Positions 1 through 64,000 of a stretch of DNA of 64,000 nucleotides are shown here, one piece after another. The notes beneath the pieces are model-generated. The model was not told where the DNA came from. It ran no database searches and worked only from the letters and a program-made list of their open reading frames with translations. The translations under genes were made by a program, and so were the position numbers. The stretch is from contig OX424557.1 in the NCBI GenBank assembly GCA_949152475.1, positions 25,047,462-25,111,461 on the forward strand, given 5' to 3'. Position 1 is the stretch's first letter, and each line of letters opens with the position of its first letter. The stretch comes from Terebella lapidaria. Taxonomy: Eukaryota; Annelida; Polychaeta; Terebellida; Terebellidae.

Positions 1-3000
1 TCTGATTGCCATACCCCTTCTAAATGACATGGTTCAAATTTCATGAGCCCACAATGATTCAAACAGATGTTATTACCGGAAACGTGTTTTTCTGGGATTT
101 CGATGACCTTGACCTTGACCTTTGACCTTTGCACTTAAATTCGTAGAAGTCAATGCTTTCAAAGTGCATATCAAATTTCAAAGGATTCCATTCACTATTG
201 ACGGTGTTATGGCCCTTTGAAATTTCGGATTTTTGACGTTTATGACGTCATTATGACGTCAGTTTATGTCGCAACGCCAAAAATGAGAAATCACTGGAAT
301 CAGGGACTCAAGACCTTTCCAACAATGTACTACTCGATATAGTGCGCTGACCTTCGTACTTGACCTTGATATTCACCTCATGGCATACTTCTCAAGGTCA
401 AGGTCAAATGTCAAGGTCATGGTCACAGAAGACAGAACTCGAGTATATCTACAATATGAACTTGATTTGAAGTCTCTACGATGATTAGAACTGGAATAAT
501 GAACACTTATGTGTTTTCGACGTTTTGCGTGACCTTGACCTTGTTATTTGACCTTGAGCTTAACAAAGAACTAGCGACCTTTCTTTTTCAGCCCAGAAAC
601 TTTCTACCAGATTTCATGAATTTCCAATGAGAACTGTGGCCTGTAGAGCGCACACAAACAAACAAACAAACAAACAAACAAACATACAAACAAACGGAAC
701 CGATCAACATACTTGACAAAATCTTTGATTTCGTCAAGTAATAATATCCGGTGCATATATACAAGCTATTGGGCCTTAGGCAATGCCCTACATGTACTAT
801 AAACCTGTAACAGTGCTCACAATGCTCACAAACCCGGTGCTCACAAACCCCTGTTCGTCATGCCCAAAAGTTGTGATATAAAGTGGCCTGTCGCTTGACC
901 CAGACTGTATTTAGACATGAGTTTTAGACTTTATCATACCAATTGGACACCTCTGAGTCAAAAAACAAAAGAAATGTTGTTTGAGATGTGCACTTGGATA
1001 CATATATGATATACTGTACTACTTCGCAACCGAGTGTGTATATTTAGAAGGGGACATGTCCACAGGGGGTAATCGTTTCTACAGCTTATTAGCATCTGAA
1101 CGGATTGAGAATCAAATTCACCCCACTGCTCTTTCTACTTTGATATCTCGGCGAGTTTTCAAGTTATTCCAAATGTGAAAAGTGGACCATAAACTAGAAA
1201 TAACACTGCAACTGACTGCAATTCTTTAAAATTAATGTTCAGTAAATGTGTGAAAATTGGAGCCATGAAAACATAAAAAATATCTGTAAAATCCCAAAAA
1301 CTCATGGGATTCTGATTAAGTTTTGTCAGATTATAGACAAAGTTCGAGGTCAATCATGGAATTGACATATTTATCTGATTGCCATACCCCTTCTAAATGA
1401 CATGGTTCAAATTTCATGAGCCCACAATGATTCAAACAGATGTTATTACCGGAAACGTGTTTTTCTGGGATTTCGATGACCTTGACCTTGACCTTTGACC
1501 TTTGCACTTAAATTCGTAGAAGTCAATGCTTTCAAAGTGCATATCAAATTTCAAAGGATTCCATTCACTATTGACGGTGTTATGGCCCTTTGAAATTTCG
1601 GATTTTTGACGTTTATGACGTCATTATGACGTCAGTTTATGTCGCAACGCCAAAAATGAGAAATCACTGGAATCAGGGACTCAAGACCTTTCCAACAATG
1701 TACTACTCGATATAGTGCGCTGACCTTCGTACTTGACCTTGATATTCACCTCATGGCATACTTCTCAAGGTCAAGGTCAAATGTCAAGGTCATGGTCACA
1801 GAAGACAGAACTCGAGTATATCTACAATATGAACTTGATTTGAAGTCTCTACGATGATTAGAACTGGAATAATGAACACTTATGTGTTTTCGACGTTTTG
1901 CGTGACCTTGACCTTGTTATTTGACCTTGAGCTTAACAAAGAACTAGCGACCTTTCTTTTTCAGCCCAGAAACTTTCTACCAGATTTCATGAATTTCCAA
2001 TGAGAACTGTGGCCTGTAGAGCGCACACAAACAAACAAACAAACAAACAAACAAACATACAAACAAACGGAACCGATCAACATACTTGACAAAATCTTTG
2101 ATTTCGTCAAGTAATAATATCCGGTGCATATATACAAGCTATTGGGCCTTAGGCAATGCCCTACATGTACTATAAACCTGTAACAGTGCTCACAATGCTC
2201 ACAAACCCGGTGCTCACAAACCCCTGTTCGTCATGCCCAAAAGTTGTGATATAAAGTGGCCTGTCGCTTGACCCAGACTGTATTTAGACATGAGTTTTAG
2301 ACTTTATCATACCAATTGGACACCTCTGAGTCAAAAAACAAAAGAAATGTTGTTTGAGATGTGCACTTGGATACATATATGATATACTGTACTACTTCGC
2401 AACCGAGTGTGTATATTTAGAAGGGGACATGTCCACAGGGGGTAATCGTTTCTACAGCTTATTAGCATCTGAACGGATTGAGAATCAAATTCACCCCACT
2501 GCTCTTTCTACTTTGATATCTCGGCGAGTTTTCAAGTTATTCCAAATGTGAAAAGTGGACCATAAACTAGAAATAACACTGCAACTGACTGCAATTCTTT
2601 AAAATTAATGTTCAGTAAATGTGTGAAAATTGGAGCCATGAAAACATAAAAAATATCTGTAAAATCCCAAAAACTCATGGGATTCTGATTAAGTTTTGTC
2701 AGATTATAGACAAAGTTCGAGGTCAATCATGGAATTGACATATTTATCTGATTGCCATACCCCTTCTAAATGACATGGTTCAAATTTCATGAGCCCACAA
2801 TGATTCAAACAGATGTTATTACCGGAAACGTGTTTTTCTGGGATTTCGATGACCTTGACCTTGACCTTTGACCTTTGCACTTAAATTCGTAGAAGTCAAT
2901 GCTTTCAAAGTGCATATCAAATTTCAAAAGATTCCATTCACTATTGACGGTGTTATGGCCCTTTGAAATTTCGGATTTTTGACGTTTATGACGTCATTAT

Positions 3001-3456
3001 GACGTCAGTTTATGTCGCAACGCCAAAAATGAGAAATCACTGGAATCAGGGACTCAAGACCTTTCCAACAATGTACTACTCGATATAGTGCGCTGACCTT
3101 CGTACTTGACCTTGATATTCACCTCATGGCATACTTCTCAAGGTCAAGGTCAAATGTCAAGGTCATGGTCACAGAAGACAGAACTCGAGTATATCTACAA
3201 TATGAACTTGATTTGAAGTCTCTACGATGATTAGAACTGGAATAATGAACACTTATGTGTTTTCGACGTTTTGCGTGACCTTGACCTTGTTATTTGACCT
3301 TGAGCTTAACAAAGAACTAGCGACCTTTCTATTTCAGCCCAGAAACTTTCTACCAGATTTCATGAATTTCCAATGAGAACTGTGGCCTGTAGAGCGCACA
3401 CAAACAAACAAACAAACAAACAAACAAACATACAAACAAACGGAACCGATCAACAT

Positions 3457-3536
3457 ACTTGACAAAATCTTTGATTTCGTCAAGTAACAAACGGAACCGA
3501 TCAACATACTTGACAAAATCTTTGATTTCGTCAAGT
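3457..3536. repeat. Duplicated terminal hairpin module
   Basis: In this unit the terminal module (ACGGAACCGATCAACAT followed by the hairpin) occurs twice, at 3457-3485 and 3508-3536, offset by exactly 51 bp. This explains why this unit is 51 bp longer than its neighbours. The same kind of doubling occurs at 8514-8591 and 12680-12832, so the hairpin module can expand independently of the rest of the unit. Confidence 0.85.
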
Positions 3537-6500
3537 AATAATATCCGGTGCATATAAACAAGCTATTGGGCCTTAGGCAATGCCCTACATGTACTATGAA
3601 CCTGTAACAGTGCTCACAATGCTCACGAACCCGGTGCTCACAAACCCCTGTTCGTCATGCCCAAAATTTCTGATATAAAGTGGCCTGTCGCTTGACCCAG
3701 ACTGTATTTAGACATGAGTTTTAGACTTTATCATACCAGTTGGACACCTCTGAGTCAAAAAACAAAAGAAATGTTGTTTGGGATGTGCACTTGGATACAT
3801 ATATGATATACTGTACTACTTCGCAACCGAGTGTGTATATTTAGAAGGGGACATGTCCACAGGGGGTAATCGTTTCTACAGCTTATTAGCATCTGAACGG
3901 ATTGAGAATCAAATTCACCCCACTGCTCTTTCTCCTTCGATATCTCAGCGAGTTTTCAAGTTATTCCAAATGTGAAAAGTGGACCATAAACTAGAAATAA
4001 CACTGCAACTGACCGCAAGGAAATGCTTTAAATTAATGTTCAGTAAATTTGTGAAAATTAGAGCCATGAGAACATAAAAAATATTGGTAAAACCCAAAAT
4101 CCTCATAGGATTCTGATTAAGTTTTGTCAGATTATAGACAAAGTTCGAGGTCAATCATGGAATTGACATATTTGTCTGATTGCCATACCCCTTCTAAATG
4201 ACATGGTTCAAATTTCATGAGCCCACGATGATTCAAACGGATTTTATTACAGAAAACGTGTTTTTCTGGGATTTCGATGACCTTGACCTTGACCTTTGAC
4301 CTTTGTACTTGAGTTCGTAGAGGTCAATGCTGTCAAAATGCATATCAAATTTCAAGAGATTCCATACACTATTGACGATGTTATGACCCTTTGAAATTTC
4401 GGATTTTTGACGTTTATGACGTCATTGTGACGTCAGTTTACGTCGCAGCGCCAAAAATGAGATATCACTGGAATCAGGGGCTCAAGACCTTTCCAACAAT
4501 ATACTACTCGATATGCTGCGCCGACCTTCGTACTTGACCTTGACTTCGACCTCAGGCGAACTTCTCAAGGTCAAGGTCAAAGGTCAAGGTCAAGGTCACG
4601 GAAGATAGAACTCGAGTATATCTACAATATGCACTTGATTTGAAGTCTCTACGACGATTAGAACTGGAGTTATGAGCACTTATGTGTTTTCGTCGTTTTG
4701 CGTGACCTTGACCTTGTTATTTGACCTTGAGCTTAACAAAGAGTCTGGGACCTTCCTATTTCAGCCTAGAAAATTTCTACTAAATTTCATGAATTTCCAA
4801 TGAGAACTGTGGCCTGTAGAGGGCACACAAACAAACAAACAAACAAACAAACATACAAACAAACGGAACCGATCAACATACTTGACAAAATCTTTGATTT
4901 CGTCAAGTAATAATATCCGGTGCATATAAACAAGCTATTGGGCCTTAGGCAATGCCCTACATGTACTATGAACCTGTAACAGTGCTCACAATGCTCACGA
5001 ACCCGGTGCTCACAAACCCCTGTTCGTCATGCCCAAAATTTCTGATATAAAGTGGCCTGTCGCTTGACCCAGACTGTATTTAGACATGAGTTTTAGACTT
5101 TATCATACCAGTTGGACACCTCTGAGTCAAAAAACAAAAGAAATGTTGTTTGGGATGTGCACTTGGATACATATATGATATACTGTACTACTTCGCAACC
5201 GAGTGTGTATATTTAGAAGGGGACATGTCCACAGGGGGTAATCGTTTCTACAGCTTATTAGCATCTGAACGGATTGAGAATCAAATTCACCCCACTGCTC
5301 TTTCTCCTTCGATATCTCAGCGAGTTTTCAAGTTATTCCAAATGTGAAAAGTGGACCATAAACTAGAAATAACACTGCAACTGACCGCAAGGAAATGCTT
5401 TAAATTAATGTTCAGTAAATTTGTGAAAATTAGAGCCATGAGAACATAAAAAATATTGGTAAAACCCAAAATCCTCATAGGATTCTGATTAAGTTTTGTC
5501 AGATTATAGACAAAGTTCGAGGTCAATCATGGAATTGACATATTTGTCTGATTGCCATACCCCTTCTAAATGACATGGTTCAAATTTCATGAGCCCACGA
5601 TGATTCAAACGGATTTTATTACAGAAAACGTGTTTTTCTGGGATTTCGATGACCTTGACCTTGACCTTTGACCTTTGTACTTGAGTTCGTAGAGGTCAAT
5701 GCTGTCAAAATGCATATCAAATTTCAAGAGATTCCATACACTATTGACGATGTTATGACCCTTTGAAATTTCGGATTTTTGACGTTTATGACGTCATTGT
5801 GACGTCAGTTTACGTCGCAGCGCCAAAAATGAGATATCACTGGAATCAGGGGCTCAAGACCTTTCCAACAATATACTACTCGATATGCTGCGCCGACCTT
5901 CGTACTTGACCTTGACTTCGACCTCAGGCGAACTTCTCAAGGTCAAGGTCAAAGGTCAAGGTCAAGGTCACGGAAGATAGAACTCGAGTATATCTACAAT
6001 ATGCACTTGATTTGAAGTCTCTACGACGATTAGAACTGGAGTTATGAGCACTTATGTGTTTTCGTCGTTTTGCGTGACCTTGACCTTGTTATTTGACCTT
6101 GAGCTTAACAAAGAGTCTGGGACCTTCCTATTTCAGCCTAGAAAATTTCTACTAAATTTCATGAATTTCCAATGAGAACTGTGGCCTGTAGAGGGCACAC
6201 AAACAAACAAACAAACAAACAAACAAACATACAAAAAATCGGCCATAGGCCAACACTTGACGAAAATCTACACATTTGTTTACATTCAAAACATTTACTC
6301 ATTATTTACACATTGATGGCATCCCCTGACAACATATAGCATTGGAAACTGAACCATTTGAAACATCTAGTTTGCGTATGTATCAACATAATATATTACC
6401 TCTAACCATGCTAACGGCACAAAATTTTGATGATGCCACTACTAAAAAACCTAAAATATATCAAAATTACAAAAATCCAAAAACAAATATCGATAGCCTA

Positions 6501-7169
6501 AAAATGAGCGAATAACAAACACCAAATATTCCCGCACAAATATGAAATTACATTGACAACAAGTAAACAAAACAAATAGAGAGGCTTAGACATGTGGCGA
6601 TTGCACAGCCCTAAAATATGACCTAATCATTGCTTGTCTTCTTTTTATCAATGTTTTTATATTAACAAACAGTTGTAATTAGGTCATATTTTAAGGCTAT
6701 GAAGAATGGAGTTAACACAAACGCGTTATGACAAAAACATGCATTGTTCGATCATAATGAAACCAATGAGACCCTGTAAAATGACACGATACAGTGTTTA
6801 ATCTGGACTTACCAGACCCCCAATCCCACATGCATCATATGAAGCAGACATATCATCTGGTACACGCCTTTTGTCATGCATTTGTTAGCAGCTAATACCA
6901 CAGATCATTCACAGTTGTGGCCGTAATGCTGAATTTAAAGCGGCTTGTAACTTCAAATATAAAGAACAAACTAGATTTTGATGATACCACTGGAAAGCTC
7001 GATAAAATAGTTCGTCGCTATTCGTGGAACAGTGTTTTTTCCTTCAAAGGTGATCATTATAATTAGAAACAATAGAATTACATAAAGCATGGCAGGTTTG
7101 GGATGCTTACAAGACCACTCAGAAACAGAAAAAGTCATTTGGAATTGAATTTTAGAAGAAAAAAAAATC

Positions 7170-7245
7170 GTCAACAGTGAGAATCGAACCACTGACCCCT
7201 CGCACAAACACGTAACGCCTCTACTGACTGCGCCATTCTGTCCAT
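7170..7245 (-). repeat. tRNA-derived (SINE-like) segment
   Basis: The minus strand contains a plausible pol III A box (TGGCGCAGTCAGTAGA) and, about 35 bases on, a B box (GGTTCGATTCT) at normal tRNA spacing. Acceptor-stem pairing is poor, so it is not a functional tRNA. It is better read as a tRNA pseudogene or the head of a tRNA-derived SINE. No poly-A or LINE-like tail was identified. Confidence 0.55.
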
Positions 7246-7348
7246 TGAAACTCAAAACGTGTAAAGTATAGTGCGTAGGAGAGACTTCGCTCAGGATAAA
7301 CACTGAATTTTGTCATGGCTGTACATTGGACTGGCAGCGTGCAGAATT

Positions 7349-8335
7349 CGATCGGGAAAACTCATGACCTTGAGTTCTACAACTTCACAATCTTATTCTG
7401 CGTGATCAGGCACAACTCCTGAGTAAAATCCGGCAATATATATTGGAACCTGGCTCTATAATGTGGTTTTGAATATTGTGAGACAGGAAAAACCTAAATT
7501 CATGACCCCCAAATTTTCGACCTGGACCGAAAATCCAGAGTTTTGGTCATACGACCATCGGACATGTATCATATGATGCGGATTTGACCATAGAGAAATA
7601 CAAAAATAATCAGAAAAAATAATCATGATTACAAGCGGAGTTATCACGATTTTTCAATTTTGACCTTTACTATGACCTTAACTGTAATTCTTGACCTTGA
7701 GCCCTATAACTTCACAGTCATGTTCTGCGTGAGGAGGCACAACTCTTGAGTAAAAATCAAAAACATATATTGGATCCTGGCTCTACAATAGGGTTTTGAA
7801 AATTGAGACAAGCAAGACCTAAGTTCATGACCCCCAAATTTTCGACCTGGACCGAAAATCGAGAGTTTAGGTCATACGACCATCAGACATGCATCATGTG
7901 ATGCGGAATTGACCATAGAAAAATATAAAAATACACAGAAAAAATAATCTTGATTAGAAGCGGAGTTATCACGATTTTTCGATTTTGACCTTTACTATGA
8001 CCTTAACTCTAATCCTTGACCCTGAGCTCTGAAACTTCAGGATCTTGTTCTGCGTGATAAGGCACAACTCCTGAGTGAAAATCAGCAACATATATTGGAA
8101 CCTGGCTCTATAATATGGTTTTGAATATTGTGAGACATAAAAAACCTAAATTCTTGACCCCCAAATTTTCGACCTGGACCGGAAATCGGGAGTTTTGGTC
8201 GTACGACCATCGGGCATGCATCATGTGATGCAGAATTGACCATAGAAAAATATAAAAATAATTAGAAAAAATAATCTTAATTACAAGCGAAGTTATCGCA
8301 ATTTTTCGATTTTGACCTTTTGCTTGACCTTGACC
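7349..8335 (+). repeat. Three-copy ~326-bp internal tandem repeat
   Basis: Three diverged copies start with a CTTGAGNNCTNNAACTTCA motif near 7370, 7697 and 8022. All share TTCTGCGTGA, ACCTGGCTCTA, CCCCCAAATTTTCGACCTGG and a GATGCGGATTTGACCATAG-like block. The spacing is 327 and 325 bp. The copies are clearly diverged, so the expansion is old compared with the near-identical 1,372-bp units around it. Confidence 0.85.
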
Positions 8336-8513
8336 TCAGTTTTTGACCTTGACCTCCGAAAAGTTTACCACTTGGTCCGAAATTGATTGTCCACCTTCTG
8401 GTGAAGTTTCATGACGATACGACCAAAATTGTGACCTGTAGAGTGCACACATACAAACAAACAAACAAACAAACAGACAAACAGACAAACAGACAAACTC
8501 AACTGACCAACAT

Positions 8514-8591
8514 ACTTGACGAAATTTAATTTCGTCAAGTAACAAACGGAACCGATCAACATACTTGACAAAATCTTTGATTTCGTCAAGT
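8514..8591. repeat. Two adjacent terminal hairpins with different arms
   Basis: The first hairpin, 8514-8540, is ACTTGACGAAAT/ATTTCGTCAAGT with a very short loop and closes the inserted element. The second, 8563-8591, is the standard array version with AAAAT opposite ATTTC. They are joined by AACAAACGGAACCGATCAACAT. This is a head-to-tail junction between two different repeat types. Confidence 0.8.
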
Positions 8592-11500
8592 AATAATATC
8601 CGGTGCATATAAACAAGCTATTGGGCCTTAGGCAATGCCCTACATGTACTATGAACCTGTAACAGTGCTCACAATGCTCACGAACCCGGTGCTCACAAAC
8701 CCCTGTTCGTCATGCCCAAAATTTCTGATATAAAGTGGCCTGTCGCTTGACCCAGACTGTATTTAGACATGAGTTTTAGACTTTATCATACCAGTTGGAC
8801 ACCTCTGAGTCAAAAAACAAAAGAAATGTTGTTTGGGATGTGCACTTGGATACATATATGATATACTGTACTACTTCGCAACCGAGTGTGTATATTTAGA
8901 AGGGGACATGTCCACAGGGGGTAATCGTTTCTACAGCTTATTAGCATCTGAACGGATTGAGAATCAAATTCACCCCACTGCTCTTTCTCCTTCGATATCT
9001 CAGCGAGTTTTCAAGTTATTCCAAATGTGAAAAGTGGACCATAAACTAGAAATAACACTGCAACTGACCGCAAGGAAATGCTTTAAATTAATGTTCAGTA
9101 AATTTGTGAAAATTAGAGCCATGAGAACATAAAAAATATTGGTAAAACCCAAAATCCTCATAGGATTCTGATTAAGTTTTGTCAGATTATAGACAAAGTT
9201 CGAGGTCAATCATGGAATTGACATATTTGTCTGATTGCCATACCCCTTCTAAATGACATGGTTCAAATTTCATGAGCCCACGATGATTCAAACGGATTTT
9301 ATTACAGAAAACGTGTTTTTCTGGGATTTCGATGACCTTGACCTTGACCTTTGACCTTTGTACTTGAGTTCGTAGAGGTCAATGCTGTCAAAATGCATAT
9401 CAAATTTCAAGAGATTCCATACACTATTGACGATGTTATGACCCTTTGAAATTTCGGATTTTTGACGTTTATGACGTCATTGTGACGTCAGTTTACGTCG
9501 CAGCGCCAAAAATGAGATATCACTGGAATCAGGGGCTCAAGACCTTTCCAACAATATACTACTCGATATGCTGCGCCGACCTTCGTACTTGACCTTGACT
9601 TCGACCTCAGGCGAACTTCTCAAGGTCAAGGTCAAAGGTCAAGGTCAAGGTCACGGAAGATAGAACTCGAGTATATCTACAATATGCACTTGATTTGAAG
9701 TCTCTACGACGATTAGAACTGGAGTTATGAGCACTTATGTGTTTTCGTCGTTTTGCGTGACCTTGACCTTGTTATTTGACCTTGAGCTTAACAAAGAGTC
9801 TGGGACCTTCCTATTTCAGCCTAGAAAATTTCTACTAAATTTCATGAATTTCCAATGAGAACTGTGGCCTGTAGAGGGCACACAAACAAACAAACAAACA
9901 AACAAACATACAAACAAACGGAACCGATCAACATACTTGACAAAATCTTTGATTTCGTCAAGTAATAATATCCGGTGCATATAAACAAGCTATTGGGCCT
10001 TAGGCAATGCCCTACATGTACTATGAACCTGTAACAGTGCTCACAATGCTCACGAACCCGGTGCTCACAAACCCCTGTTCGTCATGCCCAAAATTTCTGA
10101 TATAAAGTGGCCTGTCGCTTGACCCAGACTGTATTTAGACATGAGTTTTAGACTTTATCATACCAGTTGGACACCTCTGAGTCAAAAAACAAAAGAAATG
10201 TTGTTTGGGATGTGCACTTGGATACATATATGATATACTGTACTACTTCGCAACCGAGTGTGTATATTTAGAAGGGGACATGTCCACAGGGGGTAATCGT
10301 TTCTACAGCTTATTAGCATCTGAACGGATTGAGAATCAAATTCACCCCACTGCTCTTTCTCCTTCGATATCTCAGCGAGTTTTCAAGTTATTCCAAATGT
10401 GAAAAGTGGACCATAAACTAGAAATAACACTGCAACTGACCGCAAGGAAATGCTTTAAATTAATGTTCAGTAAATTTGTGAAAATTAGAGCCATGAGAAC
10501 ATAAAAAATATTGGTAAAACCCAAAATCCTCATAGGATTCTGATTAAGTTTTGTCAGATTATAGACAAAGTTCGAGGTCAATCATGGAATTGACATATTT
10601 GTCTGATTGCCATACCCCTTCTAAATGACATGGTTCAAATTTCATGAGCCCACGATGATTCAAACGGATTTTATTACAGAAAACGTGTTTTTCTGGGATT
10701 TCGATGACCTTGACCTTGACCTTTGACCTTTGTACTTGAGTTCGTAGAGGTCAATGCTGTCAAAATGCATATCAAATTTCAAGAGATTCCATACACTATT
10801 GACGATGTTATGACCCTTTGAAATTTCGGATTTTTGACGTTTATGACGTCATTGTGACGTCAGTTTACGTCGCAGCGCCAAAAATGAGATATCACTGGAA
10901 TCAGGGGCTCAAGACCTTTCCAACAATATACTACTCGATATGCTGCGCCGACCTTCGTACTTGACCTTGACTTCGACCTCAGGCGAACTTCTCAAGGTCA
11001 AGGTCAAAGGTCAAGGTCAAGGTCACGGAAGATAGAACTCGAGTATATCTACAATATGCACTTGATTTGAAGTCTCTACGACGATTAGAACTGGAGTTAT
11101 GAGCACTTATGTGTTTTCGTCGTTTTGCGTGACCTTGACCTTGTTATTTGACCTTGAGCTTAACAAAGAGTCTGGGACCTTCCTATTTCAGCCTAGAAAA
11201 TTTCTACTAAATTTCATGAATTTCCAATGAGAACTGTGGCCTGTAGAGGGCACACAAACAAACAAACAAACAAACAAACATACAAACAAACGGAACCGAT
11301 CAACATACTTGACAAAATCTTTGATTTCGTCAAGTAATAATATCCGGTGCATATAAACAAGCTATTGGGCCTTAGGCAATGCCCTACATGTACTATGAAC
11401 CTGTAACAGTGCTCACAATGCTCACGAACCCGGTGCTCACAAACCCCTGTTCGTCATGCCCAAAATTTCTGATATAAAGTGGCCTGTCGCTTGACCCAGA

Positions 11501-12679
11501 CTGTATTTAGACATGAGTTTTAGACTTTATCATACCAATTGGACACCTCTGAGTCAAAAAACAAAAGAAATGTTGTTTGAGATGTGCACTTGGATACATA
11601 TATGATATACTGTACTACTTCGCAACCGAGTGTGTATATTTAGAAGGGGACATGTCCACAGGGGGTAATCGTTTCTACAGCTTATTAGCATCTGAACGGA
11701 TTGAGAATCAAATTCACCCCACTGCTCTTTCTACTTTGATATCTCGGCGAGTTTTCAAGTTATTCCAAATGTGAAAAGTGGACCATAAACTAGAAATAAC
11801 ACTGCAACTGACTGCAATTCTTTAAAATTAATGTTCAGTAAATGTGTGAAAATTGGAGCCATGAAAACATAAAAAATATCTGTAAAATCCCAAAAACTCA
11901 TGGGATTCTGATTAAGTTTTGTCAGATTATAGACAAAGTTCGAGGTCAATCATGGAATTGACATATTTATCTGATTGCCATACCCCTTCTAAATGACATG
12001 GTTCAAATTTCATGAGCCCACAATGATTCAAACAGATGTTATTACCGGAAACGTGTTTTTCTGGGATTTCGATGACCTTGACCTTGACCTTTGACCTTTG
12101 CACTTAAATTCGTAGAAGTCAATGCTTTCAAAGTGCATATCAAATTTCAAAGGATTCCATTCACTATTGACGGTGTTATGGCCCTTTGAAATTTCGGATT
12201 TTTGACGTTTATGACGTCATTATGACGTCAGTTTATGTCGCAACGCCAAAAATGAGAAATCACTGGAATCAGGGACTCAAGACCTTTCCAACAATGTACT
12301 ACTCGATATAGTGCGCTGACCTTCGTACTTGACCTTGATATTCACCTCATGGCATACTTCTCAAGGTCAAGGTCAAATGTCAAGGTCATGGTCACAGAAG
12401 ACAGAACTCGAGTATATCTACAATATGAACTTGATTTGAAGTCTCTACGATGATTAGAACTGGAATAATGAACACTTATGTGTTTTCGACGTTTTGCGTG
12501 ACCTTGACCTTGTTATTTGACCTTGAGCTTAACAAAGAACTAGCGACCTTTCTTTTTCAGCCCAGAAACTTTCTACCAGATTTCATGAATTTCCAATGAG
12601 AACTGTGGCCTGTAGAGCGCACACAAACAAACAAACAAACAAACAAACAAACATACAAACAAACGGAACCGATCAACAT

Positions 12680-12832
12680 ACTTGACAAAATCTTTGATTT
12701 CGTCAAGTAACAAACAAACAGACAGACAAACGCGACTGACCAACATACTTGACGAAATTTACATTTCGTCAAGTAAAAAACATACATCCAAACCAACCAA
12801 CATACTTGGCAAAATCGAAGATTTCGCCAAGT
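12680..12832. repeat. Cluster of three terminal hairpins with covarying arms
   Basis: Three hairpins follow one another at 12680-12708 (ACTTGAC/GTCAAGT), 12747-12774 (ACTTGACGAAAT/ATTTCGTCAAGT) and 12804-12832 (ACTTGGC/GCCAAGT), separated by A/C-rich spacers. The sixth stem position is A-T in the first two and G-C in the third, so pairing is kept although the sequence differs. This cluster ends the satellite array. Confidence 0.85.
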
Positions 12833-14140
12833 AACGAGAGGCCATAGGCCACACACTTGCCGGACTAAGTACGCAATTATGACGTCATTTGTCGTCAATT
12901 CTATACTGCTAACTTACTGTGAATGGAATTTTTAAATATGCATGATTTAATCGTGTTTATATATGTTATATTATAACCAGACAAGATCATAATATCTTCA
13001 AATGATGAGTTTCCTTTGAAATTTTACCGATTTGTTGCCACAAAAACGTCAATTACGTCAAAACAGATATATCAATTGTGCTAAAAATTGACAGAGACCA
13101 TCACAGGACGACTCCACATCGTTTGCGTATGCTAAATATGCAGTAAATGTTATAACTTAGCACATCTGACACTCAAAAGGCCAAAATGTCAGTCTGAAAT
13201 CACGTTTGACGTCATTATGACGTCAATTGACGTCCGATTCCGAAAATGACAACATATTTGGAAAGTACTCTCCAAGACCTTTCAAACGAGCTACTACTCG
13301 ATATTTTTGCAAAAGGTCAAGGTCAAGGTAATTTTTGAGGTCAACTTCGACCTCAGGCGCTTGCAGAGGCTATCGGTCATACGCCTTAGGTGTAAATGCA
13401 AAAGTTGTTGGGCTAAGTGAGTGCAATACTGTGGATTTACTTTCATGTCTCTATCTTGCTTACTTCCTGAGATATAGTGACCTACATGGTTTTCACTTGC
13501 AGGTTAATATTGACCTTGACTTTCGACCTTTGACCTTGAAATTTTCTGGAACAAAAGAACTTACGCTTGACTATAAACAAGTGCATTATTAGATTTTTAC
13601 GCACATTATTGACGCTTTTATCAGCATAGACAGCTTGAAACATGCAATTTCGCTTATAATGGGACCGATTTCGTTGCCATAGAAACGTCAATTACGTCAT
13701 AACGGATTGACCGATCGCGCTAAAAATTGATATTGACCATAAGGGACCGGTCTCACATCGTTTCCAAGCATCAGATCGAAAATCGGAGGAGGTGACCTCC
13801 AGGGTCAAATATTCGACCTCAGGCGAACTTCTCAAGGTCAAAGTCAAATGTCAAAGTCAAGGTCACAGAAGATAGAACTCGAGTTTATCTACAATATGAA
13901 CTTAATTTGAAGTCTCTAGGACCATTAGAACCGGAGTTATGGCCACTTATGTGTTTTCGACGTTTTGCTTGACCTTGACCTTGACCTTTGACCTAGACAC
14001 ACCAAAATAGGACGTTTTCTGGCCGGTATTCTACAGATTCTGCACACGAATTTTGGAAGCTTTTGATCAAGAACTGTGGACGCTAGAGTGCGAACAAACA
14101 CACAAACGAGAAAACGCTGCAGTGCAGCCTTGGCGAAATA
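12833..14140 (+). mobile_element. Second hairpin-ended element, diverged
   Basis: It starts with GGCCATAGGCC (12840-12850) and CACTTGCCGGACTAAG, the same left-end design as the element at 6241. The interior has two diverged repeats about 640 bp apart (near 13028 and 13667), sharing AAACGTCAATTACGTCA, TGACGTCA sites and TGACCT half-sites. The right side repeats the family's end logic: GAACTGTGGACGCTAGAGTGCGAACAAAC, broken here into motifs GAACTGTGG and TAGAGTGCGAAC, and finally a palindromic GCTGCAGTGCAGC followed by TTGGCGAAAT. No coding potential is evident. Confidence 0.6.
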
Positions 14141-14936
14141 GGGTCTTTTTTTGCGTTTTGAATTTTAGCATTTGAATTTCAGAATTGATGATTTGATGCC
14201 ATGAAAATGGAGGAGAATATTACAAGGATTACAATGATTGTATCAGTGTGTTGTAGAAATGTTTTGAGCCAAGATTGAGCAATATTACTGAAAAATTGGG
14301 CTGAATGCACTGTAGAGATGATGAATTCTCAAACAATACTTTAGACACTAAGTGCAGTTTGCAACGGTTGTCTGTTTTATCACTGCTCCGCAGTGACACT
14401 CGGCGAAATCTAACTGAGAAGTCCAATTGCAAAAGTTTAGCCTGTACATCGTTTACCCCTTTGGTGTGTCGTTGATAGCATCATGATATCAGACCTATGC
14501 TTGAGGCACAACGTAATGTGGCTTGTCATTTTATAACGGACTTCTATACATTGAAAAAGTATTGCCTTCAGTATGGTCTTGGGTTATTGGTGATGCAATG
14601 TTGGTCAATACTATCTTGGACACCGACCGCCATTCAGTATTTACAGTAGGACCTACATACATTTTTCCCTTCGTCCATGATAGGGCCTATTTGCATAAAA
14701 TGTAAATTCAAACATCCCCTGCAATGGAAAGACTAGTAATTATACGGATACAGTAAAGTGACCAATGACAGATTCGAGTGGAAAATTATACATGTATGTA
14801 TATGGGGGAATACGGCAGTCTGTTCCTTACTATACCAGCGCCCCCACGCGAATGAAAAATCTTCTTGTGATCACGTGATACTGTGCGCTGATTACTTTCT
14901 TTTGTTTAGAGAGAGCGGAAGCAAGATTCAGACGTT
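14141..14936. other. No gene recognised
   Basis: Mixed-composition sequence with short open frames on both strands but no recognisable domain, codon bias or splice pattern. I see nothing in it that can be annotated. Confidence 0.5.
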
Positions 14937-16446
14937 TACCAGTGCGGTGGTGTATGAAACCCGGATCCGGAGCCGGAGGCGGACCCGGATTCAGGGTATG
15001 AAACCCGGAGGCGGAGGCGGAGGCGGAGCCGGATTAACCGGGTATGAAACCCGGATCCGGACTCACGGCTTCATCTTCCACGGCTGTAACCATAGGTTGC
15101 ATACATACATGTATGTTCGCTTCACAGTTAATATATTATTGGGAGCAAATGTAGGATAAAGTGCCATTCTGGGCAAATATGGGTGCGACCAATCAGCGCC
15201 ATGCTCTGCAGTTTTGAACCAATATGATGTCTCAGATTGCCCACGTTATTGTAGGCCTACACCCAACCCTATTATTGTTCATGTAGCATATCTGTTGCAC
15301 CAAGTTGGCGTCATTCAACCACTGTTTTTTTCACGATAATTTAATCAAATTTAACGATAGATATAATGTGTTCTTAGTGGAAGGCCTATCCTATATAGGC
15401 CTAATAAGTACTTGGATACAAACTTTCAAAACGATTGGAAAGTGAACAAAAAAGAATAGCCCATTTTTCCTGTCTATAGTAGTATATCTATCTGTAATAC
15501 CACCAATCTCATTTTATACCCATCCCCCCCCCTCCTCCTGACAGTGTTCAATTTCTGAGATTAATTCGAGAAGCATTTACAAAGTAAATAGTTCTTTTGC
15601 CGATGATTTTTGTTGTTGTACGAGAATTGAGTGGCCAAAAGAATAAAAACAAGGCAGAGAGGGAAAGATTTTGGAAAAAGGGGGAAAATTGCTGAATAGT
15701 GGAAAAGCAAAAGTTCTATGGTTGGTCTAATAAATTTGATATCAAGTGGGCACTCATTCAAGATGCTCTTTAGGGAATAACATTTTTTTCTGGAGGATGA
15801 TCTGGGTAAACCTAGAAAACTGGCAATTAAGTATTTAAAACCCGGAATTTAAAATTAAAATCTGGGAATAAATTTCAAACCTAGATTCCACCCGAATGTT
15901 ATGGCCAAAAAATCATGTGACATTTTGTGTTCAACTGGAGTTCAACGTAAGGTATACATATGAAACTGTTCAGTGTGTCATGTCTTCGTGGCAATACTAG
16001 TAATAGAATTACAGGTATTCCCCTGTCTTTATGTGGGATTTACGACTTGACTCATATTGCACAGGTAGCCCCTTGGGACCTGTCGTCGGAGCACATGTAC
16101 AATCTAGTGGGCAATCCTGTTTCTCTATGATAATCAATGACAATGATGAGTTAATAAGTGGCACAAAATGATATATTATACAGATAAAAAGAACATCTGA
16201 TGTGTCATAAATAACACTTTTCTATCATAACCAGTTGTCATTCCGGATACTAATTATGGGAAATTAGTTAGTAATAAAATTGCCCACGTTATTGTACATC
16301 GATCCTAGCCCTGTCGCCTAATCCGGATCCGGGTTTCATACCCTGTTAATCCGGCTCCGCCTCCGCCTTCGCCTCCGGGTTTCATACCCTGAATCCGGAT
16401 CCGCCTCCGGCTCCGGATCCGGGTTTCATACCCTACCTACCAGTGC
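14937..16446. mobile_element. Non-autonomous MULE-like element with 116-bp TIRs and 9-bp TSD
   Basis: The element spans 14946-16437. It is flanked by a perfect 9-bp direct repeat TACCAGTGC (14937-14945 and 16438-16446). Its ends are ~116-bp inverted repeats (14946-15061 and 16322-16437) beginning GGTNGNGTATGAAACCCGG and differing at only a few positions. Each arm is internally repetitive, with three GTATGAAACCCGGA units spaced by GGAGGCGGA-type GC-rich runs. A 9-bp target duplication with long terminal repeats that start with G is the signature of Mutator-like elements. The ~1.26-kb interior has no transposase, so it would need an enzyme supplied in trans. Assignment to MULE rests on these structural features only. 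Confidence 0.85.
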
Positions 16447-16850
16447 CCAGTCTTCACTGATTTGCCAGCGCCGTGGATCTACTTCAGATATTTGGTGAGT
16501 GAACGGTCAGAACCGACATATAGCGTTGCAATAAGTGTGAAGAATACTGCGTCATGATTTTAAAAACAAAAGCAAACTTCAAAAGACAAAGTCATGAAAG
16601 TGGTTAGTGGTTTTTTTCCGCCTCACGCTCGCCCCAGACCCAACTTCAATTTGGCACAATGCCAAACCAAATCTCGCCCCACTTTAGATCCAGTGCCTCG
16701 AGAGCGCGGATACACTGGATCTAGCCCCACCTCAATATTATACAGTGAAAATCACTGGCTCAGGGGTCACAGACACAGTGGAAGTGGGGGGGAGGGGTTT
16801 TAGTGTTCAATGAGACGGCCTAGCTAGATGAGTCAGGGTATACGGGCTCC
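16447..16850. other. No gene recognised
   Basis: Short unique-looking stretch. The 69-residue open frame starting at 16594 has no recognisable domain and is proline- and arginine-biased by composition. No splice or repeat structure was identified. Confidence 0.4.
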
Positions 16851-17262
16851 GGCTGCCTATGGAGCGTTTTTAGGGTCAATATTCATTGACATGCATTGTA
16901 GATTTTCTTGTTGTGATTGATTATTTCAATCGTAAAATTCTTTATTCCACATTACTATTTCTAAACTTTCAGTGTCGAATTTACATATTCCTACTGCATT
17001 GTTCTAACTTCCATCTCCTTGCTGCTTACTTCCAAGTTCTCACTGGTACTTTCTCAAGGCTTGATTCATCATGCCAAATTCTAACACCTTTGTTCATGCA
17101 AACCATCAAATAACAAATAGCATCTGGCACAATGCATATGAAACTTCGCACATTTCATTTAGAATAAAGCACATCGCACGAAGAACAAAGCACAATGAAT
17201 GAAGCATTTCATGTGTCAAAATTACTACTGCACTATTATGACGACGGACGGCGCTGCGGGTC
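16851..17262 (+). repeat. Left copy of an inverted repeat pair
   Basis: From GGAGCGTTTTTAGGGTCAA onwards this segment matches, in inverted orientation and with scattered differences, the segment ending at 19836. Shared blocks include TATTCATTGACATGC, CTTCCATCTCCTTGCTGC, TTCCAAGTTCTCACT and CATCTGGCACAATGCATATG. It ends with an AATTACTACTG / TATTATGACGACGG arm related to the palindrome at 19387-19469. The open frames inside it have no known domain. Confidence 0.8.
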
Positions 17263-17352
17263 GAGTGGCCACATTGTGAATGAGAAACAGAAGACTCCCG
17301 AATGAAAGAAAAACCTTGGTTTGATGGACCGCTGGTCCGATGCTGTATTTTT

Positions 17353-17960
17353 AGCTTACCGGCCCATGGCCCGATAAGCTATTGGCGTGGTTTTTCGTCC
17401 GTCGTCCGTCCGGGAAAACTTCCGGGGTTTAGGGGCTTGAAAAATCTGAAAATAGCCCAACCCACTTTTTATGAGCAGACGTGTATTTAGGGGATAAATT
17501 TGGGGATAAGGGGCTCACACGGGAGATGAAGTTTAACACGCTGAAAGCCCTCTAACCTAAACATTTGGTACGTTCGTCCGTCGTCCGTCCGGCAAATAAC
17601 TTTTTTTTTGCCTTGATGAATTTTTAAAAAAAATTTACTGAAACATTCCTTGGGCTAATACACTGAGACGTTTTGTTTTCGTTTATTTTTTCAATCGTTT
17701 TTGCCGATTTGGCGGCCATTTTTTATGAAAAGTGGCTAATTTTGGACTTTTATGGCCTTTTTCTCGAAAACTGTCTGATCAGTTTGAGATTTTTGTTTCA
17801 AGACATCTCCCTCATGCACATCAATTGGCAAGTTTCATTGCCCGTGAATCGTCGGTCTGCGTGTGGCAGCCTTGTGGGACCCTTCAGCGGGCCCCAGACC
17901 CCCGGCCCAAAGGTGCGGCTTCCCTTCTACAGTTTTTTTTACAAACTTTTCAAAAAATAT
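17353..17960 (+). mobile_element. 5' fragment of a TTACCGG-family hairpin-ended element
   Basis: It starts with a hairpin AGCTTACCGGCC-CAT-GGCCCGATAAGCT (17353-17380). The family's usual leader follows: TTTTTCGTCCGTCGTCCGTC, then GCGGCCATTTTTTATG, AACTGTCTGATCAGTTT and GGTCTGCGTGTGGC. The right end is lost. The open frames here are by-products of this repeat and are not annotated as genes. Confidence 0.75.
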
Positions 17961-19386
17961 TAATCGATAAATTTTTAATTCCAATTTATTCCCAGGATAG
18001 GGCACAATATTAATTCAGAACATAAAAAGGCTCTGACTTCTGGGCCCTTCATGAGGCCCCAGACTCCCAGCTGAGATGGGTTCGTTTCGTTTCTATTCCT
18101 TGCATTTATTATAAAAAGTACTGGCTTCAGGGTCTCTTGAGTGGCCCCAGAAACCCCACTGGACAGGCAAGAAGTGGGATTTATACCCAGGAGATACCAA
18201 GAAGCTATACCATAGGACATAAAAATGGATCTGGATTCTGGGGCCCTTGAGCGGGCCCCAGACCCCACGCCGTATAATGTTGGACCCCCCTCTTTCCGAA
18301 ATCATGGTCCCGCCCCTGGAATCACTGTACCGCTCTTAGTTTCATGTATTTCGAATACTCAATTTGGCGGAAAATACAAAAACACGTTTTAACATGTTTA
18401 TTGTGAACCAAACACTTGTATTGTATATAATACTGAAAAGTGCCACCATTATTGCCAAGTAATTGAAAATAGATATGCATGCCAGTATCTGTATACATAA
18501 GGAACAACATATTGTATTCTCTGACTTATGTTGGAAGAACTTCACATACAATTTATACTAGCCCTTTGATCATTTATCTATGAAAATTAGTTGAATTTTC
18601 ACTTGCATATATTTTATGGTTTATGTCAAATTACAACTGAATGCATACCAGTGTACAGTATAAATATTTGATTACAAAACTGGTTGTACTTGTAGGCATA
18701 ACTGTTGAGTTGTCAAGGGTAATATGTACCCAAAATAGGGCTAGAATGCACCAGCAAACGCCAAAAAGCATTTGGCTTTTGAGCGGGACCCCTTGAGCGG
18801 GCCCCAGACCCCCACCACTTGGGACTCGCTGCGCTCGTGCCTCGTTTCGCGAGTACCATACATTCAATTTAATTCTTGTGTCCCCCCCCCCTTCTGGGAT
18901 TTCTAGATACGCCCCTGATACTAGTGTATCTACTGTACTGTCACGAGTTGGAATCGTGCCAAATTAACGGCATGAAGAAATTATGATCGGAGAGATCATC
19001 ATATTTAGCCTTGAAAAAGATAGCCACCAGTTTCCTGAGAATTGTTTTTCACATCTCAATTATCACTGTTCTCAAGTTATGACCATTTTGTGTATGCTAA
19101 TTTTAGGCCTATGTCATGATAATATTTGCACCCAATTAGCAACAGTGTATTATATTATAATGAGAATTCATGACGTCACATCGAAAATTGATTTTAATGA
19201 GCAAAGAAATCTTATTAATATGCTCATATTAATCATCTCTCACTAGATTCACTATTCTTTAATTTACAGGGCAGGGTGCGGGAGTTCATTGGGGTCTGTG
19301 CTCAGCTGTTGGTCGCGCCAAAAATTCCCGTGACCAATGATAAGGGAGGTCTTAGTTTCTCATACATCATAGGGCTACGTGCGGCC
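17961..19386. repeat. Degenerate repeat region with recurrent GGGCCCCAGACCCC motif
   Basis: The motif GCGGGCCCCAGACCCC and close variants (often preceded by CCTTGA) recur near 17885, 18045, 18140, 18250 and 18795. Two sites near 18315 and 18910 look like right ends of DNA transposons (CGCCCCTGGAATCACTG and TACGCCCCTGATACTAG). Left ends were not found, so no element is delimited. No gene was recognised. Confidence 0.45.
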
Positions 19387-19469
19387 AGCGCCTCCTGTCG
19401 TCATAATGTTGCAGTAGTAATTTTGTCCACAACAATTACTACTGTATCATTATGACGACAGGCGGCGCT
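19387..19469. repeat. 83-bp snap-back palindrome (MITE-like)
   Basis: The arms AGCGCCTCCTGTCGTCATAA... (19387-19422) and their reverse complement (19434-19469, ending AGGCGGCGCT) match at 33 of 36 positions, around a loop of about 11 bases. One arm abuts the repeat at 19480-19836, and a single related arm closes the repeat at 16851-17262. The palindrome is therefore probably the terminal structure of that family. Confidence 0.8.
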
Positions 19470-19479
19470 AACCGCCGAG

Positions 19480-19836
19480 TGCTTCGTTCGTTGTGCGTTG
19501 TTCATCATGCGATATGCTATATTCTAAATGCAATGTGCTAAGTTCCATATGCATTGTGCCAGATGCGATTTGTTTTTGATAGTTTGCATGGCCAAAGGTG
19601 TTATAATTTGACATGATGAATTAAGCATTGAGAAAGTATTAGTGAGAACTTGGAAGTATGCAGCAAGGAGATGGAAGTTAGAACTATGCAGTAAGAATAT
19701 ATAAATTCGACACAGAAAGTTTAGAAATAGTGATGTGGAATAAAGAATTTTGCGGTTGAAACAATCATTCACAACAAGAAAATCTACAAAGCATGTCAAT
19801 GAATATTGACCCTAAAAACGCTCCATAGCTGCCGAC
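19480..19836 (-). repeat. Right copy of the inverted repeat pair
   Basis: In reverse complement this matches 16851-~17205 with scattered substitutions. It ends in TTGACCCTAAAAACGCTCC. The two copies enclose ~2.2 kb. Beyond it (19837-19900) a short GCCGGGGTGCGGGC motif is repeated about three times, and CACATTGTGATGT recurs four times to ~20010. Confidence 0.8.
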
Positions 19837-22012
19837 GGGGTGCGGGCCCCCGTGTTATAGCCGGGTTGCGGCCGCCTGTTGGAGCCGGGGTGCGGGCGCT
19901 AGACAAAAGACAGAACAAACATGCACACACATTGTGATGTCTTGTACACACATTGTGAGGTGCTAGCACGTGGTTTTAACACACAATATGATGTGCCGCA
20001 CACCATTGTGATGTCTGCTTGGGCGGCGTGATTCTTACATTTCTAAAAGTTTGTGCTACAGCTCGATATTGTTTGATGTTTTTGTAGATTTAGTTTACGT
20101 GTTATTTCTCTTACTTGAGACTATTGGGCATTAATATTCACGGCAATTAGTAAATGTTTATCATTGAAAATGCTTTGTGTTGTCAATTGATAATTTCAAT
20201 TAGATCTTCATGTCACGCTTATACTGGCGTGTCAAAATTATGAGAATCATCAGACTGTGTTAAAACAAACAGTTAATAAATCAACCATTCACCACGTTTG
20301 GTGCCGGCATCTTTTATTGATTTGTATAGGTGGCCACAGCCAGTCCACAAATAGCCCAGCCGAGGTGTGACCGCCACACTATGTCTATACGTTTGTAAAG
20401 CGGCCGCACCCCAGCTGCGGTCGGATCCCGGGTAGTCCGATGAGTCGACTGGACAATATGACTGAATTGCAATCACAAATGCATCTGACAGATTATTTCA
20501 AGGCTCCAATAGACTAGGCCTACTGAAAATTATTGACCGATTTATGCTTATGCTTCTACTTTTAAGCTGCTATATTTTATAAGCCGAATGATGGTTAGAA
20601 TTCTTTAGACCAGGCCTACTGAAAATCACTGATCGGTTTATTCTATGCTTTATAAAAAGAAAAAGAATCAATGAACAAAAGTACATGTATGGTCACAGCC
20701 ACAGTCAATGAAACAGTCACGGCCACGATCACTCCCCAGGTGTGGCCATGACAATAGCGTAGCTCTATGGACATGTTTGGGTAAGGATGTGGATATTAGC
20801 TTTCCATTTTGTTCAACATGGACCAAGTCACCATGGAAACAATACTCATATTGCAGACTACTTGATTACTACCGGTGCAATCAAGTGTGTAGGCCCCATT
20901 GTTATAGGTTTTCGTTGTGTAAGGTGAAATATGCGCAACAAATATAGGGTTATATATTTATAAAATTATCATATTAATTCTTAGTTTTCATATTATTTCC
21001 TTCCATGTTTATAAATTTATTGAAATTTCCGCATATGGGCATGTTGTTGTAATGAGGGGTTATCAGAAATATCTGCAATCAACAGCTGGCAGCACTGCTT
21101 TTTTAGTCTTATGACATCATTTTACTGTTTTTGCTGGCGTTATCAATATAAACGTAATTTTCCCGCCAAAATGTATGTCACTGATGATTACAGACGATAT
21201 CCGTTTTTGATTTTGGCGCCAAAAAGCACTGATAGTACAATGCTGTCTGTCCCCTGTTGAATGATGTTTGATAACAACCATTATAGATAAGACACGCAAC
21301 ATAAAGTGAATATGTTATTTATTATTTATAAGTATATCTTGATTTCAAAATATATTCTTGAATATATATAGTGGATATTCATCCTATTTATTATTTGTAA
21401 GTATATCATTTGACAGGCCTTCGTTTTTGAGGAGCGTGACCGATCGCACGCGCCTGAGCGTGCAAATTAAGATTCACGTGCGTGTTTTATAGAGCGCCTA
21501 AAATACAATAACCACTGGCCTAAAGTACATTATAAATCTTTGACATATCGAACTTTCAACTTGCAACAAACTTTATGTCACATGACAGAAGTCAAATGAT
21601 CAAATTCACACAATGCCGAGTTTGAATACAACACGCCGTTTGTTTGGATGAGACGGAAAACTCTAAGCCAATCAAATGTTGCGATACACGCTGATGCTCT
21701 GTGTGCCTGGAAACCTAACCCGCGGCATGCACACAGTTGAAAAATAACTTTTGATGTATGTCCCATCAGGATCAAATCCTTAACTATTACCATGCTTACT
21801 ATCTAAAAAAAATTGGTATCTACATTCCAGATACAAACATCTCCAGAAACAATAATTTTATTCAAGATGTCCAGAACGATCCCGTCAATAAACACAATAA
21901 AGGTTTCCATGATACTGTAATGATGGGTCTCATGATCAGAAATAAAAAGAAAACAGTGTTTGGAAATTATTTTATTTGGAAAAAATAGAAACAGTTCATT
22001 CTATTTGGTTCC
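19837..22012. other. No gene recognised
   Basis: Apart from the short GC-rich and CACATTGTG repeats at its left end, this stretch shows no recognisable coding exon, RNA gene or delimited transposon. The open frames near 20273, 20708, 21117, 21578 and 21758 encode no recognisable domain. Confidence 0.45.
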
Positions 22013-22063
22013 GATAAGCTATTATCACATTGCGTGCATCAACTGTCCGTCCGTTCACATTTT

Positions 22064-22480
22064 TAGGTTACCGAACCTTTGGTCCGATAATCATTTGGCA
22101 TGACGTGTGCATCGTCTGTCCATCCAACGTTAACTTTTTTATCTTTAAATTTTACGATTGAATCTTTCTGAAATTTTGCACAAAAATACCTAAAATATTA
22201 GAGAAAGACATGCTTTTTTTATTTTCACATTTTTCCCAAAAAGGTGGCCATTTTGGTTGAAAAATGGCAAATTTGGGGCTTCGGTGGCCAATCTCTCAAA
22301 ACTGTCTGATCAGTTTTGTGATTTTTTGTTTCAAGAGTTTCTTCCCATATACCTCTCTGACGTTTATAAGTTTCATTGTATTTGAATCGACGGTTTGCGT
22401 GTGGTGGCCATTTCAAATTTTTAGATAGGACTTTCCCATGTTAAATTATCCTATTCTTTATAATGGGACACGTTATTGCT
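22064..22480 (+). mobile_element. Diverged 5' fragment of a TTACCGG-family element
   Basis: The left-end hairpin is recognisable but decayed: AGGTTACCGAACC-TTT-GGTCCGATAATC. It is followed by family landmarks (ATCGTCTGTCCATCC, GTGGCCATTTTGG, AACTGTCTGATCAGTTTT, GGTTTGCGTGTGGTGG). A further 5' scrap (CCGATAAGCTATTATCAC) lies just upstream near 22012. The right part is missing. Confidence 0.7.
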
Positions 22481-23097
22481 AATATGTCCCTTCATATTGA
22501 GATTAGAGATTAGGAATCAATTGTGGACATATAGGATATGATCTATTTTTTGTGTTGATTAGAACGCAATAAAAAAAAAGATGTAAAATGATTTGGAGTC
22601 ACAGTAATACCCGGTATACCACATGTACCATGTATACCAGTAGTATCACTATATTGGATACTTGAAAAAAAATACATATTCTTGAATATGAATTAAATTC
22701 AAGGTGAAACATAACATTGTTTAGATGTTGTTCAATGGCCTCAATTCTGAAAAATAATATCCAAATGGGTTTTTGTTCATTAACAATACAGACATGTAAA
22801 TTGTTTCATATTACATGTACAATCATTTGTGATATTGAACATCATTTGATGTTTTTTTTGGCAGGTGCTGATTAACAGTTAGTCCTTCTGTTTCACCTGA
22901 CTTGTTTCTGTGATCTGTCTTCGAGACTTACGGAATTCACTTCTTCCAACTTGATTGTATCTTGAAAGGTATTGAAATAATATGAAACGATTATTATGTT
23001 CAACATTTCGTAACAATTAACATACATGTACAAGTATCAGCACCATACATTAACCATACAGTAAGTCATGTTTTGTACTTGGTTGCAGTTTCCAGTT
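22481..23097. other. AT-rich stretch, nothing recognised
   Basis: AT-rich sequence. A splice-acceptor-like TTTTTTTTGGCAG near 22865 and a donor-like AAAG/GTATTG near 22969 bound about 105 bases, but all three frames contain early stops, so it is not a coding exon. Confidence 0.35.
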
Positions 23098-23650
23098 GAC
23101 TACAGTCCTGGCCAGACCACTGAGGCCAGTCCGACTACAGCCCTGGAAACAGATCTCCCCAGTCGACTACAGTCCTGACCAGACCACTGAGGCCAGTCCG
23201 ACTACAGCCCTGGCAGCAGATCTCCCCTGTCGACTACGGTTCTGACCAAACCACTAAGGCCAGTCCGACTACAGCCCTGGAACCAGATTTCCCCAGTCAA
23301 CTACAGTCCTGACCAGACCACTGAGGCCAGACCGACTACAGCCCTGGAAACAGATCTCCCCAGTCGACTACAGTCCTGACCAGACCACTGAGGCCAGTCC
23401 GACTACAGCCCTGGCAGCAGATCTCCCCTGTCGACTACAGTCCTGACCAAACCACTAAGGCCAGTCCGACTACAGCCCTGGAACCAGATTTCCCCAGTCA
23501 ACTACAGTCCTGACCAGACCACTGAGGCCAGACCGACTACAGCCCTGGAAACAGATCTCCCCAGTCGACTACAGTCCTGGCCAGACCACTGAGGCCAGTC
23601 CGACTACAGCCCTGGGAACAGATCTCCCCAGTCGACTACAGTCCTGAGTA
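23098..23650 (+). repeat. 67-bp minisatellite with a 201-bp higher-order period
   Basis: Units begin GACTACAGTCCTG at 23098, 23165, 23232, 23299, 23366, 23433, 23500 and 23567, with a partial unit at 23634. Each contains CAGACCACTGAGGCCAGTCC and CTACAGCCCTGG. Variants (GGCAGCAGATC, GGAACCAGATTT, AACTACAG) recur every third unit, so 23165-23365 is repeated as 23366-23566. That is a three-unit higher-order repeat. Confidence 0.92.
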
Positions 23651-25170
23651 TAGTGTGAGTCGAAGTGCTGTGGATAGTCTATGGTCTGGCAAAAAAGATT
23701 GTACAATGGCGGAGATGGAGCATGCTTACATACAATTTCCAAAATGTTGGTTAAAAATATATCTCCCACCTTGTCAGAATTCACGAAGTATGCTTTCATG
23801 TGCCAGCAAATTTCCAGAGAAACGGACCTATGGCTCGAAATCCTATTGTTGTGGCATTGTGTCTGTCATCCGTCCACCCGGCCGCCTTCCGTCTAGTTGC
23901 TCTCACGAATATATACTAGTACATTGTCGGACTGAAAACAGAGATTTGTGGGACTAAGTTCATTTGTGGGGCTATTTGAAGGCTTTGTGGGACTAAAAAG
24001 GGTCTTACAAACACTAGTCTCAGTAGTGAAGAAAAATGGCCAATTTTGGACTTTCAGGGTCGTTTTCACAAAATCCATTTTGTAACGTTTTTCCTTATTG
24101 ATGCATAACACTCCTCATATGTACCCCTGTGAAGTGTGTAAGTTTCATTTCCATTGAATCGATCGAAGTGGGCCATTTTGTCCCCAACTTGACCAAAATG
24201 GGACTTTTCTATGTTAAATTCTCCTATGCTTCGTTACACAGCATCTATTTTTTAGGCCTTATTATCGACTTTACAGCTTAGTAATCTATTGTGAATTTAT
24301 CAGAAATAAATATGCTGAATATAGTTTTGACATTGAATTTGACCTTAACCTCGAGGTCACATGATAGAAGGGCTAATATCTCATATATAACATATATGTC
24401 CAGTAACATTTTCTAGCTTTTAGGCTAATTTTACAATTTGCATTTATGTTCTGGACGCAATGGATGATCATGATGATGGAGCTTAGGAGGATACACCCCC
24501 GTGGTCATCAGTGACTGGAGAGCGTCTAATTTATTTTTGTGCAATCAGATGGTTATGGATAATAATTATGATAATCTCCAACTCAATTGCCATCCTATTT
24601 GTGATTTTATGTACATGGTAGTTAGAAGAACATGTATCAACTATCAAACACTCATTGAAAATATTGATTTTCATTCCAGGTTTACAACTGAACATAAAGT
24701 TGAGCACGCTGTTGAACATATTGAATACCTTGTGCTTTGACCCACTCACAACTGGCCGGCACGTGGTCTCACTTCTAGAGGTATTATCAGTTTAACTTCA
24801 TCTTTATCATTCAATTGTGTTGCTTTCATAATATAACAGTTGACCAGCTGATCAGTGACCACACGTTTTGTAAAGTTTCTGTTTTATGGTTCACATGTAA
24901 AAATAGTGTGTGGCATGCTTCTGTACTGTTTATTTGATTCTTTCTGCCTTCACAGGTGTTGGCAACCTGACAGTTTGTCCCGACACATACCCTGGGACAA
25001 CAGCCAAACCTCACTTGTATCAGCAAGCACTTTATATAAGCTGTAAGTGTTTAAGGATGAGAGTGGGACCTGGTGGTAAATTTGAAGGTCAAGTTTCACA
25101 CCGAAGCAATTTACCTGATTACAAAGATATAATGCTAGAGATATATCATGTATGGATGGGAATAATATTT
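23651..25170. other. Repeat fragments and possible exons
   Basis: The segment 23860-24260 carries diverged TTACCGG-family sequence (GTCATCCGTCCACCC, AAAATGGCCAATTTTGGACT, CCCTGTGAAGTGTGTAAG). Near 24480 the text TTAGGAGGATACACCCCCG and GTGGTCATCAGTGA resembles 31690-31780, so a short flanking block is repeated. Splice-like exons at 24680-24780 and 24956-25042 are discussed separately. Confidence 0.45.
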
Positions 25171-28100
25171 GGGAGTCCGTTGCAATTGTCATTCCCAACA
25201 TTTTCATTCAATATATGTACTCCGGTGTTTACCCCATAGTATTGCAAGGAAATATCGTACAGAAAAATTGAGACATGTAAAGTGCTTGAAAATGTTATAC
25301 AAATCGTAGTCAAGACAATAAGTTAGGGGTAAAGTATCGAGGTTATTGGATAAATTGCTTCGATGTGAAATTTATTTGAACAAATTATCTCTAAATTGAC
25401 GATCCGGTCCCACTCTAGCCCTTGAAAGGTTAGGATTGTTTTATAAGCCTATAAAAAGGCATGTATATACATGATATATGGCACTTCTTTTGGTGACCTT
25501 GAACTTGACCTTTAACGACCTTGAAGGGCAAATTTCAAAATCTTAAATTGGCCTCTACAAACGAAATATTTGTTGATAAAGCTTATATGTTTGTATTATT
25601 AACATATATGAAGTCATATGCAGCATACCTAATGGAGACATTATAATTCACAAAGATGACGTTGACTGGTAAATCTCAAAGTCTAATGTCACCTACAATG
25701 CTTAAAACCAAAATTGTCCGGTAACGTATCTTGCCCTTGGGCTAATTTTTATTTTTAGGTTACCGGACCTTTGGTCCGATAACCTATTGGCATGGCATTG
25801 CGTCCGGCGTCGGCGGCGGCGTCCGTCCACATTTTTATCTTTAAAGTTTATGATCTGATCTTTCTGAAATTTTGCACAGAAATACCTAAGAATATTTCAA
25901 GAGGGGGTTATTTTTTTTTATTTTCGCATTTGTTTCAAAATGGCGGCCATTTTCGCCGAAAAACGGCCAATTTCTGACTTTGGCGGCCATTTTCTCAAAA
26001 ACTGTTCGGACGGTTTTTTAGATTTTTATTTCAAAAGATTGTTCTCACATACCTCTGTGATATGTATAAGTTTCGTTGCCCCTGAATCGCCGGTCTGCGT
26101 GTGGCGGCCATTTTCATGTTCTCGAAGGGTCTCAAATAGGACTTTCCCATGTTAAATTCTCCTATGCTAAAGGGACACATTATGCCTAATATCTCACTTA
26201 TTATTGAGATTAGAGACTAGGAATCAATTATGGACACATAGGAAATGATATATGCTGAATATTCTCGTGACCTTGAATATGACCTTTGATCTCGTTTTCA
26301 AGGTCGCAGGACAAAATGGCGAATGTCTTGCTTATTATCGACTTTACAGCTTAGCAATCAATTGTGAACTTATAGGAAATGATATTCGCTGAATATTTTG
26401 ATGACCTTGAATTTGACCTTTGACCTCATTTTCAAGGTCACAGGACAAAATGGCTAATATCTCGCTTATTATCGACTTTACAGCTTAGGAACCAATTGTG
26501 GACATATAGGAAATGACATATGCCGAATATTCTGATGACCTTGAATTTGACCTTTGACCTCATTTTCAAGGTCAAAGAACAAAATGGCTAATATCTCGCT
26601 TATTATCGACTTTACAACTTGAGAGTCAATTGTGGACAGATAGAAAATGATATATTCTGAATATTCTCACGACCTTGAATTTGACCTTTGACCTAAATTT
26701 CAAGGTCAGTCGCCTTATTTTCAAGGTCAGAATACAAAATGGCTTATATCTCGCTTATTATCGAATTTACAGCTTAGGAGTCCATAGTGAACATATAGGA
26801 AATGATGTATGCTGAATATTTTGGTGATCAAAAATTTGACCTTTGACCTCATTTTCAAGGTCAGAGAACAATATGGCTAATATCCTGCTTTTTTATCGAC
26901 TTTACAGCTTAGCAATCAATTGTGAACATATAGAAAATGATATATTCTGAACATTGTCATGACCTTGAACTTGACCTTTGATCTCATTTTCAAGGTCACA
27001 GGACATAGTCGCTAATATCTCGCTTATTATCGACTTTACAGCTTAGGAATCAATTGTGGACATACTAGAAATGACATATGTTGAATATTATTGTGTCCTT
27101 GAATTGACCAATGACCTTATTTTCAAGGTCACGGGACAAAATACTAAAATATATATTGTTCGGTAACCTTTCTTAGCCCTTGGGCTAATTTTTAGCTTAC
27201 CGGCCCTTTGGGCCAATAAGCTATTATCATGGTTTTTCGTCCGTCGTCCGTCCGGATCTGTAACTTTTTTTTGGCATGATGAATTTCCCCATAAATTTGT
27301 TAGAATATACCTTAGGCCAATATCTAAAAACGTTTTTTAAAATTATTTCGATTGAATCGTTTTTGCCGATTTGGCGGCCATTTTTGACGAAAAATTGCCA
27401 ATTTTGGACTTTGGTGGCCATTTTCTCAATAACTGTCTGATCAGTTTTGAGATTTTTGTTTCAAAACATTCCTCTCATGTACCTCTATGACATGTATAGG
27501 TTTCGTTGCCCTTGAATCGCCGGTCTGCGTGTGGCGGCCATTTTGATTTTTTGACGGGTCGACGAAAAAAAATTTTTTGTCCCAAATCAAGTCACCATCA
27601 TTTTGAGCCATTTCCAGCAAAAAAATACAAAAATTTTTTTGACCATTGAAATTTTTTTGGACGGGAGTCCGTTGCAATTGTCATTCCCAACATTTTCATT
27701 CAATATATGTACTCCGGTGTTTACCCCATAGTATTGCAAGGAAATATCGTACAGAAAAATTGAGACATGTAAAGTGCTTGAAAATGTTATACAAATCGTA
27801 GTCAAGACAATAAGTTAGGGGTAAAGTATCGAGGTTATTGGATAAATTGCTTCGATGTGAAATTTATTTGAACAAATTATCTCTAAATTGACGATCCGGT
27901 CCCACTCTAGCCCTTGAAAGGTTAGGATTGTTTTATAAGCCTATAAAAAGGCATGTATATACATGATATATGGCACTTCTTTTGGTGACCTTGAACTTGA
28001 CCTTTAACGACCTTGAAGGGCAAATTTCAAAATCTTAAATTGGCCTCTACAAACGAAATATTTGTTGATAAAGCTTATATGTTTGTATTATTAACATATA

Positions 28101-31100
28101 TGAAGTCATATGCAGCATACCTAATGGAGACATTATAATTCACAAAGATGACGTTGACTGGTAAATCTCAAAGTCTAATGTCACCTACAATGCTTAAAAC
28201 CAAAATTGTCCGGTAACGTATCTTGCCCTTGGGCTAATTTTTATTTTTAGGTTACCGGACCTTTGGTCCGATAACCTATTGGCATGGCATTGCGTCCGGC
28301 GTCGGCGGCGGCGTCCGTCCACATTTTTATCTTTAAAGTTTATGATCTGATCTTTCTGAAATTTTGCACAGAAATACCTAAGAATATTTCAAGAGGGGGT
28401 TATTTTTTTTTATTTTCGCATTTGTTTCAAAATGGCGGCCATTTTCGCCGAAAAACGGCCAATTTCTGACTTTGGCGGCCATTTTCTCAAAAACTGTTCG
28501 GACGGTTTTTTAGATTTTTATTTCAAAAGATTGTTCTCACATACCTCTGTGATATGTATAAGTTTCGTTGCCCCTGAATCGCCGGTCTGCGTGTGGCGGC
28601 CATTTTCATGTTCTCGAAGGGTCTCAAATAGGACTTTCCCATGTTAAATTCTCCTATGCTAAAGGGACACATTATGCCTAATATCTCACTTATTATTGAG
28701 ATTAGAGACTAGGAATCAATTATGGACACATAGGAAATGATATATGCTGAATATTCTCGTGACCTTGAATATGACCTTTGATCTCGTTTTCAAGGTCGCA
28801 GGACAAAATGGCGAATGTCTTGCTTATTATCGACTTTACAGCTTAGCAATCAATTGTGAACTTATAGGAAATGATATTCGCTGAATATTTTGATGACCTT
28901 GAATTTGACCTTTGACCTCATTTTCAAGGTCACAGGACAAAATGGCTAATATCTCGCTTATTATCGACTTTACAGCTTAGGAACCAATTGTGGACATATA
29001 GGAAATGACATATGCCGAATATTCTGATGACCTTGAATTTGACCTTTGACCTCATTTTCAAGGTCAAAGAACAAAATGGCTAATATCTCGCTTATTATCG
29101 ACTTTACAACTTGAGAGTCAATTGTGGACAGATAGAAAATGATATATTCTGAATATTCTCACGACCTTGAATTTGACCTTTGACCTAAATTTCAAGGTCA
29201 GTCGCCTTATTTTCAAGGTCAGAATACAAAATGGCTTATATCTCGCTTATTATCGAATTTACAGCTTAGGAGTCCATAGTGAACATATAGGAAATGATGT
29301 ATGCTGAATATTTTGGTGATCAAAAATTTGACCTTTGACCTCATTTTCAAGGTCAGAGAACAATATGGCTAATATCCTGCTTTTTTATCGACTTTACAGC
29401 TTAGCAATCAATTGTGAACATATAGAAAATGATATATTCTGAACATTGTCATGACCTTGAACTTGACCTTTGATCTCATTTTCAAGGTCACAGGACATAG
29501 TCGCTAATATCTCGCTTATTATCGACTTTACAGCTTAGGAATCAATTGTGGACATACTAGAAATGACATATGTTGAATATTATTGTGTCCTTGAATTGAC
29601 CAATGACCTTATTTTCAAGGTCACGGGACAAAATACTAAAATATATATTGTTCGGTAACCTTTCTTAGCCCTTGGGCTAATTTTTAGCTTACCGGCCCTT
29701 TGGGCCAATAAGCTATTATCATGGTTTTTCGTCCGTCGTCCGTCCGGATCTGTAACTTTTTTTTGGCATGATGAATTTCCCCATAAATTTGTTAGAATAT
29801 ACCTTAGGCCAATATCTAAAAACGTTTTTTAAAATTATTTCGATTGAATCGTTTTTGCCGATTTGGCGGCCATTTTTGACGAAAAATTGCCAATTTTGGA
29901 CTTTGGTGGCCATTTTCTCAATAACTGTCTGATCAGTTTTGAGATTTTTGTTTCAAAACATTCCTCTCATGTACCTCTATGACATGTATAGGTTTCGTTG
30001 CCCTTGAATCGCCGGTCTGCGTGTGGCGGCCATTTTGATTTTTTGACGGGTCGACGAAAAAAAATTTTTTGTCCCAAATCAAGTCACCATCATTTTGAGC
30101 CATTTCCAGCAAAAAAATACAAAAATTTTTTTGACCATTGAAAATTTTTTTGGACTTAGAAAATTTCACCCAATTTTTCCTTCATAATGGGAGATATGCA
30201 GAGTAATCTCATAGAACACTTCAAGATAGAGCCTAAGTATTGGCACATTCAAATGGGAAGTTATTTATTGCGGTTTGAGTGGTGACCTTGAATTTGACCT
30301 TCAATGACCTTAGGTCAAAACGACCTTTTTTGTCGAAAAAACGATGAATTTTGCTTTTGGTGGTCATTTTATCTAAATCTATTCAGACAGTTTTCTTCAA
30401 AATCATGTATAAGATTATCCTTATGTACGTTTGTGATGTGTATAAGTTTTGTTGCCTTTGAATCGACTATCTGTGAAAATTTGTCATTAACAAAAAAAAT
30501 TTTTCAAGATGTAACTTGATTTCGTATTATAGTCCATACAGAAAATGTGTTTCTATCAACATTTACGAAGATGTTTTAACATATTGATCTTAACATCAGT
30601 GTAACATATTATATGTATTCAGTATTCTATGCAATCCACATGATTGCCGGTAAGCTACAGCACCCTTGGTGCTATGTTTTTTATTTTTTTCAAAATGGCA
30701 GCCGTTTTCGTCAAAAAACGGTCAATTTTGGACTCTGGCGGCCATTTTCTCAAAAACTGTCTGATCAGATTTGAGATTTTTGTTTCAAAAGATTCCCCTT
30801 ATGTACCTCTGTGATGTGTATAAGTTTGGTTGCCCTTGATCTGCGTTGGTCTGCGTATGGTGGCCATTTTGAATTTTTGACGGGTCGACGAAAAAAAAAA
30901 ATTTCGGACCAAATCACGTTACTGTCCATTTGGGCCATTTCTAGGCCAAAAAGGAATGTTCACCCTTTGAAAAAATTTTTGGACTTAAAACATTTTCTGC
31001 ACTTTTTTCCTTCATAATGGGAGCTGCCAGAACTGTACTCATGAAACGCTTGAAGATAGAGCTTAGAAATGTGCACTTTCAAATGGAAAATCATATATGG

Positions 31101-31945
31101 TGATTTGTGTGGTGACCTCGAATTCGACCTTTGATGTCCTTGAAAGGTCAAATCAGCCATTTTGGGGTTAAAAAAATGCCCAAAATGCTTGTAGATAGAG
31201 CTCAAGTTTGCATTATGAGCATATAGGAAGTCATATGTGGAACAACTGATGATGACCTTGAGCGTGACCTCGAATGACCTTGAGTGCTAAATGTCCGACG
31301 TGAAATGTGTAAATTAGCCACTGAGGCTAAAAAATTTGCACATACAGGTTAGAATTGTGTATAAGCTTTCAAGAATTCATGTATATATGGCACATCTTTT
31401 GTTGACCTTGAATTTACCTTAAATGACCTTAAGGCCTAATCTCAAAATCTTGCCTGACCTGACATGTGTAAATTGGCCCACAGACAAAATACGTGTTGAT
31501 AGAGGTTATACTAGTATGTTTGTCATATGTAGCATACCTAATTGTGACATTGCAGTTCACAAAGATGACCTTGATTGGTAAATCTCAAGGTCATATGTCA
31601 CCTGCCATGCTTAAAACCAAAATTATCTGGAAACATATCTTAGCCCTTGGACTAATTTTTGTTTTGGGCAACAGTGATGATGGGTTTAGGGGGATACACT
31701 AACACTGTCTAGTTTCATTGTTTCAAAGGACTCAAATTTTGGGCATCAGGGGGTACACTCATGTGGTCATCAGTGATCTGATATTGTCTAGTTGATGGAC
31801 CTGTATGATGTGATTAACACAGATAATAAGTGTGATTTGTTCTCTTCTATTTTCAGGTGTGACCAGTAGCAGAGCATCATTCTGGTGCAAGTGGGATTTT
31901 GTTCAGATTGGCGGAACAATAATTCCTTATCTCCAAGGCCAATAA
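24956..31945 (+). CDS. Possible last two coding exons of an unrecognised spliced gene
   Basis: A strong acceptor (TTTCTGCCTTCACAG) opens 24956-25042, closed by a strong donor (GTAAGTGT). Another strong acceptor (TTCTCTTCTATTTTCAG) opens 31857. Read together in the only compatible frame (2+84+1 bases, then 2 bases) they stay open: 28 residues starting VGNLTVCPDTYPG, a junction Cys, then VTSSRASFWCKWDF... to a stop at 31943-31945. A polyadenylation signal AATAAA follows at 32732. The 6.8-kb intron would contain the 2,492-bp duplication. The protein is not recognised, upstream exons were not found in phase, and a non-coding transcript is equally possible. Confidence 0.25.
25757..27193 (+). mobile_element. 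Full-length TTACCGG-family hairpin-ended element
   Basis: The left hairpin AGGTTACCGGACC-TTT-GGTCCGATAACCT (25757-25785) starts it. The right end is CGGTAACC followed by the hairpin TTAGCCCTTGGGCTAA (27173-27188) and a T run. The leader has GTCCGGCGTCGGCGGCGGCG and GCGGCCATTTTC. The body (26250-27130) is about seven diverged ~130-bp repeats with TGACCTTTGACCTCATTTTCAAGGTCA, written here as half-sites TGACCT and AGGTCA, plus TATCTCGCTTATTATCGAC. No coding frame is convincing. The sequence just to its left (25716-25750) is the right end of another member, so elements sit head to tail. Confidence 0.8.
27194..27662 (+). mobile_element. TTACCGG-family element, AGCTTA subtype, cut by the duplication junction
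   Basis: It starts directly after the T run of the previous element with the hairpin AGCTTACCGGCCC-TTT-GGGCCAATAAGCT (27194-27222). Its stem differs from that of the preceding element by paired changes. The leader matches the family (TTTTTCGTCCGTCGTCCGTC, GGCGGCCATTTTTGACG, AACTGTCTGATCAGTTTTG). It ends where the 2,492-bp duplication restarts. Confidence 0.8.
28249..29685 (+). mobile_element. Second copy of the full-length TTACCGG-family element
   Basis: This is the duplicate of 25757-27193, displaced by 2,492 bp, with the same left and right hairpins and internal repeats. It came from segmental duplication, not from an independent insertion. Confidence 0.85.
29686..30680 (+). mobile_element. 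TTACCGG-family element, AGCTTA subtype, with matching right end
   Basis: The left hairpin is AGCTTACCGGCCC/GGGCCAATAAGCT. The body contains TTCCTTCATAATGGGAG and GGTGACCTTGAATTTGACC. The right end is GCCGGTAAGCTACAGCACCCTTGGTGCT (hairpin AGCACC/GGTGCT at 30659-30673). GGTAAGCT at the right end is complementary to AGCTTACC at the left. Members that start AGGTTACC end GGTAACCT instead. The two termini therefore change together. Confidence 0.75.
30681..31660 (+). mobile_element. TTACCGG-family sequence without its left hairpin
   Basis: It begins inside the leader (AAAATGGCAGCCGTTTTCG) and runs through the usual CTGTCTGATCAG, TCATAATGGGAGCTGCC and several TGACCTTGA blocks. It ends at ~31660 with a decayed right end (CTTAGCCCTTGGACTAATTTT). 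The segment 31661-31856 repeats motifs also seen near 24480 (GGGGATACACT, GTGGTCATCAGTGAT). Confidence 0.65.
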
Positions 31946-33146
31946 CTGTGAATTGCATTTGTTAGTTGGTGCATATTTGCAGTTGCTTAAACCCTTGCAA
32001 AACTAACAACAGCATCAGTGGTTGTTGAATGACACTGTATGCTGAGTTCCAAAACCACATTCAACAACGCATGTGTACAAATACCAAACGAAATCCAAGT
32101 GAACCTTGCGCCGTCTGCAGACGGGTTGAAACTTCGCCATATCAAGCCTTACCGCTGTCTCCGGACGGGTCGAAACTTTGCCAGATTTTGTATCAAAATC
32201 TTGAGGAGCTAAAGCTGTAAAGCTCATCCTGCTCTGTAGTAGTTATTGACTAGCCAGTGTTTTATTGGTGGAAATATTTTGTCGACAATAAGTTTCTTCT
32301 TGCCAAAAAAGTGTAAATAAAACTGCTTGAGCTTTCTATATTTCTTAGTGCAGTTGTCAGTAAATTGAGCCTCATTTTTTGGGGGGTAAAGCAAAGTCGT
32401 TCTAAAATTTATCCTTTTATGTGGCAAATATTGGCAAACATTGCAAAACTGATTTGGTTCAGGATTTTATGGCATATTTGTATTGGATATTAATTACGAG
32501 TATATTTTTTTTGCAAAAGTGAGCACAATCCATCATTTCAGTGTACCGTTATTTTGATTGAGTTTGTTATAATACCTGTTCGTTGTAACATTGTAAGTTG
32601 ATTGGCTCAATCTATTGTGTACATTGTTCAACTATTGTGCAGTTTGATCAATGAATACTCATCATTAACTTTGTACAAAATAATTTGCAACAATCAAATA
32701 TACTTCCATCCACCTGAGCTTGTAGTTGGATAATAAAGCTTATATAACTGAACATATTGACGTTACAGATAATTTTGCTGACACACATTATTTACAATTT
32801 ACACACAATTTAGAAGTGGCAAATTAGCACACAAGTACTAGTATATTTGTAAATTAGCATTATACAATTTTTTTTTCACCATTTATGTGCGATTTACAGG
32901 CCACAGTTGTCAATTTTTCTACGAACTAAAATATACCAGTCATAAGGTTATTTGAATATACATTTATTGACATTGTAAATAACTATACACGTAAACTGAC
33001 ACAAGTTATTTTATATACAAGATAATATACCATTGATACGTGTGGTATACAACGTTTGATAAAACAAAATATTGTGTATAAGCATTGGACAAATTTGTTT
33101 ATTCGATTTGCAGTTGTCAATATACCAGTTGTAAGAAGTGAAGGCA
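31946..33146. other. Possible 3' UTR, then Helentron 5' flank
   Basis: The segment 31946-32740 could be the 3' untranslated part of the possible exon ending at 31945, with AATAAA at 32732-32737. Two GACGGGTYGAAACTTYGCC-type segments (32121 and 32163) repeat each other. From about 32890 a block with CAGTTGTCAATATACCAGT occurs twice (32890-32945 and 33111-33133) just before the Helentron frame, and may belong to its 5' end. No other feature seen. Confidence 0.35.
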
Positions 33147-36100
33147 ATGGCAAAGAGAAAGAAAAAAAGTGACGCTCAAAAACGAAAGGATGCTAAACTT
33201 AGGATGCAAAATTTACGGAACAATTGGAGTGAAGAACAGCGCGAGTCAAACATTGACCGTGATGTAAAACGAAGAGGCAAGAAGCGCGAAAATGAGAGCA
33301 CAGAATCGAGAAGTGATCGACTTGCACATGCACGAGTGAAAATGGCTAAGTTGCGAAATACTGAAACACACGAGCAGAAATGCAACAGACTTAAAAAGAT
33401 GAGTGGAAAAATGAAGCAGCTTCGTGCTGATGAAACTCCTGAGAAGAAAAGCAGTAGGCTTCTTAAGGTGAAGGAGAAAATTCATCAACTGCGTTCTGCT
33501 GAAAGTTTGGAAGAAAGAGTCAAAAGACTTGAAAATAAAAAGAAGAGAATAACCCAGTTAAGGTTGTCGGAAAACCCCAGTGAAAGGAAAAGTAGACTTA
33601 AAAAGGCCAGGGTTTACAAGTTCACTAAGAAACGTACATACGTTCCTAGCAGCAGTGAGGTGGTATCCAAATTTCTAACGAGAGTCAAAGATTCATGTGG
33701 GTATATATGCTGCTCATGTAACAGGCTTCTTTACAAGACATCAGTATTGAAACTAAAGGAAAGCGCCTACACCAAAGTTCCAGCTGATCTAGTGAAGAAC
33801 GTGTTAAATTCAGAATATAGGAAGCAGTCCGCAGATGGGGAAGAGTATATTTGTCGTACTTGTAATCGCCTACTGAAGCGGGGTGTTGTGCCTGCACAAT
33901 CAAAAGCAAATGGCATGACACTCGCTGAACAACCTCAAGAACTCAAGGAACTGAACGCAATGGAGCTGCGATTAATAGCCCTAAGAATTCCGTTCATGAA
34001 AATGGTTGGTTTGCCACGTGGAAAACAACAAGCCATACACGGTCCTGCTGTGAACGTACCAGCAAAGTTAGACTTTGTTTGCTCCATGTTGCCTCGTCTG
34101 CCATCACAGACACAGATACTTGCACTGAAATTCAAAAGGAATGTCAAGTATAAATCACACTACATGTTTGATTATGTTAGACCACACAAAGTTATCGCCG
34201 CATTGCAGTACTTGAAAGAAAATAACCCACATTACGCAGACATTCAGATTAACAAAAACTGGGTTGATGACGCTGAAGGTGACGATGTTGAGATGTGGCA
34301 AGCGATGACACAGGCAAATGAGCATGAGCAGGATGGAAAGGAAGAGAGCGAAGCTCAGGTGACTTCTTGTGACTCAGCACGTGATTTGGAACTATGCAGT
34401 AAAACTGACGTTGAAATGCAAAGTGAGACTTCCAATGCTAGGCTTACAACATATTCGAATGATGATGGTGAACCCAGTAATGACACCACTGGAGGCGAGT
34501 ATGAAAGTAAGACTGCAAAACAAAAATCGTTAACAAGAAAACGCAAAAAGAGTACCAGTGTACACAAGAGTTGTAAGCAAATCAAAAAAGACACAAGAGA
34601 GACACTGTATGAGGTAGTGTGTCCAAGTGAAGGGTCCGATATTCCCATCTTGAACAGAGTGGCTAAGACGCTTGACATGAATGTCATAGATGTGCCGGGT
34701 GATGGGAATTGTTTGTTCCACTCCGTTTGCCATCACATGCGAAGGCTTGATATTGCCACGTTAACCCCTGCTACATTGCGAAAGCATCTAGCTGACTTCA
34801 TGTCTGGTAACCCAGAGTACTATCGTGATTTTGTTTGCAATCTTGTGACCTCTGCTGATTCATGTAACGCTGATACTGAACAACCGTCTGATATTGACAG
34901 AGCCATCGCTGAAGTGGGTGACACCGAAACAAGGAAGGAAATCTTGTGGATTAACTACCTTGAAAAACTAGAATCTGGAGAACAGTGGGGTGAACATATT
35001 GCACTACAGGCGCTGGCAGACATGTTTGCATTAAATGTTACAGTTCATAAATCACCAGATTCAGTGTCCCACAATGTTCCATCAAGGTTTGGCTCAAGGT
35101 ATAAATTCCATTTGGGACTTCTTGGACAATCTCATTATGTAGTGATGGAACCGATTTCCGTGGTGACTCGGGATAGTGCTGAAACAGAGAGTTTCGCTGA
35201 GTGTGGAGATGACTGTGATGAACAATCCAATACAGAATCTTCCGCAAGGTATAGTGAAGAATCGAAAAACATTTGTGAACAAGAAAGTTTGAATGATGCA
35301 ATGAATGAAGATGAGAAGTCCTTAGAGGAAGACGATAAGGCATTAGAACAGCTTTCCCAAATTCGTGGCTTGCCATTTGAAACTTGTCTCATGAAAGAGA
35401 ATACCGACATATCACATCTTATCGTCAGTGTAGCTCCAGGTGAAAAAGAAAGACCTCGACCATTGCTGTCGGATCCGAACTTTGAAGAACTGTCTTTTCC
35501 AGACATGTACCCAGATGGGAAATTTGCATTGACGAGTGACAGAAAAGTCCAGCTTACTCCCAGAAAATTCTTCAACCAGAGGCTACTGGATTGTGATGGG
35601 CGATTTGCCAAAAGCACAGAATATTTGCTCAGCGCTCAGTATGCAACAGAAAATAAGCAGGTGCAAAGTGACATCAATCATTTTGTATTCCGAAGATCTG
35701 TAGGACAACATTTTCAAGGACGACGTTTGAACGTTGGCATGGTGAACAGTGTCGAAAAGTTGAATGCTTTGATAAGAGACGATCAAGCATATAAAATCCT
35801 GAAAAACATACGAGGATCACCTGCATACTTCCAAGTCCTCTTCTATGATGTTCTCGCTATGATTCGCCAGCTTGGAATACCTACATGGTTTCTTACTGTT
35901 TCTGCTGCAGATATGCAATGGCCTGATCTCATCCAAACAATAGCCAGGCAGTATGGTACGAAACTAACTGATGAAGATGTGAAGAACTTGTCATTTCAAG
36001 AGAGATCCATGTGGCTGAGGAGTAACCCTGTGACAGCTGCGAGGCACTTTCACTACAGACTGGAGTTGCTATTCAGTGATGTGATCAAATCAACAGCCAA

Positions 36101-38036
36101 ACCCTTGGGCTGCCTTGTTGATTACGTAATTCGCATTGAGTTCCAAGCCCGAGGCTCCCCACATGCACATACACTTCTCTGGATCAAAGACGCACCAAAG
36201 CTGAATGTGCAATCTGATCAGCAGGTGTGTGAGTTCATAGACAAGCATGTGTCCTGCAGTCTTCCCGAGGATGATGATTATTTGAAAGGTTTGGTGCAGC
36301 GTCTGCAGACCCACAGTCATTCCTCATACTGTCGCAAAAAAGGCACTTGCAGATTCAGCTATCCACGTCCTCCTAACACAAGTACAATCATCGCTAGAGA
36401 ACCTGATGGGGTAGATGCCGAGACGGTAAAGCATGATGCAACGGAAGTGCTGAAGTCCGTGAAGAACGTCTTGTTAGACAAGGATGTATCCGATGTTGGA
36501 TCAATGAAGGACGTGTTGTCAGAAGCTGATGTTGATGCAAATGACTATGCTGGAGCAGTGGGCATATCACAGAAGGGGACGAATGTCGTGCTGAACAGGG
36601 AGCCATGTGAAATGAATGTGAATCCATATAATCCCATCCTACTGAAGGCATGGCAGGCAAATATGGACGTACAGTACGTAGTTGATGCATATGCCTGTAT
36701 AATGTATGTGGCAGCATATATGACAAAAAACGAGAGTGGGTTAGGAGAAATATTGAAACAAACTTGCAGAGAATACAGAGATTCTGACATCAAATCAGTG
36801 CTAAGACGCTTGGGTTCAGTGTTTCTAAACCACCGAGAAGTAAGCGCACAAGAAGCGGCCTTCAGAATCTTGTCTATACCAATGAAGAAACTGAGCAGAA
36901 AAGTTTACTTTGTTAACACTGACTCTAAACCTGAACGAGCTCATGTTCTGAAGACCAAGAATCAGCTAGACAAATTAGACAATGAAGATGAAGATATTTT
37001 TCAGAAGAATATCATTATGCGATACGCCGCGCGTCCTGATTGTCTGGAAGGTATGTGCTTGGCATCATTTGCTGCAAACTACACAGTCAGTTACACAGAG
37101 CGGGAAGACACTGATGACAGTGTGCCACATATACTGGAAAATGAAGGTGACTCTGATGATTGCAGAGAGACACTTCCTAAACGGATTACACTGAAAAACA
37201 ACCTCGGAAAAATGCACAAACGAAGAGTTGAAGCAGTCATACGGTTCCGCCGGTTTAATTCCGCTTCAGACACTAGCAACTTCTACAGAGCAAAATTGAT
37301 GTTGTACATGCCATGGAGGAATGAAGACACAGACTTGATTGGCCAGTACCCAGATTTCAGTTCACACTACCATGCTGTTATTGAAGAGGTCAATTCAAAT
37401 GAAAATCGTTTCACTGAGAATTTACAACTCATAGATCAGGCAATACATGAACATGCTGAACACGGGCCACCCGAACACATGTGGGCTAACATTGCTCCTG
37501 GCACAGAACACTCAAATGAACAGGACAGAAATGCAGACATTGAAGTTGAGAGGGACATAGAACAGGAAGACCTTGATGCCAATGCTGCCATGTTGCAGGC
37601 ACCCAATGATGTAGGCTGTGATTTGAGTCTCAGGTATAGGGCAGAAGCTCAGAAAGAAATACTCAGTCCAACGGAGTATAGAACAATGGTACGTAACTTG
37701 AATGAGCGACAAAGGGAGATAGTTTTCTACCATCGGAAATGGTGCAAAGATGCTGTGGTGGCCATACGAAACAACGAACCCATTATTCCATACCGGATCT
37801 TTCTTAGTGGTCCTGGAGGTGTTGGAAAATCATTCGTAATCAAATTGATTCAAACAGATACTAGAAAGCTTCTAGCACAGTCAAGAGTCATGAAACCAAC
37901 TGATCTCATTGTGTTGCTCACAGGTCCCACAGGTGTTGCAAGTTTTAGCATAGGTGGCATGACAATCCACTCAGCTTTATTGTTAAGAGTTGGAAACTAT
38001 GGAACAGGTGGCGAGCCACTTGCTTCGAAAAGTTAA
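33147..38036 (+). CDS. Helentron Rep/helicase polyprotein, first part
   Basis: The first ATG in frame is 33147; the open frame itself reaches nine bases further upstream. Counting from 33138, residues 61-152 are four exact 23-residue repeats starting RL, matching the STPR repeat pattern. Around 185-245 are two CxxC pairs (CSCNRLL, CRTCNRLL). Next come a DUF6570-like block (LIALRIPFMKMVGLP), an OTU domain with DGNCLFHS (from residue 522) and SHYVVMEP, the Helitron N-terminal region (FPDMYPDG), the Rep two-His motif SPHAHTLLW (~1007) and the two-Tyr motif YVAAYMTK (~1190). A helicase Walker A GPGGVGKS follows at 37810-37833. The frame ends at 38036 where one base appears missing from an A run. 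Expected role: nicking, strand transfer and unwinding in rolling-circle transposition. Confidence 0.85.
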   Translation: MAKRKKKSDAQKRKDAKLRMQNLRNNWSEEQRESNIDRDVKRRGKKRENESTESRSDRLAHARVKMAKLRNTETHEQKCNRLKKMSGKMKQLRADETPEKKSSRLLKVKEKIHQLRSAESLEERVKRLENKKKRITQLRLSENPSERKSRLKKARVYKFTKKRTYVPSSSEVVSKFLTRVKDSCGYICCSCNRLLYKTSVLKLKESAYTKVPADLVKNVLNSEYRKQSADGEEYICRTCNRLLKRGVVPAQSKANGMTLAEQPQELKELNAMELRLIALRIPFMKMVGLPRGKQQAIHGPAVNVPAKLDFVCSMLPRLPSQTQILALKFKRNVKYKSHYMFDYVRPHKVIAALQYLKENNPHYADIQINKNWVDDAEGDDVEMWQAMTQANEHEQDGKEESEAQVTSCDSARDLELCSKTDVEMQSETSNARLTTYSNDDGEPSNDTTGGEYESKTAKQKSLTRKRKKSTSVHKSCKQIKKDTRETLYEVVCPSEGSDIPILNRVAKTLDMNVIDVPGDGNCLFHSVCHHMRRLDIATLTPATLRKHLADFMSGNPEYYRDFVCNLVTSADSCNADTEQPSDIDRAIAEVGDTETRKEILWINYLEKLESGEQWGEHIALQALADMFALNVTVHKSPDSVSHNVPSRFGSRYKFHLGLLGQSHYVVMEPISVVTRDSAETESFAECGDDCDEQSNTESSARYSEESKNICEQESLNDAMNEDEKSLEEDDKALEQLSQIRGLPFETCLMKENTDISHLIVSVAPGEKERPRPLLSDPNFEELSFPDMYPDGKFALTSDRKVQLTPRKFFNQRLLDCDGRFAKSTEYLLSAQYATENKQVQSDINHFVFRRSVGQHFQGRRLNVGMVNSVEKLNALIRDDQAYKILKNIRGSPAYFQVLFYDVLAMIRQLGIPTWFLTVSAADMQWPDLIQTIARQYGTKLTDEDVKNLSFQERSMWLRSNPVTAARHFHYRLELLFSDVIKSTAKPLGCLVDYVIRIEFQARGSPHAHTLLWIKDAPKLNVQSDQQVCEFIDKHVSCSLPEDDDYLKGLVQRLQTHSHSSYCRKKGTCRFSYPRPPNTSTIIAREPDGVDAETVKHDATEVLKSVKNVLLDKDVSDVGSMKDVLSEADVDANDYAGAVGISQKGTNVVLNREPCEMNVNPYNPILLKAWQANMDVQYVVDAYACIMYVAAYMTKNESGLGEILKQTCREYRDSDIKSVLRRLGSVFLNHREVSAQEAAFRILSIPMKKLSRKVYFVNTDSKPERAHVLKTKNQLDKLDNEDEDIFQKNIIMRYAARPDCLEGMCLASFAANYTVSYTEREDTDDSVPHILENEGDSDDCRETLPKRITLKNNLGKMHKRRVEAVIRFRRFNSASDTSNFYRAKLMLYMPWRNEDTDLIGQYPDFSSHYHAVIEEVNSNENRFTENLQLIDQAIHEHAEHGPPEHMWANIAPGTEHSNEQDRNADIEVERDIEQEDLDANAAMLQAPNDVGCDLSLRYRAEAQKEILSPTEYRTMVRNLNERQREIVFYHRKWCKDAVVAIRNNEPIIPYRIFLSGPGGVGKSFVIKLIQTDTRKLLAQSRVMKPTDLIVLLTGPTGVASFSIGGMTIHSALLLRVGNYGTGGEPLASKS

Positions 38037-39850
38037 ACACCTTGCGAACTACCCTAGAACAATTACGGGTGTTAGTCATTGATGAAATATCCATGGTAGG
38101 GTCGGATATGTTGCTTCATATTCACAAACGACTTTGCGATATTAAGGGTGCTGGTGATGATGTGCTATTTGGCAATGTGTGTATCCTGGCAGTGGGTGAC
38201 TTGTATCAGCTTCCTCCAGTTCGGCAATCAAACATTTTTGATCCAGTACACGACCCTCTTGCCAATCTGGCTGGTTCTTTGTGGAAGGACAATTTTGTTC
38301 TGCATGAACTTGATGAGATAGTACGACAGAATGATGAGGAATTTGCGAGTATGCTTTGCCGTATACGGGTTGGAAAGATAACAGCCAGTGACGTGGATGT
38401 CTTGCGATCTAGGGAAATCACTTCTGATGATCCAGCCTATCCTGACGAAGCACTTCACGTATATGCTTTCAACTATGATGTTGATAGGCGCAACGATGCA
38501 AAACTAACCCAGCTTGCACCAGATGCTGACCAACGTATAAAGATTGTAGCCTGCGATGACAAAACCGATAGCACTGGACTGGTTGATGTTACAGGAATGA
38601 CAACACAGAAACGTTCCGAGACAGCTGGTATGCACAATGTCTTGGTTCTTGCTGTTGGAGCTCGTGTGATGTTGACATGTAATGTGGACACCAGTGACGG
38701 TCTTGTGAATGGTGTGCTTGGAACAGTTGTAGCGATAATGAAAAATGATGCAAACAAAGTAAAAACTGTTCTTGTCAAATTTGATGATGACAGAGTAGGT
38801 AAAAAAGCTCGGGTCTCTAGTCAATGGCAAAATGAGTATAAAGATGCCACTCCGATAGTCAGACACGAAGCCATGTATGACAAACGCGGTAAAAAAGGAG
38901 CAAAGATTTCCAGGAGACAATTCCCCTTGACATTGGCATGGGCAGTCACGATCCATAAATGTCAGGGACTGACTTTGGATCAAATTGTTGTAAGCATGAA
39001 GGGAGCACGAAAGTTTGGCAACGGACAAGCATATGTAGCATTCAGTCGAGTAAAAAGGCTCGAAGGCCTGTATATCACGGAGTTCGATCCGGCAGGCATC
39101 AAATGTAACAAAAAAATTGCACAGGAAATGGAAGACTTGGCCTGCCATACTTTACCCAGTATACATCAACCAAAATTTATTGTTGAAAAATCATCTCAGT
39201 CGGTTACAGTTGGTCATTTGAACGTGCATTATTTCCTGGAGAAAATGCGAGATTTGAACAGCAAGGGTGAAACAGGAACATACGCAAGTGTGGATGTCAT
39301 GTGTTTCACTGAAACCTACTTGCAACCCCAGCATAACATTGATGACTTCTTACAAAGACTAAACCTTGTAGCGTTCCGTGTTGACACGGGCAGAACAAAC
39401 AAACATGGCTTGATGATATGTTGTTCATCATGGTTACATCCGAAGGAACTGCCACTTATGCGGGTTAAGGGTCTGGAATGCTTAGTCGTTATAACAGAAG
39501 CAGGTAGACGCAGACTATGTGTAGTGCTTGTGTATAGGCCACCAAGTATGCCAGCGGAAACGTTCACAAGGAAACTTGAAACATTACTTGGTTTGCTAGC
39601 ACTTGATGTTCCCACAGTAGTGTTAGGAGATTTCAACGAAGACCTCTTACAAGACCCTCAATCCCGCATACAATCTATGATGTCGCAATATGACTTCAAA
39701 CAGTATGTAACTGTTCCAACTACTGATAGTGGATCTTTGCTTGATCACATCTACTATAACAAACCGGACCAAGAAACTGAACATAATGTATTTGTCGATG
39801 TAAGAGATATCTATTACTCAGATCATGATGCAGTATTTTTGACAGTGTAA
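38033..39850 (+). CDS. Helentron helicase C-terminal part and EEP endonuclease
   Basis: Continues the preceding protein in the -1 frame. Motifs in order: Walker B VLVIDEISMVG, LYQLPPVRQ, EIVRQNDEEFA, WAVTIHKCQGLTLD (PIF1/RecD motif V) and YVAFSRVKRLEGLYI (motif VI). From ~39205 to the stop is an endonuclease/exonuclease/phosphatase domain with HLNVHYF, FTETYL, GDFNEDL, LLDHIYY and the terminal SDHDAV. These are the expected metal-binding and catalytic residues, so the domain looks intact. The frame could be joined to the upstream one by frameshifting, but a single-base indel in GAAAAG (mutation or sequencing error) is simpler. Confidence 0.85.
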   Translation, partial: LNTLRTTLEQLRVLVIDEISMVGSDMLLHIHKRLCDIKGAGDDVLFGNVCILAVGDLYQLPPVRQSNIFDPVHDPLANLAGSLWKDNFVLHELDEIVRQNDEEFASMLCRIRVGKITASDVDVLRSREITSDDPAYPDEALHVYAFNYDVDRRNDAKLTQLAPDADQRIKIVACDDKTDSTGLVDVTGMTTQKRSETAGMHNVLVLAVGARVMLTCNVDTSDGLVNGVLGTVVAIMKNDANKVKTVLVKFDDDRVGKKARVSSQWQNEYKDATPIVRHEAMYDKRGKKGAKISRRQFPLTLAWAVTIHKCQGLTLDQIVVSMKGARKFGNGQAYVAFSRVKRLEGLYITEFDPAGIKCNKKIAQEMEDLACHTLPSIHQPKFIVEKSSQSVTVGHLNVHYFLEKMRDLNSKGETGTYASVDVMCFTETYLQPQHNIDDFLQRLNLVAFRVDTGRTNKHGLMICCSSWLHPKELPLMRVKGLECLVVITEAGRRRLCVVLVYRPPSMPAETFTRKLETLLGLLALDVPTVVLGDFNEDLLQDPQSRIQSMMSQYDFKQYVTVPTTDSGSLLDHIYYNKPDQETEHNVFVDVRDIYYSDHDAVFLTV

Positions 39851-40711
39851 TCAAGTACACACGGTGTGCACGTAGCATATGAAATATAAGTCCGGATGTG
39901 CTTCCTTTCTATCTGTTCCTCATCAACCGGTTTTGCCAAAAGCAGCCAGGGAAATAACATAACACAAAAAACACAGATGGTGAAGCATGGGTCCTGCGAT
40001 GCAGTCGAAATTCAACTGACATCCGACATAGTTTCCAAACAGTCTATTATCAATTCTGGAGCTATTTTACATTGTAGTGATGTGAAAACTAATGCAGAGC
40101 CATGGCAAAATGAATAACAAGACATTCCATCAAATATTTAGCTGAAATTTCCGTGTGTATTTGAGATTGAATATCATATAATTTTATTTGTTTTATCAAA
40201 ATTTTCTGCATTTTTACTCTCCAGCTGTCGATACAAACTTTTTAGCAAGAATTTTTATATGTGGCATTTTTCACAAACCAGTCTAAAATCGCAACCTTTG
40301 TTGTGCAGTACAAGTATCTACCACCTCACAAAATGTGAATCTGGAATCCCATAATATACACATAGCATTCTGCAGGTGTGTCAAAGTAAGTTTATCAAAC
40401 AGGTCAATAATTCAAAATTCGTTACATTGATTGTGTATTTATATTCGCAGTAGGCTGAGCTATTTCCGTTTGCGAGGCTTCTGAAGTGACGGGCATTGAG
40501 TGATTCCACGGTGCACATACGTTGCGCCCTATGGTGTGGGCTTCGCCCAAAACCGGTATACTGTGAAATGTTTAAACAGTCAAAAGTTTACAATGTGTGA
40601 TACAGTTTGGATCGCAAATGTGGTCGATCTATCGATCTGCCTAGCCCATTGTATTTTTGAACGAGTTGTTGTGATAAAATCTAGGCTAAGAGCAACATAT
40701 CTTTGACATTT
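39851..40711. other. Non-coding right flank of the Helentron
   Basis: The 73-residue open frame at 39896 has no known domain. The rest is AT-rich with no recognisable gene. It probably belongs to the Helentron's 3' non-coding part, because the hairpin minisatellite follows. Confidence 0.4.
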
Positions 40712-40912
40712 ATGACAGATCATCACCACTAGGTCAGTGGACCTGGTGAAAATCGTCGACAATGAAGACAAATCCACACCACTAGGTCAGTGGACCTGGT
40801 GAGAAACGTCGATATTGAAGACAGATCATCGCCACTAGGTCAGTGGACCTGGTGAGAAACGTCGATATTGAAGACAGATCATCGCCACTAGGTCAGTGGA
40901 CCTGGTGAGAAT
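40712..40912. repeat. Four-copy 53-bp hairpin minisatellite
   Basis: The core CACTAGGTCAGTGGACCTGG recurs with starts at 40726, 40779, 40832 and 40885, exactly 53 bp apart, joined by GAGAAACGTCGATATTGAAG-type spacers. Each core folds as CACTAGGTC / GACCTGGTG with a four-base loop. It lies 0.9 kb past the Helentron stop codon. Helentrons are known to carry minisatellites and hairpins in their non-coding termini, so it likely belongs to that element. Confidence 0.88.
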
Positions 40913-41390
40913 CTGTACAGGCGGAAGCGACCATGGCCAGAGAAAGGTAAGAAATCGTCGGAGGATAATTGGAGTGCATGCAATGAAATATACAGTCTAT
41001 TTTTATAGTACGTTGAAGATACAAATTACATAGTGATGTTCACACGAGAAATATCTGTGAATGCTGAAATTTATTCCTTTTCTCTAGGGAATTAAGGCCA
41101 ATGTGGACCAGGCAATATGAACGCAGATGCACCATTTCACATAAGGTAAATAATCTGGAAAACATAAAAATGCTGGTTATCATTATATCACTGCATGAAA
41201 ATGAAGGTAACAGTATAATATGTCGAGTGCATTCGTGGATATTTGTAATGTAACCCTTTATAAATCTCGACAGGCGCTCTTCTGTCTGCAATTTCTACGA
41301 CGGGCATAGAAGTCATCATACTTGGATAGGCGGCCACAGGCTACTTTCTTGAATGGGGCGTGATCCTATAGAATAGCAGTCAGCCATCGA

Positions 41391-41720
41391 CAACACAACA
41401 TTGCCAACGTGTCGCTGTAATGCTACTCTTGATATGATCATTACCAAGAACCCTAACAATTGTTCCTGTGTCACAAGAAGATTCAGCAGGCCGATATTTT
41501 ATTACTCATCAAAATGTATAGCTTGAAAATATATGAGTTTATAAAGTAAAACACACAACACAACATTGCCAACATGTCGCTGTAATGTTACTCTTGATAT
41601 GATCATCATCACCAAGAACCCTTACAATAGTTCCTGTGTCACGAGAAGATTCAGCAGGCCGATATTTGATTACTCATGTAAATGTATAGCTTGAAAATAT
41701 ATGAGTTTATAAAGTAAAAC
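41391..41720 (+). repeat. 165-bp tandem duplication
   Basis: CAACACAACATTGCCAAC starts both 41391 and 41556, and both copies run to TTTATAAAGTAAAAC. They differ at a few positions and by a short CAT insertion. The flanking stretches 40913-41390 and 41721-42000 show no gene. Confidence 0.88.
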
Positions 41721-41999
41721 ATGTGCAATTCAGTAGTAAATATATGCGTTCACCCATATTTAATTGTGTGGTCTTTGTGTTATGAACATTTCAGTAGTCA
41801 AATATGTATATTGTACTCGTTTTTGTATGGCTTCATCCGTACCATACTCTATCTCATTAATGTCCACACAAACAGATTACATTAAACATAATATGGTATG
41901 AAAGCTCTGTTATATGCACTTTTGACTGAGAGCCTATATGAATGGATTATGACATGGGATGGTCCATACAAACATATTACACTTATCACACATATTATA

Positions 42000-44985
42000 T
42001 TTACTGAGAGAGATATTTTTTCTATCTGAAAGGGGTGATAATTAACCTTACGACGGTCATGGTTGGACACCTTTTCCTGTGAAGCATACACGTCCGACAA
42101 ATATTGTCCAACAAAAGTAATGCCGTCCGACAAACAACTGAGCTCATACTCCGTTGTAAGGTCAATTTTGGAAAGTATCACTTTTTGGGCTTGACACACA
42201 CCAAAAACGATATAATAACTGAAATTTGGGAATTCTGAATCCATTTGCTTGAAAAATAATTCTACTTCCGGTTTGATGTAGTTTGACACCACTGGTGTAA
42301 TCTGATTGAATTGAATTGAATTCATTAATTTTAATTTAAAAAAAAAAAATTTTGAACAGGTGTAATCTGATACCAAACCACATCTAGTGTATTGCCAATT
42401 AACCCTCTGGGTCTGAAAATAATGTCCTTTTTGCTTCACGATCAATATTTAATGAGATGTCAAGGGCTTTTTTTTATGGAAAGTGGACGATATCAAGGGA
42501 AAGTATAATTTTTTGGCCTTGAAACACACCAAAGTGACCCAATAACTGATCTTTGGGCATCCCGAGACCATTTGCTTGAAAAATAATTCTACTTCCGGTT
42601 TGGTGTGATTTGATACCACTGGTGTAATCTGATATCAAACCACACCTATTATATTGCAAATTTGTCCCCCCGGGTCTGAAAATAACGTCCTTTTTGCTCT
42701 ATGGTCAATATTTAATGAGATATGGAGGTTTTCATGGAAAGTGATTGATAATAAGGGAAGGTATCAATTTTTGGCCTTGAAACACACTAAAACGGCCTGA
42801 TAACTGATTCTTGGGCATCCTGAGACCCTTTGCTTGAAAAATAATTCTACTTCCGGTTTGGTGTAATTTGACACGACAGGTGTAATCTGATACCAACCCA
42901 CACATAGTATATTGCCAATTAGCCCTCCGGGTCTGAAAAGAACGTCCTTTTGCTCTACAATCAATATTTAATGAGATATGGACTTTTTTAAGGAAAGTGA
43001 GTGATAATAGGGGAAAGTATCGTTTTTTGGCCTTGAAACACACCAAAACGGCCCAACAACTGATCCTTGGGCATCCTGAGACCATTTTCTGAAGAAATAG
43101 TTCTACTCCCGGTTTGGTGTAATTTGACACCACAGGTGTAATCTGATACCAAACCACACCTACTATATTGCCAATTAGCCCTCTGGGTCCAAAAATAACG
43201 TCCTTTTTGCTCTACGATCAATATTTAATGAGATATGGAGGTTTTTATGGAAAGTGGGTGATGAGGTTTTTATGGAAAGTGGGTGATAATCGGAGAAAGT
43301 ATCAATTCTCAGAATTGAAAAACACCAAAATGGCCTAATCACTGATCTTTGGGCATCCTGATTCCATTTCCTAGAAAAATTATTCTACGTCCAGTTCGGT
43401 GTGAGATGACGTCATCATAGTGAAATACATGCTAATTTGCATAACATATGATTTTTTTATATTCTACCTATGCTTGGGCATCCTGAGACCCTTTGCTTGA
43501 AAAATAATTCTACTTCCTGTTTGGTGTAGTTTGACACCACAGGTGTAATCTGATCCCAAACCACACCTATTATATTGCAAATTAGCCCTCTGGGTCTGAA
43601 ATTAATGACTTTTTGCTCTACGATCAATGTTTAATGAGATATGGAGGTTTTTATGGAAAGTGGGTGATAATAGGGGAAAGTATCAATTTTGGCCCTTGAG
43701 AGACACTAAAATGGCCTAATAACTGATCCTTGGGCATCTTGATCCCATTTGGTTGAAAAATAATTCTACTTCCGGTTTGGTGTAATTTGACACCACAGGT
43801 GTAATCTGATACCAAACCACACCTACTATATTGCCAATTAGCCCTCTGGGTCCAAAAATAACGTCCTTTTTGCTCTACGATCAATATTTAATGAGATATG
43901 GAGGTTTTTATGGAAAGTGGGTGATGAGGTTTTTATGGAAAGTGGGTGATAATCGGAGAAAGTATCAATTCTCAGAATTGAAAAACACCAAAATGGCCTA
44001 ATCACTGATCTTTGGGCATCCTGATTCCATTTCCTAGAAAAATAATTCTACGTCCAGTTCGGTGTGAGATGACGTCATCATAGTGAAATACATGCTAATT
44101 TGCATAACATATGATTTTTTTATATTCTACCTATGCTTGGGCATCCTGAGACCCTTTGCTTGAAAAATAATTCTACTTCCGGTTTGGTGTAGTTTGACAC
44201 CACAGGTGTAATCTGATCCCAAACCACACCTATTATATTGCAAATTAGCCCTCTGGGTCTGAAATTAATGACTTTTTGCTCTACGATCAATGTTTAATGA
44301 GATATGGAGGTTTTTATGGAAAGTGGGTGATAATAGGGGAAAGTATCAATTTTGGCCCTTGAGAGACACTAAAATGGCCTAATAACTGATCCTTGGGCAT
44401 CTTGATCCCATTTGGTTGAAAAATAATTCTACTTCCGGTTTGGTGTAATTTGACACCACAGGTGTAATCTGATACCAAACTACACTTATCTTAATTACAA
44501 TTAGCCCTTTGGGTCTGAAAATAACGTCCTTTTTGCTCTACGATCAATATTTACTGAGATATGGAGGTTTTTATGGAAAAGTGGGTGATAATAGGGGAAA
44601 GTATCAATTTTTGGCCTTCAAACACCGAAATGGCCTAATAACTGATCCTTGGGCATCCTGAGTCCAATTGCTTGAAAAATAATTCTACTTCCGGTTTGGT
44701 GTGAGATGACGTCATCATAGTGAAATACATGCTAATTTGCATAATCTATGATTTTTATATATTGTACCTATGTGACGGATCCAAAAAAAACGTTATTTTT
44801 GCTCTATCTGTAATAGTTTTTGAGATATGGACGTTTTAACTTTATCATTGGCTTGAATGGCAAACAATTTTCAAAACGTTCCCGTGACCTTGGCCTTTGA
44901 CCTACGACCTTGAAAAACAATGGGGGATCTAACAATTTCGATGTACATGTGTGGTCAAAATTTCACAAAAATCAGATGAAAATTG
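42000..44985 (-). repeat. ~255-bp tandem repeat array with a 663-bp higher-order duplication
   Basis: Roughly ten diverged units share ATTCTACTTCCGGTTTGGTG, ACACCACAGGTGTAATCTGA, CCAATTAGCCCTCTGGGTC and TTTTTGCTCTACGATCAATA. Between ~43.11 and ~44.47 kb a 663-bp block of several units occurs twice almost unchanged. Open frames on the minus strand (for example 42732-43157 and 41882-42445) repeat with the units and have no known domain. The array ends in GTGCCCTCTAGAGGGCGAAC, then ACAAAC repeats and hairpins, as in the 1-12.7 kb family. Confidence 0.88.
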
Positions 44986-45042
44986 TGCCCTCTAGAGGGC
45001 GAACAGACAAACAAACAAACACACATCCAAACCGATCAACAT

Positions 45043-45262
45043 ACTTGGCAAAATCGAAGATTTCGCCAAGTAACAAACACATCCATCCACAAACCGATCA
45101 ACATACTTGCCGAAATCTTTAGATTCCGGCAAGTAACAAATCCACAAACCAACCAACCAACATACTTGCCGAAATCGGAGATTCCGGCAAGTAACAAACT
45201 TACAAAATTACATACATCCAAACCAACCAACATACTTGGCAAAATCGAAGATTTCGCCAAGT
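45043..45262. repeat. Cluster of four covarying terminal hairpins
   Basis: The hairpins are at 45043-45071 (ACTTGGC/GCCAAGT), 45105-45134 and 45164-45192 (both ACTTGCCG/CGGCAAGT) and 45234-45262 (ACTTGGC/GCCAAGT), each preceded by an A/C-rich spacer ending CAACAT or CAACAT-like text. The arm base at position six is G or C here and A in the array at 1-12.7 kb, always with its complement opposite. Confidence 0.88.
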
Positions 45263-45287
45263 AAAAATCAATACCGCACCCGTACAT

Positions 45288-46412
45288 GTAATCAAGGATC
45301 CTCTATAATAGGATATCCAACTCTGCCTAAAAAGGCGTGATTACGTAATATTACGTAATTCTGATTTGAGCGTGTTGAAACGGTGCCGGGCACCAAAAAT
45401 CAGAATGGGCACATCGATTTTTAATGGACATGAGCAGAGTTGTGAATCATATATTGAAATAAATGATAGGTGATTGCATTGAGTGGGGGTACGCCCTAAA
45501 TTTCTTCAACAATATTCAGCATTCGCGTTACCGATGATGTGGTATTGGGGTCGGGATTTGTGAGTGTCCGTTTATATGTTTGTGTATGAATCGAAGGCTA
45601 TAACTCGAACGGGTTTAATCCAATCGTCTTTAAATTTGAGCAATGGGATAAATAACCTCTCGGCTTGAAAATATTCAGTTTCCATGGAAATCGGTTGATT
45701 TTGGTTGCCATGGCAACCGTTCAAAGTCCTGAAATGCCATTTTATTGCCACCGAGAACGCCTGTAGAATCGACCCACTCATGGTGACAATAAAATTGGCG
45801 CCTCATTAAGAAAAAAACCCACATAATAGAGAGCAAGTTCTGATGTAACTCTGGTGGTATTTTTCAGGTGAAAGATATTATTTCAGAGTTATGGGACAGA
45901 ACATTTACCTCCAAATTTAGTGAAAGTTGAGCATGTTGAGTATTGCAATGATATTAGAATGGTTCTCATACCGACAGTTTTCATCGGAGTTCCTTGGAAA
46001 CGGGATATTTCCGAGGTAATGGATAATGCTTCTCTATCCTGAATTTTTGAAAAGATGTAATGGTAACTTTTTTAATTATTGACGTGGATGTGCTCAAAAA
46101 CACGCATACAGACATGCACGTGCTTGGACCACATAAAAAATATTTTCGCGAGCGGGAAGAGAGACAAACTGTGGATGACAATGAGGCTCCACCCCACACG
46201 CGTGCCCTCCCAAATCACAGAGCTCAATCCCAGGGCCCGATTCTGTATGTTCTCACTATGAGTGAACTGATAAGCAGTATGAAAAACTAAATTTCGAGCA
46301 CCTGTCATCGTTTTGACACGCTCAAATGAAATTTCGTCATTTTACGTAATCACGTTTTTTACGTCCACATTGAGCAGAGTTGGACATCCTATTATAGACG
46401 ATCCTTGATGTA
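45288..46412. mobile_element. 1.1-kb non-autonomous DNA transposon with ~110-bp inverted ends
   Basis: The ends are ATCAAGGATCCTCTATAATA (45291) and its inverse (ending 46409) with one mismatch. They continue as GGATRTCCAACTCTGC and, further in, GTGATTACGTAA and ATTTGAGCGTGT, giving inverted arms of roughly 100-110 bp. Flanking GTA (45288-45290 and 46410-46412) fits a 3-bp target duplication. If the terminal A/T pair is excluded, TGTAA is a 5-bp alternative. The interior has no transposase. It sits inside a TTACCGG-family element whose right end resumes at 46410. Confidence 0.8.
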
Positions 46413-46573
46413 ATGGTGACATTGAAGTTCACATGGATGACCTTGATTGGTAAATCTCATGGTCATAATGTTCACACTGATAACCTTGATTGATAAATCT
46501 CAAGGTCTGTTACATTCCATTATCCAAACCAAAATTTTCCGGTAACCTATCTTAGCCATTGGGCTAATTTTTA
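46410..46573 (+). mobile_element. Right end of a TTACCGG-family element
   Basis: Two GACCTTGATTGGTAAATCTC-like blocks are followed by CCGGTAACCTATCTTAGCC and the imperfect hairpin TTAGCCATTGGGCTAA. It is interrupted upstream by the 1.1-kb transposon. Confidence 0.75.
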
Positions 46574-47171
46574 ACATCAGATACTAGTATTCATTCATTG
46601 TTTTCTAGTTCTGAAAGACCATTAAATTTAGCTCAGTCACTAAGAAAGGTCACCAGTGAAATGTTTAGTGTATAACTACAATTTTAATCACCAAAATTGC
46701 CGTTGAAGGTCAAATTCATGCCAATATTCGAGCTCTGTCTTGAAGTTTGCTTCAAATTTACTCCATAGAGCTCCCATTATGGAGGAAACATTTGGGTGAA
46801 GTACAAAACGAATACCGGTAGTGAATTGATTTGGGCAGCAACAAAAAATATATATATATTTGCTGACCTGTCGAAAAACCAAAATGACTGCCATGCATGT
46901 ATGCAGATCGACGACTCAAGGGTGAAAACTCAAGCGCTAGGAAATTTGAAGGTGCACTAAAATCTTTAGCCCTACCGGGCATGAAATTTGTTTCCATAGT
47001 GGCCTCTAGCCTGGTTTTCACACATGTGATTTACGGCTTGCCATAACTTACCATTTAGCATGTTTAGATACGAATGTAAACATAGGCACATTTTAACAGG
47101 CAAAATATCGTACTTTGCTTGGAATTTGTTGGAAATTACCCCCCGATGGTTAATTATATGACAATATCAAC
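46574..47171. promoter_or_regulatory. Upstream region and probable 5' UTR of centrin-3
   Basis: The left part (46690-46960) is a TTACCGG-family remnant (CTCCCATTATGGAGG). The right ~170 bases before the ATG at 47172 are unique. There is no TATA box at a usable distance. Transcription start could not be placed from sequence alone. Confidence 0.35.
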
Positions 47172-50100
47172 ATGAGTTTAGCAATGAGGTAATAGAATAG
47201 TGGGTTACATAAGATTTTATAGACAAATGAATGGAAATAGAAAATATTGTGTGAGCGATAATATGGTGTTCCATAATTGATTCGTTCAAGTCATTGACAT
47301 GCTGCAACTTGTGACTTGTAAGTTGTGTATTGTGACTGTCAGCTGAGACTGCACAGTACCGGCTGTGGGTTAGACAGGTGTCAGCGGATACCAGGCTTGG
47401 GGTCGATTACATTGAGTAATTGTAATCATTGTAATCGATTACACATTTGAAAGTAATCATATGTAATCAGTAATCATGTAATCAAAATAGAAAGTAATTG
47501 TAATTGTAATCAATTACTTTCACAAAGTAATCAAATATTTGATTACATTTCAATTCCATTTTGATTACTAGTACATGGACACAAACCGTAACTCACATGA
47601 AAATATTTACATATACGCGGAGCACTAAACTTTCACTGCCACATGATAAACGTTATCAGAATCGATACAATAGCCATTTGTCTTTCATGATTTATCTAAT
47701 TTCCCTGGCTCAGCATGCTTAAAGCCATAAAACCGGCCAAACAGACTGGATGCTAAATATCAATGACTACCAGCAATACAATCAGACTGGCAACAGGGAT
47801 CGACATTAACACTGGCCCGCTGGCCCCACACCATATTTTGAGCCTGTGGGGCCAGTAGGGGCCACCAGATTACCTAAGTCACTGGCCCCACTGGGCCAGT
47901 ATAAAATCTTCATTGTTAGAGTTTGTACTTAACAATCAATGTTCAGTTCCTGTGAAAGCTTTCTTGTGTTCTTTGTAAAAAATTAGCCCAAAGGCTAAGA
48001 TAGGTTACCGGACAATTTTGGTTTGGCCATGGCAGCATTGGCAGGTAACAGACCTTGAGATTTACCAATCAAGGTTCGCAGTGTAAACATATGACCTTGG
48101 GATTTACCAATCAAGGTCATCCGTATGAACTTCGATGTAACCATTACATGTATGTGTGCGGCATTTGATATTCTATATGTTGGGTGGAATCGTTTAGGCC
48201 GCTCAGGTTAATTTACACATTCCAAGTCAGACATTTGGCACTCAAGGTCATCTGACGTCAAGTTCAAGGCCATCATTAGTTGTGCCATATATGTCTTCCT
48301 ATATGTTCATAATGCAAACATGAGCTCTATCTGCAAGCATTTCATCTACAAAGGCAAATCTGGGCATTTTTTGACCCCAAAATGGCTGTTTTGACCTTTC
48401 AAGGTCATCCAAGGTCAAATTCAAGGTCACCACACAAGTCGCCATATATGACTTCCCATTTGAAAGTGCCAATTTCTAAGCTCTATCTTCAAGCGTTCTA
48501 TGAGTACAGTCCTGACAGCTCCCATTATGAAGGAAAAAAGTGCCGAAAATTTTCCAAGTCCAAAATTTTTTTCAAAGGGTGAAACAAATTTTTTGTCTAG
48601 AAATGGCCCAAAATGGATAGTAATGTTATTTGGGGCGAAAAAATTTTTTTTCGCCGACTCGTCAAAAATTCAAAATGGCCGCCACACTGAGATCGGCGAT
48701 TCAAGGGCAACAAAACTTATACACGTCACAGAGGTATATAAGAGGAATCTTTTTAAGCAAAAATCTCAAAACTGATCAGAGAGTTTTTGAGAAAATACAG
48801 ACCAGGTGCAAATTTGAGCGTTTTTCGACCCAAAAATGGCTGTTTTGACCTTTCAAGGTCATCCAAGGTCAAATTCAAGGTCACCACACAAGTCGCCAAA
48901 ATTTTTTTCAAAGGGTGAAAATTTTTTTTTGCACTAGAAATGGCCCAAAATGGATAGTAATGCGATTTGGGGCGAAAAAAATTTTTTTCGCCGACCCGCC
49001 AAAAATTCAAAATGGCCGCCACACGGAAACCGGCAGATTTAGGGCATCCAAACTTATACATATCACAGAGGTATATGAGGGGAATCTTTTGAAACCAAAA
49101 ACTCAAAACTGATCAGACAGTTTTTGAGAAAATGGCCGTCATAGGCCAAAATTGAGCGTTTTTCGACAAAAACGGCCCCCATTTTGAAAAAAATGCGAAA
49201 ATCAAAAAACAAAAAAATACCTCCTTCTCAAAATATTTTTAGGCATTTTTGTGCAAAATTTCAGAAAGATTCGATCGTTAACTTTAAAGATAAAAATGTT
49301 AACGCCGGACGGACGGACGGACGGACGACGGACGCAACGCCATGCCAATAGGTTATCGGACCAAAGGTCCGGTAACCTAAAAATACATCAGTCTTTGATA
49401 TTCATGCGCACATTGATCATGTTTATTGATATTGAACTTCGAAAGTGGGGCCAGTGGATTATGGATGGGTCCAGTAATTTCCAGATGTTACTGGCCCCAT
49501 AGGGCCATTGGTATCATATGACTAATGTCGATCCCTGGGCAATACTACTGGCAATTAGTGGCTAAAACACACAAAATCCTATTGTCTTTGATCACTCCAA
49601 TGTGTGATTGCGCAATCACTGCTGCTGGGCCTGACCTGATTAATGTTATCACAAGGTGCATGATCCAGATCTATGAAGTTAAACAAGGTGTAGCTAATCA
49701 GAGTTTCGTGCATACATCCATACTATGTTTTCACAAGAAAAAAGATATAAATTTGTTGGTGATTAATTTATGATTATTATGATTATTTATGATTAACATG
49801 ATTAATGATTGCAAGAGTTGGTAATATGTCTATTGTAATATGCCACTTGAGCTACATCTTGAGTAAATTATGTCACAACATAACATATAGCTTTGGGAAA
49901 TGTCCTTTCATAAAGTAATTGTAATTGTAATTGATTACTTTGCAAAGTAATTGTAATTGTAATCAATTACATTCAAAATAAATGTAATTGTAGTTGTAAT
50001 TGTAATCATGGAAATCAATTGTAATTGTAATTATAATCGATTACATTTACATGTAATCAACCCCAAGCCTGGCGGATACATCACTACTAAATCAGAAATA

Positions 50101-52407
50101 TAGTACCTTTTTCTGGTCATATGACATAGAATCAGAAAGCCAAAGATCTCATGCATAGATATGACGTATAAAGGTCATCCTTTCTTTAAAACTGTGCTTT
50201 GTTCAGCACGAGCGAAAGAGACCCTGCATGGCTTGGGCAGTGCTTCACTAGGCCAGTAACTACAATATGGCCTGTTCTACATTCATGTAACAAAGGGCAG
50301 GATTGTATAGGACTTTGTAATGAATATCGTTCATCCTTTGTACTATGTTGTACATGTTATTAACAATGTCAATGGAAATAAAGTGACGGTAAAATTACAT
50401 TTGTTTTGGTGATGCCAGAAAAATGAAGTCATGTGATCTCCAAAAACAGTGCTAGCATAGTGACCATTAGTCGTACAGGGACCAGTGCTTGTACAGTCAA
50501 TGAAACAATCAAATTATGGCAGACACATTTGTTATGATTCTCCAGGCATAAGGACAAATGGGAGTAAATTTACATGGAAACAAATAATTCCCAATTCATG
50601 CCATGTCAGCAGCTCATATGATACATTTCATTGAATGTACAAGCACTGATCCTAGTACGAGCACTGGTCACCACACTATACTAGCTGGCGATTGCAGATT
50701 TTGCTGAATGCAACCCATTGCCAAATTTCTAATAGCGCAGCACAGTCTGACTCCTAAGTTTATATCTTGAAAAATTGCTGGTTATTTGAAAGTTGGATAT
50801 CAAACGGTCGATTGAAAAAATTATTGTTTGAATGGATGTGAAAATCCTGCTTGATGACTGCAGCGAGTTTCAGTACTAGTATCTATCTTGTAAAATTCAC
50901 ATAAAAATTTATTGATGTGTTATCCCTATTCCATTGACAGGTCTGAGGGTGTGTATGACAAAGGGAAGCGTAGGAAGAAGCGCGAGCTGACAGACGAGCA
51001 AAAACAGGAAATCCGAGAGGCATTCGATCTGTTTGACACAGACAAGGACAGGGCCATTGACTACCATGAACTCAAGGTTAAGAATCAATTACTGTAAGAC
51101 GACTAAATTTGGCGGACGATTTATTTGGTGGATTTGGGCCATCATTTGGCGATAGGGGAAAAACTGCCAAATTAAATCGTCCGTCAAATTAAGTAGATAT
51201 ATGTTAAATATATATATGTGGTTCTGAAACCGTCAAATTAAATCTCCACCAAATAACGTGGGGCTCACAACTGCCAAATTTAATGGCCGCCAGAATTAGT
51301 CATTTTAGATGAGGTTGCGAGATTCAGGTTTTGGAATAATATCTATTCAGTAAATTTATTTATAGTCTGCTTACATGTATCATCTTCCGACTTTACAGTA
51401 TCGGTATCTAAAACTGCTCAATACAATTCATTTTTCCCACAGGTTGCAATGAGAGCATTGGGTTTTGATGTAAAGAAAGCTGAAGTACTCAAAGTTCTCA
51501 AGGATTATGACAGAGACGGCACCGGGAAAATTGTGTTTGAGGACTTCAATGAAGTCAGTAAGTAGAAAATTCAGTGCTCATTCACAATGTCATATTTTAA
51601 ATAAACTGGGGATAGTAACTGATTTATTACTTATAAATGAATATATTATATGCACCAGGTATATCTTTGGATTATCTTAAAATTCAACATATTCCCACCA
51701 GTGACAGACATGATGCTAGAGCGTGACCCACGTGAGGAGGTACTCAAGGCTTTCCGACTCTTTGATGACGACGACTCGGGCAAGATCAACCTGAGGAATC
51801 TCCGCAGGGTAGCCAGGTCAGCATCAGTTTAATTCCTTATTTCTTAAGCATCTTGTGCATAGGCTTTGAGGGTTCCTATTTATAATTGTGATGCAAGATG
51901 ATTGTGAAATCTAATCCCAATGTTGGATAATATTCCTTTTCATATATCTTGTACATTCAAATATTCTCTTGTGTCACAGTACTAGTGTTCTTTCATCAAA
52001 ATAAAGTTGATATTTACAGGGAATTGGGAGAGAATATTGCAGAAGATGAACTGAGAGCAATGATTGATGAGTTTGATAAAGATCAAGATGGTGAAAGTAA
52101 GTCATTTTGACTGTTATCAAAGAGTGTACATATAATATCAAATGACGCTGCACTTTCACAAAAATGAGTGACTAAGCATTCCTCACTTGAGAAAGTGAAA
52201 GTGACTACAATACCAGGAGGCCGCTCCCTTGCCTGCGAAGGTTCTGTTGTAGAGATGTCTACCTCTTGGGGATATCATCATGTTATAACCTCCAGAAACT
52301 ATTGTACATGTACTTGTAGTTGTGATAATTATGCTAATCACTGATTTTGTTGTTGAATTTCAGTAAATGAGAGTGAATTCCTCGCTATAATGATGGGAGA
52401 CACATAG
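47172..52407 (+). CDS. CETN3: Centrin-3 (six coding exons)
   Basis: EF-hand protein of centrioles and basal bodies, needed for centrosome duplication. Coding exons: 47172-47188, 50941-51076, 51443-51557, 51702-51816, 52020-52096 and 52364-52407, all with GT-AG introns and consistent phase, giving 504 bases and 167 residues, the length of vertebrate centrin-3. Exon 1 codes only MSLAM plus two bases of Arg, parallel to the vertebrate start MSLALRSE. EF loops: 38-49 ([12 protein letters not shown], canonical), 74-85, 111-122 (position 12 is Asn, a weak site also seen in vertebrates) and 147-158 (DKDQDGEINESE, canonical). Basic KRRKKR precedes EF1. [15 protein letters not shown] and [14 protein letters not shown] are characteristic of centrin-3 rather than centrin-1/2. 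Intron 1 (3.75 kb) is filled by nested transposons. ATTAAA at 52902 is a likely polyadenylation signal. Confidence 0.96.
47794..49537. mobile_element. Second hAT-like element nested in the first
   Basis: The inverted ends CAGGGATCGACATTA (47794-47808) and TAATGTCGATCCCTG (49523-49537) bound it, with GGCCCCAC/GTGGGGCC-rich subterminal regions. ACTGGCAA occurs directly before the left end and again nine bases beyond the right end. The target duplication is thus either displaced or coincidental. The interior is split by the TTACCGG-family element. Confidence 0.7.
47977..49383 (-). mobile_element. Full-length TTACCGG-family element nested in CETN3 intron 1
   Basis: Read on the minus strand it starts with the hairpin AGGTTACCGGACC/GGTCCGATAACCT (49350-49378) and ends with TTAGCCTTTGGGCTAA (about 47982-47997), preceded by GGTAACCT. 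It is ~1.4 kb, like the copy at 25757. It contains two near-repeats of the AAATGGCCCAAAATGGATAG block and several TGACCT/AGGTCA half-sites. It is the only complete copy here that is not part of a tandem group. Confidence 0.82.
51101..51301. mobile_element. 201-bp foldback MITE in CETN3 intron 2
   Basis: The ends are GACTAAATTTGGCGG and CCGCCAGAATTAGTC, complementary with one or two mismatches. Internal TTTGGTGG/CCACCAAA and repeated GYCAAATTAA blocks also pair. It lies between the donor at 51077 and the acceptor at 51442, in a 366-bp intron of which it makes up over half. The target duplication is unclear. Confidence 0.7.
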
Positions 52408-52901
52408 CATTACTAAGACAGCCAATGCCCTGCTATTGTTCCGATATATCTCCACAACTGAACAGCATTCCAATGTGCCAAAATAACGAGCACACCTTGC
52501 AAGCATGACATTTGGATGTTGAGTACAACTGATTATTCAATCACAGGAAATTTCTCAGAAAATCAGTGATCTTTTTGCATGTTTGTGTTTGTGATTGTCA
52601 CCTATCGGGAAAAAAACATCGCAAGTTTATTTGCTGAATGGTAGCCATAGAATATACAAGCTTAGTATTGGAGTAAGGTGTACAAATATATGTACTAGCG
52701 CCTGCTTATGTCTTGCAATGTAGCTGTAGTAAAAACTGTACATATTTATAGTAGATTTATGGTAGTACAAACTACAGGATCTCGGAAGTGTTTAAAAAGA
52801 AAAGTTGCAGTCTTTGTCCTGCTTGCATGTTTATGTGGTTGATGCATGTGTTGATGTATGTTTACAGTTTTTCTGCACCACAGTTTAGTACATTTGTATG
52901 A

Positions 52902-52907
52902 ATTAAA
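52902..52907 (+). promoter_or_regulatory. CETN3 polyadenylation signal (ATTAAA)
   Basis: This is the most plausible signal about 495 bases after the CETN3 stop. It lies only ~30 bases from the opposing RFESD signal, so the two transcripts end back to back. Confidence 0.5.
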
Positions 52908-52935
52908 TTATACTTTTGCCATTGTTTGACTATTG

Positions 52936-52941
52936 TTTATT
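52936..52941 (-). promoter_or_regulatory. RFESD-like gene polyadenylation signal (AATAAA)
   Basis: The minus strand reads AATAAA here, ~200 bases past the Rieske gene stop codon at 53138. It is convergent with the CETN3 signal on the other strand. Confidence 0.5.
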
Positions 52942-53137
52942 GAACACCGCAATTCACTACATCCCAAACATCTGACATATATATCAAATTATACTCACAA
53001 AATTCACACTATACATAATTAAAAGTTCTGGTCCCAAGTCAGTTTTCTCACACAAATTCACACACATGAAGTAGAACGTGTCAGCAAAGAATGAACGATT
53101 AATACAAATGTACAATTAAATACTATCACAGACAGTT

Positions 53138-56100
53138 CTACTCTCTTGTGTATGGTGTCGTGGACAGGGGACATTTGTACAGGACATACACCTCTCCATC
53201 CTCTGATTTTGTCTCGAACACTTCTTGCTGCAAACAAAATATTGCATGTAAACAACAGAGGTCCATATTGACTAGACTGATATTGACTAGACGTCAAGGC
53301 CTGAAGATGCCTTGGGGCATTTCGTGTGAGTTCTATTTCTACCTAACATATACCTAAGAGACCGTGTCTAGAACCATGATGTCTCTGAGACTGTCCAAGG
53401 TCAAAGTTTAAGTGACATACCCCGCCCTTAGGCATCTTTACGTTTCGCTCTACGACGCACCGTTTCCGAGATACAGTCGTCTCGACCCAGATACCCCCTC
53501 TAGACTAGTTAGCATAGTGCCAGGAGGCCGAAATTAAGCTCCGTTTCGCTGTACGACACACCGTTTCCGAAATACGGCCAAACAGGAAGTGCCGAGTCGG
53601 CAAAAAAAAAAATTCGACACCAGGGGTCGTCTCCACCCAAAATACCCCTAAGCCTAGTTTGTCTAGTGCCAGGAGGCCGAAATTGAGCTCCGTTTCGCTC
53701 TACAACGCATCGTTTCCGAGATACGGTCAAACAAGAAGTGCCGAGTCGGCGAAAATAAATTTGACACCAGGGGTCATCTTGACCCAAAATACCCCCTAGA
53801 CTAGTTTGTATAGTACCAGAAGGCCGGAATTGAGCTCCGTTCCGCTCTATGACGCTCCATTTCCGAGATACGGCCAAACAGGAAGTGCCGAGTTGGCAAA
53901 AATAAATTCGACACCAGGGGTCGTCTCGACCCAAAGTACCCCCTAAGACTAGTTTGTCTAGTACCAGACGGCCGGAATTGAGCTCCGTTTTGCTCTACGA
54001 CTCACCGTTTCCGAGATACGGCCAAACAGGAAGTGCCGAGTCGGCAAAAAAAATTTGACACCAGGGGTCGTCTCGACCCAAGATACCCTCTAGACTAGTT
54101 TGTCTAGTGCCAGGAGGCCGGAATTGAGCTCCGTTTCCCTGTATGACGCACCGTTTCCGAGATATGGTCAAACAGGAAGTGCCGAGTCGGCGAAAATAAA
54201 TTCGACACCACGGGTCGTCTCGACCCAAAATACCCCCTGGACTATTTTGTCTAGTATCAGAAGGCCGGAATTGAGCTCCGTTTCGCTCTACGACTCACCA
54301 TTTCCGAGATACGGTCAAACAGGAAGTGCCGAGTTGGCGAAAAAAAAATCGACACCAGGGGTCGTCTCGACCCAAGATACCCTCTTAAACTAGTTTCTCT
54401 ATTGCCAGGAGGCCGAAATTGAGCTCCGTTTCGCTCTACGACACACCGTTTCCGAGATACGGTCAAACAGGAAGTGCCGAGTCGACGAAAAAAAAATCAA
54501 CACCAGGGGTCGACTCGACCCAAGATACCCTCTAGACTAGTTTGTCTAGTACCACGAGGCCGAAATCGAGCTCCGTTTCGCTCTACGACACACTGTTTCC
54601 GAGATACGGCCAAACAGGATGTGCCGAGTCGTCAAAAAAAAATTCAACACCAGGGGTCGTTTCGACCCAGGATACCCACTAGACTAGTTTGTCTAGTGCC
54701 AGAAGACCGGAATTGAGCTTCGTTTCCCTGTATGATGCACCGTTTCTGAGATACGGCCAAACTGGAAATGCCGATTCGGCGAAAAAAAAAATTCGACACC
54801 AGGGGTCGTCTCGACCCAAAATACCCATAAGCCTAGTTTGTCTAGTGCCAGGAGGCCGGAATTGAGCTCCCGTTTCACTCTACGACGCACCATTTCCGAG
54901 ATACGGCCAAACAGGAAGTGCCGAGTCGGCAAAAATAAATTCGACACCAGGGGTCGTCTCGACCCAAAATACCCACTAGACTAGTTTGTCTAGTGCCAGA
55001 AGGCCGGAATTGAGCTCAGTTTCGCTCTATGACGCACCATTTCCGAGATACTGCCAAACAGGAAGTGCCGAGTCGGCGAAAATAAATTTGACACCAGGGG
55101 TTGTCTCGACCCAGGATCCAGGAAGGCCAGAATTGAGCTCCGTTTCGCTCTACGACGCACCGTTTCCGAGATACGGCCAAACAGGAAGTGCCGGCGAAAA
55201 AAAAAATCGACACCAGGGGTCGTCTTGACCCAAAATACCCACTAGACTAGTTTGTCTAGTACCAGAAGGCTGATCAGAGATTTTTGCTTCAAAATAGTCT
55301 CCTCATGTACCCCTATTACGTGCATAAGTTCTGTTGCGAAAAATTTATTTTGTCCCAAGTTAGTTCACTAATCGTTTTGAATGATTTCCAGCCCCCCCCC
55401 CCCCAATCCCCCCCCCCGTTAATTAGAGCCTATGTAACCATGGTAACGGCACATTTAAGTTGGAAGTCTTACATAGCGGTTTGAATGGTGACCTTGAATT
55501 TGAAAGTCAATGACCTTGGAAGGTCAAAACGACCTTTTTTGTCGAAAAAAAATATGATTTTTGTTTTTGGCGGGCATTTTCTCAAAATTCTCATGGACTG
55601 CCGGTAACCTACCTTAGCCACCCCCCCCCCCCCCCCCTCCCCAACTTGGTGCTATGTTTATATTATGTCAAAGCAAGTAATTATCCTTTTACAATCTTTG
55701 TTTTTTGCTTCCCAAGGACTGATAGTCGTACTTTGATTCCAAGCTCGTTTTTGCCTGTCTCTGCGTCGAACATGAAGGCGTGCCAGGGGCACATGACATG
55801 GGGTCTGCCTCGGTAGTCTTCAATGTCTCCCCCACTGAGCGGCCCGCCTGCAGGGAGGGAGGACGTAAGCAATATTGATAAATGTAGATATGTACATGAC
55901 ATGTAAGTGTGAGAAAAATCACGATATATATTTATGTTTGGCTGTTTCAAATGTATATACACCACGATTCACATACAAAACATGTACACAGTGCTTCTTC
56001 AAGTTTCAATAATTTATTGTTCAATATTGTGCATGTAGTGTATGTAGGCCTAGTTGTCACAATTTACCGTGATGTGATTCTACTTTTCTTCTCAATTGTC

Positions 56101-56310
56101 GGAACACCATTTCAATATTCACGGTCTGGTTTTACCTGCATGGCTGCACCAGTTTTCCATGGCAAAGAACCGATGTTTGGCGTGCAGTAGCACCAGATCG
56201 TCAGACTTGTCAGATTCCGCATACAATCTCTGGCACGGCTTCTTACACAGGTCCTTCCATTTACCAATCGGTTGCCATGACAACCCGATCGATGCCTCGC
56301 CGCCTGACAT
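53138..56310 (-). CDS. RFESD: RFESD-like Rieske [2Fe-2S] domain protein (three coding exons)
   Basis: Coding exons on the minus strand: 56310-56136, 55847-55732 and 53227-53138, with good GT-AG sites and matching phases, giving 126 residues from MSGGEASIG. The Rieske cluster ligands are C55-S-H57 (CSHAGGPL) and C78-P-W-H81 (CPWHAF), 21 residues apart. GGDIEDYRGRP is highly like vertebrate RFESD. The last exon (QEVFETKSEDGEVYVLY) supplies the closing beta strands. The exon at 55732 would otherwise run on to a nearby stop, so I place a GTACGA donor there because the downstream exon completes the domain in phase. The open frame extends upstream of the ATG to 56433, so additional N-terminal sequence is possible. 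The family is probably an electron carrier of unknown partner. Confidence 0.85.
53521..55270. repeat. Twelve-copy ~147-bp satellite inside an RFESD intron
   Basis: AGCTCCGTTT-like starts fall at 53537, 53687, 53833, 53981, 54127, 54273, 54422, 54569, 54716, 54866, 55013 and 55135, with steps of 146-150 bp except a shorter last one. Each unit has CCGTTTCCGAGATACGG, AACAGGAAGTGCCGAGTCGG, a short A run, GACACCAGGGGTCGTCTCGA and ACTAGTTTGTCTAGT (a palindrome). Open frames on both strands are by-products. It fills much of the 2.5-kb intron between the last two coding exons. Confidence 0.92.
55271..55660 (+). mobile_element. TTACCGG-family fragment with poly-C runs
   Basis: It contains the family landmarks TGATCAGAGATTTTTGCTTC, GGTGACCTTGAATTTGA and a right end TGCCGGTAACCTACCTTAGCC, but the terminal hairpin is replaced by a run of about 17 C. 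Another poly-C tract lies near 55393. The 147-bp satellite starts exactly where the left part of the element would be expected. Confidence 0.6.
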
Positions 56311-56504
56311 CTTGCCGTTGCTTTGAACAAATTTTGCAATTAGCTCTGCTCGCCGTTGAATCTCACAAAATAGTCTTTCTTGATGTTTTGTGACCTTTTC
56401 GATACATGTAGATCCACTTTTGCAGATATACAACTACAAAATGCACACGTATAGTCCTATCTTTGCACATATACATTTATCTTTGCACATGTGGATACAT
56501 GTAC

Positions 56505-56805
56505 CTGTGACTAATCCGACACTATAGGCAACACATGAGACCTGTATGTTCCGCTGCTTCTGCGTTGTCTCTAGCACGCGAAGAGTGTCCTCGAGCAACT
56601 GCATGTACCCTAAGATCCTTTGCACGTACGTACATGTAACATTCTCCCAATGATCTTCCCCTTGGTTCAAACAGATCACCCTCCTTTCTACCCACCCAGC
56701 TATACGTATATCGACTTCATTGGATGATACATATATTACTTTCACATACACTGCACCATCGTTAATTATTGCGGACAGGTGATTATCCCTATTTACCGCG
56801 AGCAC
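56505..56805 (-). CDS. Possible coding exon upstream of the Rieske gene, unrecognised
   Basis: The minus strand is open for ~100 codons up to a donor ACAG/GTACAT at 56505/56504. The first in-frame ATG in a reasonable context starts MQLLEDTLRVLETTQKQRN and would give a short helical segment ending SVGLVT. There is no matching-phase acceptor that would join it to the Rieske exon cleanly, so it may be an exon of a different transcript or chance. No domain is recognised. Confidence 0.2.
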
Positions 56806-57794
56806 GTGTCACAAATAGGCTTATAATACTACATGATCCCCACTCCGGACTACACCTCTTATAAATGCGAGGCTCCATATGGCTAGACCAGCGTGATCAT
56901 TTTACGTGTAGATCTGCGACCAAATGCATTGATATTGCAACAATGCATTTGGTTGTAGCTCTGGCTCAGATGTATTGTCGACCCTATAGTAACTGCCTTG
57001 ACATGTACAGGTATGTGTAGAGCGCCGGCCTCGGGAAGCAAAGCTCTATCACATACTTACTGAATACTAAACAACCATAAAATATACTCATCTCTCTCTT
57101 TATATATTACAGATTACTGAGTACACGTATATGTTTTGACGATGATGTTTAACCATTTATAATGTATGACTTACGTGTACAAGTATATCAGAGTAGCGGT
57201 AATTTTGTTTGCGATTCGTTTTGGTATACCACTACATGTGTGTGTATGTGTCACTCTTCCTTCATTTATTCTAAAATTCCAACGACACTTCTTTCCCCCG
57301 ACAGCCAGATAGTTTACTCTAGTATATACCCAGTATCAAACACCATGGTTTATAAACACGAACACAAATTCACATTTTCAAAGTTTATTAAGATTCCACA
57401 ATGCACATAATTTACACAAAATTTACAAGAGACTACATGTTTATTTGTATTCCAAATATCCATTTTCAATAATTTCAAAATTGGTGGCACCCACATCAGG
57501 CAATATGTTTACATGTAGATCACAAGCAGTTACATCACACAACTAAATGTTTATATACATATGTATAATATCGTCCTCAATACAGACTGCACACACATGT
57601 ACAGCTATATACAGTGTATTACATTACTTTTAACATGAATGGTAATTTACTCGAGGTACTTTTTAAACGTATACACATTTTTACATAATTCGAACAACCC
57701 TACATATTGCATACGAAAAAAAATATATAACATCGTAAATCATGTCATAACGTAATAAATTCGTCCATTTATCCTGGTTCCAGTCGTCCCATAA
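56806..57794. other. Intergenic, with 3' UTR of the minus-strand small HSP gene
   Basis: The ~350 bases next to 57795 are AT-rich and probably the 3' untranslated region. AATAAA on the minus strand occurs at 57440-57445 and near 57384. The rest shows no gene. Confidence 0.45.
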
Positions 57795-59024
57795 TCACTG
57801 CCGCTGGATGGTGAGAAAGCGTTCCCGCGGTTTCTCCGCCACGTAGGGAGCCGAGATGACCAGTTTCCCGGTGTCAGACACCCGAGACTTGAGCTGGTCC
57901 AGGTCCACGCCTTTCGGAATCGTCAGCGACCGGTGCATTTCAAAGCTGGACATGTTACCGTCGTCCTCGTCCCTGTGTACGGCGTCAATGAGTAGCTCGC
58001 TGCCGGACAGCCTCAGCTTGATATCAGCAGGATCGAACGGCTCGAAGTCAAGCACCTGCTCGAAGTCCTGGTCTCTGGTCTTGATACTTCGAACACCAGT
58101 GGAGGCATCCACTGTTTCTTCGCCGTCTCCACATTGTGAGCTTGGTTTCTCTTCTCCACCCGAATGTCCCGATGGCTTACAGTTGCACTCGATCTTGGTT
58201 TGGCAGGTGTCCGCTTCAGAGCAGCACGACCTTTCATCCATCAGTTCACAATCACAAGGCTCTGTGTCGTGACACTCACCGTCAGGGTCACACTCACACG
58301 TCGTTGTGCAAGCTCCTGCGTCTGCCTTTTCCTCCTCTGCCGCCTGCGTCTTCTCAATAACTTCGAATGTGTCATCTACATCAGATGGCTTTTCCTGTGA
58401 ACTTACGTCTTCGAGTTTCTCCTGCTTCGTCTCCGCCTCTATGTCATGCTTTGGGCTCTCAGTTGGAGGCGATTCCATCTTTCCGTCAGTGATATGCTTC
58501 TTCAAGCCGTAGACAGAGATCCTGCACCTGTCCAGTGGTACCAGTTTTAGACTCCCAGCTTTTATGTCTTCGGGGATTCCAATCTGGCGGACCGCGGTGA
58601 TGCTGTGCCACCCAAGATGATCCCTGGTCACCTTCACAAGCTTGATGGCGACTTTGCCGTCTTGAATCGTGACATCGTTGATGTTCCTGGGCGAGAAGCC
58701 TGGTGGGAGCTGAATCACTTCCGACCAAACCTTCTGTTGGATGCATGGGGTGTTGCACTTCCCGGTAGGTCGTGAGGAATCATCTTTCTTTCCATCGGGC
58801 TGAAAGAACTGGCTCAATATGTCGTCTAGCAGCGAAGCCAGGGTTGGACTCGGGGTTTCTCCACCGTGAGTGGAGTTTCGTGGGTGTCCTCCACGAAAAC
58901 GGCCGGGTCGCATGACCATCGCAGGGGCAAGCAGGTTGCTCTGGCAGCAGGGACCCCAGTCCATTCCACCACAGGTCCGACAGTCGTAACCAGAGGGTTT
59001 CTCAAAGAACAGATATCCCGCCAT
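57795..59024 (-). CDS. Small heat-shock protein with two alpha-crystallin domains
   Basis: An intronless 409-residue chaperone from MAGYLFFEKPSG. The frame stays open to an ATG at 59225, but that ATG lies inside the TATA box (TATAAATG on the minus strand), so it cannot be transcribed as a start. Residues 98-175 form a diverged first alpha-crystallin domain (WSEVIQLPPGFSPRN ... ITAVRQIGIPEDI). Residues 239-282 are a Cys-rich linker (about 13 Cys, with CECDPDGEC and CDCELMDERSCC). Residues 321-395 are the second domain (IKLRLSGSELLIDAVHRD ... FEMHRSLTIPKGVDLDQL). The tail RERFLTIQRQ carries an L-x-I motif. Such proteins hold unfolded clients under stress. It is paired head to head with the gene at 59955 and is nearly identical to it in the last ~85 residues only. 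Confidence 0.9.
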   Translation of the reverse strand: MAGYLFFEKPSGYDCRTCGGMDWGPCCQSNLLAPAMVMRPGRFRGGHPRNSTHGGETPSPTLASLLDDILSQFFQPDGKKDDSSRPTGKCNTPCIQQKVWSEVIQLPPGFSPRNINDVTIQDGKVAIKLVKVTRDHLGWHSITAVRQIGIPEDIKAGSLKLVPLDRCRISVYGLKKHITDGKMESPPTESPKHDIEAETKQEKLEDVSSQEKPSDVDDTFEVIEKTQAAEEEKADAGACTTTCECDPDGECHDTEPCDCELMDERSCCSEADTCQTKIECNCKPSGHSGGEEKPSSQCGDGEETVDASTGVRSIKTRDQDFEQVLDFEPFDPADIKLRLSGSELLIDAVHRDEDDGNMSSFEMHRSLTIPKGVDLDQLKSRVSDTGKLVISAPYVAEKPRERFLTIQRQ

Positions 59025-59224
59025 GTCGCTGTGTAATAAAGGCAGATAATAAAATCTTCTCGCAGAAATCTCTTCTAATTTTCTAGGTCTGGCAAGTTTT
59101 CCTCGATTGTCAGTCCGCGTTTTCACAAGTTGGTCTCTTTGAGTCTTGTTCGCTGTGCTGTGTTGTGATCTTTCTCGAGCTGTTTTCCGAAGCAAGTTTG
59201 AAATTGACGACGAAATTTCTCTCA

Positions 59225-59231
59225 TTTATAC
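59225..59231 (-). promoter_or_regulatory. TATA box of the minus-strand small HSP gene
   Basis: The minus strand reads GGGTATAAATGAGAG. Transcription would start about 30 bases further (~59195), leaving a ~170-base 5' UTR before the ATG at 59024. This excludes the longer reading frame start. Confidence 0.65.
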
Positions 59232-59298
59232 CCACCGACCCAGTGAATGATCAAGCAAATTCTTTGTCTTTCTTGTGAAATGCAGAAGTGCCACAGGC

Positions 59299-59316
59299 TC
59301 CTCGAATGTTCTAGCA
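59299..59316. promoter_or_regulatory. Heat-shock element
   Basis: CTCCTCGAATGTTCTAGCAC contains GAA-NN-TTC (59304-59311) with partial flanking 5-bp units (TCC and GCA), about 75 bases upstream of the minus-strand TATA box. This is the expected position for HSF trimer binding. Confidence 0.6.
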
Positions 59317-59650
59317 CGTGGTCGTGTTTACTCCTTCAATGTTTACAAGTCATGCAAATGTGGGGGAAACCTAACGGGATCAGTATAGTTTCGGCAAATA
59401 ATTGTTAGAAATGTCATGGGGGAACAAAACATAAAACTCGAATAAGTTGTTGCGGTGCGTTTCTAGATGAAACAAAAATAGACTAATAAACACATTGAAG
59501 ATTGTGTTGTCGTAATCATGAAAAATTTGGAACCATTTCCCGACATATATTTTATTGAGCCCATTGTAATTATTAACGCTCAGGCCTATTTTTGTGCGAA
59601 GTAGTGTTGATGCCGTGACAAGCCATGTTAAATTCTTCCGTACGCAGAAG

Positions 59651-59674
59651 AGTTCCAAAACATTCCAGAAAACT
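59651..59674. promoter_or_regulatory. Heat-shock element
   Basis: ATTCCAGAAA gives a perfect TTC-NN-GAA (59663-59670), and AGAAGAGTTCC lies just upstream (59647-59655). The site is ~100 bases upstream of the plus-strand TATA box. Another TTCTGGAA at 59923-59930 falls in the 5' UTR and may be fortuitous. Confidence 0.6.
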
Positions 59675-59765
59675 CGCGCACATGCTGGCCGCTTCACGGC
59701 GTGTATCGAACCATCGAAAACCACCTAGTTCTGAATAACACGCAATATTTAGCAGACATATCCAG

Positions 59766-59773
59766 TATAAATA
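59766..59773 (+). promoter_or_regulatory. TATA box of the plus-strand small HSP gene
   Basis: CCAGTATAAATAGCTCC is a consensus TATA box ~190 bases before the ATG at 59955, implying a start near 59797 and a ~160-base leader, a size similar to that of the divergent partner. Confidence 0.75.
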
Positions 59774-59954
59774 GCTCCAACCTAGTCAGTGGTTTTAAAT
59801 CGAACTAGAATTCGTCACTGACAACAACGACGCATTGACAGAAAATCATCGAAGCTATTTGACAGCGGTGTGCCTGTAAGATTGAACTGTCGAATACACG
59901 GACTGCAAATCAAAGCAACATTTTCTGGAAACTAAATTTGAAATCTACATCGAC

Positions 59955-61202
59955 ATGGCTTGCTGTATTCGTACACATCCCTTTGCCAGTACTTTCTTGG
60001 ATGATTGTCACTGGCCATATGGAAGCGGACAAGGACCGACGCTGATGGACTTACTGCCACGTTCAAGGGGTTTCACCCAGCCTTCACCACGCTGTTGTAG
60101 GAGGTATCAGCCATACGGTACCTCCAGGTTCAACAGATCGGCAGCTCCCGGTGATGTATCCGACGTTGAGGCATTGGTTCCAGCGTTCCTACGTAGACTC
60201 TTCTCATTGGAAGAGGGCAGCAAGGGCAGCAAAACGAAGGATGTAGAGATGATGAAGAAAACTTGGTCAGAGACCATTGAGCTCCCTCCAGGTTTCACGC
60301 CCAGGAATGTCGAGAAAATTGCCATCGACGGCCACAGAGTAATTATCGAGCTTGGGAGGACTTTTATAGACTTCGAAGGTCTTCAAAGTATCACAGCACT
60401 TCGTCACGTCGTTGTTCCAGACGATGTTGTCCCGAAGTCAATCAAGATATCCCGCCTCCCTAACGGTGCAATTGAGCTCAGTGGGATCAGAGAAGCTCCA
60501 CACGAGTCTCAGTGTTGTGGGATGGAAGACTGCGCTGAAAGTAAGTGTGACAAAGAGGCATCAGAGGAACAATGTTCATGCGAAAAAGATGACGAGATGT
60601 CGGCGGATGGTGGACAGGACCAGGAACAAACGACGCCACAGGCTCCCATTAAAACACCGACACCGACAGACGTAGAACAGTCCAGTGATCCCACCTGTGA
60701 AACTGAAGATAAGAAAACTGAGAGCGAAACAAGGACTGAATCTCATAGTGATGGCAGTAATTCGAATGACGCTCCAAACAAGGCCCAAGACTCCATCACC
60801 AAAGTAACTGTCCCTGATTCCTCAGACACAGACGAAGTCGCGAATGTGCCGGAAGACACCAAAACGCTGACCGATGACCAAAAAATGGGAGCCTCGAGTC
60901 CAGACGACCAATCAACTACAGTGGGCATCTTCTTCGAGGAGACCCTGAACCTGGAGCCGTTCGAACCTTCTGAAATCAAGCTGAGGCTGTCCGGCAGCGA
61001 GCTGTTCATTGACGCCATACACAAAGATGAGGACGACGGTAACGTGTCCAGCTTTGAAATGCATCGGTCGCTGACGATCCCGGAAGGGGTGGACCTGGAC
61101 CAGCTGAAGTCTCGGGTGTCTGACACCGGGAAACTGGTCATCTCAGCTCCCTACGTGACGGAGAAACCGCGGGAACGCTTCCTCACCATCCAGCGGCAGT
61201 GA
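59955..61202 (+). CDS. Small heat-shock protein with two alpha-crystallin domains
   Basis: An intronless 415-residue chaperone; the ATG (CGACATGGC) is the first after the TATA-defined leader. Residues 103-178 form a diverged first alpha-crystallin domain (TWSETIELPPGFTPRN ... ITALRHVVVPDDV), which aligns with that of the divergent partner. Residues 179-325 are an acidic, Ser/Thr-rich linker with a short Cys cluster (SQCCGMEDCAESKCDK, EEQCSCEKDD). Residues 326-400 are the second domain, and the C-terminus RERFLTIQRQ is identical to the partner. The N-terminal ~100 residues do not resemble the partner apart from Cys and Gly/Pro richness, so the genes diverged everywhere except the 3' end. AATAAA signals lie at 61428-61437. 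Confidence 0.92.
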   Translation: MACCIRTHPFASTFLDDCHWPYGSGQGPTLMDLLPRSRGFTQPSPRCCRRYQPYGTSRFNRSAAPGDVSDVEALVPAFLRRLFSLEEGSKGSKTKDVEMMKKTWSETIELPPGFTPRNVEKIAIDGHRVIIELGRTFIDFEGLQSITALRHVVVPDDVVPKSIKISRLPNGAIELSGIREAPHESQCCGMEDCAESKCDKEASEEQCSCEKDDEMSADGGQDQEQTTPQAPIKTPTPTDVEQSSDPTCETEDKKTESETRTESHSDGSNSNDAPNKAQDSITKVTVPDSSDTDEVANVPEDTKTLTDDQKMGASSPDDQSTTVGIFFEETLNLEPFEPSEIKLRLSGSELFIDAIHKDEDDGNVSSFEMHRSLTIPEGVDLDQLKSRVSDTGKLVISAPYVTEKPRERFLTIQRQ

Positions 61203-61427
61203 ATAAACGCACAAATTATGTACATAACGTAGGATTATACATGTCCCTATGTGTAGTTTGTCAACTGTAAATATCGTTTGATATAAACGGGACACTGATA
61301 TGAACTGAGGTGTGTTTTGTAAATTTACTTCACAGTATTGTATTTTTCGAAGATGTTTATTGTTCATGATGTAACATGATGTAATGTATATTTAATATAT
61401 ATACTATACATTTACGTATGATCTTAA

Positions 61428-61437
61428 AATAAATAAA
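61428..61437 (+). promoter_or_regulatory. Polyadenylation signals of the plus-strand small HSP gene
   Basis: Two overlapping AATAAA hexamers (AAAATAAATAAAATG) lie 226 bases after the stop codon. Confidence 0.7.
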
Positions 61438-62104
61438 ATGTATAAAAAAGAAATCACTTGTTTTCGTGTTTATTGTATTGTATTCTCCAAACGAAAGTCG
61501 GTGGATACATTGTACTATGGATTTTCGATCGCCGAGCAAATGCGCCCGCCTCCACTGAAGATATCAGAAACTCCTACGATATTGTGGGTTTAATGATATT
61601 GATGAAAGACAACTGACTTGGCTGTATTAATAATCTGTATTTACGTATTTTGAGCGACATGGGTGATAAGTCATTGGGGGGTATAGCCACACTGTAAAAT
61701 TTCAATTTAATACAAACTGCACATATAAACAATATGAACTAGCATCACAGGCACGCTGATCTTAACACACATGCCTCTATTCAGATATTTACATATGTGG
61801 TTACATATATATTACAACTTATCCTACTTCGATGAGTAAAAACGATGAACACATATCAGTGGATTAATTTATTTAATATTCCTATATATATATATGTAAA
61901 CAAATGCAAGAATAGATTGCCATAATTGCACTATATGTGTACATGTATGTAGAATTGTAGATACATATTAGCGGTGGAGCATTGTATATATAGGCCTATT
62001 GTATATTTGCCATTCAAAATAACCTAATAAACTATTCCAATACAGGATAAATAAAATATATCCAATCCCATGTAATACAGTGTTCGATAATCCTTGTGAA
62101 AGAC
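61438..62104. other. Intergenic, with 3' UTR of HDHD2
   Basis: AT-rich convergent intergenic DNA with TATATATA runs near 61885. AATAAA on the minus strand at 61868-61873 could end the HDHD2 transcript. No gene or delimited repeat was recognised. Confidence 0.45.
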
Positions 62105-63787
62105 TTAAACTTGTGAAAGAACATAGTCTGCAACTGCTGCAAAATTGTCAAATACAAAGCTTGGTGGAACGCTGATCTTTGCTTCGTCACCAGCACGATA
62201 TTTGCCTGTAATAGCAAGAAAAAAATAATTCAATATGCCACAAAATTAACCAACTACAATAAATATAATTCTACACGTGCAAGTAAAATTGCAAAGAGTA
62301 TATGTTGTTATGCATTGCACCTGTCTTGACTAGCACGCCCTGTAGTCCCGCCTCCATTGCCGACTCCACGTCCAGGCGCACGTCCTGCAGGTTCAAAGAG
62401 CGGGGGGTGGAGGGGTGGGGGTGGAGGTGGGGGTGGGTAATTCAGTTCATGTTACATATCTAGGTAATTTGTTCACAGTTATTGGACCGATGTTCAAGGG
62501 CTGATCATTTGTATGAGCACAATTTGTACGACACTTCCAGCAGATTGTTCACCACGCAGTTCATGACTATAAGCCTACATTCTAAATCCTGCAATTCTAT
62601 TTCGTATGGAAGTAAAACCCTACTAAAATCCCAACAGCCCTCGACTGTACTCACGTCCCCGACCATGAGGGTGTGTTCGGGTCTGATCTCGGGCATGTCC
62701 TCCAGGGCCGCGCGGTAGAAAGACGTGGCAGGCTTACCAACCAGTTCAGCTTGCCGCTCAGTGGCAAACTCTAGCGCCTTCACAAATGGACCTGATAATA
62801 CGTAGACCTACATGTATCTTGAAAATTGGGAACTTTGGTAGGGCATACACGTGGTGAATATATTGGAAAATGCATTACCAAGGATCATTGCTATACATCG
62901 AAAGTTTACATACATACTTTTTTCTATTACTAAGTGTATGATTGTTGGGTATGTTATGTATGTTGTTGTTGTTCGCAATTCATTGTGTCCTTAAACGAAC
63001 CTACCTGCAAATAATCATACACGTGATCATAACATTCACATTTGATGTTGCAGGATTCACAATTCCATATACATCTAGTATCTCCCTGGACAACACTGTA
63101 CCTGGTCCTAGATGCAGGAGACCATCCTTTCTCGGGTAGTACCTCCCGGCAATCATAGCTATAAAATCTGCACCGTCTAACAATAGTCTGTCATAATAAA
63201 ACGGTCATCCTGTATAGATATGTACATGCATCATATGACGAACTTGTTCTTAAGTGCAGAACTCATTACTGGTATATTTTGCCTGAGGTCTCACGGTCTG
63301 TACCTGAAGGCGGTGTTAAGTTCATTGTAGTTGAAGGTGCTAGGGGCCAGGCCAATAAGTACAGCATTTGGATTTTCGGTGTCAATACCTGGAAAATCAC
63401 ACCCCCAATTTATATGACAACATTGCGCAGAAATGTATCGGCAATATTCTTATATATGCAATAAGTATTATTCCACAAGTACTGTATGTCAACCCAAAAC
63501 ATTTTCGAAGCTCAAATACACGGATGATAGCAACACGTGATGCGACAAAAACAGTACATGTACGTCGCTGTAGGTCACCTTGAAGGTCCTCCATGGCGTC
63601 CGGTTCGACGATGAGATAGGGTCGGAGTCCCCGGGCCTTGATGAGATTGACCGAGGCCGTAAGCGCCGAGAAGATCTCCTCCTCTCGGATGTCAAACCCC
63701 AGACCGACCAGAGTCTCTAGCAGAATCCGCATGGATATCTCGGTCGTGTTGGTGACGAACTTCATCCTGACACCCGCTGCTCGCAGT
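62105..63787 (-). CDS. HDHD2: HDHD2, HAD-like hydrolase (six exons, 5' end outside window)
   Basis: Minus-strand exons: 63787-63579, 63388-63304, 63187-63102, 62791-62655, 62384-62321 and 62205-62105 (stop TAA), all with GT-AG introns and consistent phases. The product is a HAD-superfamily phosphatase-like protein. [18 protein letters not shown] is motif II (Thr-rich). [19 protein letters not shown] and VVGKP-like LVGKP carry the motif III Lys. [14 protein letters not shown] is motif IV with its acidic residues split across an intron. [12 protein letters not shown] and [15 protein letters not shown] match vertebrate HDHD2 better than LHPP. The nucleophile motif (DLSG) must be in an upstream exon beyond 64000, since 63788-64000 has none. 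The substrate is unknown. Confidence 0.92.
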
Positions 63788-64000
63788 CTGGATTTATTAG
63801 TGTTCTGCGTGTAATTGTTGTTTACGATTGTGACCATTGCGATAGCAATCTTAGATAAAGTTCGTATGTTCGAGAAGCGGGCAAAAAGCTATTGCTCTCA
63901 GTTCTGCGAGTATATTTTTCCACATTGTTATGTAATTTAAGTACATTTGTACACCATAAATCCGGAGGTATTTCAAAACATATCTTTCAATGATTTAACA
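63788..64000 (-). other. HDHD2 intron 1 (partial)
   Basis: Upstream of the acceptor AAATCCAG at 63788 the sequence is AT-rich with no exon encoding the expected N-terminal aspartate motif. It is read as intron running out of the window. Confidence 0.6.

Follow-up and report, generated by a model that had tools for sequence, protein, structure and literature searches.

Helentrons and the related HINE and DINE-1 elements, known from fly, mite and oyster, are placed in the Helitron2 group (PMC4067079, PMC7492417). In the sections of these papers drawn on here they have a Rep, a helicase and an endonuclease, sometimes with an OTU domain, and a subterminal inverted repeat (subTIR) of 11–15 nt, an inverted repeat, a short microsatellite, central tandem repeats, a palindrome at the opposite end and insertion at TT/AA. 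Rep, helicase and endonuclease together are treated, in the cited portions, as the hallmark of Helentrons (PMC4067079, PMC5148889). For oyster, the pages used describe element-specific changes in the subTIR and the inverted repeat (PMC7492417). The FoHeli elements of Fusarium oxysporum have multiple 5′ termini, asymmetric inverted repeats and, in some cases, reversed genes, and they appear in the cited part of that paper without an endonuclease (PMC5148889). Helraiser, a canonical Helitron1, is described in the relevant excerpt as having an SF1 helicase joined to its HUH Rep, a hairpin close to one terminus, and 5′-TC and CTRR-3′ ends (PMC4778049).

A set of hairpins in the polychaete Terebella lapidaria very probably represents the subTIR/inverted-repeat ends of Helentrons and non-autonomous HINEs, rolling-circle transposons moved by a Rep-helicase, with the two ends matched in most of the families examined. 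These elements share the structural Helentron and HINE features listed above, including element-specific changes in the repeats, and probably also insertion at TT/AA. They differ from the published accounts, as far as the cited sections go, in that the gene is on the other strand than usual, the gene-bearing element is ~31 kb long, and matched changes at one subTIR position could be counted across families of one genome. The FoHeli traits other than the missing endonuclease recur here, but the stacks of ends hold up to four or five hairpins of mixed families. The likeness to Helraiser extends to the Rep, the helicase and the hairpin; in contrast to it, the present elements are without 5′-TC/CTRR-3′ ends and one repeat is common to both ends. 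This is a known kind of element with newly found members, richly nested and unusually well displayed.

The DNA analysed, called the window here, is a stretch of 64,000 nucleotides (C3:25047462-25111461 of the 761.6-Mb assembly). A sequence-only reading had pointed to hairpins whose arms pair at position six as A-T, G-C or C-G, referred to below as the state of an end. All the hairpins it named are present: a pattern search for ACTTGNC..GNCAAGT gave 16 matches between 711 and 45262, with 0.07 expected from 100 shuffles, in the states A-T (11), G-C (3) and C-G (2). Since nine of the 11 A-T copies are the single hairpin of one tandem array or its stubs, and the other two belong to another family, the independent cases in the window are few. 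What had been taken for one module scattered over 45 kb is the product of nested and tandem insertion of several elements (Table 1). Both left ends that had been noticed exist, each 2 nt from the place first given (CACTTGAC at 6254, CACTTGCC at 12854), and a third, CTTGGCGAAAT at 14129, had been overlooked.

Table 1. Features of the window; positions count from its first letter, and states refer to position 6 of the hairpin stem.
Feature	Position	Strand	Basis or remark
Tandem array of ~1373-bp non-autonomous units, interrupted by element B	1..12708	-	
Array hairpins, A-T	711, 2084, 3457, 4880, 9935, 11307, 12680	-
Array end stubs with hairpins	3508, 8563	-
Element B with its two ends, each in A state, and ~2.9 copies of a 325-bp repeat	6234..8542	-
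Far end of B: palindrome GGCCATAGGCC and subterminal repeat ACTTGACGAAAATC	6241..6268	-	3′ by published layout
Hairpin end of B: 12-bp perfect stem, A-T; putative 5′ subTIR and inverted copy	8514..8540	-
Two stacked end stubs (hairpins 12747 A-T, 12804 G-C)	12709..12832	-
Element G (C state), first part, with subTIR ACTTGCCGGA of the far end at 12855 and palindrome at 12840-12850	12833..14112	-
Element H, ~31 kb, inserted in the microsatellite tail of element G; both ends in G state	14104..45073	-	left boundary ambiguous by ~10 nt
First open frame in H: DUF6570, OTU, Helitron_like_N (Rep), start of PIF1 helicase	33135..38033	+	Pfam
Second open frame in H: rest of PIF1 helicase, Exo_endo_phos endonuclease	37949..39847	+	Pfam
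Element G, remaining part; C-G hairpin 45105-45134	45074..45136	-
Two further stacked stubs (hairpins 45164 C-G, 45234 G-C)	45137..45262	-
G-C hairpins of the window	12804, 45043, 45234
C-G hairpins of the window	45105, 45164

Element B sits at CATACAAA^CAAACGG of an array unit, with a 2-nt ambiguity, and the other units provide the empty site. The joint is AA/TT, and at this one precise empty site the ambiguity leaves room for a 2-bp duplication. No far end of the tandem array itself was found within the window; for the family in which the array hairpin occurs at locus L003 (CGACCATAGGTCGTAAGCTTGAC), the nearest one listed is at C3:25032355, ~15 kb left of the window, and the array may start there. 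When the flanks of H are joined, element G is 89.9–94.9% identical to all five uninterrupted relatives compared, and variability of the microsatellite at the joint prevents the insertion site from being placed to the base. The far end of H is the third left end just mentioned, following the palindrome GCTGCAGTGCAGC, and its hairpin end occupies 45043-45071. Pairing of the left end at 12854 with the outermost hairpin at 45234 was considered and rejected, as that left end belongs to G, which ends at 45134. The elements behind both pairs of stacked stubs, at 12709..12832 and at 45137..45262, are taken to continue to the left of the window.

The sequence that follows 45262 was not recognised as Helentron. 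Further along the window lie a satellite-like array with a 147-bp unit in ~11 copies (53476-55113) and two opposite-strand open frames with Hsp20/alpha-crystallin domains, at 57795-59225 (-) and 59886-61202 (+), whose C-terminal ends coincide with the arms of a 90% inverted repeat (57792-58065 / 60932-61205). Inside H, direct repeats with an offset of 2492 bp, containing 134-bp repeats, occupy 25824-30078, and repeats with 256- and 663-bp spacing lie near its hairpin end (42144-44709).

The genes of H bear out the suggestion that the hairpins are terminal structures of HUH rolling-circle elements, as Rep, PIF1, OTU and Exo_endo_phos domains all lie within it. The Helitron_like_N match has an E-value of 6.6e-31, and the Rep part contains HAH at residue 1010 and Y..I.Y...Y..K in a two-tyrosine region near residue 1186, which we take to be the HUH and two-tyrosine motifs. 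PIF1 is matched in two frames, at 4.8e-5, which is below the curated cut-off, and at 7.6e-10, which is above it; the endonuclease match that follows the helicase is at 6.4e-10. Among solved structures, the only significant relative of the Rep part is Helraiser (7lcc, E 4.4e-8). The reading frame shifts within the helicase, at 37949-38036, and because of this break the copy may be inactive, spliced or misassembled. In viral contigs, a search with one hairpin pattern gave no relatives, and none was confirmed for the Rep domain.

On the minus strand, these elements begin with TT, ACTTGNCGAAATC, a complementary inverted repeat and a (GTTT)n/(GTCT)n tract. They finish with the repeat ACTTGNCG in inverted form, a palindrome (for example GGCCTATGGCC) and a T-rich terminus. 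The hairpin-end subTIR lies ~2 nt from the terminus, unlike the hairpin of Helraiser in the published excerpt (PMC4778049), and a 4-nt microsatellite is alongside. Elements B, G and H and their relatives thus have subterminal inverted repeats at both ends, an inverted repeat with a microsatellite at one and a palindrome at the other. The DINE-1/HINE layout, including that of oyster elements, is built of such parts in the sections cited (PMC4067079, PMC7492417). Since the ends fit this layout, the hairpin is most likely the 5′, or start-end, subTIR with its inverted copy, on the minus strand of the window. The Rep gene is on the plus strand, opposite to the usual orientation, and this weakens the assignment of 5′ and 3′; reversed genes are known, from the portions cited, in some Helentrons, a Helitron2 and FoHeli4/5 (PMC5148889, PMC4067079). 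The hairpin was also considered as a rolling-circle 3′ terminator. The gene strand points towards that reading, but we prefer the other, as subTIR, inverted repeat and microsatellite all belong to the 5′ end in the published layout. The canonical Helitron signature of 5′-TC, CTRR-3′ and A/T insertion is not seen: B starts TTACTTG.. and finishes ..GGCCGATTTT on the minus strand.

The window contains three elements with both ends, and in all three the ends agree in state (B A/A, G C/C, H G/G), as had been noticed for B. Agreement was then scored in nine family pairings, defined by the far-end palindrome, over 24 scanned stretches, namely the window, L035-L037 joined into one stretch of 29.5 kb, five other joins (L003, L004/L005, L012, L013, L014) and 17 single loci. 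Loci L001, L002, L016-L019 and L038-L050 lie outside this set, and L051 and L052 came later. Ten of the 24 stretches (L007, L008, L011, L012, L015, L020, L023, L025, L027, L028) gave no far end, and eight far-end candidates stand outside the pairings (window 32299 and 56206; L003 join 1512 and 1765; L014 join 1349 and 5525; L035-L037 join 8141 and 15048, with no hairpin before the next far end). Seven of the nine pairings agree, a number reached in 0.25% of shuffles. One discordant pairing, with two copies, joins a T far end to a G-C hairpin; the other joins an A far end to the hairpin ACTTGACCAAATTTCATTTGGCCAAGT, whose outer arm is of G type. The GCTCAAAGAGC pairing, one of the seven, is weak because five far ends precede its one hairpin.

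Pairing by coordinates on C1, using listings up to C1:38.5466 Mb, took 43 far ends, 42 of them from the GGCCATAGGCC listing and one from the CGACCATAGGTCG listing given below, and yielded 29 pairs, with 14 far ends left without a partner. Twenty-eight of the 29 agree, compared with a permutation mean of 14.8 and none of 20000 permutations as high. The better figure is 26 of 29, as ACTTGACCAAATTTCATTTGGCCAAGT, which falls outside the strict hairpin pattern described below, lies 49 bp nearer for two pairs scored as agreeing. The remaining discordant pair is 4.8 kb apart inside a dense cluster, and outside that one cluster 11 of 11 pairs agree. Far ends of single palindrome types behave similarly. 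Among 100 listed of at least 1319 matches for GGCCATAGGCC, counted by eye, 76 with a short linker are A, and of 24 with a long linker 23 are C and one is T; among 100 listed of 104 matches for CGACCATAGGTCG, 99 are A and one, with another linker, is G. The claim that left and right types go together therefore holds for the most part, by both the family and the coordinate pairings, and the pattern of repeats suggests a recognition code particular to each family.

In the whole assembly, a loose hairpin pattern has at least 7690 matches compared with 1026 for its reversal, and a strict pattern at least 2485 + 2511 = 4996 on both strands compared with none; these counts are lower bounds in which self-complementary hairpins are counted twice. 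The strict matches comprise at least 3412 A-T, 108 G-C and 1461 C-G, with T-A at 0. Position 6 is paired in 4981 and unpaired in 15, where independent arms would give ~2760 paired, but the matches are far from independent because copies are related by descent. Covariation was examined in 13 distinct arm pairs from 29 hairpins, chosen by eye out of the listings and not including all those listed. Pairing is seen at position 6 in 10 of the 13 (4.1 on average after shuffling; reached in 12 of 20000 shuffles), at position 8 in nine (6.4; 658 of 20000) and at position 9 in eight (6.8; 7637 of 20000). At position 8 the 13 are G-C (7), A.C (4), C-G (1) and A-T (1), and the non-pairing combinations at position 9 are A.C (4) and A.G (1). 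Compensation in the stem is clear at position 6, weak at 8 and absent at 9.

The proposal that arm changes preserve pairing is thus borne out at position 6, weakly at position 8 and not at position 9; at the latter two, A.C mismatches run through whole families. Mostly uncompensated changes, which the sequence-only reading had set against itself, are not what is found at position 6 and are found in part at 8 and 9. The states characterise families and have been passed on to many copies, so independent compensations are few; position 6 must have changed at least twice.

Recognition of the repeat by Rep could account for these observations. A repeat of 10–13 nt at the hairpin end recurs at the far end beside a different palindrome, so one Rep could recognise both. 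Families differ in the repeat (ACTTG-A/G/C-CG), and in most of them a change at one end recurs at the other and in the inner inverted copy, the pattern that reading by Rep would produce. We infer such recognition, the direction of transposition, and selection rather than shared descent behind the agreement of ends. At the mismatched positions 8 and 9, the far end matches the outer arm in four of five informative families (A, G, H and TAGTCGACTA); in the GCTCAAAGAGC family it matches the inner arm at position 8. Because these positions may mismatch while the far end copies the outer arm, we prefer reading of the repeat sequence by Rep to an account in which only the fold is selected, although both may act.

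There may instead be no current selection, the families being clonal and the states characters of their founders, or the arms having been evened out by copying from a folded strand; this is possible, although we think it on the unlikely side. The listed copies of a family do have one hairpin sequence, two changes at position 6 are enough for three states, and perfect palindromes occur alongside imperfect ones. Nevertheless, in several families (seven of nine) as many as three places must have changed together in the founder, and copying between arms cannot reach a far end 1.3 to 31 kb away.

Selection on the folded hairpin itself, with the far end agreeing only through a common ancestral inverted repeat, appears rather unlikely. 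It would explain the pairing of position 6 in nearly all strict matches, and as single-stranded DNA all four hairpin types tested fold better than all of 200 shuffles (z -3.8 to -7.2). The three far-end palindromes barely do better than shuffles, with 12, 20 and 70 of 200 as good (z -1.7, -1.5 and -0.3), a point that counts against our main reading. A precedent is the Helraiser hairpin, situated at the other kind of end, which serves as a termination signal in the part of the paper cited (PMC4778049). The A.C pairs of whole families and the far ends that follow the outer arm in four families and the inner in one speak against it. Of the original suggestion of selection on the fold or copying from a folded strand, the compensation at position 6 is upheld, but the fold is not all that is kept.

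The nesting of these elements is extensive. The window and the 29.5-kb stretch (C1:33.43-33.46 Mb) contain 35 hairpins, and behind 33 of them Helentron sequence continues: a stub of 21–46 nt and another hairpin in 17 cases, a far end in eight, and a tandem unit in eight, one of these identified only from its first bases. The listing for C1 below 38.55 Mb has 76 hairpin places, 29 of which lie within 120 bp of another. Two nested cases have an uninterrupted site for comparison, the 2.3-kb B in an array unit and the 31-kb gene-bearing H in the 1.3-kb G. New copies would insert at AA/TT steps, often in an A-rich tract (T-rich on the other strand) just inside another hairpin end, or alternatively directly at another element's terminus; several hairpin ends would therefore come to be stacked in a row. 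The stacked hairpins fit insertions 21–46 nt inside the hairpin end of another element, in the two cases with a comparison site and presumably in the other stacks. The multiple 5′ termini on one element in Fusarium are ascribed, in the section cited, to self-insertion (PMC5148889).

It is improbable that the stacks arose by local duplication of an end module of 50–70 bp. Some are exactly periodic (at 3435-3538, for instance, with 51 bp), but the stubs vary in length and differ in sequence, alternating in one stack, and two cases can be compared with an uninterrupted site. That the elements are cut-and-paste MITEs with hairpin-shaped terminal inverted repeats is scarcely credible, for although short inverted repeats are present at both ends, the ends are asymmetric, the one precise site has no target duplication beyond its 2-nt ambiguity, and H contains a Rep-helicase-endonuclease gene.

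Dense clusters of Helentron ends are found at C1:33.43-33.55, 38.54-38.63 and 46.37-47.42 Mb, C7:2.30-2.42 Mb and C15:15.45-15.66 Mb. The G-C listing suggested one cluster per chromosome, as a centromere mark would give, but this is unsupported by the listing of CGACCATAGGTCG far ends, which has several clusters on C4, C5, C6 and C14. At C1:20771361-20779173 (L015-L019) there is a tandem array of ~1.15–1.25 kb units with C-G hairpins mismatched at positions 8 and 9.

To our knowledge, recognition of the ends by a Helentron Rep has not been described at the level of single bases, and literature searches directed at structure and nesting brought up no such description. The thousands of end matches in three types, with nested empty-site controls, provide natural variants with which to test what base is read and if families stay separate. 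The window also shows how stacked start ends can arise. A more speculative and distinctly doubtful extension is that these Helentrons have radiated into recognition groups, marked by A, C or G at position 6 with linked changes at 8 and 9, which matched changes at three places, together with a corresponding Rep, would hold separate although each uses the start ends of the others as landing sites. If this is true, stacks combining start ends of different specificity would build up, and several Reps could then mobilise a single element.
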